This document shows positions 1 to 64,000 of a stretch of 64,000 nt of DNA, piece after piece. The translations under genes were made by a program, and so were the position numbers. Source of the stretch: Pomacea canaliculata (Eukaryota > Mollusca > Gastropoda > Architaenioglossa > Ampullariidae); NCBI RefSeq assembly GCF_003073045.1, contig NC_037597.1, forward strand, positions 22,706,158-22,770,157, written 5' to 3'. The first letter of the stretch is position 1; the number at the start of each line of letters is the position of its first letter. The notes beneath the pieces are model-generated. The model had not been told where the DNA came from. It made no database searches and saw only the letters and a list, made by a program, of their open reading frames with translations.

Positions 1-443
1 ATCATCATCAGCTATGTTGAAATTTGGCATGGCGTGACTTCAATACTACTCAACTTTGGATGTTTGGTGAAAGGTGTTGTCACAAGTAATTGCAAAGTTC
101 TAGATACCAATTTACCAATTTGTTCAGCGAAAAACAAACTCTCCAAAAGTACCTGACACATGAATGTTATTTTTCAATGGGTTTTTCATGGATGCATGTC
201 AAAGTTTACTATATTTTTCCAACAAACATTTTTCTCCTAACCCTTAAACACTTTTATGACATTTGTATTTACATTCACAATGTTACAAACATTTAAATCA
301 AATGGAAGAATAGTATTTAAAAAATCAAACTTTAACAATTAAAAAGGCTTAATGTTATTAAATTTTATTACAGAGACATGAAAATCATAAAAATGAAAGG
401 ATGATTTTCAAAATACTGTTGATCAAAGAAAGGTAGCACTTAC

Positions 444-2979
444 AGGAAAACCCAGTTTCTGTACTATTCTTGCATATTTTCTAGCAGCCAGCTTTGCCAT
501 CTCCTCACTGAACAAAAATAAACAGTATCTGACAAACTATTCATGACATAAATTAATTATATAACTTGGCCTGCCTACTCCCTGAAGTTGACATGATATA
601 AGCACACTTTGTCTGCTGCAGCTGTTATGGCCCCTACAATGTAATGCAAATTAGGGAGAACATTTGCAGTTCCCTTAAAAATTAACTAGCAGATTGTCAA
701 TTTCAGAGTAAATGTCAGAATGTAAGAATAAAATGTAAATGAAAAGTGTCTTACATGCAGACTGATGACTTATTGTTATAAATTTCTATAGAGAACAAAC
801 ACGACGAAAAATGAGCAAAAAAATATATATATATACCTCTTGGCTCCAGTGCACACCATTTTGCCAGAACTAAAAATAAGAGCTGTAGTTCGTGGCTCTC
901 GAATACGCATGATGACAGCAGCAAAACGTTTAGGATTGTATTCTGCGTTTCTTGCATGAAGTGCAATTTTTTTCAGATCTAACTTGCAATCTAGATTTAC
1001 TGTACAAACAATGTTCCTGAAAAACAAAAAGACAAACTTAGTGAATTTTAAAAATATAAACTTTTTAAAAACATTTGTTTCAAAACCTATAAAATTAAGT
1101 GCTACAAAATTAAACACCAGTTATAAATATAGGATTGTATACATGTCAGTGCCAAGTATATTTACAGGGAATAATTCACACAGGCATAAGAATAAGACAA
1201 GAAAAAAAACTGCCTGAAACTTATGATTTGTGATCTACCACAGAATGATCAAACTAACCAAAGCACCACCATTATAATTATAATTAGGTTAAAACATGCA
1301 AAAAGTTTTTTTAAATTTAAACTACGATGTTGATTTTTTTAATATGTTTGGCAGAAAGCATCAAGCTGCTCATTCTGTGTACATGTATGCAGGACCAATA
1401 GACTGAAGCTGTTCTGTTGTTTCGGTGGTGCAACTTTTAAATGCGACAGTGTGCAAATCAATGTAGTTCACATATAAGCCTGAACCATGATTTTATGAGT
1501 CTATTTGGTACAGCAGAGATGAATATGAGGTGGTATTGTTGTTGCGCTTCAGAGTTGCCTCTAACTGCCCTCTGGGATAAATAAAATCTTATTGTATCTC
1601 ACGTTGCATAAAGGGGAGCCAGTCATTTACTCATACCGTTTCGCCCCACACCAAAAGTCAATTCATCTCACATAGGTCCATTTTGTTCCAAGACAGAAAA
1701 GTAAAATCATCCCAAGCCCAAAAAAGCAGTCGAAGACTGATGAAAAAAGTAGCGACTAACGTCAAATGTTACCAACGCCAGACCAGTCCAGAGGCGGTTT
1801 AAAATAGGTTTCACAACTGACCACACTGGTATTGGTGCACTATATTCTAGTGACCTATGACCTGCATAAATATACAGGCACTTAATTCATTTTTTAAATT
1901 AATGATGCCACAAGGAATCGTTTCCTATTTGTAGGTCTATTTTTCATGCCTTTATATTGGAGACTTACTGCAGCTGTGGCCTTATTCCAGATCCTTCAGA
2001 TGCTGGTGTTGCTGGTGAAATAGGTGTCATAGGCCCACCTGGAGTGGGTGTAGGAGGGTACAGGCTTGCATTGGATGGAGGTAGAACAGGATTTGGTGTT
2101 GATCCAATATTAAAGCTAAGTGCTGGCGATAAAAGTGCAGGACTCTAAACAAAGAAAATATAATTTAATTAAGAAAAGATATAGCTTACAAAAAATGTAA
2201 TACAAAGTGACTGACAAAAAATTGGGAGCCTCTCAAAGATAGATATTAAAGGCCTCTTAAATTTTTTTTCTCTGTGATCATGTGAGGCAAATGTTTAATA
2301 AAATCACTATAGTTGTTGAAATACAGTGTACTCAATAAGCCTCTCTTTTTCTAGAGGAAAAAAGTAATATCTTCATTATTGGAGGTTCATGCATGAATGA
2401 GAGGGTGTAGGTACTGAATGTCGTGTACATTTACACATTATTTGTATGTGTATATGCTGTATGTTTGTGTGTAGTGCTTTGTAAGCCAAAGAAAAATTTT
2501 CATCTTGGACTATGCTTTGCACAGACAATGAAGATTCATTTGACTTGATTTTAACAATTTGAAAAAAATTAAGATGCAGCTGAGTCTCCACAGAGCTAAG
2601 TCTGACCAGTGTAGTGTTTGCCTAGAACCTGCTGCCCATTAAACCTCATTCTTCTGCTATTTACATGACTGCTGAAGGATAAAATGGGATCTGAACTTTG
2701 AAGTCTCAGGCAAGTGTAGGGGGTCATATCTGCCAGCCACATTTGCATCAAACTGTTAAAGGCAATGTATATATAATTTCGTCTGTACAAATTCGTGAAA
2801 GTCTACTATGAACATTTACTAATTATGGCGTCATGAAGAATTACAGCGTAGAAATATTTTCATCATTATTATAATTCTAAAATCTTGAATACAATACTGA
2901 TACAACAATCTACGAGTACCTGACTCTGTGGCTGTGGTGTAAGGCCCGTTCCGTACGATGAAAATGGTCCTCCGTCCAT
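444..2979 (-). CDS. TBP: TATA-box-binding protein, 5' part (4 exons, partial)
   Basis: General transcription factor that binds the TATA box as the core of TFIID and serves all three nuclear polymerases. Minus-strand exons read 2979-2920 (start [20 protein letters not shown]), 2144-1969 (Pro/Ser/Thr-rich N-terminal region), 1016-837 and 507-444, joined by GT-AG introns in agreeing phase: 480 nt or 160 codons. The last two exons encode the first half of the conserved saddle, including [49 protein letters not shown] and [16 protein letters not shown], nearly textbook animal TBP. The second half of the saddle lies beyond the left edge. The N-terminal region lacks the long polyglutamine tract of vertebrates. 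The start is the first ATG giving the typical MD..PF N-terminus; a short upstream ATG (three codons, then stop) lies just before it, and TTTTTAG near 3009 may be a 5'-UTR acceptor. Identification is very secure. Confidence 0.95.
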
Positions 2980-4010
2980 ATTTTTGAATGGGTATTCAAA
3001 TAAACATCTAAAAATAATTAAAATATTAACTAGCTTACACTAAAATATTGCCTACAACATGAATTTCTTCGCAGTGAACCTTTTCTTTGAACATAGACGA
3101 TGCAGACTAACGCCAAGTCCCACAGAGAATTTTCAGTAAACATAAGTGCGTTCATTGAACCATTCAAAATTTTAAAAAAGGAGAACACTAATCTGATCCA
3201 ATAAATAAATCACTTCAATCAGTATGTCTAAAAAGCGCTCATTTTAGGCGTCTTTGCATCCAACAAATACGCGAGATGCGGAGTGAGCGAAAGCGACATG
3301 CAACAGTGATACCGCTCTCTCAACCAGAAGTATACCCAGATCGGGACGAAGTTGCCAACAGACATTCGGCAGAAAAAAAGCGTATAAACTGTGACTGGTC
3401 AAAATGTTCTTAAAAAGTATTTATTTTGATTTACATCAGGAAAATTATATTATTACCTTACCAACATGTTCGTTACTTGTAAAATATAAACATCTATCGT
3501 CATATTCCAATCATCGACAATAATGTGCGCTAAAGACGATCGATAGTATAGATGAAGTCCTTGGAGATACATCACAATGAATAACGCTCACAGCAAGAGA
3601 TTTTTCTTTACAACCAATATACACATTCAGTATAACAACTCATCTCTAGAGAGAATGTCGCTCAATGTTCTGTTTGCGTGTGGTGCACTCGCAAGAGATC
3701 AATTATATGGATAAAAAGCGAATGAGAACAGCTAGAGGTTTGACCACGGACTTGTATTATATGCCAGCTAGCTGCGGTTTGACTGAATATCCATCAGATG
3801 GCTAATTTTTCTTTATATAGTGCGTGCTAGGTCTTTCACTGACATATGATCACACGAGATTTTTTTTCTTTCATTGGCATCTATTCGAACAGATCGATCG
3901 ATCTCTCCAATAAGGCGACCCAGAGATGAAAATTTGCGCGAACATTAGCTATACAGACAGTTCTACTGCACATGCATGACAAAAACATGTTTATATAAGT
4001 ATAGTTTATT
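2980..4010 (-). promoter_or_regulatory. TBP upstream region and probable 5' UTR
   Basis: No coding region is seen here. A good minus-strand donor (GTTG|GTAAGG, exon side ending near 3462) faces the acceptor near 3009, so a non-coding first exon of TBP may lie around 3462-3600. No clear TATA box could be assigned. The stretch is inferred to hold the TBP promoter. Confidence 0.35.
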
Positions 4011-4035
4011 AGTAGGATGGAAGACAGCAGGAAGA

Positions 4036-4470
4036 ATGCCGAGAATTTCGGTTTTCAGTGGTGCGCAGCAGCCAAAGGACAGCGAAGCTTCGTACGAACT
4101 GTGGAAGTTCGAAGTCAACTGTGTTCAGGCGGACGCAGCGTATGACCGGCCTGCAGTTTTAGAGGCGGTGCACCGATCACTGCGAGATGAGGGCGCTGGA
4201 GTGGCCATGCGCCTTTGATGTCAACCCCTTGGCAGACAGCATCCTCTCTAATTAGTTCGACTCTCTGTGCGGCACTGTGAGAGGTGGCGAGGACCTGCTG
4301 GCAGACTTTTACGCGGCCAAACAGCAACGATCAAAGAGGATGTGGCGACGTGGGCGATGTGCCAAGGGCCGGAGGGGTACACAGCGGCGGAGCAACCAGC
4401 GCGCCCCACCCGCCCCAACCGGCGTGCACAAGAAATGATATGACTTGCTGGCAGTGCGGGAGGTTAGGCC
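4036..4470 (+). pseudogene. Decayed Ty3/Gypsy-type gag fragment
   Basis: The reading frame from 4036 gives FSGAQQPKDSEASYELWKFE followed by an arginine-rich RSLR motif, a pattern seen in Gypsy-type and PNMA/ZCCHC12-like gag proteins. It stops at 4218. Further gag-like residues (FDSLCGTVRGGEDLLADFYA) follow after a stop, and a frame change leads to CWQCGRLG at 4444-4469, the first half of a CCHC zinc knuckle. Stops and frameshifts show that it is not functional. No protease, reverse transcriptase or clear LTRs were recognised nearby. The knuckle is cut by the hAT-like element that starts at 4470. Confidence 0.7.
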
Positions 4471-4787
4471 AGTGGTTCTCAAAGTATTTCGGACCGAGGA
4501 CCACGTACTTTACTTAAGTAAAAAATATGGCGGACCACCAATTCAAGTCCTAAAAATCAGTCTGTACTATGAATTTCAAATTTAAATTGCCGCATTTGTT
4601 TCATTACAATTCAAAACTAAATGTCCTTTTGTGACAGTAATATAGTAATAAGTTGACATAAAACTACGTATACCCCGTTCTTTGTAATTAAAATTTTAAT
4701 GCGAGAAATACGAACATCACTTTGCTGACATATGACGACTGTCAGCCGCGGACCACCTGCACTATGTCCGCGTAGATTGAACCACTG
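4470..4787. mobile_element. hAT-like MITE inserted in the gag zinc knuckle
   Basis: A 318-bp non-coding element begins CAGTGGTTCTCAA and ends TTGAACCACTG, so the termini are inverted repeats of the CAGTGGTTC type common in hAT (Charlie-like) MITEs. Just inside, GGACCGAGGACCAC on the left and GCGGACCACC on the right are the usual subterminal motif. The flanking octamers ggttaggc (4462-4469) and gcttagag (4788-4795) match at five of eight positions and may be a decayed 8-bp target-site duplication. It encodes no transposase. Confidence 0.75.
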
Positions 4788-4869
4788 GCTTAGAGCATGG
4801 AGTGACATGCCGAGGACGACATTTCTTTATTGGGGCGGGGTGTATATATAGTAGGATGGAAGACAGCAC

Positions 4870-7590
4870 GCACATACACGCACACAAGGAGGGAGGCTGG
4901 CGATGGGGGGTGGTCGCTGGCCGGGTGACAGCTCCGTGACAGAGGGAGAGCGGGAGAGGTCGGCCAGCAACAGGGTGCAGGATGTGGTTGGGAGGGGTGG
5001 AGGATGAAGAAAGCGGGGAGAGAGCGAAGTGAGCGGCCGGGCAGTACGTGTTGTCTGGGACTGATCGGTGTGTGAAAGCACATTTCATTGCGAGCTGAGT
5101 AGATAGTGGTAGGTCAACCTGTTACATAAGTACTGTATTCGTCTCAACAGCTGTATGTCATTCTCAACTCTGCGTAATGCATGCGTTCGATCATCGAATG
5201 AATAAATGCGCGCGCAATCATAGGTATAGCGTTGGAGGGGGAAGGGTCGATCGCATGCTCGCCCGTAGAGACAGTATACGTATATGTATGCATCACTTGC
5301 AGTCACAAAAGTTTTTCTTTAATGAGCAGGCCATTTATGTGTTACTCGCATAACTATATACAACCTATATGTAAGCGTACATTTCATGTGTCTTTTCTTC
5401 GACAGTTATAAGCACCTTTCGTGCGAGCGTATGTGTGTGTGTGCGCGTGCGCAAAATGCTGATCGAAAGTTTTCTATTTTTGTATAGGCGATAATTAAGA
5501 ACGCTCGCGCAACGTACGTGAGTATATAGTCATGTGGTGAGTTGATTTCACCACTGGCATTTTGCGAAGGAGACTTTCGATTATATAAATATTAATAATT
5601 GTAGGCTAATTAACTATCGCATAACATTCAGTTTTCAAATAAGCGTGAAACTTTGACATTATAGTCACATGATTTCTGTAATCCAATGAAATATAACAAT
5701 GAATTTGAGAAACGGCGGACAACTCCTGTCTAAAAAATTCTAGCTCCAAGAGTGCGATATAACGAGAAAATATAGGGTTGACTATCACGGTTTTCGTTTT
5801 CATCTGTTTCCAGGCTGAAGAATAGAATAGGTCATCGTCTCAGTGAGTAAGCATTAAAGAAAATAAAGGACAATATTATATTAATCGCTTTGTCCATAAT
5901 GGTCATAGTCCTATAGATCATATTAAGTACAGAGATAGACGTAATGCTAACGTTTAGTTTGCTTTTGTAAGCATTTACTGTATAATATATAGTTTTGGCC
6001 CAGGTGTGATCAGAAAGTATCAGCATCCCCCCCCCTTTTTTTTAGGAATGTATGAAGAAGATTATATTTTTAAGATATGATTAAATAAATAATTTACTGT
6101 ACGCTAACCTCCTACTGAATTGAGACGATGATTGAGAACCACACTGTAGGAGAATCCGCTTTTTAAGTTTAGTCAAAGGCCAGTAATGTTAATACTATAT
6201 TTCCGTTTCTGAGTCCAGTGAAAAATATATAGTTCGCCGTCCAATTGGATCCAACATGATATAACAGATCATAAATATATAATAAGCAAAAAGCAAATCT
6301 GCATGAGTTAAAAAATCGCATGCAATTATTAGCGTTGTATATTTTAACTTTTGAGTGTTGTGGACAACAGGTTTTAGGCCACAGTGAACAGTACATTTAA
6401 TTATGGGTAGAGTTTTCAATAAGTCCACTCCTTGCATCTCACATATAATTAATTGCCATTTATAAGGTCTGGTTCCCTTCCCTCCATAAGTTTTCAGCAT
6501 TTCTTATTAATTGTTGTGCAGTATGTGTCCAGCAAAGTCTTTGGCATGTCTATTTATGAACATTTGGATTCATTATTCTGATTAAAAATATTATTTTATA
6601 AGAGTGTTTCTAAAATACTTCATTTATGTAGCTTAGTGTTTATAATAGCTCATAATATAAAGCATTATCTGTAGGATTAGAGAAAAATTGCCATATTTAG
6701 CATGTGAAGGTTTCCTCTTTACCCCTACAACAGGTCTGATGAGAGTGGGGTGGACGGGGGTCTGGTATACACAGGCCCCAGGCCTGTGAAGGGGGCCCGA
6801 CCTTGATCAGTGGAGTTTTTTCCTTCTTTTCTTTTAAGGAAAAGTTGACAGAACATTCATCACACTGAGGATTTCTTTTTTCTGTGGTATACTACAAGTT
6901 TGATCCTTTACCATCATTTTTCCTCATTTACTAACCACTCACATGTAAACAACTCTATGTAAAAGTAGGAATGTAGATCCTAGTGCTCTTGTCCTAATGT
7001 TTGCAGTTGATATTACGCTACTGAATGAAATGGGATAATGCCAATCGAGTCGTAAACATATTGTTTTATGTTGGGGAAACTTATTTGAAATTACAAGGGG
7101 CCAGGAGAGGTCTGCTATCTTCCAAGACAGTCGAAAGGGGTGATCCTTGTCAGCTGCTGTGCCTGTGTCTATTTTGCCCCAGCAACCAGTACCAGTAAAG
7201 GGACGAATGAACATCTCTCTCTCACCCCCCACCCCACACACACACACACATATGCACACAATTAATTAACCCTTTGCAGTTAGCAAGTTGTGCTATTGTT
7301 TCTATACTTGCTATTGATGAAAGTAATTTGGTGCTGTTATTTCTGTTGCACATATGGTTATCCATGCAGTCTTGTCTCTAACAAGGATTAAGAGGTGTCC
7401 ATAGCTGCCATCAACAAAAGCATGATGAAATGAACAAGCATATAATTTATTGTTAAATCTTAATTATGATCTGATCTTTGTGACTTCTTTAAGAAATAGC
7501 ATAGTATGTTTATTCAAATGTTGATAATGATATTTATATTGTTTTAGAATTTATAATTGTCGTAGAGTAATGGATTCTTTTGATTTGGTG
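4870..7590. other. Intergenic stretch, no gene seen
   Basis: The part near 4870-5100 is unusually purine/GC-rich and may continue the retrotransposon remnant. The rest is AT-rich without a supportable gene. A short (CA)n run lies near 7235-7258. The right end, with an acceptor-like TGTGCAG ending at 7595, is probably the last 5'-UTR intron of the next gene. Small open frames here show no family resemblance. Confidence 0.5.
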
Positions 7591-7604
7591 TGCAGCAAAT
7601 GTAG

Positions 7605-10600
7605 ATGAGCAGCTTAAAAATGGAACTACTAAGAGATTCTTCACTTCTCTCCTCCATACAAGACAAAGCATACAGCAAAGGCAGCAGTGATCAAGAGTGC
7701 ATTGATGATGTCTGCTATGCTCTGATTGCTGGTCAAAATAATTCTTCAACAGAAGTCATATTAGATATTGGAAGTCCTTCCAGAGAGCTTGAATTTCTAT
7801 CCTCTTTGGATCCTCTGCATGGATGGAATAACCCATTAACAGGTGATAAGGACAGAGATGTTGCTGATGTACATGAAGTTGAAACTGTTGAAGAGTGGCA
7901 AGACAGGTATGCAGCTGCAGTGGATGAAGACCAAAAAGCATCCATTAGTCCACTAAATATTGTGCAAGGACAATACATGCTATCAGACACTGGACTTATG
8001 AATAATCTAGTAAAGTTGCCTGATGAACAGTTGCTCCCATGGAAATACTTTTTTCCCAGAGCTAATAAACAAAGAAAATTCTCTTCTAATGAGATCATAC
8101 CTGCAGCTGCAACATCTTTTACAGTTATCCAGTCTTCAGGTCTTGTGCCCCTTGTTATGAATAATTCAACCAAACCAGTTTTAATTCAGTCCACAGAAGA
8201 AGGAAGCTCTGAAGCATCATACTTAAATGAAACCTCAACTTGCGATGTTGCTACGACTGTGCACATGAACACTAGTTTTTGTTGTCCTGGTGGAAGAGAT
8301 TTTCTTGGAGTGTCAGCCAGCAGTGACAAAACAGTTTTGACAAAATCTCAGGATAAAGGGGGACATTGTAACAGCAGTGTTCATAATGCAACCATCTTCC
8401 CTTACTCAGTTAATTCTGCTTGTCACCTCCAGAATAAGAATATTGCCGAGAAAACAGGTCTTGGATCTCAGGGTGACAATGATGATCTTGTTTCAAATGC
8501 TAGATTGGGGACTAAATCTAGAAAATCCTTGGAGAATAGTAGAGGAAAGCCATCTTCAACACATATTTTTGAATCTAAAATGGCAAACCCAACAAAACAT
8601 AAGTTATGCCTGGTTGGAGGAGCCAAAGAAGAGTTGAAGAAACGAAGACTCCTGCACTACTTGCTGCCTGTTTTGCCAAATGAAGCTGATTCATCAGCAC
8701 AAGTCCCCTGCAGCAGTTCTGGAAGCATATGCCTGACTACTGGAACTTCAGATGTAAATGTCAGAAATGAAACCATAGCAGTGCCGTTTAGAGCAGTACA
8801 ATACTTTGACAAGGTCTACATAACAGAGACAGAATTAAAGAATTCAGAAGAAGACTTAATGAATCGACACTATGAGATTGAAAGGGAGAGTATAGAAAGT
8901 GTAAGCAGAGCCATGTCTAAAGTAACTAAACTAGCATCACGTTATGATGGCCATGGAATTCCTGTAAAAGGAAGGAAAGGAATATTTTTCTGTAAGAAAA
9001 AAGATTTTAGTAAGAAGACAGTACGACAACTTCTCATGTCATGCAGTACTGAACGAGACTTGGAAAAGGATGACACAATCAATTCTCAAAGTACAAAGTA
9101 TTTTTCAGAGAATGATAAATGCACACCCAAAGACGCTAGCAAGATGAGCAGAGGTTTGGCAGAAGGATCAGCAGCTGTTGAATCTCATGAGAACACATAT
9201 TGTTCAGAGATTTGTACATTGCCAACCACAGAAGAATCAGAGAATTTGAACACCTCCATGGAAGCTGATCTCAATGAAAGAACAGACCCCAGCATTGCTG
9301 GCTCTGGCTGCCTTCCAGTTGTTGAAAAGTGGAGAGACTTGCATAACACGATCACAGTGCAGAGCTGTGAAAAGGAAGAACTGTATAAAAAGCCATTCAT
9401 CTTAATAGTGCATGAATCATGCCAACATCCTGGAGACTCAGAAGGTGATGCAAGTAAGAATGTGCTTGATGCAGGAGACCCCACCAGTCTCCAGCTTAAT
9501 CAACCATGTAGTTTCTCAGACGAATGCCTGGTGAAGGAAAATGCTGTTGAAAACAAATCTGTCATTCAGGTACAGACCCCATGTGAAGTCTCTAACATGG
9601 CCAGTGTCTGTTCAAGAGATAGTTGGTTGCATTCTTCTTTTGCTTCTGAAAATGGAGCAGCAGATAGCAGTTACGCAGGATATCTTGATCTGGATGCGCT
9701 TCTTGATTTTCAGGATTTGGATTTATTCTGTGAGGAAGACATTTTTGATAAAGAAAATGTAAAGGAAAAACCTGATGGAAATAAAATGGCCAGGGAATTA
9801 GAGATTTTGACTACAGGAAAACAGAATGGAGCCACTATTGAAGAATGTTCTCACAAACCAAGCCATTTAAGATATTCAGGAGCAGATGACAAAGACTTTA
9901 GCTGTATGAATGAAACTTTAGCAGTTCAGTTAACAGGTGATGATCAGCATTTTAAGGGAAATAAAAAATCACATGTGCCAGACTTTCTTGAACTTGCTGA
10001 TGCCATCATGCAGATAGAAGAAGACCAGTTACAAAAACTACAAGAGTTTGAATTGCAGCATTTGGACACAGATAGTCAGTGCAAGCATACCCAACCTTTA
10101 GTGCCAGAAACACAGGTTCAGGGAGTGCAGAGTGGATCAGAGCCGATGAACGTAGAAGTGGATGAAGCTTTACATCATTCCATAAACAAACAAAATCATT
10201 TGGAAAAATCTGAGTATGTTCATGATGCATGCTTGGGCTCCGCGCTTGAGTTTCACTTAAATCAAGACAAAGAGCAGCTTACCAAAGACAGTGTTGAAAC
10301 ACAGAGCAAAACTGATTTGTTCATTATCCAGGACTTTTTAGATCCAGATAAAGATCAAGCTGCTTCCTCATCATCTTATAGTGATCCTCTTGATGTTTGG
10401 ATGGAAGAAAGTTTACCTCCTCTGCCTCCATGTGCACTGTTTCTCTCAAAGCCTGAGCACCATGGTAACAGCACATATGACTGGCTTGACATGAACTTTT
10501 TGCACAAAACTGCAGAAGAAAATCCAGGTGAGAGTACCTTCTCCTCTTTGGATTGTGACTTCTGGACAGCAGATTGTGAAGATTGTTTTGTTCAGCATCT

Positions 10601-13600
10601 TGAAAATATTCCTCAGACACATGTAGAAAAAATGGATTGTGATGTCAGTGGACTACGTGAACATGCTTCAGAAAGCATTTTTCTGCAAGACTCCAGCAAC
10701 GTCATTGTTGTGCATTCTTCTGTGGGTGCAGAACTGTCTCCTGGAATTGCAACAGCTGATAGCAATAGATGCACAAGCCCCCTGTCTTGTAATTCTGTAT
10801 CTTTGCAGTTACCATTTTCAGATTTACCGATGGATTTTACTTTTCTCAGGCCTTTATCTTCACAATCACCAACTACCATTTCAAGCTGTGTTTCTAAAGA
10901 AGGAGAAGAGTGCAATTCCATGTATAGAGAAGAGGAAAATTATAATGTTGAAAACATTCAGGGAGTTGAGAATGCACTTATAACGCCTATGACAAATGAT
11001 TCTGTGCCAAAGGTGAGAACACAGGGTTATAAGACTCCATTACTCGATGTGGATTTGAAGGTAGCTGCGAATGAAAATGGCTCTTGCATGACTAGTGTGG
11101 GTGATGTTTTGCAATCTGCAGGTTTCAATATGATTGGCACTGATGGCATGAAGGATGATTCCCAAACAATATCTGTGGAGCATGAAATTACCTCTGGCAT
11201 AACTAGTATGACTAGTGATGCTTTGCATTCGTTGTGCATGCAGCATGTTAAAGGCTCATGTGTTAGCATGAGTGAAAAATGTCCTCCCGTTGGCACTGCA
11301 ATTTACTCTGCAAAAGTAATCAACCCTTCAACTGTCATGAGTGTTGTGTGTCCTGATTTGACATCATCGTCTGCTTTGCAGTCCTTTTCTGCTGATAATG
11401 GTTCACACCATGAAAATACATGTAGAACAGAATCTGTGGGACTGAGGCACCCCAATGACATAACAGCAACCACAAAAGACTGTTTTGTTACATCATACAA
11501 TAAATGTCAGTCTCATCCAGTCTTAATCCCGCCCATTTCTGCCGCATCCACACTTCCTTCTTCAAGATCTTTAGCCCATTCTTTGCCTGTTAAGGAGCCT
11601 CTACCAGTGTCTTCTTCATTTATTACATCATGGTCATCGTCAGAGTTTCTGGTAAGCCATGTTCCTCCTTCTCAGTACAACCCTGCCTGCCCATGCCACC
11701 CTCCTAGTACTGTCTGCTATGGTGGTGGGACAGATGTTACGGGTAGCTTCCCTTGTGTGCCTTTTCACCCTTCCATGCTGGACTGTCAGTACCTTTACGC
11801 ACACCCTCCTGTTCTGGCTTGCCCCTCTGATCAGATACAGACCCCAAGTATCACCGAATCAGGTTGGTATATGTTTTGTACATCATGCACAATTGCACAG
11901 CTTTAATACATGTATGACTGGGTTTTTTTTGCCTTAACTTATTGATGAGCTGTTTCCAGTTGTTAATGAAATATATAGGAGGTTATTCGACTTCCTTTCT
12001 ATTGGTGTGCTTTGAGTGTACGCGGTAGAGGAATGAATTTAGACAGCTTTCCCTGTATATCACAACACCCATGTCTGTAAAATTCTAAGCCTGATAAACA
12101 ACATATATGAAATAGATCCTGTCTGTTTGATTTGAAATGGTCTGCATTTAATTGAAACCATTGAGCTTTGGAAGGTGTAGGAAGAGCACTCAATGTTGGA
12201 AATGCTTTAGGTCTTTGATTGATATCCTGTGGTAACCGTATGCCTTTTAGTATATCAGATTTGGACTTTTACAGACATAACATGTTGCGTATTTCAAGAG
12301 ATTGCAGTAAACCTGGGTCTTGGTGTTTTGTGTTGTGTAGATGCTTAATGCTATGCCATCTAATCTTAGCTTTGCAGCATGTTTAGATGCTTTCCTAAAG
12401 CTTTTTTTATTTTTGGAGTATATGTGATCACTTTTGTATGATTTTCTGAAATTTAAAGCATCATATCATTTATCATGCCTCAACGTGGCAGGCTTGTACA
12501 GGTATGATCCCGCTCCTAGGGACTACCACATGGTAGAAATGAATTCTTTGTCTGCTAACCAGCATAGAGGCAGGGTGGTTAATAGAGGGGCTATACCAAC
12601 AGAACAGTTTCCCATTAGAGGCCTGAGCATAGGCAACTTCTTGGTAAGTATACTGTGATGATTTGCTCAGAAACATGCTCAAAGTCTTTGTAGAATATTA
12701 TTACAGCTCTAAATAAATTTAAAGATCAAAGCAAACTGAACATTGATGGAAGTTGTAAATAATTATAGCTTCTTCAGAAACTTATTTATTTCCATACTTA
12801 TAAAATTATATCCTTATATTTTTTTATAATATCAAACTGTTCATCTCCACTTGATCAAGAACACAAACGGGAAAAGATATTGTTAGATTGGCATCAGATT
12901 GATTAAAGCATATAGAAGAAATACCAATGTGCTGATTGCAATTTCTCCAGCCTTATACACAGCAAAAATAAGAAAAATAAATAAAAGCGTATAATTGCAC
13001 TGAAAATAACATTATGATTAAGAAAAATCCTGTTGTAAATACTGATTGATACATTCATTGGTATGTTCTTGAATGCAGCTTCCCATCTGTGTATGGAAGA
13101 AGTGTGTGTGTGTTTTACAATTACAAACATGGAATCTAGCAAAGCTATCTATAGTTCCTTGTATAGCTATTAGTAATTTGTTTCTGAGTATGAGTGAGGC
13201 TGGTTTGTTTGGACACCTTAGCATTTCTTTTAAGCTCCTTTATTCAGGACATAGCTTAACAGATTGATTCATTTTGCAGTTCTCTGTTGATGAAGAGAAT
13301 AAGTCTGCAAACACTTGCAAGCTGAAGTTGGTTTTCTGGAAGAGGTCAGCAGAGTATTGGATGTTTTTCTATGATGAGAAATGACCACTTTACTAGGTTT
13401 AACAGTAAACAGAATGTGCTTTCTGAGATGCATACAATTATTTAAATTTTTGCAGGACGCTTTATTATGAGATGCATGTTGGGAGAATGAATGCTGACTT
13501 CCCACATGAGTCTGTTGTGGTTGATGTCCCTTTTGACAACATTGTTGGTCTCTGGGGACGAGACAAGGAATTTTTGATAGAAGTCAATGCTGTTCCAAGG

Positions 13601-16600
13601 ATGTACGTAGGCCACAGCAGCAAAAAGTCTCTTGATGTTGAATTTGGGACACCTGTTGACATCACTGGAGGAAAAATAAAGTGTGTGCCTTACCACTGTG
13701 TAGGTATTAATGCAGATCAGTGAGTTGAAGCCTGTTTGACAAGGTAGCAAGCCCATGTTCTGTTGATAATTCTGAATGGAGTTTGTGAGGTTTGACTACA
13801 GATGCATGCATAAGAGCAAACTTACATTTCTGTAACTTTTAATAAATAACGATATATATCCACACACTATCTTATTTGCTGTAACATCACAATAATTGGT
13901 GAGAGCCCGTTGAGATTGACCAGAACCCACTGTCTTTTCTCAGGACATGTATACCATTTTCAAATAAACAGTTCTGAACCACACTTTTTCACTACTGAGG
14001 AGAAGACGTTGAAGAGATATTTTACATGAAATTTATCTGTTTTTGTGAACATTACAAGTCGCAGATCTCCAGAATAAATAGCTGTTTACATTTCCCAAAG
14101 TAGACCAGTAATATATTTTAAAAAGAAAATCAATTCTGTGTGTGATTACTATTTTAAAAGCTTTAACAGTTGTAAAAAATTTGATGCATTCAAGTTTGAT
14201 CACAGCTGTGCGAGGCAAATGATTATCCAGAACTTGAAAACTATGTTCTTTAAGAACACATGACTGTCAAGTATTTCGTAAAGTTTTTGTCTCACTTTTT
14301 TGGACAGGTGTACCTCAGCCACACCAGGGAAAACACTGTTAAACAGTATTTCTGCAAAGATCCACACTTGCGCAAACTGCTTGTGAAATCAGTTACTGTC
14401 AATCCTTATCACACTCTGTATCATAATCCAGAGATGCCACATGGTAGTTGGGAGGAAGACAGAATTCTAAATGGTTAGTATTGAGTTAAATGGTACCAGA
14501 AGTCTGACAGTGATTTTTTCATCTTTTGCAGAAATTAATCACCACCAAAGTTTATCATTGAAATGCACTGTTGTTCACATTCCACCCATCACAATTCACC
14601 ACCCCCACCCCCCCAAAAAAAAACAAAAACAAAAACCAAACAAACAAGCAAAAACACATGCTCTTTCTTTCACTCTCTCAAACAGTTCATACAAACTGCA
14701 TATCAGAACTTTCCTATTGTTGTTATTTACAGTCTCAGCTTGCTATTATCTCAGCACTAGTCCAACACAAACACAAATGTTAGGTATGTGGTACATAAAA
14801 CAGGGTATGCATAACCAGGAGTGACTCGATCTGCTCTGTAACAAAGCATGTTGAGAGGCAGGGTTGGCAAGGTAACAACTTGCAGTTGTATGTAAAAATA
14901 TTTCATTTGGGCACTTCAGCAATATGTTGCTTTTAAAATTCATACCTGTGTCACTTTGCAGCTGTTTATTTTCACATGTACTTATTATGTGTTTGCAAAG
15001 ATAGTTAATACATGAGGTGTGAAAATAACAGTTGCAAAGTTAATTTAGTGTATTTAACAAAGTTTTTAAAAAATTATGATTTTTCAATAACTTAAGCTCC
15101 CAATTCTTTAATTATATTCTTTTAAATAACAAATGAAAAAGTGTTGAATGCTTTTTAACTTAGAAAACCTAGTAGTGAAAATGCATGGTGCTTATTTTAG
15201 TAAGGAGCCAGTTATAGCTATTTTATGTCAAATGAGGTATATTTTTTGTGTTTTATAGTGAAAGTTATGGCATGCAGATGTAAGGTCAACTGTATCCATA
15301 GCAATTGCAAGTGTCGGAGAAAGAATCAAAAGTGCAACAAAGCATGTGCTTGTGTTTGCTGTAAAAATCCACAGAACACTTTGGATCAATTGGGTCTGTC
15401 CATGGAATCCATAGCAAATAAATCTTGCTTGATGAGCTGTATCAGTGCAGTATGTATGCTGTTGGCCATAAGCATTTCTATTTCCCTTCTATCCTGTTGA
15501 ACAATTATTTGTTGCCTATAATGAACTCAAAGCGTTTTGCATCAAGTGGCAGACAATTATTGCACTACTTTTTGCTTCTAAAATTTTTGAAGTGGAAGAT
15601 ATTACTTCACTTTATAATTAACATCCCTGTAAAGTGAAGTGGTATAGATGTAGAATTTCATTTTGTGTTATTGTTTTTTGCTATAGTAAATAAATATATC
15701 AGAATGTCATATAAATTAGCAACATTCTGCATGAAGGCGAAAGCAGAGAACATTCAAGCTGTTTTTTTATTGAGTATTTCTATTCTGTTTGAAGGGGAAG
15801 AACTTAAAAAATCTTCTTAAGAAAGAGGTAACTTTGAAATGCTGTGACGTACAACTCACACTGCAAATGTTGACGACTGGATCAGTCTGCTGCCCTAAAT
15901 GTTCAGTGCTTTACAAGTTTTCCTGGTGTAAAGGTGCGTCAAAAATCTTTTGTGAGATACAGTTATGTCTAGAAGGGGTGGAAAGATGGGTTAAAAATTC
16001 TAAAACATTGGTGGAAAGAAGTTAATTCTTTTTTTTAAGTGCTAAAATGTGCATGAATGTGGTTAAGGTCAAGAAAGAAAATAGCATCAAAGTCACTGTG
16101 TTGACTGTTTACGGTAGTGGTAACACTTCACTGATCCACCATATGTGAACCGAGAAACTATTATGATTAATAAGATTTAAAAAAAAATTTATGTCTTTAA
16201 TTATTTGTATGTGATAATTAGTGTATACAAGTTGAATTAACGGTTAAATAACTATAAAGAATTAGTGTGAACCAAGTGAATGATGAATGGTACATTAGAC
16301 AGTAATTGATGACTGGTAAAACTTTTAAAAATTAAAGCTTAAAAGTAAAAATTACTCAGAACAACTTTTGAAATTTAGCTTTATATTATTAATTGAGACA
16401 CTACTTGATTTCAGAAGAGCTTTACTGTGAGGATTTAAATCCACTGAAGCACTGTGAAGCATGTGACAGATGTGTTGATGCTACTTTTGTACACTGCCAG
16501 GTAATGTTTATCCAGACAAAGTTTGAAATCAAAGAAAGTTGAATTTTGTAATTGTTTTCTTTGTCTTCATTAAGATTCGTTCCCTATACTGAATATCAGT

Positions 16601-16691
16601 AAATTATAATTCAATAACTGATTTTTTTTTTCAGACCTGCAGGTGCTGTGTCATGGTAAACAGCAATGGCGAATGTCTTCAGTGTTTGTAA
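7605..16691 (+). CDS. Large CXC (tesmin/TSO1-like) domain protein, 9 coding exons
   Basis: Exons are 7605-11862, 12492-12643, 13280-13344, 13456-13699, 14308-14473, 15259-15449, 15795-15933, 16415-16500 and 16635-16691. All junctions are GT-AG and phases agree, giving 1785 residues. Residues 1-1419 come from one 4.26-kb exon and are acidic, Ser/Thr-rich and probably disordered. Exons 2-5 (about residues 1420-1629) form a compact module with VDVPFDNIVGLWGRD, an apparently beta-rich fold I do not recognise. Exon 6 holds a CXC domain (about 1634-1666) with spacing C-x-C-x3-C-x4-C-x-C-x6-C-x3-C-x-C-x-C-C-x-N-P. Exons 7-9 add more Cys pairs (VCCPKC, CEACDRC, TCRCC, ECLQCL). CXC domains bind zinc and often DNA (MSL2, tesmin/LIN54 type), so a nuclear DNA-binding role is inferred. 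An in-frame TAG directly precedes ATG 7605; a second ATG at 7620 has a better Kozak context. ATTAAA at 16834 may be the polyA signal. Confidence 0.85.
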
Positions 16692-16699
16692 CAAAAGTC

Positions 16700-18355
16700 A
16701 AAATGCCATTGAAACTATAACCTAGGCATGGTGGCATGTTCATATACATGTTTGTCTTTTTGTTGTATTGCCAACATGAAAGCTGGAGAATATATGTACT
16801 GAGCAGAGCTTTCAGCAAACTGCTAAATTATCTATTAAATATCTTCCACACTTAATTTGGTGTGTTGTATCTTTGATTTATTACTATGATATGTTTAGGA
16901 TATTTTTCAATATTATCAGATATGATAGATTTGTGACTGTTTTGATACTCAAGGTGATAAAGGTATCATTAGAGCTCAGGATCATTTTCATGGCAAAATC
17001 ACTGATAGATGCAAGTATAAAATTTTGTTGTTTTTCTAAACACTGACAAAATAAGAAAGCCCCAAAATTTGTGTCTCCGTGCAAGCATGCATTTTAGTTT
17101 GTGTTTGTATGTGTGAGAGATGAGCCAAACATGCATAGGAAAGAAAAAGAAAGGTGACATTTTGTTCGTCCTTTAACGTTTTAAATGAGGTGGGTACAAT
17201 TTATACATTGTCTCATCATTTTATAATTGATTGCGCTAATAAGGGCGTACACAGAACGTTGCGCAGTTCAGTTCAGTTTCAACACAGCAGCTATAATGTG
17301 CACACAGCCAGGGTAGGGCACGCTATATATATTTTTATGGCGCTCTCAAAAACAATTGAATTTTATCGACCATGAAATATACCAAAGATATTTAATTATC
17401 TGCTACACGAATGGGCAGTAAGATATTTATCTTGGTTCGTCAGTATTAAAAAAAAAACATATTCAGTCAACCCATGATCAAGCAGGGTCGTATATAAATA
17501 GAAAAACATTCTATAGTTTCTAGAGAAAGTAATCACCCTTGCAAAGTATATCTGCATGACTACAATTAGAGCTATATATAAGTATAGATCATTCATGTTT
17601 GTGTGCGATCTACAGATCACTATAGTGGACATCCCACAACATAAACACGCAAGTACGTATAGTAAACATTTAATCGATCGTCCATATATGTAATCCTTTA
17701 ATTTTGCTTCCACCTTTTCCCCAACTAATCTTTCTTAAGTCCCTTTTTGTGTGCATATACAGTTGGACCTCGATAAGTCGACCTTCCCTAAGTCGAAAAC
17801 CTCCCTTTATGGAATTAATTGTTAGTTCCCGGCCAAATACCTGCGCCTATCACGCCATTTTCCCTAACTCGAAAACTCCGTAAAGTCGATTTTTTTTTTT
17901 TCGGGCCCCTTTGAGTTCGATTTATCGAGGTCTGACTGTAACATAAACAAACAGTTTAAGGTTATTTCAAAAAGTTAGGAATCGGAGTTATTCCAGAAAG
18001 TTAAACTTTTTTAATACTTTATTTAAAGCATCTATCAAATCATACCCACAGCATACATATATATATATCGCTGCTACGTTGGCGTGGGTCTGGCAAACGC
18101 TATAACCTCCGTCAACTCGTGGACTCGTCCCCCACTAACTTGATATCCGCCTGTGTTTTCATCTTCCTTGTTCCTTTTCACTTGCGCATTTTTATTTCTG
18201 TTACCGTTGATCGTTCACGTGTCGCTGATTCATCCAGTAGTGAATTGCGCAGCTAGGCACGAGTGCGGTTGTTGTTGTAGCTCGGTCACGGGAGGACGCA
18301 ATCAACAGTTGAGACAATTTCTGGTCTTATAGACACTGACCAAAACGTCCAGATT
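16700..18355. other. Intergenic stretch with one MITE, and receptor promoter
   Basis: No coding region is seen. The left part is presumably the 3' end of the CXC-domain gene. It contains the pogo-like MITE at 17760-17938. The last few hundred bases before 18360 should hold the promoter and 5' UTR of the receptor gene, with no assignable TATA box near the start. Confidence 0.45.
17760..17938. mobile_element. Pogo/Tigger-like MITE (179 bp)
   Basis: The left end reads CAGTTGGACCTCGATAA and the right end, reverse complemented, CAGTCAGACCTCGATAA, so the TIRs match at 15 of 17 positions. TA dinucleotides flank both sides (17758-17759 and 17939-17940), as expected for Tc1/mariner-pogo target-site duplication. 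Internal AAGTCGA-type words recur. Non-coding. Confidence 0.75.
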
Positions 18356-18359
18356 CGAG

Positions 18360-19738
18360 ATGTCACTGGGTCTCACCTCCGTAGTCATGGTAGCATTACT
18401 GACTACTGCATGGGGTGCTCCGCAATGTCCACCTGGGGGCTCATACTTCGACAGACATACCCGCCACCGAGAGTGCTGCTCAGAGATATGCCAAGACCGA
18501 CAGATAAAAGATTCTGAAGAAATGTGCAGCAAAGAATGCCCTGGTACGTAACACCTATGTGTAACACTTATATATACTATCGCCTCGTAGTGTACTTCGC
18601 GGTAAATTACCGCAACAACTAACAATTAAGTGATGATAGGTTAGTGTGCATAACTTCAAATGTGGGAACTTTACGGTAGGATCTATGGGTTTGGTAAGGA
18701 GCCATTGAAAAAAAAAAAAACAACCTTGTGAATAAGAGAAATAGGATGTGTGTGCACACGATGCATGTACTGATATTAAATCGTTGGTTAGAGCGGTATT
18801 TGCAAAGTTATATAAATTTATTGAAGAGGCAACTTCGTCAGCCAAATTACTCTTTGCGTGATCAGAAAAAGGTTAAATTATTAACATTATTAACCTTTGA
18901 CTGGAGGGCACAGTGTAAACTTCACGCACTGATGAACCAGAATTTATAATTCTTTAGTAGATGCGTTCGCCTTACATCTACGCTTGAAATATTAAAGACT
19001 GCAAAATAAATAATCATAAAAAAACTACAAACAATTTAGGTTGGTCTTTGAGTCACGAGCCTACACGGATGCACCTACTTATATATGTCACGAGGGGACA
19101 GCTGAGGCCAGAATTTAATATATTCATGCTGTCTGGGGTTTTGTAGCCTGTAGGCGTGTGTCATGAGAACGAGAGATTGTTCACACGTGATTTAGGAAAT
19201 ATTTTATACAGTGTTCAACCCATTGATTCTGAAATTGTTATTGTTAGCACTTGTAGTCCTTTAATAGGGCGGTCGATGTACACAAACTACAACATAACCA
19301 AGTAGGCATGCAGCTTCGTAACTCTGGATGTTGACTTTGTGGACAGGCTACGACTCCGAGGTTGCTCGTCAGGTTTTGCCCAACCAGCTGACGACAACAG
19401 GGGCGCCCAGCAGCTCGGAGAGCTACACCCTGGTGGTGGTGGTGGTTGCCGGGGTAGCCGCAGTAGTCCTGGGCTCAGGCACGGTGGCGGGAGCGTTTGT
19501 CTGCTGGCGGAAGAAGAAGCGCGCCCGGACCGAGGAGCCTGGTACTCACGACGACGGAGGTAGAAGAGTTGACGATCCCTTACTGCAGGACGAGGAACCC
19601 ACGCCAGCGCGTGGGCAGGACCTTCCAGGATCCGGGCAACTTGCTGAGACTGTAGCAAGGGTTGATGTCACGACTCTGAAACTTCCTGTTGAAGAAGAAA
19701 ACCCTGGAAACCTCGCAGGAGCCGAGAAAGCAATTTGA
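18360..19738 (+). CDS. Single-CRD TNF-receptor-like (BCMA-like) type I membrane protein
   Basis: Exons 18360-18543 and 19347-19738 join in phase (G|GC) to encode 191 residues. Residues 1-20 are a signal peptide (cleavage probably after AWGA). Residues 23-60 hold six Cys with spacing C-x15-C-C-x3-C-x11-C-x3-C and a SYFD motif, close to the single Cys repeat of BCMA/TACI (C..YFD..C..C...C....C...C). A Ser/Thr stalk follows, then a transmembrane segment near 89-115 with a VVVVV run, and a stop-transfer RKKKR. The 76-residue cytoplasmic tail has no death domain; PVEE near its end fits the TRAF2 consensus [PSAT]-x-[QE]-E. A ligand of the TNF family is inferred, not shown. The adjacent Cys pair replaces the C-x2-C of BCMA. 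The exon split places extracellular Cys in exon 1 and stalk, membrane segment and tail in exon 2. It could instead be an unrelated small Cys-rich receptor. Confidence 0.75.
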
Positions 19739-19744
19739 GAATTC

Positions 19745-22700
19745 ATTTAGAAACTCTTCTTTTCTCTTTGTATTAGAGTGTTTTGTTGCTGTTGTTTCTT
19801 GGCTTGCTGTATGAACTTAATTTGTAGTCGCTTTACTTGTTTGCAAGTTTAGAGGTCCGAAGGTTGATTTGTCACGTGCCATATATAAGTGGCACAGGTT
19901 ATTTCCAGGAGTGGAAAATAACGAGTAATGTACGTATATGCTGTAGTTGCTTTGGAAGAATGCTGAACACTCAGCTCATAAAATCTGGTTTAATACATTT
20001 TATTACTGTTTATAATTTTTTAAATTTTGGCACACGCTTTGAGACACCTGTAACACTAGTCTTGATAGATCATGTTTGTGAGAATATATATATAGATAAT
20101 TAATTTAGCTTCCGTTGGCGCGCGCGCGAACTTTTGCGCTAATAGCTATATATATACACCACTGATGTTTTGCAGGAAGCAGTACTGAGGTTAAAATATC
20201 TTTTTCCACTCTTTACAAGTTACATAAACTAATTGTTTCATTTTAATCTTTGTAAACTATAGATGGGGGTTTGATTATGTACACACATATAGTCTATGAC
20301 AACGGATGTACGCCTTTTTAACTGACATGACATGCAGCTATTCATTAATGCTTAGTATAAAATGAAGTGCGGGGGAAGGGGACCCCCGAAAAATATGGAC
20401 ATCTCTTATGAGTAAAGATTTTGCTGTACAACTTTGTGGAGTTCTAAGAAGCGTTACATAGATTCATAAGCTTTGCTGTCATTTTACACATACGATCTGT
20501 GTATTTCTAGTGCCGCGTAGTCTTTTCACGAGAACAATATATTTTCTGTGTACTGAGTTTTAATTTCTTTTGCAAATCAATGAAATATTGCATTGTTTAG
20601 TAAAATTATTACAATTAAAGTTGTTCAAAGGGCTTTTTATGAGAGCAAAGATATACGTGTGTGAACAGCAGCAATATAACACCAGAAAATACTGCACAGA
20701 AAGACACCTCCGAAGACTACAAAAAAGGAAGAAATCCATTTGATCGCCAATTACAACCCAGCAAACACGCAAAATTCGGCCAAGCTTGGGCCAATGTTAC
20801 AAGCTGCATGGGGAGTAAAGCGACAGGTTACATAATTTGGAGGTCGTGCCTTCTTTTGGTAAAGTCACTGCTAGTGCAGACTATATATACATGACTACTT
20901 TCCAGGCAGTGCCTGCAGTACGGTCACGGACGTGTACAGTATAAGTTCGTGGTACGATATTGTCATTATTTCATTCATTCAATCCCGGCCGTGACCTGCA
21001 CTGGTTAAAGTGGCACAGTGCACTGCACGATTTTAGAACTTTAGAAAACTAAAGCTGTTTCAAATAAGCTAAAACTGTTGAAGCCAGTCTTTTGTTCCCG
21101 TCAGCACAATTTTTCTTATGCGATCGTCTATACTTGCCATAGGAGCGATTTTTGAAAAAAAAAAAAAAAAAACAGTTTTTGTCCCGTAGAAATATGCTGT
21201 GCAACTATAGAGTCCCACATATTTTTTTCTTTGTTGTTCCCTTTTCCTACACCTGTTTGTGAATTTCCATCACAGAGAACAATTAGGGAGAAATAAAAAC
21301 CTCTCGAACATATGAAATCTGGAAAACTTGTAAAATGATAAACTTCGAGCAGTCATGCAAAGCTGTGATCACCATGCACATATGAGTGTCGACGGCGAAA
21401 AAAATATAAATTGAAACAGCACCAAACCTTATAATAACCGTCAGGACCCTAAAATGTAAATATTTCACAGTGGTAGGAGGAGCCATAGTTGATGTTTGTG
21501 ATATATATCGGATGAGCGGCGGCCAACTGACACACACACACGTGCGCCTATTTAACTGCTTGTAGAGTTTCAATGAGATTTATGCTCTGACTTATTCAAA
21601 ATCCGGGACTAAAGACATCAGATGCAATGTTGAATTCCTGACGGACTGTTGACTGCCGTCTGCCCGCTGTCCGCAGGTAACCATGCTGGCAAGAGTGGAA
21701 GTTATCTCCCTTTGTTTACCAGGGAGGGATGATTACACGGTCAACTCTGGAACTCTGCGCCTTTCAGCCGTGCCGACAGCAGGCTAATCGAACTGCTCAT
21801 GAGTATTCCCGATCTGCAGCCTAGTCAAGAGCCTGCATGTCTCCAGCGACAGTCAAAAGTCATCGCAAATTCTGTGCAAGGGTCGCAGTGATATCATTGA
21901 CAGGTGGTTTTGGCATTTTCCACAGAATTCCAGAGAATAGATTCAAAGGAATCCGCTTTTGGCGTTTAATAAGTGAATGTGCATACTTGTATTGGAATGT
22001 TTATTTTCCGAATTACGTGCTTACTGGTGTTTAAGCTAACGCTCAAGTATCTTCGAATTCGACGAATCTTACAGCGCAAAGTCGTTAGACTAAGGTTTGC
22101 TTTTGATTCAGACGCCAGAGCTATCTTTGGCCACAGCGATGAGTCAGAACCCGATTGGGGCTTTTATTAGCTACAGCCGAAAGCTGGAATCGATCAACAT
22201 GTAGATGGGTTCAGTTCTGCTGAACTCATCTGAACTATGGTGGTTTCTCTGATCAAACCCATGCAATAGGTGCCACGTGCTACGAGATCGATTACTTACC
22301 ACAAGATCGATTACTTATTACGCTACGTTGTTTTATTTATTGTTTTTCCTACCCGAATAATATATTAACTGAAGGATGAAACATTCTGATTCTCACTTTG
22401 TATTTCGCTAAGCCTGTATTTAATATCAGTTCACATTATTTGTTAAAAAAGTTTCTGAACAGGAACAAATGTTTATTTAATTGAATGTGTTAGGACTGGA
22501 TTGTAATTATCTAGTTGTGACTTAATATATTATGATGCTGTATCATTTAAAAAATATACATTTGTATGTAGAGTTGGATAGTTATGCGGCAAAATGTTAA
22601 TTTTGTATTAGAGATCAGCAGACTGCTCATGGAATAGCTATTTCCAGCAGACACTAGGATATCCATTTTATACAGAATTTACATAATTCATTCGTAGAAA

Positions 22701-23260
22701 ACTATTATGTTTTCATCCATTTAAAGTACTTAATGAAATGTATGCATATTTTTGGAATAACAGCTTAAATATTAATCTTAGGCCTCGATCTTTTGATAAA
22801 TACATAATAAGCTAGATATGAAAAAATACCTTCAAAGCAAAAAGTCATGCATTATGTTTTAGATACTGTTCCATTTTATTATTTTACAATAATTGTGCAG
22901 GCATATTTAATAGTAATTCATTTGCATATTTTTATGCCTGTTGTTGTAATGAAAAAGCAGTTAAAAGTCCTATAATTCAACATTTCTCTTCATCTGGAGA
23001 TACTGATACTCAACTGCAATGCTTTGAATGAAGCATTTTACTTCTGTAAGTTTCCTTCAGATGTTCAGGAACCATTTCACATAGTTTTGTGAGATTGTTT
23101 ATTTCATTTAATCACTTTTGTGTACATTTTTTTTCTTCTCATGCACTTGTGTACCCAGGTTTGATCTTCATAAATTGTATTTATAACACAGGTGTGGACC
23201 TTCATCAGGTAATGAGTCAACATCCTTTACTCATAATTTGGAGATACATACAAACTCAGC
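19745..23260. other. Intergenic stretch, no gene seen
   Basis: About 3.5 kb, mostly AT-rich, with short simple repeats and a poly-A run near 21157-21172. The segment near 21650-21900 is less AT-rich and contains CGCAGGTAACC, a possible donor; it might be a 5'-UTR exon of the downstream Kelch gene, but nothing confirms this. No coding region or transposon is recognised. Confidence 0.45.
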
Positions 23261-23263
23261 ATC

Positions 23264-26200
23264 ATGGAGAAGATGGCATTCGAGTATGAAGACCACCAGC
23301 TTGTTTTGCTGGAAGAGCTCAAAGCTATGTTTGATGAACACCTACTGATTGATGTCTACATTTGTGTGGGAGAAAATCAGATTCCCTGCCATCGTAATGT
23401 TCTCTCTGCTGCTAGCCCCTACTTCCGAGCTATGTTCACCTCAAGTCTGACAGAGAGCAGGCAAATGAGAGTGGAACTACATGAAGTGGATGCTGCTTCT
23501 GTGTCTCTCCTCATCAATTATGCTTACACGGGCAAAGTAGGTATTGGTCAGTTGGTCTTATAGGCTCCTTGCCATATTTGCCTTGGGAATATGTTTTGGT
23601 ATGATTTTCTTAAATGTCGAAATGTCTCATAAAAGCATGAGATTTTATTAGTTGATATAGTTTTTCACCATTTATAGAGTCCAAGATTTCTAAGTCATCC
23701 TTTTCTCCCTCGGTCTCTGTCCATAAACAGCTCTTCTATTCCTTTCAACTGTTCCTTTCTCCACTTTTGTACGCAGCTTGGGTGTTATTCTCAATCAGCT
23801 TTAAGTCCAAACTTAAGACACATCTTTTCAGAACGACTTAATTGTGACCATATGCATGCATGACGTGTATCTGTATTTGTGTTTTGAGTACCATCTGTAG
23901 TAGGAGTATGTCTGTTATATGCAAATATGGGTGCATGGTTGTTTATGATTTAGTCTATATATGATTTATGTAAAGCTCTCTGAGCAAATATTTTTTTGGA
24001 AAGGCGCTATATAAATCCTCATTATTATTATTATTAAGGTTTAATTTTTGTGCATTCTTTTAGGAGAAGCAAGTTATAAAGTATTATTTTGATAATATTT
24101 ATCTGTATTATTGTTTAATATTAGCTTTAAATTAAACTATTGCTGAGCTATTGTGAAATCTAACCTTTTAAATAAATTTTGTTTAGTATTTTTCTTTCAA
24201 TTCTTTTCTTTTTCCCAGGTGGATGTGACACGTTCCAATGCACAGAGTCTGTTGGCAACTGCCTCCCTGTTGCAGATGTTGCCTGTGCAAAGGGCATGTG
24301 CCAAATTTATGGAGATGCAACTTGATATCAACAACTGTATTGGTATCCATGCTTTCGCTCATGCACATTCATGCCCAGAACTTTCCATCAAAGCTCGAGA
24401 ATTCATTGAAAAAAATTTTACACAGGTCAGCCACACCGATGAGTTCTTAGAGCTAAGTGCAACTCAGATCCTTGACTTGTTAGCCTCAGATGAGCTGAAT
24501 GTTGAGAAGGAAGAGGTGAGTGAGAACACTTCCATTGTGGCTAACAGTGTTTCACATTTTATTTTATTTTTTTTTTTGGTAGCTGTTCTTTTTTGTGATG
24601 AAAAGGCCCCAAAAAATCTTTGTTTTGAATGGATGCTGCAAGATACATGTACCATCAAACTTGTATATCTCAACTAATTTGTGCTGAGTTCGTAAAGGTT
24701 TCAGTATGCCCTTTTCAGTTTACAATTAATATGTTGTTTCAACTTTGCTATTTTTTTTCTAACTTTTACATTTAAGTATTCTGCTGTAAAAGATTCTGGC
24801 ACTTTTCAATATGTGTCACTGTTCATGTTTAGTAGCAAAGGGAGAGAATTCATGTAATGGCAATACATCACCCTAAGGAAAAGCTTACATCGAAGAATTT
24901 AGTATCTATTTACTTAGAATGGATCAAGACAACAAGCAAGATATAGTTATCTGTACCATTAAAAAAAAGCAGGGACTTCTGTAAACTATGCTTGGCACCA
25001 GGTATCAGATTTGATAAATGAGTGATCCTTGATACCAGTTGGTCAGTTTTAGAAATCAGTTGCTGAGCATGTCCTTTTATAAATCACAACTGAAATACAA
25101 GCAGGTATTGATGTAAGGATGATTGCAGTTTTGTTATTGAGAAACATTATTTATGCTTCCATGAACACTCTTCACAATACTACTTTTGCAGCTTTTGATG
25201 TTGTTTATAAAATGTTATGCTTCATGGCTCTTAACAAAATCTAAATGTGCATCAGTATTTGCTTTTTTCCAGTTGCATACTTACTTTTATCATTAGTCTT
25301 TTACAGGCAGAATTTAAGTTTTCAGAAGACAAATGAAGTATTTTTCTTTAAATATCAAGTCCCTATATGTATTCATGTGTACATACATGGGCACACACTC
25401 TCAAATAAAGATGCTACAAGTGCTCTAAATAATTGTGTTCATCTCTCTATTTATACTAGGTGGTTTGGGAAGCACTGCTGTCTTGGGTGACTCATAGTTC
25501 GGAAATTCGACGGCAACACATTGGAGACCTGCTGGCTAAAGTTAGACTTCCTCTGCTGCCAGCAAGATTTGTGCAAGATGTAATAGCACCCAATAACTTG
25601 ATTCAGCGCTCTCTGACCTGCAGAGGAATCCTCTCAGACATGCGTGACTTTGAACGTAACCCACAGTCTTACACTGGTGATTACGATTTTTCCATATCAC
25701 TTCGCTCTGGCATGATTAAGCCTGAGCATTGCATACTCCTAGTTGGAGGCTTAAGTCAAAGCAGGGCCTCCATCAACTGCTACAACCCACTGACTAGAGA
25801 AACATTCCTGATGGCTACATTTCCAGAGTGTGAGGACCGGTCTGGCTATTACTGTGTTGAAGACCCTGCTGTAGTTGTGGCTGATGAAACAAATGTGTAT
25901 GCAGCTGGTGGCAACTACATATATCATGAAAACTATGGAGATTCGCCGTCTGATGAAGATTCTTTTGATGATTTTGATGAAGAGGAATCTGTAAGGAAAG
26001 ATTTCTTTTTCTATGACAATGATCACAATAAGTGGATTGCCAAAGCTCCCATGCTTTTTCCTAAATCTAATTTTACGTTAGCTTATGAAGATGGGAAGAT
26101 TTTTAGTTTTGGCGGACTTACCTTGAACCAGCATCCAACTGAAATTGTTGAATGTTTTGATGTTGAGAAAAACAAGTGGAGCTATGTTGGCATGATGCCA

Positions 26201-26752
26201 ACCACTTTAGTGGATTTATCTTCTGTGGTTTATGGAGGGAATATCTTTCTTTTGGGTGGACGGACTGGAGTAGCAGTTCACAATGTGGTGTTGAAGTATG
26301 ACCCTCGACGGCTGGAGTGGACACCTCTAGCAGGCATGCCTACTCCTCGCTTCAGTTTTGGTGTGTGTATAGTGGACAATGAAATCCTGGTTGCAGGTGG
26401 CCAGGTTTATGCTCATGCAACACACACAATCCATCGAGAGGCACTAAGGTCTGTTGAGATTTACAACATTGATGATAATCAATGGCGCACGGGACCAGAT
26501 TTGCCAGCACCTATGTTTAATGTAGGTCTTATGCAAATCAGTGGAGGTGTGTACTGCTGTGGAACGGTTGAGCAACATCGTTCTCCTTTTCGTATATACA
26601 GGCACAACATGGTTTGTCGACTGGACATCACTCGTAATGAGTGGCAGAAGATCGAGTCAGATCTGTGTGATGTTAGAAACTATGCTGCAGTCGCTGTTAA
26701 ACTTCACACCAGGCGGCTATCACAGGTATTCAGACCAGAAGTTGATACATAG
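23264..26752 (+). CDS. BTB-BACK-Kelch protein (KLHL family), 3 coding exons
   Basis: Exons 23264-23536, 24219-24515 and 25460-26752, all phase 0, encode 620 residues, the usual size for a Kelch-like protein. Such proteins are substrate adaptors of cullin-3 ubiquitin ligases. The BTB domain (about 25-130) includes VGENQIPCHRNVLSAASPYF and FRAMFTSSLTES. BACK follows (about 135-240, with INNCIGIHAFAHAHSC). Six Kelch blades span about 290-600, marked by diglycines (LLVGGL, YAAGG, FSFGGL, FLLGGR, VAGGQ) and spaced Trp. A strongly acidic insert DSPSDEDSFDDFDEEES lies between early blades. A donor-like CACAG|GTATTC near 26727 means an alternative last exon is possible, but the frame stops naturally at 26752. 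ATTAAA at 26795 is a candidate polyA signal. The exact KLHL orthologue was not decided. Confidence 0.92.
23690..24038 (+). mobile_element. 3' end of a LINE or LINE-tailed SINE in Kelch intron 1
   Basis: A short frame SFKSKLKTHLFRTT ends in a stop, as in the C-termini of many CR1/L2-group LINEs. It is followed after about 160 bp by GGAAAGGCGCTATATAAAT and an ATT microsatellite tail (ATTATTATTATTATTA), the classic end of such elements. The 5' part is missing. The element is on the same strand as the host gene. Confidence 0.7.
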
Positions 26753-26754
26753 TG

Positions 26755-29700
26755 CCTGGCAATTCTTTTGTTGTTCACCCATTGTCAAGTCTGCATTAAA
26801 AGTATAAAACTTGTTTTAGGGTAATTGGTGAATAACAAAAAAAGGTGATTATTTGATATAATTTCAACATTTTATCTCTTAAAAGGAATTTAAGTTCTGT
26901 TGATTTACATGGTAGTAACTAAGTGATGCATAGAAAAATTATATTGACTGACTGAGGTTACCTTAAATTCATGTTTTATGTTGCCTTCTAGGATGTGTTG
27001 TATGTAGAAACAATCCTTTAAAATGAAAAAAAAAATTGTTTGACAATACTGCTACTACTACTAGCATTTCTTAATATTCTTTAAAGTAAATATCAGAATT
27101 GAAATGGTCTTTACGTTACATTTTAATATCTCTATATTTGTGCAAACATTTTTTATTGAAATTTTATTACAGGTACACAGGTACTTAAAGAATGATGAAT
27201 ATTAATCCAAAGTGATTTGGTATGTCAATCTTTGTGTGCTAGAAGGTAGCTAAATTTTCTACCTGTATCTTTTGACTGCTAATAACAATTTTCATTGTTT
27301 TTCCATTGATGCATTCCTGTCTTCATTCAGATACAGTGTTTTTGCACCATGTTTTGAACAAATTGGAAATGGGACCAGGTATTAAAACTGTGCTTGGTCA
27401 GATGAATGCAAGACCATGCACAATGCTTATGTCATATGGAGATTTCTGTCTTTATGATAAATACATTTATCCCATAATCTTCCAAATGACATATGTGGAT
27501 GTTATTTGTAGTATTTACTGTTTCTGTAAAGCAAAATAATTTCATTCCAGGAATAAGGATTTTTTGGTGCAAGTTGTTACTTGAAAAGAATTATTTTTTA
27601 TCTGGGACCAGTTAAATTCTCTATAATTAATCAGAATTATGTAATTTATCAATAAATTTTCTTATAATTTAAACACAGTGAGTTACATTGCACAAAGAAA
27701 GATGTTTGTTGTTTTCATTGCTTACATGTGTATTCTATTTTGTACTACCTTCAAGTGTGTTGTGCTTGGATCCTTGATCTCATAATTTGTGAAAAGGCAG
27801 CAGTGTAGCTTTGCATTTATTGTCGCTTTTGAAATGTTTGACAATGTAAAAGAAAGGAAGGGAAAGAGAGATTATTAAGGTGAATGTGTTTACTCCTTTC
27901 ATTATTATAACTTAAATAAGCACACACATTTTGCCTGTTACTTGTTTTTAACACACATAGGCGCACAAAACAGAGTAAGGGATGCAAGATGATAATACAA
28001 GCATGTGTGCCCGCTTGCATATATATACATGTGTGTAATAGGGAGCAGAGAATAAGAGACTGTGGGTATATATTTCTGCTCGCAGGCTGCTGTAACAGCC
28101 TAATTAACTTAGACAGCTGGAGGTGCTATGGCTATATTTTTAATATTTATTTGCATTCTAATGGCCTCGTGATTAATAATTGCATGCCTGAGGGAAGAGG
28201 ATGCCTGAAAGTATGTAAAACTGTGAGGGTGTATGTTTTTTTATTTTTGAGACTTGGAGACAATAAAATAAAATAGCAAGTAGAAAAATATTGAGAGAAA
28301 CTAAAACAAGAAATAAGTTTATTTTTAAGAACCATGTTGGTGTGAAAATTAATGACAAATATATAACTTGAATAATTCTGTCTTGTTAAAAGGTTGAAAA
28401 AATAGTGCAGCTGTGAGTTAATAGATAGTACGTGTAGCATGAAGGCAGCCAGACATTATCTGTTTATGAGCCCTGACACAAATAATGCAAATTCAAATCG
28501 AGTCATTCAACAATCCTGCAAGTAATTCTCAGTGAAAAAACTAATATTATGATAACTTTTAAAAAATTATGTGCTTTATACTAATTTCAATTTTGATGTC
28601 ATGTTTGACAAAATGAATAAAGTTATCTTGTGCAGTTAACAAAAAAGTTCTTTGTATTAGCTTCTATGTAGAACTGTAAAAATTTTAAATACACTAAGTT
28701 AAAACACAAAATGTATAGTTTTTCTTGTTTACTAGTTGTTTACCTATGATTACAGAATTATTGACTCTAAATAATTTAAAGTACACAAATTGAAGCAAAA
28801 GAACACATATACAGCAATTAATGAAAATGTTCACTTACAAGCTGAGCAGCACATTATTGTTTCAGCTGTAATAATGGTGATTTTTCATTTGGGTGCATAA
28901 GTATGAGAGAATCTGGCTCTTGTCTTCCCTTTCAAGCAGCATCACTGGTTGCTAAGGAGTAAGGCAAACTGTTTTTGTGCCTTCTAAGTTAGTGAAACAC
29001 ATCTTGTGAATGTCTAATGTAAAAGGATTTAGAATGCAAAGTGACTTATGACCTCAGAAGCAATGTGCATGAATGCTAGCATCTTTAGAAAAAGATATTC
29101 AAAGTGCAGTTTATCTTGTTTCTCCATCTTGGTCAGCATCTTACATTGCCTCTTAAGTCTGTGGAAATCATCTAGTGCTCAGCATGTGTTTCAGATGTGA
29201 GGGCAAATCTGTTTGTGTGTGTGTGTAGGCACAACTGGCATTCGGATGTGTTGTAGCTTTCTTGCATCGTCATATTTATTTTTGCCTAATTAGTGTGTAA
29301 TGTGTTGCTTTTTATCTGCACAATGTGGACTCATATTATAACAAGAATATTTGACTGGCTATTTTCTTCCTGCCATCTTTAACTTTCCATGATGTCTTGC
29401 TTTGACAACATTGAGAAAAAAGTCTGTATGGTGCAAATGTAAAACGAAAACTTATTACTTTTAATAAATGCACAGAACTGCACAGCAGAAAAAATTGTGT
29501 ATTTCTATGAATATAGCCTGATTCTCATTAAAGTAATAACTGAAAAAAAAAACTGGTAGCTTAAAATACATCTCATGGGAATGAAAAGCAAATCACCTGA
29601 GGAGATTTAATGAGAAACACCAGACACATCTGATTGGGTCCAATGAAGCGTTGTAACAAGGTATAAGTTTAATCATGAATCTGTATCTGTATACAGGTCT

Positions 29701-29870
29701 GTGGCTCAACCGCCTGCAGCAAAAATGTGATTTAAATGTCATTCAAACTAGTCAGCAGAGACGCAATGCTCGAAGAAGTATGGTTAGTTGTGGTGTAATG
29801 AGACTTTTACAGTGGGACATACTTGTTTTGGACTTTGTTGTAAGAGCACTTGAGAAAATAAATGTAAACA
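26755..29870. other. Intergenic stretch, no gene seen
   Basis: AT-rich and without supportable coding sequence. It should contain the 3' UTR of the Kelch gene on the left and that of the minus-strand gene at 29873 on the right. Short poly-A and TG runs occur (for example near 29212-29224). Nothing else is recognised. Confidence 0.5.
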
Positions 29871-29872
29871 AA

Positions 29873-30481
29873 CTACTTGGCCTCGTCGAGGTCAATGAAT
29901 GGTAGATCGTCTTCCCACGAACCATACAGAAGACGATACGCTAAAGGACTTGCTGCACTGGAGAGGGCAGACTGCTGTGACATCGAGATGCTTCTGATCG
30001 CTGCTGGAGACATCCTGGGAATCATTGCAGAATACGAGCAAGCTGCAGGTGAGAAGTGCGAACAGTCATTGCTCGTCGGTGCACCCGCGCAGTCCTCGGG
30101 TGGGAAGGCTGGCTGAGGGATGTGGCAAAGCGAGGAAACGGGTGGCGCAGACTTGCAGCAGCAGATGTCAGTGGTTGATGATGACTTTCTTTGCCACGAG
30201 CTGGCACGAGCTGATGATGACTGCTTTGCTGAGGGCTGGAACAGTGGAAGCATCTTGTCGTACACGCAGGATGGCCGAAGTCTGTGTGCAGAATTACTTT
30301 TCGATGTGCCAGGATTCGATGACTTACGGACCGTAGCCAGGCGCAGGTTTTTCCGTTGATGGATGCAGGAGTCAAGCCTAGGATGCGGCGAAGTTCTGAT
30401 GAGTGACTTGCGAGTGGAATTGGTATAAAAGTCAGTGCGACATGGAGATATTTGTATGGGTTGTGGCGAAGTTATCTCCAT
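29873..30481 (-). CDS. Unrecognised Ser/Pro-rich protein (202 aa exon)
   Basis: The minus-strand frame from ATG 30481 to TAG 29873 encodes 202 residues rich in Ser, Pro, Arg and Cys. It ends in YGSWEDDLPFIDLDEAK, an acidic C-terminus that looks conserved rather than random. No domain is recognised. An acceptor (CTTGCAG, exon start near 30493) lies just before the ATG, and a good donor CTCTCAG|GTGAGT lies at about 31134 on the same strand, so an upstream exon probably exists at 31134-31270; its reading frame joins in phase but has no in-frame ATG, which favours a 5' UTR and a start at 30481. The local base composition is clearly more GC-rich than the neighbouring intergenic DNA, supporting a real exon. 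Plus-strand frames over the same bases look like its shadow. Confidence 0.6.
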   Translation of the reverse strand: MEITSPQPIQISPCRTDFYTNSTRKSLIRTSPHPRLDSCIHQRKNLRLATVRKSSNPGTSKSNSAHRLRPSCVYDKMLPLFQPSAKQSSSARASSWQRKSSSTTDICCCKSAPPVSSLCHIPQPAFPPEDCAGAPTSNDCSHFSPAACSYSAMIPRMSPAAIRSISMSQQSALSSAASPLAYRLLYGSWEDDLPFIDLDEAK

Positions 30482-31133
30482 CGTCCGACCTGCAAGGCAG
30501 CCTCAGAGTCCGCTGCAGAAGAAATGTAAATTAAGAGACTTTAATTGTGAATACCTTTGATTGCTATGAGTGACCCTGTGATATGACTTAAGATTTAAAA
30601 CACAAAAAGCTTTCAGAATAAACTTTATAAAAGCAGTTAAACTAAAAGAAATCTTTAATAATAAAATAATTTAATTTTTAAAAAACTATCAGTTATGTCT
30701 GCAGTGATATGTTTTCATATTTTCTCATTATTCTAGTAGGAAAAATGATTATTGATTGTATATAATTGGATCAAACTGTTATCTGTTAATTGAAAAAATA
30801 AGGTAGACAAATTTAAACAAAACCCAAAATATAGCAACATCCAATTCACTCTCGCACACACAACACAACATACATGTTCACATGCTCTCTCTTGCACACA
30901 CACACACACAGAAAATATTTTCGCAGCAATCGTAGCTTGTTTACTACGAAGAAAATCTGAGAATATGTTTACAGAGTGCCAGAAACTGCGTCGACATATT
31001 CGATATGAACGGACTGTAGATTGTCTTCTAAAATATTGAATGGCTTATTGAGATTCCTGTGTTGAAAAATATAATAACAATAGAACAACTAGAAGAATGC
31101 GTGGTCTCCGTTTCAGGGGCACGCCCGAACTCA

Positions 31134-31275
31134 CCTGAGAGTCCCGTGCAGGTGAAGCTGCTGTTGAAGGCTGGAGTGGCTGGTCCAAGATAATGAAGAG
31201 GAAGGACTCGTATGATGAGGAGAGATGTCGTTTTCACACGTCTCAGCCTCCTCCCCTTGCCGAGGCTCACGCGGC
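31134..31275 (-). other. Probable upstream (5' UTR) exon of the 30-kb minus-strand gene
   Basis: The minus strand ends in CTCTCAG|GTGAGTTC, a near-consensus donor facing the acceptor near 30493. The segment is open in the joining frame but offers no ATG, so it is more likely untranslated. Its 5' limit is not determined. Confidence 0.4.
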
Positions 31276-31428
31276 CGGTAAAATGAATATTAATGTGAAA
31301 TACGAGTGTCCTCTGGCGCTTCTGGGAGAAGCAATTGAAAAACGATCACACTCACCTGAAGCAGAGGATTGTGTAGGAAGGCGAGAGGTGTTGAGGAAAG
31401 CACGCACCCACGCACGCATATGCTCTTG

Positions 31429-31545
31429 CACACACACACACACACACAGAGTCACACGCAAGGACAGACACGCGCACGCATGCATATATGCAAGAGCTTA
31501 CAAACACGACACACGCGCGCACACGCACACACACAAGCCGCACGG
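31429..31545 (+). repeat. (CA)n-rich microsatellite
   Basis: A pure CACACA run at about 31429-31448 is followed by degenerate CA/CG-rich repeats to about 31545. Open frames across it are artefacts of the repeat. Confidence 0.85.
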
Positions 31546-31599
31546 ATGCTTGAACTATAGGGAATGGAATCGAGTGAAAGGTCTCCCATAGATATTACA

Positions 31600-32212
31600 T
31601 GTAGGAGTCTGGATATCTCTGGCTGCAATCTGATTTGGCTTACATCTATACACACGTATAGGGGTGTGGGGTGTGTGTGGGGAGGGGTAGGGGTGGGATG
31701 ATCGGAAGGTTGGCTTTTCCTATGAGTTCATACGCCTACGACACACAGCAGTAACAAATGCTGTATAGTTTCGGTTAGATCAATAAAATGGGCTCTTGTC
31801 AAATGTTCCCGAAAATGTTGGACATCAAAGCAAATCGAAGGCAGTGACAGTGAATAAACAACAAAAGAAAAGTAACAGCAAGTAACAAAGGAGATATGAC
31901 AATGAGAGAAAGAGACATAGCAGTAAGAAACGAGCAGTTTTCTTTTTGAGTTTTTTGAAAAATGAAAGCTTGACTGTATAAGCCAGGAGGATTAACGGTT
32001 TACAGTAACCAACTGTTGGGAGATAGGATAGGTATATCTGTTTACAAACGTGAGGTCATGGGGTTGATCTCTTTCTGTCTGCATGGTGCTGTTTGTAGGA
32101 TGGTTGAGGGACTTATCAAGTGTATTTCGAGAACGGACGGGGTGCATTAGGGAAATAGTATCTTCCACTTTTTAACTTTACTGAGACATTAAAAAAAATG
32201 CTCTCTACTAGA
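31600..32212. other. Intergenic stretch, nothing recognised
   Basis: No coding sequence, RNA gene or transposon end was seen between the CA-rich repeat and the transposon that starts at 32221. A G-rich patch lies near 31665-31700. Confidence 0.5.
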
Positions 32213-32220
32213 CCTTTAAG

Positions 32221-33965
32221 CAGTGGCGTAGGAACCAGGGGGGCAGCGGGGGCAGCCGCCCCCCCAAGGAAAATACAGGGGGGGCAGGAATATCCTTTTG
32301 CCCCCCCAATATTTGAGACGTAATTCCTCACAAAGAGCAAAGAACCAAAGAAAGGTAGGGGAACGTACAGAGGAGACGGTCATCACCGTCACAAAAGCGG
32401 GCCCTGAGGCAAGTGGAGGCTCTAGCACCTCTGACGATCAGATCGGGGACAGTCCGTTGGTATTGTTTGCCATGCTAATTGCAGGCTGTGTTGAAGCCTA
32501 AGTGAAGAAAGCAGCCGGACAGTACATCGGTACATCGAGTGTGGTCTCCCTCCCCCCTGCCCCATAATGCGACGCCTTTTCTTTGGCGGTTTTCGTTTGA
32601 CCAACATCAAACATCCCCCACCCACTCGCTGTCACCCTAAAATTATCTGCTATCGCTTACAACCGAAGGGGCCGCACTGGCCATCGGGAACACAGAATGC
32701 CAGTAACGAATTAGTTGCATAGCAATACCCCAGTGAGTCTTGCCAATCAGACAGGAACCCTCACACTTTGTGAAAAGCTAGCGAAGCATGAGGAAGGCAA
32801 AGACTCCGAGTCGCTATATTGGTAGTTTTCTTTAGACACAGAGAGACTGGTATTATTGCTACATGTATCTACGACTCAGGGGAAATGCATAAGTAACATT
32901 TCTAAAACTACACAAGGGCACTCACTCTTTTATCATCAACGACTGTGGCTGGTACTCAACATAAGTTATCTGTGTTATACTGTTTGGTTTGTATATATGT
33001 GTCCGTGTTTTGGTAGATGGCCATAGAACGTGTCGCATCGCTGGCTCAGCACCGTCGGGTAGCGAGGAAGGGGTGGCCCTGAGGCCATTCCCACCCTAGT
33101 TTCGTTCCCTGGCCACGGTGGTCTGGCCAGTTTATGGCCCTTAATTATACGGTAGCCTTGCGTCCCTTCCTCTCTGGTCTCTTTGGTTCTCTTTGGGGTG
33201 GATGGAGCTATTTTCCCACGGTGTGCGGACACCGAGTTCAGGTATAGGGCTGTGTCTCTTTGTAACGTGTATTATCTCGCGGACGCTGGGCCCTGTGGGT
33301 AGGGAAAGGTTCTGGAGGTTTCTCGAAGCCTATAGAAACCTGCCACACAGGTATATGTGGACTGGGAAGACGGCGGGGCGGAGAGACCTGTGCCCGTCTC
33401 TGGGAGTAGTCGGGGTTTGCCACGTGCTGTGTGTACTGTCGCTGGAACTGGCGTGGTGTCTAGAAGAGGGTTCCAGCAACCAGCGTATTTTCCCCGCGTT
33501 TGTTTTGAGATAGAACAACGCGTGTCACGAGCCGTTGGGTGAGTAGGCTTAATTAATCTTTACCTTTGTTTTTCCACCCGATGGCTACCCTGCCCAGTAT
33601 GCAGACGTGTACGGTGTGTGACCGAGTGTGACTGCGCAGCCTGTGTGTGCGCAGCAGGTGTGTGCGCGCTGGTGTATATGTGCAGAGCTGGAATGTTGAT
33701 CGTTGCTGTCACGGGGGTTTGGTGTTTTCTTTTTTAGGTATAATGTTTGGTAGCCGGGGAGTCATTCTTTAATTTGTTTTTTTTCTTATTTAATGCTGCT
33801 TTGCCTTTTAACAATAAAGCAGCGTGTTGTGATGCTACCACTGTGTACGTGCGTGCGTGCAGTACCCCCCCCCCATCCTTTTTTACGTAATGTGCGATTG
33901 CGAACGCCGTTCACTGTCAACAGGGAGTTTGCCCCCCCAACGCCGAACATCTTCCTACGCCACTG
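32221..33965. mobile_element. 1.75-kb non-autonomous DNA transposon with perfect 14-bp TIRs
   Basis: The left terminus CAGTGGCGTAGGAA is the exact reverse complement of the right terminus TTCCTACGCCACTG. Just inside both ends lie runs of G or C (GGGGGGCAG on the left, GCCCCCCC on the right). The bases next to both ends are TTAAG (32216-32220 and 33966-33970), a possible 5-bp target-site duplication. The CAGTGGCG start resembles hAT, but hAT elements make 8-bp duplications, so the superfamily is left open. The interior has several frames of 60-106 codons without transposase motifs; it is relatively GC-rich for the window. Probably a deletion derivative or a MITE-like element that captured other DNA. 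Confidence 0.8.
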
Positions 33966-33973
33966 TTAAGACA

Positions 33974-35025
33974 TAAGTAATTAATCATAAGGCATATCAT
34001 TAGTCTGCTACTGGGTCTGACAGTTACTGCGAGAACGGTCCAGCTTCCTGACGCACACCAAGAGGATGCATCGTGTGCTCACCGCAAGAGCTGAAAAAAC
34101 ACTGAAGTGTAACAGAGCCCTCTATGGGCGCCATGATACAGATGATGTGTCCCTACACTGCATGTTCTTGCTAACAGATGCTAATCTTCTCACGGAGGGC
34201 AAAGTAAAGGGTGAGGAGAGCCTCCCTGTCTACATATATTAACTACAAAACTACATATATTTTGGCAAAATGTAAACTTCATGATTAAGGCAGCTAAACA
34301 ACATAAGACTGAGTAAAGAGTTTCAACAAACAAACAAACAAACAAACAAACAAACAAACAAACAAACAAACAAACAAACAAACAGAGAAAGAAACAGACA
34401 AAAAAAAAAAAAACCCTCTAAAACTCGACTCACATTTGTTTTTGTGTGTGTGTTTTTCACTGTCGGATGAAGATGCTCAAATCTTTTTAGGACAAAGTCC
34501 ATACTGACAGTGAACGATGCTCACATTCTTGCCTCCTCACTTTTTTGAGGGGGCAGTTGTCCCCTTTTGCCCTCCTGTTTCTTACACCACAGCGTGTGTG
34601 GAGGAGCTGATTTGGTTGGTGGAGAGATTGTGTTGGCGAGGAGCGTGGGTGGAGACAGCCTGTTTACATTTCGTCAGTCCGGTAACAGTTCGAAATACGA
34701 CTGTTTCTGGCATTACGACCACCAGTACTTTCTCTTTGGGAAAAAAACCCTTGCAACCACAACATCATCGTGTTATCGCTGTTGTGCCTTCGTTGTTGTG
34801 TCATCGTTTTGACCTCTCAGGCAGTCTTTATATTCCCTGAGCAGACACGAAAATAGACGAGATTCAAACTGATCCTATTCTTTACGAGATTCTAAGAAGT
34901 TTGATTTTGCCTTTACACTCACTTTAAACCAGTAAATGTCATCAACTTGACCAAGTCTGGCGAAAACTTGTTCATGAAGCCACAAGAAACTAATGGTTTG
35001 GGGGCGGACGTTCGGAATGCTGAAA
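33974..35025. other. Intergenic stretch with microsatellite
   Basis: Contains the (CAAA)n tract at 34327-34384. Frames at 34517-34840 do not resemble a known family. Nothing else is supported. Confidence 0.4.
34327..34384 (+). repeat. (CAAA)n microsatellite
   Basis: About fourteen perfect CAAA units. They create a spurious open frame of repeated FVCL on the minus strand. Confidence 0.95.
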
Positions 35026-35029
35026 CTTT

Positions 35030-35233
35030 AGACAGCATGCTAAGTTCAGACTTGTTTGTCAGTAGACAGCATGCTAAGTTCAGACTTGTTGGTCAGTAGA
35101 CAGCATGCTAAGTTCAGACTTGTTGGTCAGTAGACAGCATGCTAAGTTCAGACTTGTTGGTCAGTAGACAGCATGCTAAATTCAGACTTGTTGGTCAGTA
35201 GACAGCATGCTAAGTTCAGACTTGTTGGTCAGT
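35030..35233 (+). repeat. 34-bp minisatellite, six copies
   Basis: Six tandem 34-bp units begin AGACAGCATGCTAAGTTCAG and end TTGGTCAGT. Copies differ only at single positions: TTTGT for TTGGT in unit 1 and AAATT for AAGTT in unit 5. Each unit contains the 8-bp palindrome AGCATGCT. No spacers, so not a CRISPR array. Near-identity suggests recent expansion. Confidence 0.97.
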
Positions 35234-35239
35234 ACATTG

Positions 35240-36674
35240 GCCAACACAACAGGATTGTGGGGCACTGGTGAGGTTGGACGCTTCGGCACTTTGCCCAGTT
35301 AAGACAGCATTTAAGGGCGAGCAGGCCACTGGATACAAAGCCGTGCTGTATTTTGTTGCTGTGGGAAACTGCAGCAGTAATTGCACAAAGACCACCTTCA
35401 GGGGGAAAGGCTAGTCTCAGGTGAGCATGCGATCTCACGTTGCCCAGGTGATAAGACAGGTGCGCAAGTTTGACGGTAAAACAATCTGTCAAGAGTCGAG
35501 GGATAGAATATCTCAGCAGACTGTTACTATTTGGACACGAACAGCACCACGCATCTTTTTCAGTGTTCAATTTCTTAATGTATTTTTTTAAAGCCTTTTT
35601 AAGGGGCTAAATCCAAGAGAGTGAGACAAAACAAAAATCGAACGCATCGTACTGCTTGCTATTATCGATGAAGATAGAGCCAGAGTTTAGATCGAGGGAG
35701 AGCAAGAGAAATAAGTTCAGAAAAAACGATAAATCAAGAATATGCATAATAGGAGAAATAGACCGACCACACGATCATTGAGAAAGGTAAACATTTCACA
35801 GAGTGCTTTCAAAACATCTGGTGTCTTAAGCCACAAGTTTGAGCCTGGTTATTGTAGTTCTCCTTGTGGTTATTTGTTGTACAATTTCTATCGTTCATAT
35901 TGTTTATTAGCTTAGAGAACCGCCACCGACTGAGACAGTTGAAGAAAATAGTGCAGATGAGATGTAAAGATCAATTCGTGTGCAGTACAAGGGGCGATGT
36001 TTATTAAGTGAGGGTAAACTGTTGCCCTGTGGTAAAATTGGGGAAATCAAGTACAATATTTTTTGTCTCTGCTGTCACGACAAGCTGTTCAGATTCATCG
36101 GATATTGCTTTATGTCCCTTTACCCCAGGAAATCGTCATCTCTTCTTCATAACTTCTGTCCCGAGGGTAAGGCATCCGTGGAGTGTGTAAACATTTATAG
36201 CTACGGGGACAAGTCCTTGATATCCCCGGGACAATGAATTACCCTCGCTTCATAAATGTGGCCCGAGGTGTCTAAACTATGAAACATAAAACATATAAAT
36301 ATGTATAAAACATTTATCAAGAGCAGACAACGTGCAATGCAGGGATAAAGAGCAGTCAGCGCGGAAAGTAGATGTAATCTTGATTCCAGGTCAGTTGACA
36401 TGAATCGAAAACTAAACCTTATTTTTTGTGGACATAGTAATTTTTGTGTTAGGGATGTACAGAGACAGGCTACCACGACTGTTCTGGGTGATGTTGATCA
36501 ATTTTATTGACCAAAGCAGACATGAAATCTGAAGACGAGAGGCTTGATCCAAAGCATAGATGAATATCAAAATAAAAGCACATCATTTCGTATGCTGCGT
36601 CTGCACTTCTTTTCGATTTTACTGTTCCTGAACTTGAAAATCGGCATAGAGTAGACAGAAAAAAAAAAGAAAAA

Positions 36675-36706
<32 letters not shown>

Positions 36707-36785
36707 AAAAAAAAGAAGAAAAGAGACAAAGAAAGAAAGAGGCTTTCAGAAAATGACGCTGGTACGCTATTTAGTAAACAAAATA
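35240..36785. other. Intergenic stretch, no gene seen
   Basis: No supportable exon or transposon end was found. A purine microsatellite of (GAAA)n type occupies about 36659-36740 on the plus strand and produces a false poly-Ser/Phe/Leu frame on the minus strand. Confidence 0.45.
36659..36740 (+). repeat. (GAAA)n purine microsatellite
   Basis: Alternating GAAA and A-rich units of about 80 bp, partly degenerate at both ends. Confidence 0.9.
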
Positions 36786-36790
36786 TAGAG

Positions 36791-37452
36791 CTACAAACAC
36801 AAACATAGAAATATGTAATCATTAAAAGCGTAAAAACGTAAAAATAAAATAAGTAATAAAGAAAACAAAGTCGGCTGAGGTAAGACATTCCACACAGGAA
36901 CGTTAACATCGCAGACGATGGTCTTTGCAATGACGGAGGTGACGAGGAGTTTGTTCGCAAACTTGAAAGCCGTCGACGAGGCTGCGATCACGTGACCATC
37001 GTCATTCAGCAGCTCCTGAATGGAGCTCACGTTGCCGTCACTCATTCGCAGATGGAGCACCTGAAAACGCGCAGAATAATTTATTTTAGGTAGATAAAAA
37101 GATATCTCCAGATCAGCTTGATGAACATTTGTATCTGACAGCCAGGAAAATAATTTCGTCGCCGAAAACAGCTTCAGAAAATTTCGTAAGACGCGTGGTG
37201 AAGAGGAAGCTTTGAAACTAAAATAGTTTGACATTGTCAAAATAAAATTTTTTGTTCTGTTCCTGTTAATCTTTGCACCTGAGGTTATATAACTGTAAAT
37301 GCCACAACAAAGAGAATTCCAAGTGTGAAGACAACCTGAGAAGGTGAAGTGTTGCCGATGGGTGCATGGAGGACTATGATAAGCTTGAGTGGCAAAGGAT
37401 GGCAGGCGATGTAGAGGTCCTCAGTTTTGGGGTCTACGATGATAATTATTGT
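36791..37452 (-). pseudogene. Paraoxonase/arylesterase C-terminal exons (partial, possibly degenerate)
   Basis: Two minus-strand exons, 37452-37336 (39 codons) and 37060 to about 36791, join in phase at Q|V. They encode VDPKTEDLYIACHP and later STAFKFANKLLVTSVIAKTI and VCDVNVP, matching the end of six-bladed-propeller paraoxonases (family pattern VDP.tGDLWvGCHP and S.a...n.kLLIGTv...v.yC.v). Paraoxonases are secreted, calcium-dependent lactonases. No other propeller exons were recognised upstream to 40 kb, so only about 100 of roughly 350 residues are present. From family knowledge the calcium ligands Asp-Asn should stand four residues before the VDP aspartate region; here this is I-I. The C-terminus runs into a hydrophobic tail before its stop. 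A decayed gene fragment is the likeliest reading; a divergent gene with distant 5' exons is the alternative. Confidence 0.65.
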
Positions 37453-37479
37453 CTGGTAGCGCGTACAGAGGTTCATGTC

Positions 37480-38700
37480 ATCCTCACACTAGTAGCCAGG
37501 TCACTGACACAGGCCTGAAGCTAGTTGGACATGTTTCTAAAATTTGAACTGTTTTAAAAAAGCAACTTTGGAAACATTTTCAAAAATCGCTTCTATGACA
37601 TTTAGATGAGTTGCACAAGAGATTACGAAAATATGAGCTGACGACAACGAAAGTCTAGCTTGAAGAGTTTTACTTTATTTAAAAAGTTTTAAAAGTCAGA
37701 AAACTGTGTTGTGCAATGTGTTTCTATAAATATTTCTATAAAACCGGTTATTTAAATAGATTTAAGATGTAAAAGTATTTAAAATTATATATATATGTGT
37801 GTGTATGTGTGTATGCAACTGTTCCATAGACTCGTATTTATAGACATCAGCAATTCATCTATGGGTAAATTAATTTAAACTTGGGTAGGGAATTATCTGG
37901 CTAGGTCACCTCGACACGCAAACGAACGCACGCGCGCCTACAGGATGGAAATCCGTAAAGTCATGGTGAACACCGACTATACAACCTGTTGGCTAGTATT
38001 TTAATCACACATACATGCAAGAAATTAAATCGGGGAAAGTTTATTAAAACGAAAACTAACTGCATTACAAGTAATAATCAGGATCGATGTACTAAACTAA
38101 GAAAGCTATTGGTCTAAGGGAGGGAACAGCCAAACCTTGCAACATGCTCGTGGGTAGCCTCCCATGTCTTAGAGGAGAATAAAACATTGAGTTCACGTGG
38201 TAGAGTCGTTGTAAGACTGTTTTATTGTGAACTCCTCCCTCCAAACTCACAAACACATAAAACACTAATAATTTCACTGAAAAATTTATATCGGGTTTGA
38301 TGGTGGGAAAAGTGATTCCCTCTCCAAGGAATTTGATTATAGATTAAAGAAGTGGAATGTAAGTTAAAAAAGTGAGTTGGAGTTTGGATTACAATATCTT
38401 GCAAAATCTACGCCACAGTTATCTGACCACCAGTAGCCCTTAAATAAACATATATGTAGGGGGCGGCGACAACGTGAAAGGAGGTGGCTGTATATTTTCT
38501 ACATTACACGTACGCAGCGATATGTAACTGAAATACCCGGTGACAGATGTGAAAATTCTCACAAAACACAAGACATTTTAGCTAAAATGATACCGAAATG
38601 TTTGACACACACCTGGTGGTTCTCCAAACGCGTATTAAATTGTTTCAGAAAACTTGACTAGGATCATGTGTAAGAAGCAGATGCGAGTACTGCAAACAAA
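37480..38700. other. Intergenic stretch, nothing recognised
   Basis: AT-rich, with a short TATATATGTGTGTG run near 37788-37812. No further paraoxonase exon was found on the minus strand. Confidence 0.45.
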
Positions 38701-38702
38701 TA

Positions 38703-39530
38703 CAGTGGAACCTCGGTTAACGAACTTAATCCGTTCTGGAAAGCTGTTCGTTATCCGAAATGTTCGTTATCCGAAACAATTTTTTCCATAAGAAATAGAG
38801 GAAATAGATTTAATTGGTTCCCAGCCCCTGTTGACTCGCTAATATTTGAAAGTTACAGGCTATGTAGGTATTTGTTTTAATGAGAACAGTTATATATAAT
38901 GCAATATAAATGGAGTTAAATAAACATAAAAACATTAACGAAAGCATTCAAACATCAGAAAACTTGCCGTTTTGACGGCGTGGGTGGATGGAGGTGGGGA
39001 GGAAGGGGTGGAATTACTGATTCCCCCTCCATGAGCACGTGACATTGTAAAATCGGGGGTGACTTCCTTTTTCTGTAGCTTTGAGGTTAAAGGAAAAAAC
39101 TTGTCCAGTGTCTGTTCCTTCTGCCTTTTTTGTAAAACTTTTCGGTAATACGACATCACATATCCGACAGACGCATGCCACCTTCATACTTTGAAATCAT
39201 TTCCTTTTTCAATTCATTTGTTGTCCGCTTCCTTGTCATTACCTCACTACTATTAATTGCTCTTAATCTTCTTTGAAGCCATGATTGAGGATTATCTTAT
39301 TAAGATAAAGCAAAAAAATCACTAAATAAGAAGAATGCGCACAGGTAAGGAACGACCGATCGTAACTTTGTCTCGAGCGAATGATGACATGCTGGTCGGT
39401 CACGTGTGGTTCATGTGGCTGTTCGTTATCCGAAATTTTGTTCGCTATCCGAGACAAATTTTTAACGAAATTTTTGTTCGTTAACCGAAAAATTCGCTAT
39501 CCGAGGCGTTCGCTAACCGAGGTTCCACTG
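38703..39530 (-). mobile_element. Deleted Tigger/pogo DNA transposon
   Basis: The termini are inverted repeats starting CAGTGGAACCTCGGTTA, flanked by TA on both sides (38701-38702 and 39531-39532). Subterminal TTCGTTATCCGAAA words recur at both ends. On the minus strand two coding remnants survive: an N-terminal piece with MTRKRTTNELKKEMISKYEG (about 39240-39180), typical of the pogo-family DNA-binding start, and a C-terminal piece with YRKVLQKRQKEQTLDKFF (39147-39094), typical of the Tigger C-terminal tail. The catalytic DDE domain between them is missing, so the element is an internal deletion derivative that could move only with help in trans. Confidence 0.88.
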
Positions 39531-40107
39531 TATTGTAAAGTGTTTTTGTGTAAGTAATACATAAAATCCAATACTAGAGGCATCTGAGGAGAGACAACTA
39601 AGCTTTAAGAATAAAACAGAAGAAAGCAAAACAAACAACAATTCAACAAAAAAAACACAAAAAGCGATGTTATCATTCATGCGCCATACAGAGGACTGGC
39701 GTCGAAAAAGACACTGTGAAACAACTAACCAGCCTACCCACTCTACCCATCGTACCCACCCGCCTACCTGACCCCACACGTCCGTACGATCCACTAGTCC
39801 AAAACATCCATGTGATTAAAATAGTTCATTTCAGACGAATTGAGGAAGAAAGTTTAATCCAGGCAAGTTAAGGTATCCATTCCCAGGCAAGTTTACAGAA
39901 GAGTAATATTATCCTATATACAGTTTTCAGCAGACTAATATAACACAAACGTTCACCCACACACTTCGAACAAAATAGCTACATTTGACATTTAATTTTG
40001 ATATTAAAATTATAAAATAAAGAGGAAAATAATGGGACACGCGTATTAACATATTTCTACTTCCACTTCACACAAAAAAAAAAAAAAAAAAAAAAAGTGG
40101 CAGTCTC

Positions 40108-40374
40108 AGAGGCAACAGGAAACCCGACTCCTCCTAGAGTTGCATCATGATGCCGTGGGAAAGCTCACCATGTCTTCTCAGTTGTCTCCCCGTGTCAGTT
40201 AGCAGAAAGTGGAGACAACTCGTATCGAATGTCCACAGCAGAGACGTCTAACGTTGACCAGGTGAGCAGACAGGTGAGCAGGTCCCGCAGGTATAAAAGT
40301 CGAGGCTGTGGCCGTGTTGAGGCATCCGGACCGTTGCACCGACACCGTTGTCTGGTCTCCCGAGGACGTTCATC
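40108..40374 (+). promoter_or_regulatory. Promoter of micro-exon gene 1
   Basis: TATAAAA stands at 40292-40298, 77 bp before the ATG. Upstream lies a 10-bp dyad AGTTGTCTCC (40180-40189) and GGAGACAACT (40211-40220), separated by 21 bp. Two CAGGTGAGCAG units (about 40259-40281) lie between dyad and TATA; each contains the E-box CAGGTG. The whole block recurs in genes 2 and 3. A poly-A run of about 24 lies just outside, near 40074. Confidence 0.75.
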
Positions 40375-43300
40375 ATGAGAATCACACTTCTGATCGCTGT
40401 CCTTGTCTTCGGTGTCCTTTCAGAGGCACGAGCTCCACCTCCAGTAAGTTTATATTTGAGTTTATGTAATTAATCATGTGACTTTAGATGGCATAAGGGA
40501 CACCGTTTTTGCTCTTTGTCCTTTTAAAGACATCACTTATAACAGCAAATATATTATCAATACTGTTAATAAAAACTTTGTATGGTGCAGGGTAAAGATA
40601 TAAACGTTCATTTATTCATGTCCTGTTTGAAAGATTTTCTTCAGATTTTATATATTCCTATTTCAAGTATTTGCAGCGTATCACTTGTATTATTCTATTA
40701 ATATTATTCTATTATTAGTCTCTATATTATTCTGTCAAAATTTACTTACGCTGGTTACTTTTTCAGGGTGGCAGAGGTGGACCCCCACCAACAGGTGGCC
40801 CCCCACCAACAGATGCCGACGGACTAGGTAAAGGCTCTGTGATTTTTGCCCTGCCGATTTTCTTTTTTCTTTCAAAAAGCAACTTTAAATAACTAACGAT
40901 GAATAACAATATCTTACTGCATCACGTACAGCGGTGCAAAGGTTAGAAAAAATAATTTAGCATTTTATATCTCTCAGCATGAATGGTTAAGTATTACAGT
41001 AATTATTTGATGATTCGGGGATTTTATCCAATTTAAAAAAAAATTCCAAACTTGTCTACAAATAAACAACAATTATTGCTTCGTCTCCTGCTGATTACAC
41101 CGAATCACAAAATATAAACAAACATACGAGCAATATGATATTACCTATTGATTTAATATGTTACCTTAACAGGTATTAGTGTATTAGTGAAACTTAAGAC
41201 TAATAATAGTCGATGCCAAATGCTATTTCTTTTTAGTTAGTTTAATTTATTCCTTGTTACTCATTGACGAGTATAAGGTCGTACTATTTCTTTAATGCTT
41301 GTATTTTTCTTCTTTTTAAAAGCTCTTCCACCACCGACTGGTCCCGAGCCAACAGGCGATGTCCCACCACCACGAGGTAAATAATCAGTCCAGTCCAGTC
41401 AGTATTTTCACATAAACATCACTCATCCTTATGTCCCCCTCATGTTGTCATGGATGTAGACGATCATCAACTCAGGTTAACTAAGTTGGATACTTTAATG
41501 CCCAGTAGACTGGATAACAAACACTCAAACAGTTTTAACATGTTACTTTCAATCGGAGTTTAGATTTTTAGTTTTCTTCTTTGTAACTTTACTATCAAAT
41601 AAGTTTAGAATTTTCTGTTTCAGGTGGCAGACTACCCAGGGAAGCTTTTCGGGTAAAAATACAATTAATTCATCTAGGGCAATAACTTCTATTGCTAAAT
41701 ACTATTAGAAGCTTTGATGTCTTTGAAGTTTCTTAAACGTAGTACGAAGTGAGGCAGAGGCAGAACAATTACATAAGAAATGTGGAAAGTGGTGTGAAAT
41801 TAAAAGTACGGGAAACATGTGGAGGTATTTTTTGTGCATTAGCGCACAAAGTTAATTTTAACTAATGATATCTGCAGTATTTTGTATTTTTGCAGTATTT
41901 TAAAATAATAATGTATACTTACACCCACGTTGCCTTTCAGGGAGGCAGAGGCGGTCCTCCCCCGACTGGTGCCGACGGACTAGGTAAACCACATTATTGA
42001 TAATAAGCAACCTAGTAATCATGTTAAATCATCAAAAAGCAAATTTTGACAAATTTACAATCCATCATTATTATTTATGTATGCCTTTGAATATATTAAT
42101 TTAAATGTCAAATGTCAATTGTTTGGCATACTCACGCTAAAACATTTATACTTTTATTTTAGAAAACTAACAGAAGTCGATTCTATTTTTACTGTATAAC
42201 TTTAGTTTTTGTGTATTTTTTTTAAAAAGCTCTTCCACCACCGACTGGTCCCGAACCAACAGGCGATGTCCCACCACCACGAGGTAAAGACTAACTTCAG
42301 TCTTTTTACCTCCAAGTTATTATTTGTTTACCTCCTGTTTCATATTGCTCAGTGGCTTGTCTTTATGTCCTCTGGATTAAAAAACTCAATAAAGTTATTT
42401 ATATCTTTAATTTGTATCCATGTTTACTTTAATTTTCAATTGTCACTTGGCAAGAAACTTTTATTTGACATTTAATTTTGCAGATGGAAGACAAGGCAGG
42501 GGAGCTCCTCGGGTAATAAAATATTAAAGTCACACAGGGCAATATTTCTTGATTTTCTCAACACTGTAAACAACTTTTGATAAACGTGCAGTGTTGCTAA
42601 ACAGTAGGATAAAATATTGCTGGGGTAGTTTTAACAAAAGAAATATGAAAGTCAGTATAAAAATGAAGGTGATAAGCAAAGGAAAGATCATCAATTAATG
42701 GTGAAAGACATTGACAGACAATTTAATAAGCTCACGTTAATTTTACTTTTTGAAACTTTTTCTTCACACGATTCACATTATTATGGATTAAAGCAAACAG
42801 CTGGCTGTTTTTATATTAAAACACAAAGTTGATTTACTATCGGAAGCATTTGAAATGTGTCTGCTAACATCTACCATCTTTCTTTTTAGGGAGGCAGAGG
42901 TGGTCCTCCACCGACTGGTGCTGATGGACTAGGTAAACCAGATATTAGTCAATTTTTTTTCGTTTCAAAACCTGTTTATAACAAATAACAATTATTACTT
43001 CGTCTCCTGATGATTATACTGAATCACACACTCGTCGGTAAAAATTCGAATTTTAAAATGCAAGGAAACCGATATCACCAATTGATGCATTTTTAACACG
43101 TTGCCTGAAAAATGTTTTAGTGTATTAGCGAAACTCAAAGAGTAATAATAGTCAATGGTACCTTCTATTTTTTAATGCTGGTATTGTTCTTTTCTGAAAG
43201 CTCTTCCACCACCGACTGGTCCTGAACCAACAGGCGATGTCCCACCACCACGAGGTAAATTCTCAGTCCAGTCCAGTCAGTATTTTCACCTCAACAACAT

Positions 43301-46300
43301 CACTCATCCTTATGTCCACCTCATGTTGTCTACCTCGCTGTCATGGATGTAGACGAGCATGCACTCAGGCTAACTAAGTCACATACCTTATTACTCAGTC
43401 AATTAAAGTAAACAAGAGTTTCAACATGTTACTTTCAATACACTTTTAGATTTTTAGTTTTCTTCTTTGTAACTTTGTCTGAATTTAGTTTATTTCTCAA
43501 TTTCTGCTTCAGGCGAAAGACAACGCAGACAAGCTCCTCGGGTAAAAAATACGATTAATTCTCGAAGATAAATAATTGCTGAATCGCTAAATAGTGTTAC
43601 AAGCTTTGATATCTTTGAAGTTTCTAAAAGGTAGTGCGAAGTGAGTCAGAGGCAGAACTATTACATAAGAAATAAGGAAGTCAGTATGAAAATAAAATAA
43701 CATGAAACAAATGAATATATTTTCACATTATTGCACAAAGTTTATTTAAACTAATAATATCTGCAGAATTTTGTATTTGTGCAGTGTTTTAAACTAATAA
43801 TATATACTTACACCACACGCTACCTTTCAGGGAGGCAGAGGTGGTCCTCCCCCGACTGGTGCCGACGGACTAGGTAAACTACATTATTGCCAAATTTTGG
43901 TTTCAATAACGTGTTTACATTGTCAACAATTACTGCCTTATCTCCTGCTGATTACACTGAATCAAAAAGCAAATATAAGTCAGACAAATTTACAATCAAT
44001 CCAATTGTACATACTTATGTACTGTAATGCACTGCTTTAAAAGGTATTAGTGTATTTGTGAAACTTATCACTCATAATCGTCAATGCTACTTTTATTTCT
44101 TTAATACATGGTTGGCTGTTTTACAGCTCTTCCACCACCGACTGGTCCTGAGCCAACAGGTGATTTCCCACCACCGCGAGGTAAAATCAACTTCTTTTTA
44201 TCTTAAAGTCATCATTTATGTTTACTTGCTTACTATCTCACAGTGCAGTCTCTTACCCTTATGCATGTATATGGTAGATTTCCATAAAAGACTGAAGTAG
44301 TCTGATGATTATTTGACATTTATTTTCAGATGGAAGACAAGGCAGGCAGGCTGCCCAGGTAATAACACCATTAATTATCCAAAATCAATAATTGCTACGT
44401 TAATAGTGTTAAAATTTTTTACAAGTTTTCTAGGATAAGTATTAGATGTTTAGCAAAGGAAGAGTCTGGTGTAGTACATAAACAGCAGAAAAGGTGGAAA
44501 AAAGTAAACGGTTGTAGAGAAAGGAACATTCTATTCCTGCATTGATAATAGGTAAATATAATTGAACAAGTTCATATCATTTTGATTTTGTAAAGCTTTT
44601 AAGATAACATTGATATGAAGCTTTCGAGAAATAAAAAAGAATCAGTTTGTAAATATGTCAAAGAATTGTTAATGTTATGTTATGCCACCAACACATTCAG
44701 ATTTTTGTCGGGTGCATGCTGACATGAAAATTGTACTTTTATCAGGGAGGCAGAGGTGGTCCCCCACCCACTGGCGCTGATGGACTAGGTAAAATCTCTT
44801 ATATAGCCATTAATAACTAATTCTTAAGACTGGGACTGACATTGACAAAAAAAAAAAAAGTCAAGCATGGTTAGTCCAGCAACATAAGTTAAAAATTCAG
44901 AGGGCTCGCTCCTTCAAGCTGGTTAAACAAAGAGACATCACTGTTATGCGCCACAGAAGCTTTTACTAGTATGTAGTCAATGTGTACTTGTATTCATGTA
45001 GATGTATGAACATTGTGATACTAAAGCATTCGTTTATAGTTTCTCTTGTACTTATTTTTAAAGCTCTACCACCACCGACTGGTCCTGAGCCAACAGGCGA
45101 TGTCCCACCACCACGAGGTAAAGACACAACCACGTCCTTCCTGTCTCACATTGCTCTGTCTCGCATGTCCTTTGAACAATAATAAAACAATGAAGCTTTT
45201 TCATAATATTTATTTGAAATCAATGTTTACTGTAAGCTTTGTATTCGGCTTTGTAATGTAGTGAGTTTATTTTATTTGATATTTGCTGTTTCAGGTGGAA
45301 GACAGCCCAGGGAAGCTCCTCGGGTAAAAAACACGATTCATTCAGGCAGTAAAATAATTGCTGTCTCTAAATAGTGTTTAGAATCTTTAAGGTACAATCT
45401 CACAGATACATAATACAGGAACTACAATGTTTTACAATATAAAACAAACATAAGCACATAAGGTAACAGCCATTTATAGCACAAAATTAATTTTAACTAA
45501 TGATATCGCCAACATTTCTTATTTTTGCAGTCTTTTAAAATAATGATGTGTACTTACACTACATGTTACTTTTATCAGGGAGGCAGAGGTGGTCCACCAC
45601 CGACTGGTGCCGATGGACTAGGTAAACAAGATTTATGAAAATAAAGGAACCTACTTATCATGTTCAATCACTCAAAAGCAACATTTCTTTTAACAAATTT
45701 ACAATTATTACCTAAATACGCATTTCAAGATATTGTTGAAAATTTCAAATTTACCTTGTTTGGCTTATTTATGCTAAAAGCGTATGTAGCTTATAAACCT
45801 ATAATGATAGTCAATCCTATTTTTACTTATAGCTTCGTTTTGTGTGTGTTTAAAAAGCTCTTCCACCACCGACTGGTCCTGAGCCATCAGGTGATGTCCC
45901 ACCACCACGAGGTAAGTTCTAATTATAGTCTTGTTACCTTCAAGTCATTATTTGTCCCACTTCCTGTCTCAAAGTGCACAGTTGCGTATCTTTATATCTG
46001 ATGGATTAAATAAACCCAATAAAGTTGTTTTATATTTTAATTTGAATTCATTTTCACTTTAGTTTGTGCATTGGCAATAAAGTTTCATTTAACATTTGCT
46101 TTTTCAGATGCAAGACAAGGCAGGGGAGGTCCTCGGGTAATGAAATATTTAATTCACATTGGGGCAATACTTGTTGAGTCGCTCAAGAATGTTGACAATA
46201 TTTAATAAAAAAAGAAGTGTTGCTAAAGAGTAGAATAAAATATGGCTGTGATAGTGTTGTGAAAAAGCAATTATTGATGAAGGACATAGAATATTTAATA

Positions 46301-47006
46301 AGCTCATGTTTTTTTTCTTTTTGAAGCTTGTTCTTAACATCATCTATATTATTATGATGTAAAGCAACCGACTGAGTGTTTCTGTTTTAGAACACAAAGT
46401 TTATTTACTATCTGCATAGTTTGAAATATGTATCCTAACACCTAACATTTATTTCAGGGAGGCCGAGGTGGTCCTCCGCCGACTGGTGCTGACGGACTAG
46501 GTAAACCAGATTTTAGTCAATGTCTGATTTCAAAATCTTGTTTCAATTACAACAATTATTGTTTCCTGTTGATTACACTGAATCACACAAACAAATCTAA
46601 ATAAACAAACTTACAAACAAGCAGATATTACCCGTTCATGCATTCTAATATGTTGCTTCAACAATTTTTTAATGTATTAGTTAACTAAAGACTAATAAAA
46701 GTCTACACTACTTACTTTTTCTTTAATACTTGTATTTTTCTTTCTGAAAGCTCTTCCACCACCGACTGGTCCTGAACCAACAGGCGATTTCCCACCACCA
46801 CGAGGTAAAGACTAACTTCATCTTTTCACCTCTCAACCACGTCCTTCCTGTCTCACAATGCTCTCTCTCACGTGTCCTTTGAATAATAATAAAACAATGA
46901 AGTACTTTTATAATGTTAATTTGAAATTGGTGTTTACTGTAAGTTTTGTGTGTAATTTTGTAATGTAGTGAGTTTATTTTGTTTACTGTTTGCTGTTTCA
47001 GATTGA
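40375..47006 (+). CDS. Secreted Pro/Gly/Arg-rich micro-exon gene 1 (7 cassettes, 314 aa)
   Basis: Exon 1 (40375-40443) encodes the signal peptide MRITLLIAVLVFGVLSEARA plus PPP. Then follow cassettes of B, A and C exons. B: 40767-40827, 41941-41983, 42890-42932, 43831-43873, 44746-44788, 45579-45621, 46458-46500. A: 41323-41376, 42230-42283, 43201-43254, 44127-44180, 45064-45117, 45858-45911, 46751-46804. C: 41624-41652, 42484-42512, 43513-43541, 44330-44358, 45295-45323, 46108-46136, and a terminal copy from 47002. B encodes GGRGGPPPTGADGL, A ALPPPTGPEPTGDVPPPR, C GGRQPREAPR-like or DGRQGRGAPR-like residues. All junctions are GT-AG with agreeing phase; coding sum 942 nt. The first B carries an 18-nt internal duplication (GGPPPT). 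The terminal C exon gives Asp then TGA. There are no Cys residues. Per 42-residue cassette there are about 13 Pro and 10 Gly. Secreted; function unknown. A mucus, matrix, egg or defence protein are possibilities. Confidence 0.9.
40767..47003 (+). repeat. Tandem B-A-C micro-exon array of gene 1
   Basis: Seven genomic repeats of three micro-exons each with 200-500-bp introns. C exons alternate: odd copies GGRLPREAFR, GERQRRQAPR, GGRQPREAPR; even copies DGRQGRGAPR, DGRQGRQAAQ, DARQGRGGPR. Introns following odd A exons share blocks such as CAGTCCAGTCCAGTCAGT (near 41393 and 43265). The ancestral duplication unit is therefore two cassettes (84 residues). A exons are almost identical in DNA; copies 4 and 7 read GDFPPPR, copy 6 EPSGDV. 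Confidence 0.9.
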
Positions 47007-47570
47007 AGACAAGCCTAAGATGTTTCGGTAAAAACACCAGTAATATAAACAGACTGTTAGAGTGACTAATAATGTTGGATAATGTTTATACATAGTTCGT
47101 GAGTGTGTGTGTGTGTCTGTGTGGTGCTAGCTGTAGATAGAAGTGTAATCCTCTGAGAATATATTATTAGTATTATGATGCATATGTTTTTGTAAAGCCT
47201 TTTGAGTATTTGTACTATTTGTAAAATTGTATCACGAACAGTGGCAAACAATAAAAATATCTTAATCAGTCCTTTTTGAAAGAAACCACATGAAGCAATG
47301 TTTTGTATTTACCTAGCTTGCTTTGGTTAACTGTATTTTAAAGACACGTGTTACTTATTTCTATGTTTATTAGTATATAAGCTTTGTAATATTTACTTCT
47401 ATAACTTGTTGCAGAGAGAGAAGTCGATTGTTTGAGGACTTGTTGGACAATGAAGTTGATTCTTTACATAGAAGCTGATTTCTAGCAGACTAAACTGTCT
47501 GTTGTCTATAACGACATAAATGTACTGTAAGAATCCACTTTCCAAAATAAAGAATCACTGAAATACTCTT
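47007..47570 (+). terminator. 3' UTR of gene 1, with an extra intron and polyA signal
   Basis: After the stop at 47004-47006 the terminal C-like exon continues to about 47027 (TTTCG|GTAAAA). A candidate 3'-UTR exon begins at 47415 after TTGTTGCAG and aligns with the uninterrupted end of gene 2 (GGACTTGTTGGACAA). AATAAA is at 47546-47551. Both genes share the surrounding sequence TTTCCAAAATAAAGAATCAC. Confidence 0.7.
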
Positions 47571-48086
47571 CAATGTTTGTACTTTGTGTTTCTGTTTGAA
47601 AAACATGGCAGCAGACGACTAACAGCTGACCACTACTAATGCCTGCTGTGTAATATGGTTGGGATGTTGACATTAGTGAGTTCATTATTGTTCAGCCATT
47701 GAGCCGAACATTTTCTGTTCTCTTTGTTCTGTTCACACGTGGAGTGCTCATTGGTCTACCTCCTTTATTCTCCTAATCACTCTACAGTATATCATGTGAA
47801 CACTCAAGCCCAGGTTAGTGTAGGAGATCGTATAAACAACACGAAGACCGCCCAAACACCAAACCTTGGTATATACATGTAGGTGCTCTCTCAAAGGAGT
47901 TTAGCTGTTGCTCTTAATGCACCACCCCGCTGTTGGAACCAATGAAAGAAAGGATGTAAAAGGGTATTAAACATAATCATAGAGCCACTATACACATAAC
48001 TATTCACTCATCACATATATAAACACAATAACCAAAACACCTGCGCACTCCCATCTACACATAAAAGAAACAAGACTCCCTACGTA

Positions 48087-48207
48087 CATATTAGCACCAC
48101 AAAACAAACATGTACCCAAAGACTATATCATCTAATATATTCTAAAACATACTAGCACCACAAAACAAACACTATACAAAGACCACATCATCTAATATAT
48201 TCTAAAA
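48087..48207 (+). repeat. 60-bp tandem duplication
   Basis: Copy 1 at 48087-48147 and copy 2 at 48148-48207 share TAGCACCACAAAACAAACA and CATCTAATATATTCTAAAA with a few differences between them. Confidence 0.85.
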
Positions 48208-48902
48208 TAGGTAAGTCCATGTCATCCTTGGGTTACAAATGAGTTAATGCCAAGGCCATCACACGATGTCTGTATGATAATGCCAAAGAAGAACATGATA
48301 CATTTCTGTATGTAAAAATTATTTAATAATTGTTTTCTCCTTTATTCGCTATGGTATTATTGGAAATCTGTATTATTGTAAATGCCACCATGTAGTGTAA
48401 TCTCTGTATCCTCTTAGTGCGAAGCTTAGAGCATGATATCTGTATAATGATGTCAGATAAGATGAACTTGATGTATTCTTGTATGTCATGATTGTTTAAT
48501 GATTGTTTACTTTAAACATTGTTTACTAATATACACCACCAAATGTATAAGAGATAGGAGTCCAAGTGAAACTGGAGGTACGTTTGTGTGCTTGTGTGTG
48601 TGTGTGTGCGGGTTGTGTCTGTACGCACGCGTGTATGTATGTTTGTGTGTGTGTATATATATATATACGTGTGTGTGTGAGAGAGAGAATGAGAGTGTCA
48701 GTACTGTTGCTATGAAAATAGTACACTTGTATTTAACTGATTGTATGGCAATAAATTTTTTTTCAAAACACGTATTATCTTCTCAAATGTCAAAGAAGCA
48801 CTAAAATTAGAAAAAGAGTTATATATATATATGTAAGCAGTAGATGCAGCTGGTTCACTGCGTTAGATCGTCTCAGGTAACACAGATTGGGAGTAGAATT
48901 GC

Positions 48903-49271
48903 TCAGTTATATTTCACCTTCAATGAATGAGTTGTTGTGACATATGTTCTGCATTTAGGCATCCCGTATCTGGGGCCAGACCACAAGAGCGAGAACTCAC
49001 ATACCAACACAACATCAGGATGAATAAGGACGTGGGATGCCTTTCTAAGAATTTTCTGATTACTTGAGATTCCTAAGTCCTTCTGCTTCCTCCCTGTAAT
49101 CTTGGAATAGATACTAACAAGGGTGACAAGAATGTTCCTGTTCCCTAGGGAGAGGTCTTGGAGCCAGGAGATGAAAGACAGAGGGATAAGACCTTCAATG
49201 AAGGACTGATAGACCCGAGTGAGGATGACAGAGAAAGATCTGAGTTTCAGTAGGAGTTGTTGGTGTCTCAT
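48903..49271 (-). mobile_element. Non-LTR retrotransposon fragment (C-terminal of RT ORF)
   Basis: A 122-codon minus-strand frame contains LLLKLRSFSV, RVYQSFIEGLIPLSFISWL, a weakened ASKITG-like block, and SGPRYGMPKCRT. These match the order of motifs after the reverse-transcriptase domain of widespread animal LINEs (LRKLRSFGV, YQSFV.S.LTYS..SWFGNLS, SKIIG, LPSGRRYRMPRCRT). RT itself and the 5' end are missing. Confidence 0.75.
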
Positions 49272-50797
49272 TTAAACTGTTCATCGAAGAAAGTATCTAA
49301 ATTCAGAAGAGAAATTAGGAAAACGAATCTTAGTATAAGTTATATGTTTGTTTAGAATGTTTAGCATAAAGGGCTTAGCATCCTAACACTAACCTCTTAC
49401 AGCTCTGAACTTGCAATGTGTTAAGATATTTATCAACGGCACATTGCTCCTGCCAATATCTTACAGTTGTTGTCATTCTAAGTGGTGTAAAAAAGTGTTA
49501 GGAAGTCGTTGTGTTGACTGGGCCTAGTGGTTGTTGGGACAGGCACAAGGTGCAAACACTTCTCACTATCAGAATATGACCAGAATCTACAGACAACGGG
49601 AAGAGATGTAAAACACTGCACGGCACAGTGATGGAGGTTGATTCTACACATATCCTCATAATCAACCCGTGCACAGGGACCAGAGAATGTTTAGTATAGT
49701 AACATTGTGAGAGAAGTCATCCTTCTCAAAGAGGGTATAGAAAGAATTTAGCATATTGGGTTAATCACGATCACCAACGCCCACAAGTTCCACAAGTTTT
49801 AAAGAGGGTTTACAATGCAGTTAACAAGGTTATAGAAGTAACATCATTACATTCAGTCCTGAGGTAGACACTGAACATCAACTCGACTTTGTCCTTGTAA
49901 TATTCTTTGCCTCCTTGATGATATCCAGCACTTCCCTCTAAGTTAACTATCATGATGTGCAGTACCTGTCGGTCAATTAGTCAATCAATCAACCAGTCTT
50001 TGCATCTCTATCCATATTTCTAACAGAACAGGAATACGTTTTTCACTTTTACCAGTTAATCTGCTTAGTATCTCCACCTTCACCTTAGTGTTACCAGTTA
50101 ACATGATTAATATATTTCCCGTCTCCTGTTTAAAATCTGTCATTGTTAAATACAAAACTTTAGAACTATTGTCCAAGGAAACTACAGAATCAAAGATCAA
50201 CTAAGATATCCTTCCAGTAACTGAGACCCGAGACTCTCAGTATGGTGTGGGGGCCACTCATTTAAGTCATTTAAAGAAGTGCACAGCTACATTCCATCCT
50301 TATTGTCTGTCTACCTGTCTACCTGCCTACCTGCCTTATTCTGTAGTCCAGCGTCCTCCATGTGCAACATGTCCAGCGGTACCCAGACATTTAGTTGTTC
50401 GGGTATCAGTGGAACCAGTCACGTGCCGGAAGTCGTGTCAACATGTTAACGAAAATTTACAAGGACTTCTGAGAAAAGCATTGCCATCCCCTCAGTCCTT
50501 TTTTTAAAGTTTTGTTTCCTGTTTGTTTATTTTTGTTTATTTTGATATTTGAGGTTTATTTGTGTAGAGCGACGAGGAGAATAAAGAACGTAGACCAATG
50601 AGCACTCCACGTGTGAACAGAACAAAGAGAACACAAAACGTTCGGCTCAGTGGCTGAATATTAATGAACTCACTAATGTCAACATCCCAACCATCATCTG
50701 CAGCAGACATTAATAGTGGTCACCTGTTAGTCGTCTGCTGCTACGTTTTTCAAACACAAACACAAAATACAAACATTGAAGTGTATTTCAGTGATTC

Positions 50798-50803
50798 TTT
50801 ATT
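50798..50803 (-). terminator. PolyA signal of gene 2
   Basis: AATAAA on the minus strand (plus-strand tttatt), about 135 bp past the stop, in the same sequence context as the signal of gene 1. Confidence 0.75.
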
Positions 50804-50935
50804 TTGGAAAGTGGATTCTTACAGTACAGTTCTGTCGTTATAGACACCAGACAGTTTAGTCTGCTAGAAATCAGCTTCGATGTAAAGAATCAACTTTGTT
50901 GTCCAACATGTCCTCGATCAACTGACCCAATCATC

Positions 50936-53900
50936 TTAGGCTTGTCTTCCACCTGAAACAGCAAATAGTAAACAAAATAAACTCACTACATTACAAAGCC
51001 ACAACAAACTTACAGTAAACATCGATTTTAAATTAACATTATAAACGTGCTTCATTGTTTTATTATTATTGTTCAAAGGACACGTTAGACAAAGCAATGT
51101 GAGACAGGAAGGAAGTGGTTGTGAAGTGAGTCTTTACCTCGTGGTGGTGGGACATCACCTGTTGGCTCAGGACCAGTTGGTGGTGGAAGAGCTTTCAGAA
51201 AGAAAAATACAAGCATTAAAGAAAGCGTAAGTAGTGTCGACTTTTATTAGTCTTTAGTTAACTAATACACTAATAATTTATTCAGGCAATATATTAACAT
51301 GCAGTAAAAGGTAATATCTAATTGTTTGTAAGTTTGTTTAAATTAGATTTGGTTTTTGTGATTCAGTGTAATTAACAGGAAACAATAATTGTTGTAATTG
51401 AAACAAGTTTTTGAAATCAGACATTGACTAAAATCTGGTTTACCTAGTCCGTCAGCACCAGTCGGCGGAGGACCACCTCTGCCTCCCTGAAATAAAGATG
51501 TCAGGTGTTAGGATACATACTTCAAATTATGCAGATAGTAAATCAACTTTGTGTTCTAAAACAGAAACACTCATTGTTTGCTTTACATCATAATAATACA
51601 GATCATGTGAAGAAAAGGCTTTTCAAAAGTAAAACTAGGATGAGTTTATTTAATGTCTTTAACCAGTAACTGATGATATTCATTTGCTTATCACCATCGC
51701 TTACGCCTTTCCTATTTCTTTGTCAAAACTCTACCCCAACCATAACTTGTCTTGCTCTTTAGCAACACTGCATGTTTATAAATACAAAAATAATCAACAC
51801 CCTTGAATGACTCAACAAATATGTCACTGTGTGAATTAGATATGTTATTACCCGAGGACCTTCCCTGCCTTGTCTTGCATCTGAAAAAGCAAATGTTAAA
51901 TTAAACGTGATTGCTTAAGTTAAAATGGATTTGAATTAAAGTTATGAACTAACTTCCTTGAGTTTTTAAAATACAAAAGACATAAAGATATGCAACTGTG
52001 AACTATTAAATAGAAGTCGGACAAATAATATTTCAAAGGTAAAAAGATTTAAGTTAATATTTACCTCGTGGTGGTAGGAAATCTCCTGTTGGCTGAGGAC
52101 CAGTCGGTGGTGGAAGAACTTTAAATAAAAATCACACAAAAAGTTGTTGAGTAAATGTAGGATCGACTATTATTAAATTTTAAAAAGTACATAGGCTTTT
52201 AGCACATGTATGCTAAGCAAGAGAAAACTGACATTTTAAACAATATCTTGAAATGACTATAAAGGAAATAATTTATTGTAATTTTCAAAAAATTATATTT
52301 GCTTGTTAAGTGATTCAATATGATAAGTAGGTTTCTTTATTTGCTAAAATCTTGTTTACCTAGTCCGTCGGCACCGGTCGGTGGTGGACCTCCTCTGAAT
52401 CCCTGATAAAAGTAACATGTGGTGTAAGTACACATCATTATTCTAAAAGACTGCACAACTAAGAAATACTTGAGATAATATTAACTAAAATTTACTTTGT
52501 GCTATAACATATAAGTTCACTTATTTCTTGTACTTTTATTTTCATACCGACTTCCATATCTTTTATGTAACAGCTCTGCCTCTGTCTCTTGCTACTATGT
52601 TTTAGAAACTTATAGTAACTTAAAGATTGTAAACACTATTTAAAGACAGCAATTATTTCGCTGCCTGAATGAATCGTGTTTCTTTACCCGAGGAGCTTCC
52701 CTGGGTTGTCTTCCACCTGAAATAGCAAACATCAAATTAAATAAACTCACTACATTACAAACTCGAACACAAAACGTACAGTAAACATTGGTTTGAAATA
52801 AACATTATAAATTTGCTTCATTGTTTTGTTTTGATTCAAAGGACATGTGAGACAGAGCAATGTGAGACAGGAAGTGGTTGTGTCTTTACCTCGTGGTGGT
52901 GGGACATCGCCTGTTGGCTCAGGACCAGTCGGTGGTGGAAGAGCTGTGAAACAACAAGGTATTAAAGAAATTGGAAGTAGCATAGACGTCTATGAGTGAT
53001 AAGTTTCACAAATACACTAAAACTTTTTTTGAAGACACGTATTACAGTTCATCAATATGCTATTGGATTGAATGTAAATTTGTCTGAATAACATTTGCTT
53101 TGTGATTCAGTGTAATCAGCAGGAGAGTAAGTAAAGATTGTTGATTATTGTAAACACGTTATTGAAACAAAAAATTTGGCAATAATCTTGTTTACCTAGA
53201 CCGTCGGCACCAGTTGGAGGAGGACCTCGTCTTCCACCCTGAAAGGTAACGTGTAGTGTAAGTATACATCATTATATTAAATACTGCACATATACATATA
53301 GCTTCAGATATAATAGGTTCAGATTATCTTTGCACGATAGCTTAATAAAATTTACTTCTTTTCTGTACTTTTATTTTCATCCCTTCGATATTTCTCACGT
53401 AATAGTTATGTCTCTGTCTCATTGAGTACTACCTTTTAGAAACTTTACAAAAATCACAGCTTGTAACACTATTTTTAAGGGATTCAGTAATTATTGCCCT
53501 GAGTGAATTAATTGTATTTTTACCCGAGGAGCTTCCCTAGGTTGTCTGCCACCTGAAACAGAAAATGACAAATAAAGTAAATTCATGTCATAGTTACAAA
53601 AAATGAAAATAAAAATCTAAACGTGGATTAAAAGTAACGAGATGAAACTCTTCTAGTTTTTCCTCCAATCGACTTGGAAACAGGGTAAGTGTCTTGGTCA
53701 ACCTGAGTGCATGCTTGTCTACATCCATGACAGCGAGGTAGACAACATGAGGTGGACAGAAGCATGCGTGATGTTGTTGAGGTGAAAACACTGACTGGAC
53801 TGGACTGAGAGTTTACCTCGTGGTGGTGGGACATCGCCTGTTGGCTCAGGACCAGTCGGTGGTGGAAGAGCTGTAAAAAGGGAATAATTAAAAGCATCAA

Positions 53901-56895
53901 ATAGATAAATAGTTGCATTTAATATTCTTAGTCCTAAATAATGCACTAATACCTTCTTAAGCGGCATATTAAAATGTTTAGTAGGTAACATCGGATCGCT
54001 TGTATTTTTGCTTTAAAAGCTACTTAAATTTGTTGTTGTGACTCAGTGTAATCAGCAAAAAAGGAAACAATAATTGTTGTTTAATGTAAAGAAGTTTTTG
54101 AAAACAAAAATGACTCAAATGTTGCTTTACCTAGTCCATCAGCACCAGTCGGTGGAGGACCACCTCTGCCTCCCTAAAAACAAAGATGTTAGATGTTAGC
54201 AGACACATTTCAAATGTTGCAGATAGTAAATCCACTTTGTGTTCTAAAATTGAAAAAGTTTGACTGTTTCGTTTACATTATAAGAATATAAATCTTGAGG
54301 ATAAAAAGGTAAAAAAAGGAAAAATTGAGTTCAATAAATAGTCTGTTGATGTTTTTCACGAATAGCTTTTCTTTATCAAAACTCTACCCCAGGCATATTT
54401 CGTCTTGTTCTTTGGAAACACTGCATTTTTATCAAAAGTTGTTAATACTGTTGATTTTCTCAACAAATATGTCACTGTGTGAACTAAATATTTTATTACC
54501 CGTGGACCTTCCCTGCCTTGTCTTGCATCTGAAAAAGCAAATATTAAATAAAACTTCATTGCCAAGTCACAAACGAAAATTAAAATAAACGTAGATTAAA
54601 ATTAAAGTAATGAAGCAGCTTCAGTGATTTTTTTTTACCTCAGAGGACATAAAAATAAGCGGTTGTTCACTATGAAACAGGAAGTAGGACAAAGAATGAC
54701 TTGAAGGTAAAAATACTGAAGTTAGTCTTTACCTCGTGGTGGTGGGACATCGCCTGTTGGCTCAGGACCAGTGGGTGGAGGTAGAGCTGTTTAAACACAC
54801 ACACGCGAAGTGTTATAGTAAAAGTAGGATCGACTAAGTTTGTTTTTAAAACTATACGCTTGTATTTACCATAAGTATAGCAAACAAGGTGACCTTTACA
54901 GTTTAGGTAATATATTTAATGCATTTATTTGTATGACAGTTAATAGTTGACTGGTTATAAATTTGTTGAAATTACGCTTTTGAGTGATTCAACATGATAA
55001 GTAAGTTGCTTATTGAAACAAATCTTGTTTACCTAGTCCGTCGGCACCAGTCGGGGGAGGACCGCCTCTAAATCCCTGAAAGGTAGAGTGGGATGTTAGT
55101 ACACATTATTATTTTAAAATACTAAACAAATACAAAATTCTGCAAACATCATTAGTTCAAGTTAACTTTGTGCGATAATGTAAAAAAAAAAAAAATACCC
55201 ACTTTTTTTTTTTATACCGACTTCCTTACTTCTCAAGTAATAGTTTTGTCTCTGCCTCACTTCATACTACGTTTCAGAAACTTCAAAGACATCAAAGCTT
55301 GTAACACTATTTAGCAACTCAGCATTTATTGCCCTGAGTGAATTAATCGTATTTTTACCCGAGGAGCTTCCCTAGGTTGTCGTCCACCTGAAACAGAAAA
55401 TGACAAATAAAGTAATTTCATGTCATAGTTACAGAGAAGGAAGAAAATAAACATCTGAACGAGGATAAAATTAAAGGAGTTGAAACTCTTTTGTTGTTTA
55501 ATTTAATGGACTAAGCAATAAGGTATGTGACTTAGTTAACATGAGTGCATGCTCGTCTACATCCATGACAGCGAGGTAGACAACATGAGGTGGACATAAG
55601 GATGAGTGATGTTGTTGAGGTGAAAATACTGACTGGACTGGACTGAGAATTTACCTCGTGGTGGTGGGACATCGCCTGTTGGCTCAGGACCTGTCGGTGG
55701 TGGAAGAGCTGTAAAAAAAGAAAAATACCAGAATTAAAGAAAATTAAAGTAGCATCAACTATTATTAGTCGTATTAAATTTCACTGACTCAGTAATAAAT
55801 TTTTAAGCAACGTATTAAATGCATCAGTAGTAATATCGGATTGCTTGTAATTTTTGTTAAAATAAATTTGTTTATACGACTTGGCGTAGCTAGCATGAGA
55901 GAAATAACTAATTGTTGTGTATTGTTAACAGCATTTTGAAAAGACAAATTAGCTAAAATCTCCTAATCATTCTGTAATCACTGTAAAATTCGACCTTTCA
56001 AGCTGAGAGATGTCAAACGTGAAAATACATTTTTCCTGCCCTTGCACTGTTTGATGAGATATGGTAAAACATTAATTGATGTTTATTACTAATTATTAAA
56101 TGTTGCTTCTTTGCAAAAGAGAAAATTGGCATACACAAAATACAGCGCCTTTACCTAGTCCGTCGGCACCTGTTGGTGGGGGGCCACCTCTTCCTCCCTG
56201 AAAACGTAACCAGCGTAAGTAAATTTTGACAAAATAATATAGTTGTTATGAGTGAACTGATATGCTAGAAAAAGAAAAAATAATAACAAATTTCTAAGAT
56301 AATATTTTATCAAAATAAACAGGAAGTGAATCAGTCAGTCCATTGACCGGCACTTGTCGTTGGGGGGAGCACATAGAGGGAAGCGGAAGCTGACCGGGCC
56401 CTTCACTCTTGCCTACTGTGGGGGACAGTCATGTGGTCTTGTACAGGACGACCAGTACAGTCTTTGAAGTATACAGTTTTTTTTTGTGTGTCACCGCAGT
56501 CTCGACTACCCTCCAAGGTTCCTTGAAGGATAGTCATCGACAGGATGTGGTGCCGGGTCATTTGACCGAAAAAGAACAGCTTATGTCGCTTGACTGCTGA
56601 AAGTAGAGGTTGCTGGTGTCCTGCGAGTGTGGCAACCGTGTTTCGTACAAAGTCATTGGTTCTATGTTCTTTGTATGAGATCAGGAGCAGCTTGCTCTAG
56701 AATGCCTGGCTTCTTTGTATCTCGGCGAGCAGAGTCCACGTGTCACATCTGTAGAGCAGTATCGGTGCTACTTATGACTTTCAAAAAGTCATATAATTAT
56801 TTACATAAACTCAATTATAAACTTACTGGAGGTGGAGCTCGTGCCTCTGAGAGGACGGCGAAGACAAGGACAGCGATCAGAAGGGTGATTCTCAT
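50936..56895 (-). CDS. Secreted Pro/Gly/Arg-rich micro-exon gene 2 (6 cassettes, 270 aa)
   Basis: Paralogue of gene 1 on the opposite strand. Signal exon 56895-56827. B: 56197-56155, 55075-55033, 54173-54131, 53238-53196, 52402-52360, 51486-51444. A: 55708-55655, 54786-54733, 53870-53817, 52943-52890, 52118-52065, 51191-51138. C: 55387-55359, 54528-54500, 53552-53524, 52716-52688, 51880-51852, and a terminal one from 50952. Coding sum 810 nt, all phases agree. B copies 2 and 5 read GFRGG, copy 4 GGRRG. A copy 5 is the most divergent (VLPPP..PQPTGDFLPPR). C copies 3 and 4 are both GGRQPREAPR, breaking the odd/even alternation once, consistent with loss of one cassette. The protein ends GGRQA then TAA. 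Intron 1 is enlarged by a LINE fragment. Secreted; function unknown. Confidence 0.9.
51138..56197 (-). repeat. Tandem B-A-C micro-exon array of gene 2
   Basis: Six cassettes with the same 43/54/29-nt exon sizes as genes 1 and 3. Introns after A copies 1 and 3 carry the shared GACTGGACTGGACTGA block in complement (near 53790 and 55632). A single GGRQPREAPR doublet (C3, C4) marks the likely site of an unequal exchange. Confidence 0.88.
56330..56790 (-). mobile_element. LINE fragment in intron 1 of gene 2
   Basis: The minus strand encodes ILLYRCDTWTLLAEIQR, then a stop, then LISYKEHRTNDFVRNTV, FFFGQMTRH and ILQGTLEGSR. These follow the order LLYGCESWTL, ISYKEHRTNE.VR, WFGHVTRH, ILQGTLEGGRRRGRQ of the C-terminal region of RTE/L2-like animal LINEs. 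The in-frame stop and missing RT domain show a dead 3' fragment. It has the same orientation as gene 2 and explains why this intron is 629 bp against 323 bp in gene 1 and 244 bp in gene 3. Confidence 0.85.
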
Positions 56896-57180
56896 GATGA
56901 ACGTCCTCGGGAGACCAGACAACGATGTCGGTGCAACGGTCCGGATGCCTCAACACGGCCACAGCCTCGGCTTTTATACCTGCGGGACCTGCTCACCTGC
57001 GTGCTTACCTGGTCAACGTTAGACGTCTTTGCTGTGGACATTCGATACGAGTTGTCTCCAGTTTCTGCTAACTGACACGGGGAGACAACTGAGAAGACGT
57101 GACGCGCTTTCCCAAGGCATCATGACGCAAACCGTGGACAACTCTAGAGTCTTGTTGCCTCCGAGAAGCCGACATCTGTA
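56896..57180 (-). promoter_or_regulatory. Promoter of micro-exon gene 2
   Basis: On the minus strand TATAAAA lies at 56978-56972, with two CAGGT(A/G)AGCA units just upstream (one of them CAGGTAAGCA) and the dyad AGTTGTCTCC / GGAGACAACT at 57090-57081 and 57059-57050. The block aligns with that of genes 1 and 3 out to the sequence GTTGCCTCCGAGAAGCC (57155-57172). Confidence 0.75.
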
Positions 57181-57880
57181 TGGTGAGCTGGACATATAAC
57201 TAACATATACCGTAGCAGAAGGTAACATTCACACGAAACACGGCAATTTAAATAATTTCAGTCAAACTAATACAGAAGCATTTAACGTACACCTGGAGTT
57301 TTTCCACACGGGGACACCTTTATCCTATGTGAGAAGCAGATGCGTGTGAAGGGGTTACAATCAATCAAATATTTTTTCGGATTTTGTAACGCAAACGAAT
57401 ACATGTGAAAAACAAAAATGCTGATGCAGGGATAATTTCATTTCTACGGTTTACATGCAAAGAAGGGATGAGGTCATTTAGAGTGATGATGATGATGATG
57501 ATGCTGATGTGTGTGTAAATTAACCTTATTCCCATGTGCCCTCAGTTGATAATACAGTTACAAGCATTACAATTGCGTAAAATGATTGTGCATGTGATAT
57601 TTCTTTTTTACAGTCAATCAGGGCTGTAACACAGACTAGAATTGCCCATTTTATCTGAGCAACGGCTAGGGAGAGACTCATACTATCACACGATGACTTG
57701 CCAAAGATATTTCTGATCAACTAATGAAATGCACACACACACACACGCGCACACACACACACACACTTTGACCAGAGCATACAGTATTTACTGATATAAA
57801 AGCTACGTTTATTATACTTTATTCTAAGATTGCTGCCTTTCGGGAAATTCATTGGCATGTTTCCATGTCCAGCGCACCCA
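57181..57880. other. Unique core of the divergent gene 2/gene 3 intergenic region
   Basis: About 0.7 kb between the inverted promoter blocks. It holds a GAT microsatellite (about 57484-57506) and a CA/CG run (57732-57766). No gene is seen. Confidence 0.6.
57732..57766 (+). repeat. CA/CG microsatellite
   Basis: CACACACA with a short CGCGC interruption, 35 bp, in the divergent intergenic region. Confidence 0.9.
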
Positions 57881-58188
57881 ACAGATGTCGGCCTCTCGGA
57901 GGCAACAAGACTCTACAGTTGTCCACAGTTTGACTCATGATGCCGTGGGAAAGCGCGTCACGTCTTCTCAGTTGTCTCCCCGTGTCAGTGAACAGAAAGT
58001 GGAGACAACTCGTATCGAATGTCCACAGCAGAGACGCCTAACGTTGACCAGGTAAGCAGACAGGTGAGCAGACAGGTGAGCAGACAGGTGAGCAGGTCCC
58101 GCAGGTATAAAAGCCGAGGCTGTGGCCGTGTTGAGACATCCGGACCGTTGCACCGACATCGTTGTCTGGTCTCCCGAGGACGTTCATC
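57881..58188 (+). promoter_or_regulatory. Promoter of micro-exon gene 3
   Basis: TATAAAA at 58106-58112, dyad arms at 57970-57979 and 58001-58010. Here the CAGGTGAGCAGA unit is present four times (the first as CAGGTAAGCAGA) between about 58048 and 58096, against two in genes 1 and 2. Confidence 0.75.
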
Positions 58189-61100
58189 ATGAGAATCACT
58201 CTTCTGATCGCTGTCCTTGTCTTCAGTGTCCTCTCAGAGGCACGAGCTCCACCTCCAGTAAGTTTATATTTGAGTTTATGTAATTAATCATGTGACTTTA
58301 GATGGCATGAAGGACACCGTGTTTGCTCTTTATCAGTTAAAGACATCACTTACAACACCAATATATCATTAACAAAAATTATGTATGGTCCAGTGTTAAT
58401 ATATAATCTAATTTATTCACGTCCCTTTTCCTAGAATATCTCTTTACTCATGATATCTGTATTATTCTGTCAAACTTTACTTACGCTGGTTATGTTTTCA
58501 GGGAGGCAGAGGTGGCCCCCCACCAACAGGCGCCGACGGACTAGGTAAAGGCGATATATTTTGTCCATGCCAATTTTCTCTTCTACAAGAAGTAGCATTT
58601 AATAATTAACAATCAACAATTATTTTCCATTTCTTTATCATGTGAAGCGGTGTAAGGACAGGAAAAATTATTTTAGTATTATACATCTCTCAACCTGAAA
58701 GGTCAAGTTTTACAGTAATCACATAATGACTCGGAGATTTTAGCTAATTTCTATTTTCAAAGATTTGTTTACAATAAACAACAATTAGTGATTTCTCTCC
58801 TGCTAACAAAGCTTAATCACAGCAACAAATCTACTTTTACCAAAAGTAAAGCAATCCAGTATTACCCGATGATGCATTTAATACGTTGCTTAAGGAAGTA
58901 TCAGTGAGATTCTAGAAGACTCACAATAGTTGATGCTACTTTATATTTCTTTAATGCTTATATTTTTGTTTTTTTACAGCTCTTCCACCACCGACTGGTC
59001 CTGAGCCAACAGGCGATGTCCCACCACCACGAGGTAAATTCTCAGTCCAGTCCAGTCAGTGTTTTCACCTCAACAACATCACTCATCCTTATGTCCACCT
59101 CATGTTGTCTACCTCGCTGTCATGGATGTAGACGATCATGCACACAGGTTAACTAAATCACATACCTTATTGCTTAGTCCATTAGAGTAAGCACTAAAAG
59201 AGATACATGCTACTTTTAATCCACGTTTGGATGTTTATTTTTCCTTTTCTGTAACTTTGTGTGAAATTAGTTAATTTATCAATTTCTGTTTCAGGTGGCA
59301 GACAACCTAGGGAAGCCCCTCGGGTAAAAATACATTTAATTCACTCGGGGCAATAAATAAATGCTGAGTTGCTAAATAGTGTTACAAGCTTTGATGTCTT
59401 TGAAGTTAGTACACAGCCATCAGAGACAAACTATTACATAAGAAATAAGCAGATCAGTATAAAAATAAAAGTACAAGAAACAAATCATGAAATGGATTTG
59501 TTTTACATCATACAAGGTTAATTTGAACTAACATATATGAAGTATTTTGTATTTGTGCAGTGTTTTAAAATAATGATGTGTACTTACAACCCACGTTAAC
59601 TTTCAGGGATTTAGAGGTGGTCCTCCTCCAACTGGTGCCGACGGACTAGGTAAACCAGATTTTTGCCAATTAGTAACCTAGTGATGACGTTGATTCACTA
59701 AAACGAGAATGTTATTTTAACAAATTTATAACTAATTAATTATTACCTATCTATTTCTTTGTACACATTTTTTAAAATGTCAAGATTAACTTCTGTGTGT
59801 TTGAAAAGCTCTTCCACCACCGACTGGTCCTGAGCCAACAGGCGATGTCCCACCACCACGAGGTAAAGACTAACTTCAATGTTTTACCTTCAAGTCGTTA
59901 TTTGTCCTGATTCCTGTTTCATAGTGTATACTCACTTATCTTTATGTCTTCAGCCTTAAAAAAATCTATTTGCAGTTGTTTGATATCTTTATTTAAATCC
60001 AGGTTTAGTTTAATTTTGTTTATGCATTGACAATAAAGTTTCATTTAACATTTGCTTTTCCAGATGCAAGACAAGGCAGGGAAGGTCCACGGGTAATAAC
60101 ATATTTAATTCACACAGAGACATATTTGTTGAGAAAATCAACATTGTTAACAACTTTTGATAAACATGAAGTGTTGCTAAAGAGGAGATCGAAATGAGGC
60201 TGGGGTAGAGTTTGAAAAAGAAAGATGAAAGGCGCTATAAAAGTGATAAAGAAATGAAAATTATCAGTTAATCGTAAAAGACATGAACAGACTACTTAAT
60301 AACTCTTTTATTTGAACTATTTTTCTTTTTTTTTTTCGCCAGATGTATGTGAATATGATGTAAAAACCAGTTAATTTTTTCAACTTTAGAACACAAAGTT
60401 GATTTACTATCTGCAGCATTTGAAATGTGTCTGTTAACATCTACATCTTCCTTTTAGGGAGGCAGAGGTGGTCCACCCCCGACTGGTGCTGATGGACTAG
60501 GTAAAGAGACATTTTAGTTCATTTTTGTTTTCAAAAGCATGTTTATAGTAAACAGCAATAATTGTTTTCTTTCCTTCTGATTACACTTAATCCCAACCAC
60601 CAATCTAAGTGGCTGTTTAAACAAACATACAAGCGATCGGATGTCACACATCAGTGCATTTTAATATGTCGCTTTAAAGAGGTATTAAAGTATTATTGAA
60701 GACTAATACTATTAACTGCAATTTATTTATTTAATTTTTTGCTTTTTTTCTAAAAGCTCTTCCACCACCGACTGGTCCTGAACCAACAGGCGATGTCCCA
60801 CCACCACGAGGTAAATTCTCAGTCCAGTCCAGTCAGTATTTTCACCTCAACAACATCACTCATCCTTATGTCCACCTCATGTTGTCTACCTCGTTGTCAT
60901 GGATGTAGACGAGCATGCACTCAGGTTGACTAAGTCATATACCTTATTGCCTAGTCCTTTAGAGGAAGCACTAACAGAGTTTCAGCTTTCAATCCATGTT
61001 TAGTTTTCTATTTTTCTTCTTTGTAACTATGTCTGGAATAACTTATTTCTCAATTTCTGTTTCAGGTGGCAGACAACCTAGGGAAGCTCCCCGGGTAAAA

Positions 61101-64000
61101 ATACAATTAATTCCCTCAGGGCAATAATTACTGAGTCGCTATATATTGTTACAAACTTTGGTATCTTTTAAGTTTCGTAAGTGAAGTGAGGCAAATATTA
61201 TTATTATGTAAGAAATATAAAAGTGGGTATGAAAGTAAAAGTACAGTAAACAAATAATTTTTTCTGTTATAGCACAAAGTTAATTTGAACTAATGATATC
61301 TGCAGCAATTTATATTTGTTCAGTATTTTAAAATAATGATGTGTAATTACACCACACTCTACCTTTCAGGGATTTAGAGGTGGTCCTCCTCCAACTGGTG
61401 CCGACGGACTAGGTAAAGTAGATTTTATAGAAGAAGTAACCTAATGACCATGCTGAATCACTTAACAAGTAAATGTAATTTAAAAAATACCATCAATTAT
61501 TACCTATATATGAATTTTAATATATTGCTTAAATTTTTTGTCATGCTTATGTTAAAAGCGTATGGATGCACTAAAAATAATATTAAATCATACATTTACT
61601 GTATTGCTTTGCTTTTGTGCTTTTTTTCTGAAAGCTCTTCCACCACCGACTGGTCCTGAGCCAACAGGCGATGTCCCACCACCAAGAGGTAAAGACTAAC
61701 TTTAGTCTTGTTACCTTCAAGTTAATTTTTTATCCGACTCCCTGTTTTATTGTGAACAGTTGCACATCATTAGTCTGTCATGGATTTCAAAATAATCACT
61801 GACATTGTTTGACATATTTAATTTGAACCCACATTTTTTTCAGATGGAAGACAAGGCAGGCAGGGTCCTCGGGTAACGACACAATTATTTAACAAATTTT
61901 TGTAATTTTTGTATTTATAGAGTTTTAATACCTTTGATATTTTTTGGAATTTGGGAATTAAACATAACATGTGCAATAAAGATAAAATCTGATGCATCTT
62001 GTAATAATTTGAAAAGGCGGCGAAAAGTTAAAGATGAAACAAACAGTTTAAGAAGCCTTTGTCAATGGATTCATAGCGGTAATAATTTAATAAGTTTATG
62101 TTATTTTACTTTGTAAAGAATTTGAGGTATAAACAAGAAACCATTTGTCGAATCTAACAAGCTTTTGGAATAAATTTGAAATTAAGACACCAACACCTGA
62201 CGAATGCATGTTTTCATGAAAATGTACTTTTATCAGGGAGGCAGAGGTGGTCCCCCACCGACCGGTGCCGACGGACTAGGTAAAAATTTTGTCATTTTCT
62301 TGATGAAAACACTTCTTTAAATAAACAATTAACCTGTTTTACTTTGCTGGTTCTAATGGATCTTGTAAAGAATGCCTACTAGGTACAAAAATCTATAAAC
62401 AAATAATAACAATAGCAACAATAATAACAATAATAATAGTAAAGGTAAGGGCAGCAAGATTTTTCAAAAAAAATTTTTAAACACAAAATGTGAAATAAAC
62501 AAAGTTTAAGACATGTTTTCTTGTTTACCAACAACAGTAGATTCTAATATGTCTCTTTGTCTCCTCTCAAGTTCTTCCACCACCAACTGGACCCGAACCA
62601 ACTGGAGAACCCCTAGGTCCTCAGCCAACAGGCGATGTCCCACCACCACGAGGTAAATGTTTAGTCCAGCACAGACAGTGTCTTCACCTAAGCTACATCA
62701 CTGCTCTACCCTTTCCCACTCAAGCTGTCTACCCCATGAATGTAGATATGTATGCACTCAAATGTACTTAGTCTTTTACCTTTGCGCTGAATCAGCTTCA
62801 AGATGCTACTTTGAATGCATGCTTAGTTTTATTTTCTTCCATGCTGTTGTTGCTGTGATATATCAATTTAATTGTCATTTGATGTTTCAGGTGGAAGACA
62901 ACCCAGGGAAGCTCCTCGGGTAATGAAAACATAACATTCACATACAGAACTGTAGTTAATGAGTCACTGAAGCGTTTCTAAAAAGTAGTAGTAAGTATGG
63001 CAGAGATAAGAATACAACAGAAGACAGTATGAAAAAGGGGTTATGCAGAAGAAGATTGTGACATATTGGCGCACTTTGTTGACAAAAGTAGACAAAGTCC
63101 GAGTGCATCATTCGAACTAGCTTGTCTACTACTAACTTCATCTTCACCCTTAGTCAACTTCTAGAGAATTGCAGTTGACACTGTACATGGTTTTCAATCA
63201 TCTCACCAAAGCGTTTGAAAAACTCTCTTGCTGCTCCTGCACTTTTCAGGATTTTCATTGCCCTAGTTACATAGAATTGTATCGAATAAAGTTGATTTTA
63301 ACCAATGAAATCTAGAGTATTTTGATTGATGTATGTCAAATCAAACCATCTTTCTTTTTCAGGGAGGCAGAGGTGGTCCTCCACCCACTGGCGCCGACGG
63401 ACTAGGTAAAAAAAATGTTTTGCCATTTATTTAAAAAAAATTGATTATAATTAGAAACAATTAATGAGTCCTCTCCCACCGACCATGTTGAATAAGAAAA
63501 GGCAAATAAAATGTAAACAAACTTCCATGCAATTACTCATTATCTATCTACGCATTTTAATATATTGTTTAAAAGGGTCAAATGTTCAACATGTTTGGGC
63601 TAAAAGCAAATATATGTATTTTTTTCAAGAAACGGATGGGGTTTTTTTTATTAAAAGAGCTAATAATAATCACTGATACTTTCTATTTTCTTAATGCTTG
63701 ATTTTTTTTTTAAACAAAGCTCTTCCACCACCAACTGGTCCTGAGCCAGCAGGCGATGTCCCACCACCACGAGGTAAATTTCAATTTTTTTTACCTTAGT
63801 AATAATTTCTCCTACTTTCACCCTGACTCACAGAGTACAGTCGCTCATCTTTATAACCTCTGGTTTGAAATAAAACACGGAATCCGTTTTATATTCTTAG
63901 TTCAAATTCATGTTTATCATGATGGCTTTGCTATGGAGTTTAACCGAACATTTTCTTTTTCAGACGGAAGACAAGGCAGGCGGGGTCCCCAGGTAATAAC
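58189..64000 (+). CDS. Secreted Pro/Gly/Arg-rich micro-exon gene 3 (at least 6 cassettes, partial)
   Basis: Signal exon 58189-58257. B: 58502-58544, 59607-59649, 60458-60500, 61370-61412, 62237-62279, 63363-63405. A: 58980-59033, 59809-59862, 60757-60810, 61635-61688, 62572-62652, 63720-63773. C: 59295-59323, 60064-60092, 61066-61094, 61844-61872, 62891-62919, 63964-63992. All junctions GT-AG, phases agree; the gene runs past the window. C exons alternate strictly: odd copies GGRQPREAPR; even copies DARQGREGPR, DGRQGRQGPR, DGRQGRRGPQ. B copies 2 and 4 read GFRGG. A copy 5 is 81 nt: 27 nt (nine codons) have been added in frame around PEPTGEPLGPQPTG, an internal expansion. The signal peptide differs from gene 1 by one residue (FSVLS for FGVLS). 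Same unknown secreted function. Confidence 0.9.
58502..63992 (+). repeat. Tandem B-A-C micro-exon array of gene 3
   Basis: Six cassettes in strict odd/even alternation. Introns after A copies 1 and 3 contain the shared CAGTCCAGTCCAGTCAGT block (near 59046 and 60822) and GTCTACCTCG..ATGTAGACGA; the copy after A5 is diverged. Even B exons are preceded by a long conserved intron tail with ACACAAAGTTGATTT or CACAAAGTTAATTTGAACTA. Confidence 0.88.

Follow-up and report, generated by a model that had tools for sequence, protein, structure and literature searches.

Within the analysed window, a stretch of 64,000 nucleotides from the genome of the golden apple snail, Pomacea canaliculata, lie three paralogous genes, each of which consists of a signal-peptide-like exon S followed by a recurring cycle of the small exons B (43 nt), A (54 nt) and C (29 nt). 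When the complete window was scanned for similarity to typed consensus copies, at a threshold of 66% and with no splice-site requirement, B, A and C units appeared only at positions 40767-63992, and none in 1-40000. The window holds 55 repeat exons, 20 in gene 1 (+ strand), 17 in gene 2 (- strand) and 18 in gene 3 (+ strand), with genes 1 and 2 convergent and genes 2 and 3 divergent. Exactly 43, 54 or 29 nt were found for 53 of the 55, and in all three genes the exons of standard length were located by similarity without regard to splice sites; splice sites were used to place the borders of the two off-length exons, a first B of 61 nt in gene 1 and an A of 81 nt in gene 3. Gene 3 runs on past the window (locus L009), and once its end is counted the family comprises 57 repeat exons (55 with the standard lengths) and three signal exons, in agreement with the preliminary description of about 57 micro-exons in the order B-A-C in three paralogues. 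Size limits for micro-exons, as worded in published abstracts, range from 27-30 to 51 nt; of the three types, C is small enough for every limit except 27 nt, B for 51 nt alone and A for none.

The conserved 5' flank of gene 1 (40104-40374, + strand, with TATAAAAG at 40292-40299) is followed by the 69-nt signal exon (40375-40443). Exons B1 to B7 are found at 40767-40827 (the 61-nt copy, 18 nt longer than standard), 41941-41983, 42890-42932, 43831-43873, 44746-44788, 45579-45621 and 46458-46500, exons A1 to A7 at 41323-41376, 42230-42283, 43201-43254, 44127-44180, 45064-45117, 45858-45911 and 46751-46804, and exons C1 to C6 at 41624-41652, 42484-42512, 43513-43541, 44330-44358, 45295-45323 and 46108-46136. 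The gene ends with a C-like stop exon of 26 nt (47002-47027, TGA at 47004-47006) and a 3'-UTR exon (47415-47570, AATAAA at 47546-47551) whose 3' end is approximate.

Gene 2 is read from the minus strand, from its conserved 5' flank (56896-57166, TATAAAAG at 56978-56971) and signal exon (69 nt, 56827-56895) through B1 to B6 (56155-56197, 55033-55075, 54131-54173, 53196-53238, 52360-52402 and 51444-51486), A1 to A6 (55655-55708, 54733-54786, 53817-53870, 52890-52943, 52065-52118 and 51138-51191) and C1 to C5 (55359-55387, 54500-54528, 53524-53552, 52688-52716 and 51852-51880) to a combined stop and 3'-UTR exon (50785-50952), which encodes GRQA before the stop and carries a polyA signal at 50803-50798; its 3' end is approximate. 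Gene 3, on the plus strand, comprises the conserved 5' flank (57865-58188, TATAAAAG at 58106-58113), the signal exon (69 nt, 58189-58257), B1 to B6 (58502-58544, 59607-59649, 60458-60500, 61370-61412, 62237-62279 and 63363-63405), A1 to A6 (58980-59033, 59809-59862, 60757-60810, 61635-61688, 62572-62652 and 63720-63773), of which A5 is the 81-nt copy (27 nt longer), and C1 to C6 (59295-59323, 60064-60092, 61066-61094, 61844-61872, 62891-62919 and 63964-63992). C6 is the last exon in the window; B7, A7, the stop exon and the 3'-UTR exon follow outside it, with a polyA signal at 65252-65257 in window coordinates, so that polyA signals are present in all three genes.

A TATA box and 5' flank are common to the three genes and occur in three copies in 440 Mb; the flank arms are 91% identical between genes 1 and 2 (40104-40485 and 56785-57166) and 95% between genes 1 and 3 (40259-40527 and 58073-58341). 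In the genome searches that returned an answer the family was confined to this one locus, where a truncated fourth copy lies 19 kb past the window. A neighbouring kelch frame is 100% identical to a Pomacea canaliculata protein.

Across the three genes, the end of gene 3 included, all 57 acceptors are AG and all 60 donors GT (59 GTAA and one GTGAG), and the order S-(B-A-C)n is kept without exception, with five to six complete rounds per gene before a last B-A. The phases are 0-1 for B, 1-1 for A and 1-0 for C, which closes the cassette of 126 nt, or 42 residues without Cys, as 0-1-1-0. The spliced frames are open to a stop over 314, 270 and 317 codons in genes 1, 2 and 3; by a rough calculation that assumes local base composition and independent codons, 901 open codons would be expected by chance with a probability of ~7e-29. 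GT-AG borders, agreeing phases and a Cys-free 42-residue cassette had all been read from the letters before, and these readings hold. The splicing of the three genes is a prediction that follows from sites, phase and selection. Could the genes be relics that once coded, lost expression and display only past selection? The truncated copy demonstrates that decay occurs at this locus, and the family was not found in a protein collection. However, the 60 exons of the three genes contain neither a broken splice site nor a premature stop, in contrast to the truncated copy, which has no signal exon and no AG where its first A should start, and we regard a relic as very improbable.

The differences among copies are informative as to which exons are maintained. 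Values of dN/dS, which here compare paralogous copies and not orthologues between species as in PMC4350168, are 0.057 for B, 0.231 for A and 0.582 for C, and the six positional counterparts between genes differ by 36 silent and 10 replacement changes (dN/dS 0.111). Differences at first, second and third codon positions amount to 0.037, 0.025 and 0.343 in B and 0.044, 0.023 and 0.106 in A; since most changes between copies of B and of A are silent, these two look like selected coding exons, and this pattern of substitution indicates that their peptides are under purifying selection. Among the 19 standard copies of each exon, 13 of A and 14 of B encode an identical peptide. The coding signature of the C exons, to judge from their dN/dS and codon-position pattern (0.14, 0.278 and 0.213, not concentrated at third positions), is not clear. 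Arginine is kept at C codons 2 and 5 in 17/17 copies, with a silent change at each, while the neighbouring residues vary; in B and A it is specified by codons 3 and 18, respectively, in 19/19 standard copies.

In a tree of the 17 complete cassette units, 9 of 14 inner branches are well supported, odd and even positions split with support 98/98, and positional counterparts pair between genes. This odd/even history is common to the genes, and its best reading is that the array derives from an old two-cassette array. Each unit, of three exons, spans 0.8-1.2 kb. The three repeat introns are on average 0.73-0.75 identical (maximum 0.91, shuffled baseline 0.69) and have diverged rather than been homogenised between units.

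The locus had initially been described as a diversifying family; on that reading, protein variants would arise through splicing and recombination, as in schistosome micro-exon genes. Enumeration in silico revealed that the frame survives the skipping of A alone, of C+B or of a complete cassette wherever this was tried, the genes differ in cassette number, and variability is highest in C (dN/dS 0.58 overall and 0.74 between odd and even cassettes). Yet only A is individually symmetric, so that skipping a single B (0-1) or C (1-0) shifts the frame; moreover, B and A bear the marks of purifying selection, most of their copies encode identical peptides, the cassette history is shared and the introns are not homogenised, in contrast to the >93-94% identity given for polymorphic mucins in the relevant passages of PMC2576457. 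Diversification therefore appears improbable, with some room left by C. What endures of the preliminary description is a set of three paralogous, apparently secreted repetitive genes in a mollusc, for which neither Pfam, PDB nor the protein collection yielded a recognisable relative.

The predicted mature chains are rich in Pro (30-31%), Gly (23-24%) and Arg (11-12%), as had been noticed at the outset, with a predicted pI of about 11, and they contain no Cys, Lys, Tyr, Trp, His or Asn. Thr always follows Pro (21/21, 18/18 and 21/21 in the three chains), and the Pro-Thr-Gly sites are probably O-glycosylated. Secretion is suggested by a hydrophobic N-terminus with Arg2 and a plausible SEA|RA cleavage site, both read by eye. 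The lack of Lys, Cys and Tyr speaks against the covalent cross-links typical of elastin, collagen, disulfide or DOPA materials.

The arginines might alternatively mark a polyprotein precursor, cut by subtilisin-like convertases at conserved R-x-x-R motifs at the A/C/B borders into numerous Pro-rich peptides, nearly identical and about 29 residues long (GGPPPTGADGLALPPPTGPEPTGDVPPPR). Each chain has 16-17 such motifs, about three per cassette by eye, and Arg at C positions 2 and 5 is kept in 17/17 copies although its neighbours vary; a charged linker, however, would equally be expected to conserve Arg, and each chain has one dibasic pair only. This precursor is an unlikely alternative, if one worth keeping in mind.

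Mammalian salivary proline-rich proteins are likewise Pro/Gly-rich, basic, Cys-free, repetitive secreted chains from a small gene cluster, with their repeats within one exon. By analogy, this plant-eating snail might produce a tannin-binding or lubricating secretion, a special case of the secreted polymer proposed below with a named ligand. Pro and Gly above 50%, basic charge, lack of Cys, repetition and clustering would fit, but the likeness is one of composition only, Gln/Glu is low relative to the mammalian proteins, and sequence homology was found neither in Pfam (no family at E<=1) nor among 7,991 scored candidates of the protein collection (no protein at E<=0.001). We consider this function quite unlikely.

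The searches of the protein collection admitted products of about 45-143 and 149-472 residues and found no member of the family, although by a local control an annotated copy would reach E about 1e-139 or better; this counts against the reading of three functional genes given below. Either the annotation overlooked the genes or their expression is very restricted may be the explanation; absence from so large a collection suggests that genes of this kind can escape standard prediction.

We give about an even chance to the reading that these are three functional genes whose products would be secreted polymers of about 250-300 residues, free of Cys, rich in Pro, Gly and Arg and largely disordered, with inclusion of all exons and disorder of the chain both predicted. 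Constitutive splicing would join the signal exon to successive three-exon cassettes, in which B and A would supply Pro/Thr-rich spacers (PPPTG, PEPTGD) and C with its borders Arg residues at fixed spacing. As an extended polymer of alternating charge, the chain might serve in a mucus, a gland secretion or an egg covering, where it would bind polyanions, glycans or polyphenols. Chain length may evolve by unequal exchange, which would add or remove whole cassettes with the frame kept, because a cassette starts and ends in phase 0. A variant in which each gene of a lineage-specific polymer family yields graded chain lengths and charge patterns through regulated skipping of A, C+B or a cassette, with splicing as the means of tuning the material, seems rather unlikely.

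The locus offers a clean example from nature of a mollusc protein, repetitive and apparently secreted, whose coding sequence is spread over many tiny exons, most of which selection marks as real. Its three paralogues, truncated copy and largely resolved cassette history offer a direct test ground for the growth, phase keeping and splicing of multi-exon repeat arrays.

Several known systems can be compared with this architecture. Sea-urchin Sp185/333 genes are clustered and encode secreted mosaics of short elements. There a single exon holds the elements, which differ strongly from gene to gene, whereas in the snail every element forms a separate exon of a fixed cycle and is mostly conserved. 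Schistosome micro-exon genes (MEGs), in the portions of PMC4350168 and PMC4015677 devoted to them, encode a signal peptide and, after it, rely on very small exons for most of the coding sequence, with symmetrical, skipped exons and raised dN/dS; they 'appear to be restricted to platyhelminths' (PMC4350168), and micro-exon genes in other organisms are also mentioned (PMC4015677). The snail coding region likewise consists mostly of very small exons (57 of 29-81 nt and three signal exons of 69 nt), but only A is symmetric, the host is a mollusc and, among paralogues, dN/dS is low in B, A and positional counterparts (C 0.582); the schistosome comparison made initially stands as an architectural analogy and nothing beyond. 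The polymorphic mucins of Schistosoma mansoni (SmPoMuc), as presented in parts of PMC2576457, have Ser/Thr/Pro repeats and clustered genes of tandem units of about 1 kb, each with one repeated 27 bp exon and an intron, the intronic parts being >93-94% identical through concerted evolution. On that account both systems build a repetitive protein from tandem exon+intron units in a gene cluster; the snail genes, however, have three exons per 0.8-1.2 kb unit, introns 73-75% identical (shuffled 69%) and a mature chain almost wholly of repeats. In spider silk genes and Coccidioides SOWgp, as that source describes them, protein repeats also match tandem exon+intron units, and the introns have been homogenised, more so than the exons in the case of silk; relative to this description the snail genes display the reverse tendency, with conserved exons and diverging introns. 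The nearly identical introns of SmPoMuc and silk are thus absent from the snail, which shares with them a protein repeat that corresponds to a tandem exon+intron unit, with 17 complete units that align.

The micro-exon cluster, which begins at 40375 and runs past the end of the window, contains three paralogous genes, each opening with a 69-nt signal-peptide-like exon (S) that encodes MRITLLIAVLVFxVLSEARAPPP and continuing with repeat exons of three kinds, B (43 nt), A (54 nt) and C (29 nt), in the order B-A-C-B-A-C onward. A scan of the whole window, based on similarity and applied irrespective of splice sites, found these units confined to 40767-63992. Genes 1 and 3 lie on the + strand and gene 2 on the - strand, so that genes 1 and 2 are convergent and genes 2 and 3 divergent. 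Gene 3 extends beyond the window and was completed on the + strand from the locus past it (L009), where its last B (64187-64229), last A (64493-64546), stop exon (64855-64880) and a 3'-UTR exon starting at 65124, with AATAAA at 65252-65257, were located. With this end included the repeat exons number 57 (20 B, 20 A and 17 C). Standard length is kept by 55 of them, and the exceptions, one B of 61 nt and one A of 81 nt, are longer by 18 and 27 nt, both multiples of three. An AG acceptor is present in 57/57 and a GT donor in 60/60 cases, and the exon phases are 0-1 for B, 1-1 for A and 1-0 for C. The 57 introns are 149-629 nt long, and coding sequence makes up about 14-15% of each array (gene 3 counted to the window end). 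The preliminary description of a repeated micro-exon cluster with agreeing phases in three genes is thus borne out.

In all three genes the last coding exon is a degenerate C-like exon; in genes 1 and 3 (PPPRD, PPPRV) the stop immediately follows the A junction codon, and in gene 2 it comes after GGRQA. An intron lies between the stop exon and the 3'-UTR exon of genes 1 and 3, whereas in gene 2 the two are continuous at 50785-50952 (the corresponding region of gene 1 is 47002-47570), which may represent either imprecise intron loss or an intron gained in the 3' UTR. A polyA signal and the TATAAAAG box are found in all three genes, and their 5' flanks are mutually 91-97% alike. Elsewhere in the window, a BTB-kelch gene has a kelch part (25460-26749) whose 430 aligned residues show 100% identity with the Pomacea canaliculata 'hypothetical protein C0Q70_14185', which identifies the species as the golden apple snail. 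In addition, a single-exon open frame of 1433 residues (7605-11906) has no Pfam match at E<=0.001, and a 34-nt unit stands in tandem at 35029-35234 (6.1 copies, 98% matches).

The evidence that the exons are real is evolutionary, being drawn from comparison among the genomic copies. Differences among the 19 standard copies of B amount to 0.037, 0.025 and 0.343 at codon positions 1, 2 and 3, and those among the 19 standard copies of A to 0.044, 0.023 and 0.106. Pooled over pairs, dN/dS is 0.057 for B, 0.231 for A and 0.582 for C; since the pooled copies are non-independent and the exons short, these ratios (55 of the 57 exons, the 61-nt B and the 81-nt A excluded) are rough, yet their direction, as judged from the copies compared, clearly indicates purifying selection on B and A. 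Six positional counterparts between genes, five taken from the cassette tree and the sixth (cassette 7 of gene 1 with cassette 6 of gene 2) from intron identity, differ by 36 silent and 10 replacement changes (dN/dS 0.111). The C exon is the weakest case as a coding exon and is linked to B and A through splice sites, phase and open frame. Part of its replacement differences is an odd/even contrast, dN/dS being 0.376 among cassettes of the same position parity and 0.739 between those of different parity, with labels from the cassette tree and, for the incomplete last B-A units, from position. A non-coding RNA was rejected, since no Rfam family reached its gathering score in 40000-64000 and the B and A differences fall at third codon positions, a rejection limited by the 17 copies of C, which show no third-position concentration (0.14, 0.278 and 0.213). 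Fourfold silent sites differ less among A than among B copies (0.132 vs 0.335, permutation p 0.012, in a test made only after the contrast had been noticed). Despite this contrast the introns flanking A and B are about equally diverged, and splicing signals within A or short-tract conversion are perhaps responsible.

The introns and the order of the cassettes preserve a history of the arrays. Mean intron identity, computed over ungapped columns of global alignments, is 0.73 for B-A, 0.75 for A-C and 0.73 for C-B, against a high shuffled baseline of 0.69 calculated on B-A introns only; the three S-B introns average 0.84. The 17 complete cassettes, exons and introns together, gave a tree with good support for 9 of its 14 inner branches. 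It separates two groups with support 98/98: the first comprises positions 1, 3 and 5 in genes 1 and 3 and positions 1, 3 and 4 in gene 2, and the second comprises positions 2, 4 and 6 in genes 1 and 3 and positions 2 and 5 in gene 2. Cassettes also pair between genes (g1.5/g2.4, g1.6/g2.5, g2.1/g3.1, g2.2/g3.2 and g2.3/g3.3, given as gene and cassette number) with supports of 97-100/96-99. The same alternation is visible in the protein, with GRQPREAPR in 7 of 9 odd C exons and an (A/G)RQGR start in all 8 even ones. On the simplest reading of these sequences, a unit of two cassettes would have given rise to the array prior to the split of the genes, and gene 2 would later have lost one even cassette from between what are now its cassettes 3 and 4. 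The array thus looks old and appears to have escaped rapid homogenisation. An A-C intron of an odd cassette (e.g. 43255-43512) has six other matches in the genome, four of them 84-87% and the others 78% and 69% identical; those four exceed most other repeat introns in similarity.

In searches with the flank plus signal exon, the A motif, one A-C intron and the protein, the family is concentrated at a single locus of the 440 Mb genome, all match counts being lower bounds. On C8, the contig that carries the window at 22706158-22770157, the interval 22.746-22.790 Mb holds all three places that match the flank plus signal exon and 20/20 places of the exact A-exon motif, and one A-C intron used as query gave 7/7 matches at the locus and no copies elsewhere, and on these results a repeat or transposon origin of the units was rejected. 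With one mismatch allowed, the A motif occurs at 16 places elsewhere; the reversed control pattern, with at most one mismatch, occurs at 15. At E<=10 a protein query gave 31 matches, 29 at the locus (E up to 0.17) and two elsewhere with E >8. Duplication in the assembly was rejected as the source of the three genes, since their 5' flanks are 5-9% different and their array contents unlike. A fourth copy, truncated to A-C-B-A and a tail, lies about 19 kb past the window at 82965-84164 in extended coordinates or, more widely drawn, at 82965-84880 (C8:22789121-22791037; loci L010/L011); it has no signal exon, lacks AG where its first A should begin and contains a 569-nt C-B gap with other repeats. 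Repeated open frames, assessed by eye, suggest that this copy lies within a segmental duplication of the gene 3 end and its neighbours, which apparently also repeats a gene that by eye resembles GMC oxidoreductase.

If cleavage after SEA is assumed, the mature chains have 296, 252 and 299 residues and a pI of about 11. As had been proposed, they are rich in Pro (30-31%), Gly (23-24%) and Arg (11-12%) and free of Cys; Lys, Tyr, Trp, His and Asn are likewise absent. The most frequent cassette reads GGRGGPPPTGADGL-ALPPPTGPEPTGDVPPPR-GGRQPREAPR. Searches found no Pfam family at E<=1 and no PDB sequence at E<=0.1 (query, the first 149 residues of gene 2), and a known domain was therefore rejected. 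In the protein collection none of the 7,991 candidates scored against a 270-residue query reached E<=0.001, and none of 855 reached E<=1 against an alignment of three 82-residue pieces (two true N-termini and the gene 1 signal exon joined to a later cassette). In a local control at the same database size, full chains matched each other at about 1e-139 or better and a 50-residue N-terminus at about 1e-21; the collection therefore seems to lack these genes within the product sizes covered, about 45-143 and 149-472 residues. Among open papers, the cassette peptide strings were unmatched and no description of such snail cassette genes was found, nor did passages around the search terms in Pomacea papers mention such a protein.

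The three genes are conserved arrays that encode a repetitive Pro/Gly/Arg chain. Such a chain would be secreted, disordered and O-glycosylated and might serve as a bulk extracellular polymer, a reading for which we consider the case evenly poised. Every Thr of the mature chains (21, 18 and 21 in genes 1, 2 and 3) is preceded by Pro. Lys, Cys and Tyr are the residues behind the usual covalent cross-links, and their absence makes a soluble polymer, or one associated through glycans or charge, likelier than a cross-linked fibre. Arg is invariant at B codon 3 and A codon 18 (19/19 standard copies each) and at C codons 2 and 5 (17/17 each), and occupies C codon 9 in 15/17; the other C codons are variable, and the exon is free to vary at several of them. 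The chain might also be a polyprotein precursor cut at R-x-x-R, or a tannin-binding secretion.

Comparison with known systems bears on the term 'diversifying' in the preliminary description. Skipping of A, of C+B or of a whole cassette would keep the frame at every position tried, and skipping of one B, one C, B+A or A+C shifts it. Alternative splicing may occur in the snail genes. Schistosome micro-exon genes are described as having symmetrical exons that are skipped (PMC4350168, PMC4015677), and the snail genes differ from this arrangement. The polymorphic mucins of Schistosoma mansoni are described as having introns >93-94% identical via concerted evolution (PMC2576457), whereas the snail repeat introns average only 0.73-0.75. 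Since neither description fits the snail genes, the sequence does not support 'diversifying', and what stands of the earlier interpretation, which is supported in part, is a set of apparently secreted, repetitive paralogous genes. Repetitive proteins encoded by tandem exon-plus-intron units are already known; the snail locus adds a new form of this, in which cassettes of three exons, their phases closing into a cycle, make up nearly the whole mature chain and B and A are under purifying selection.
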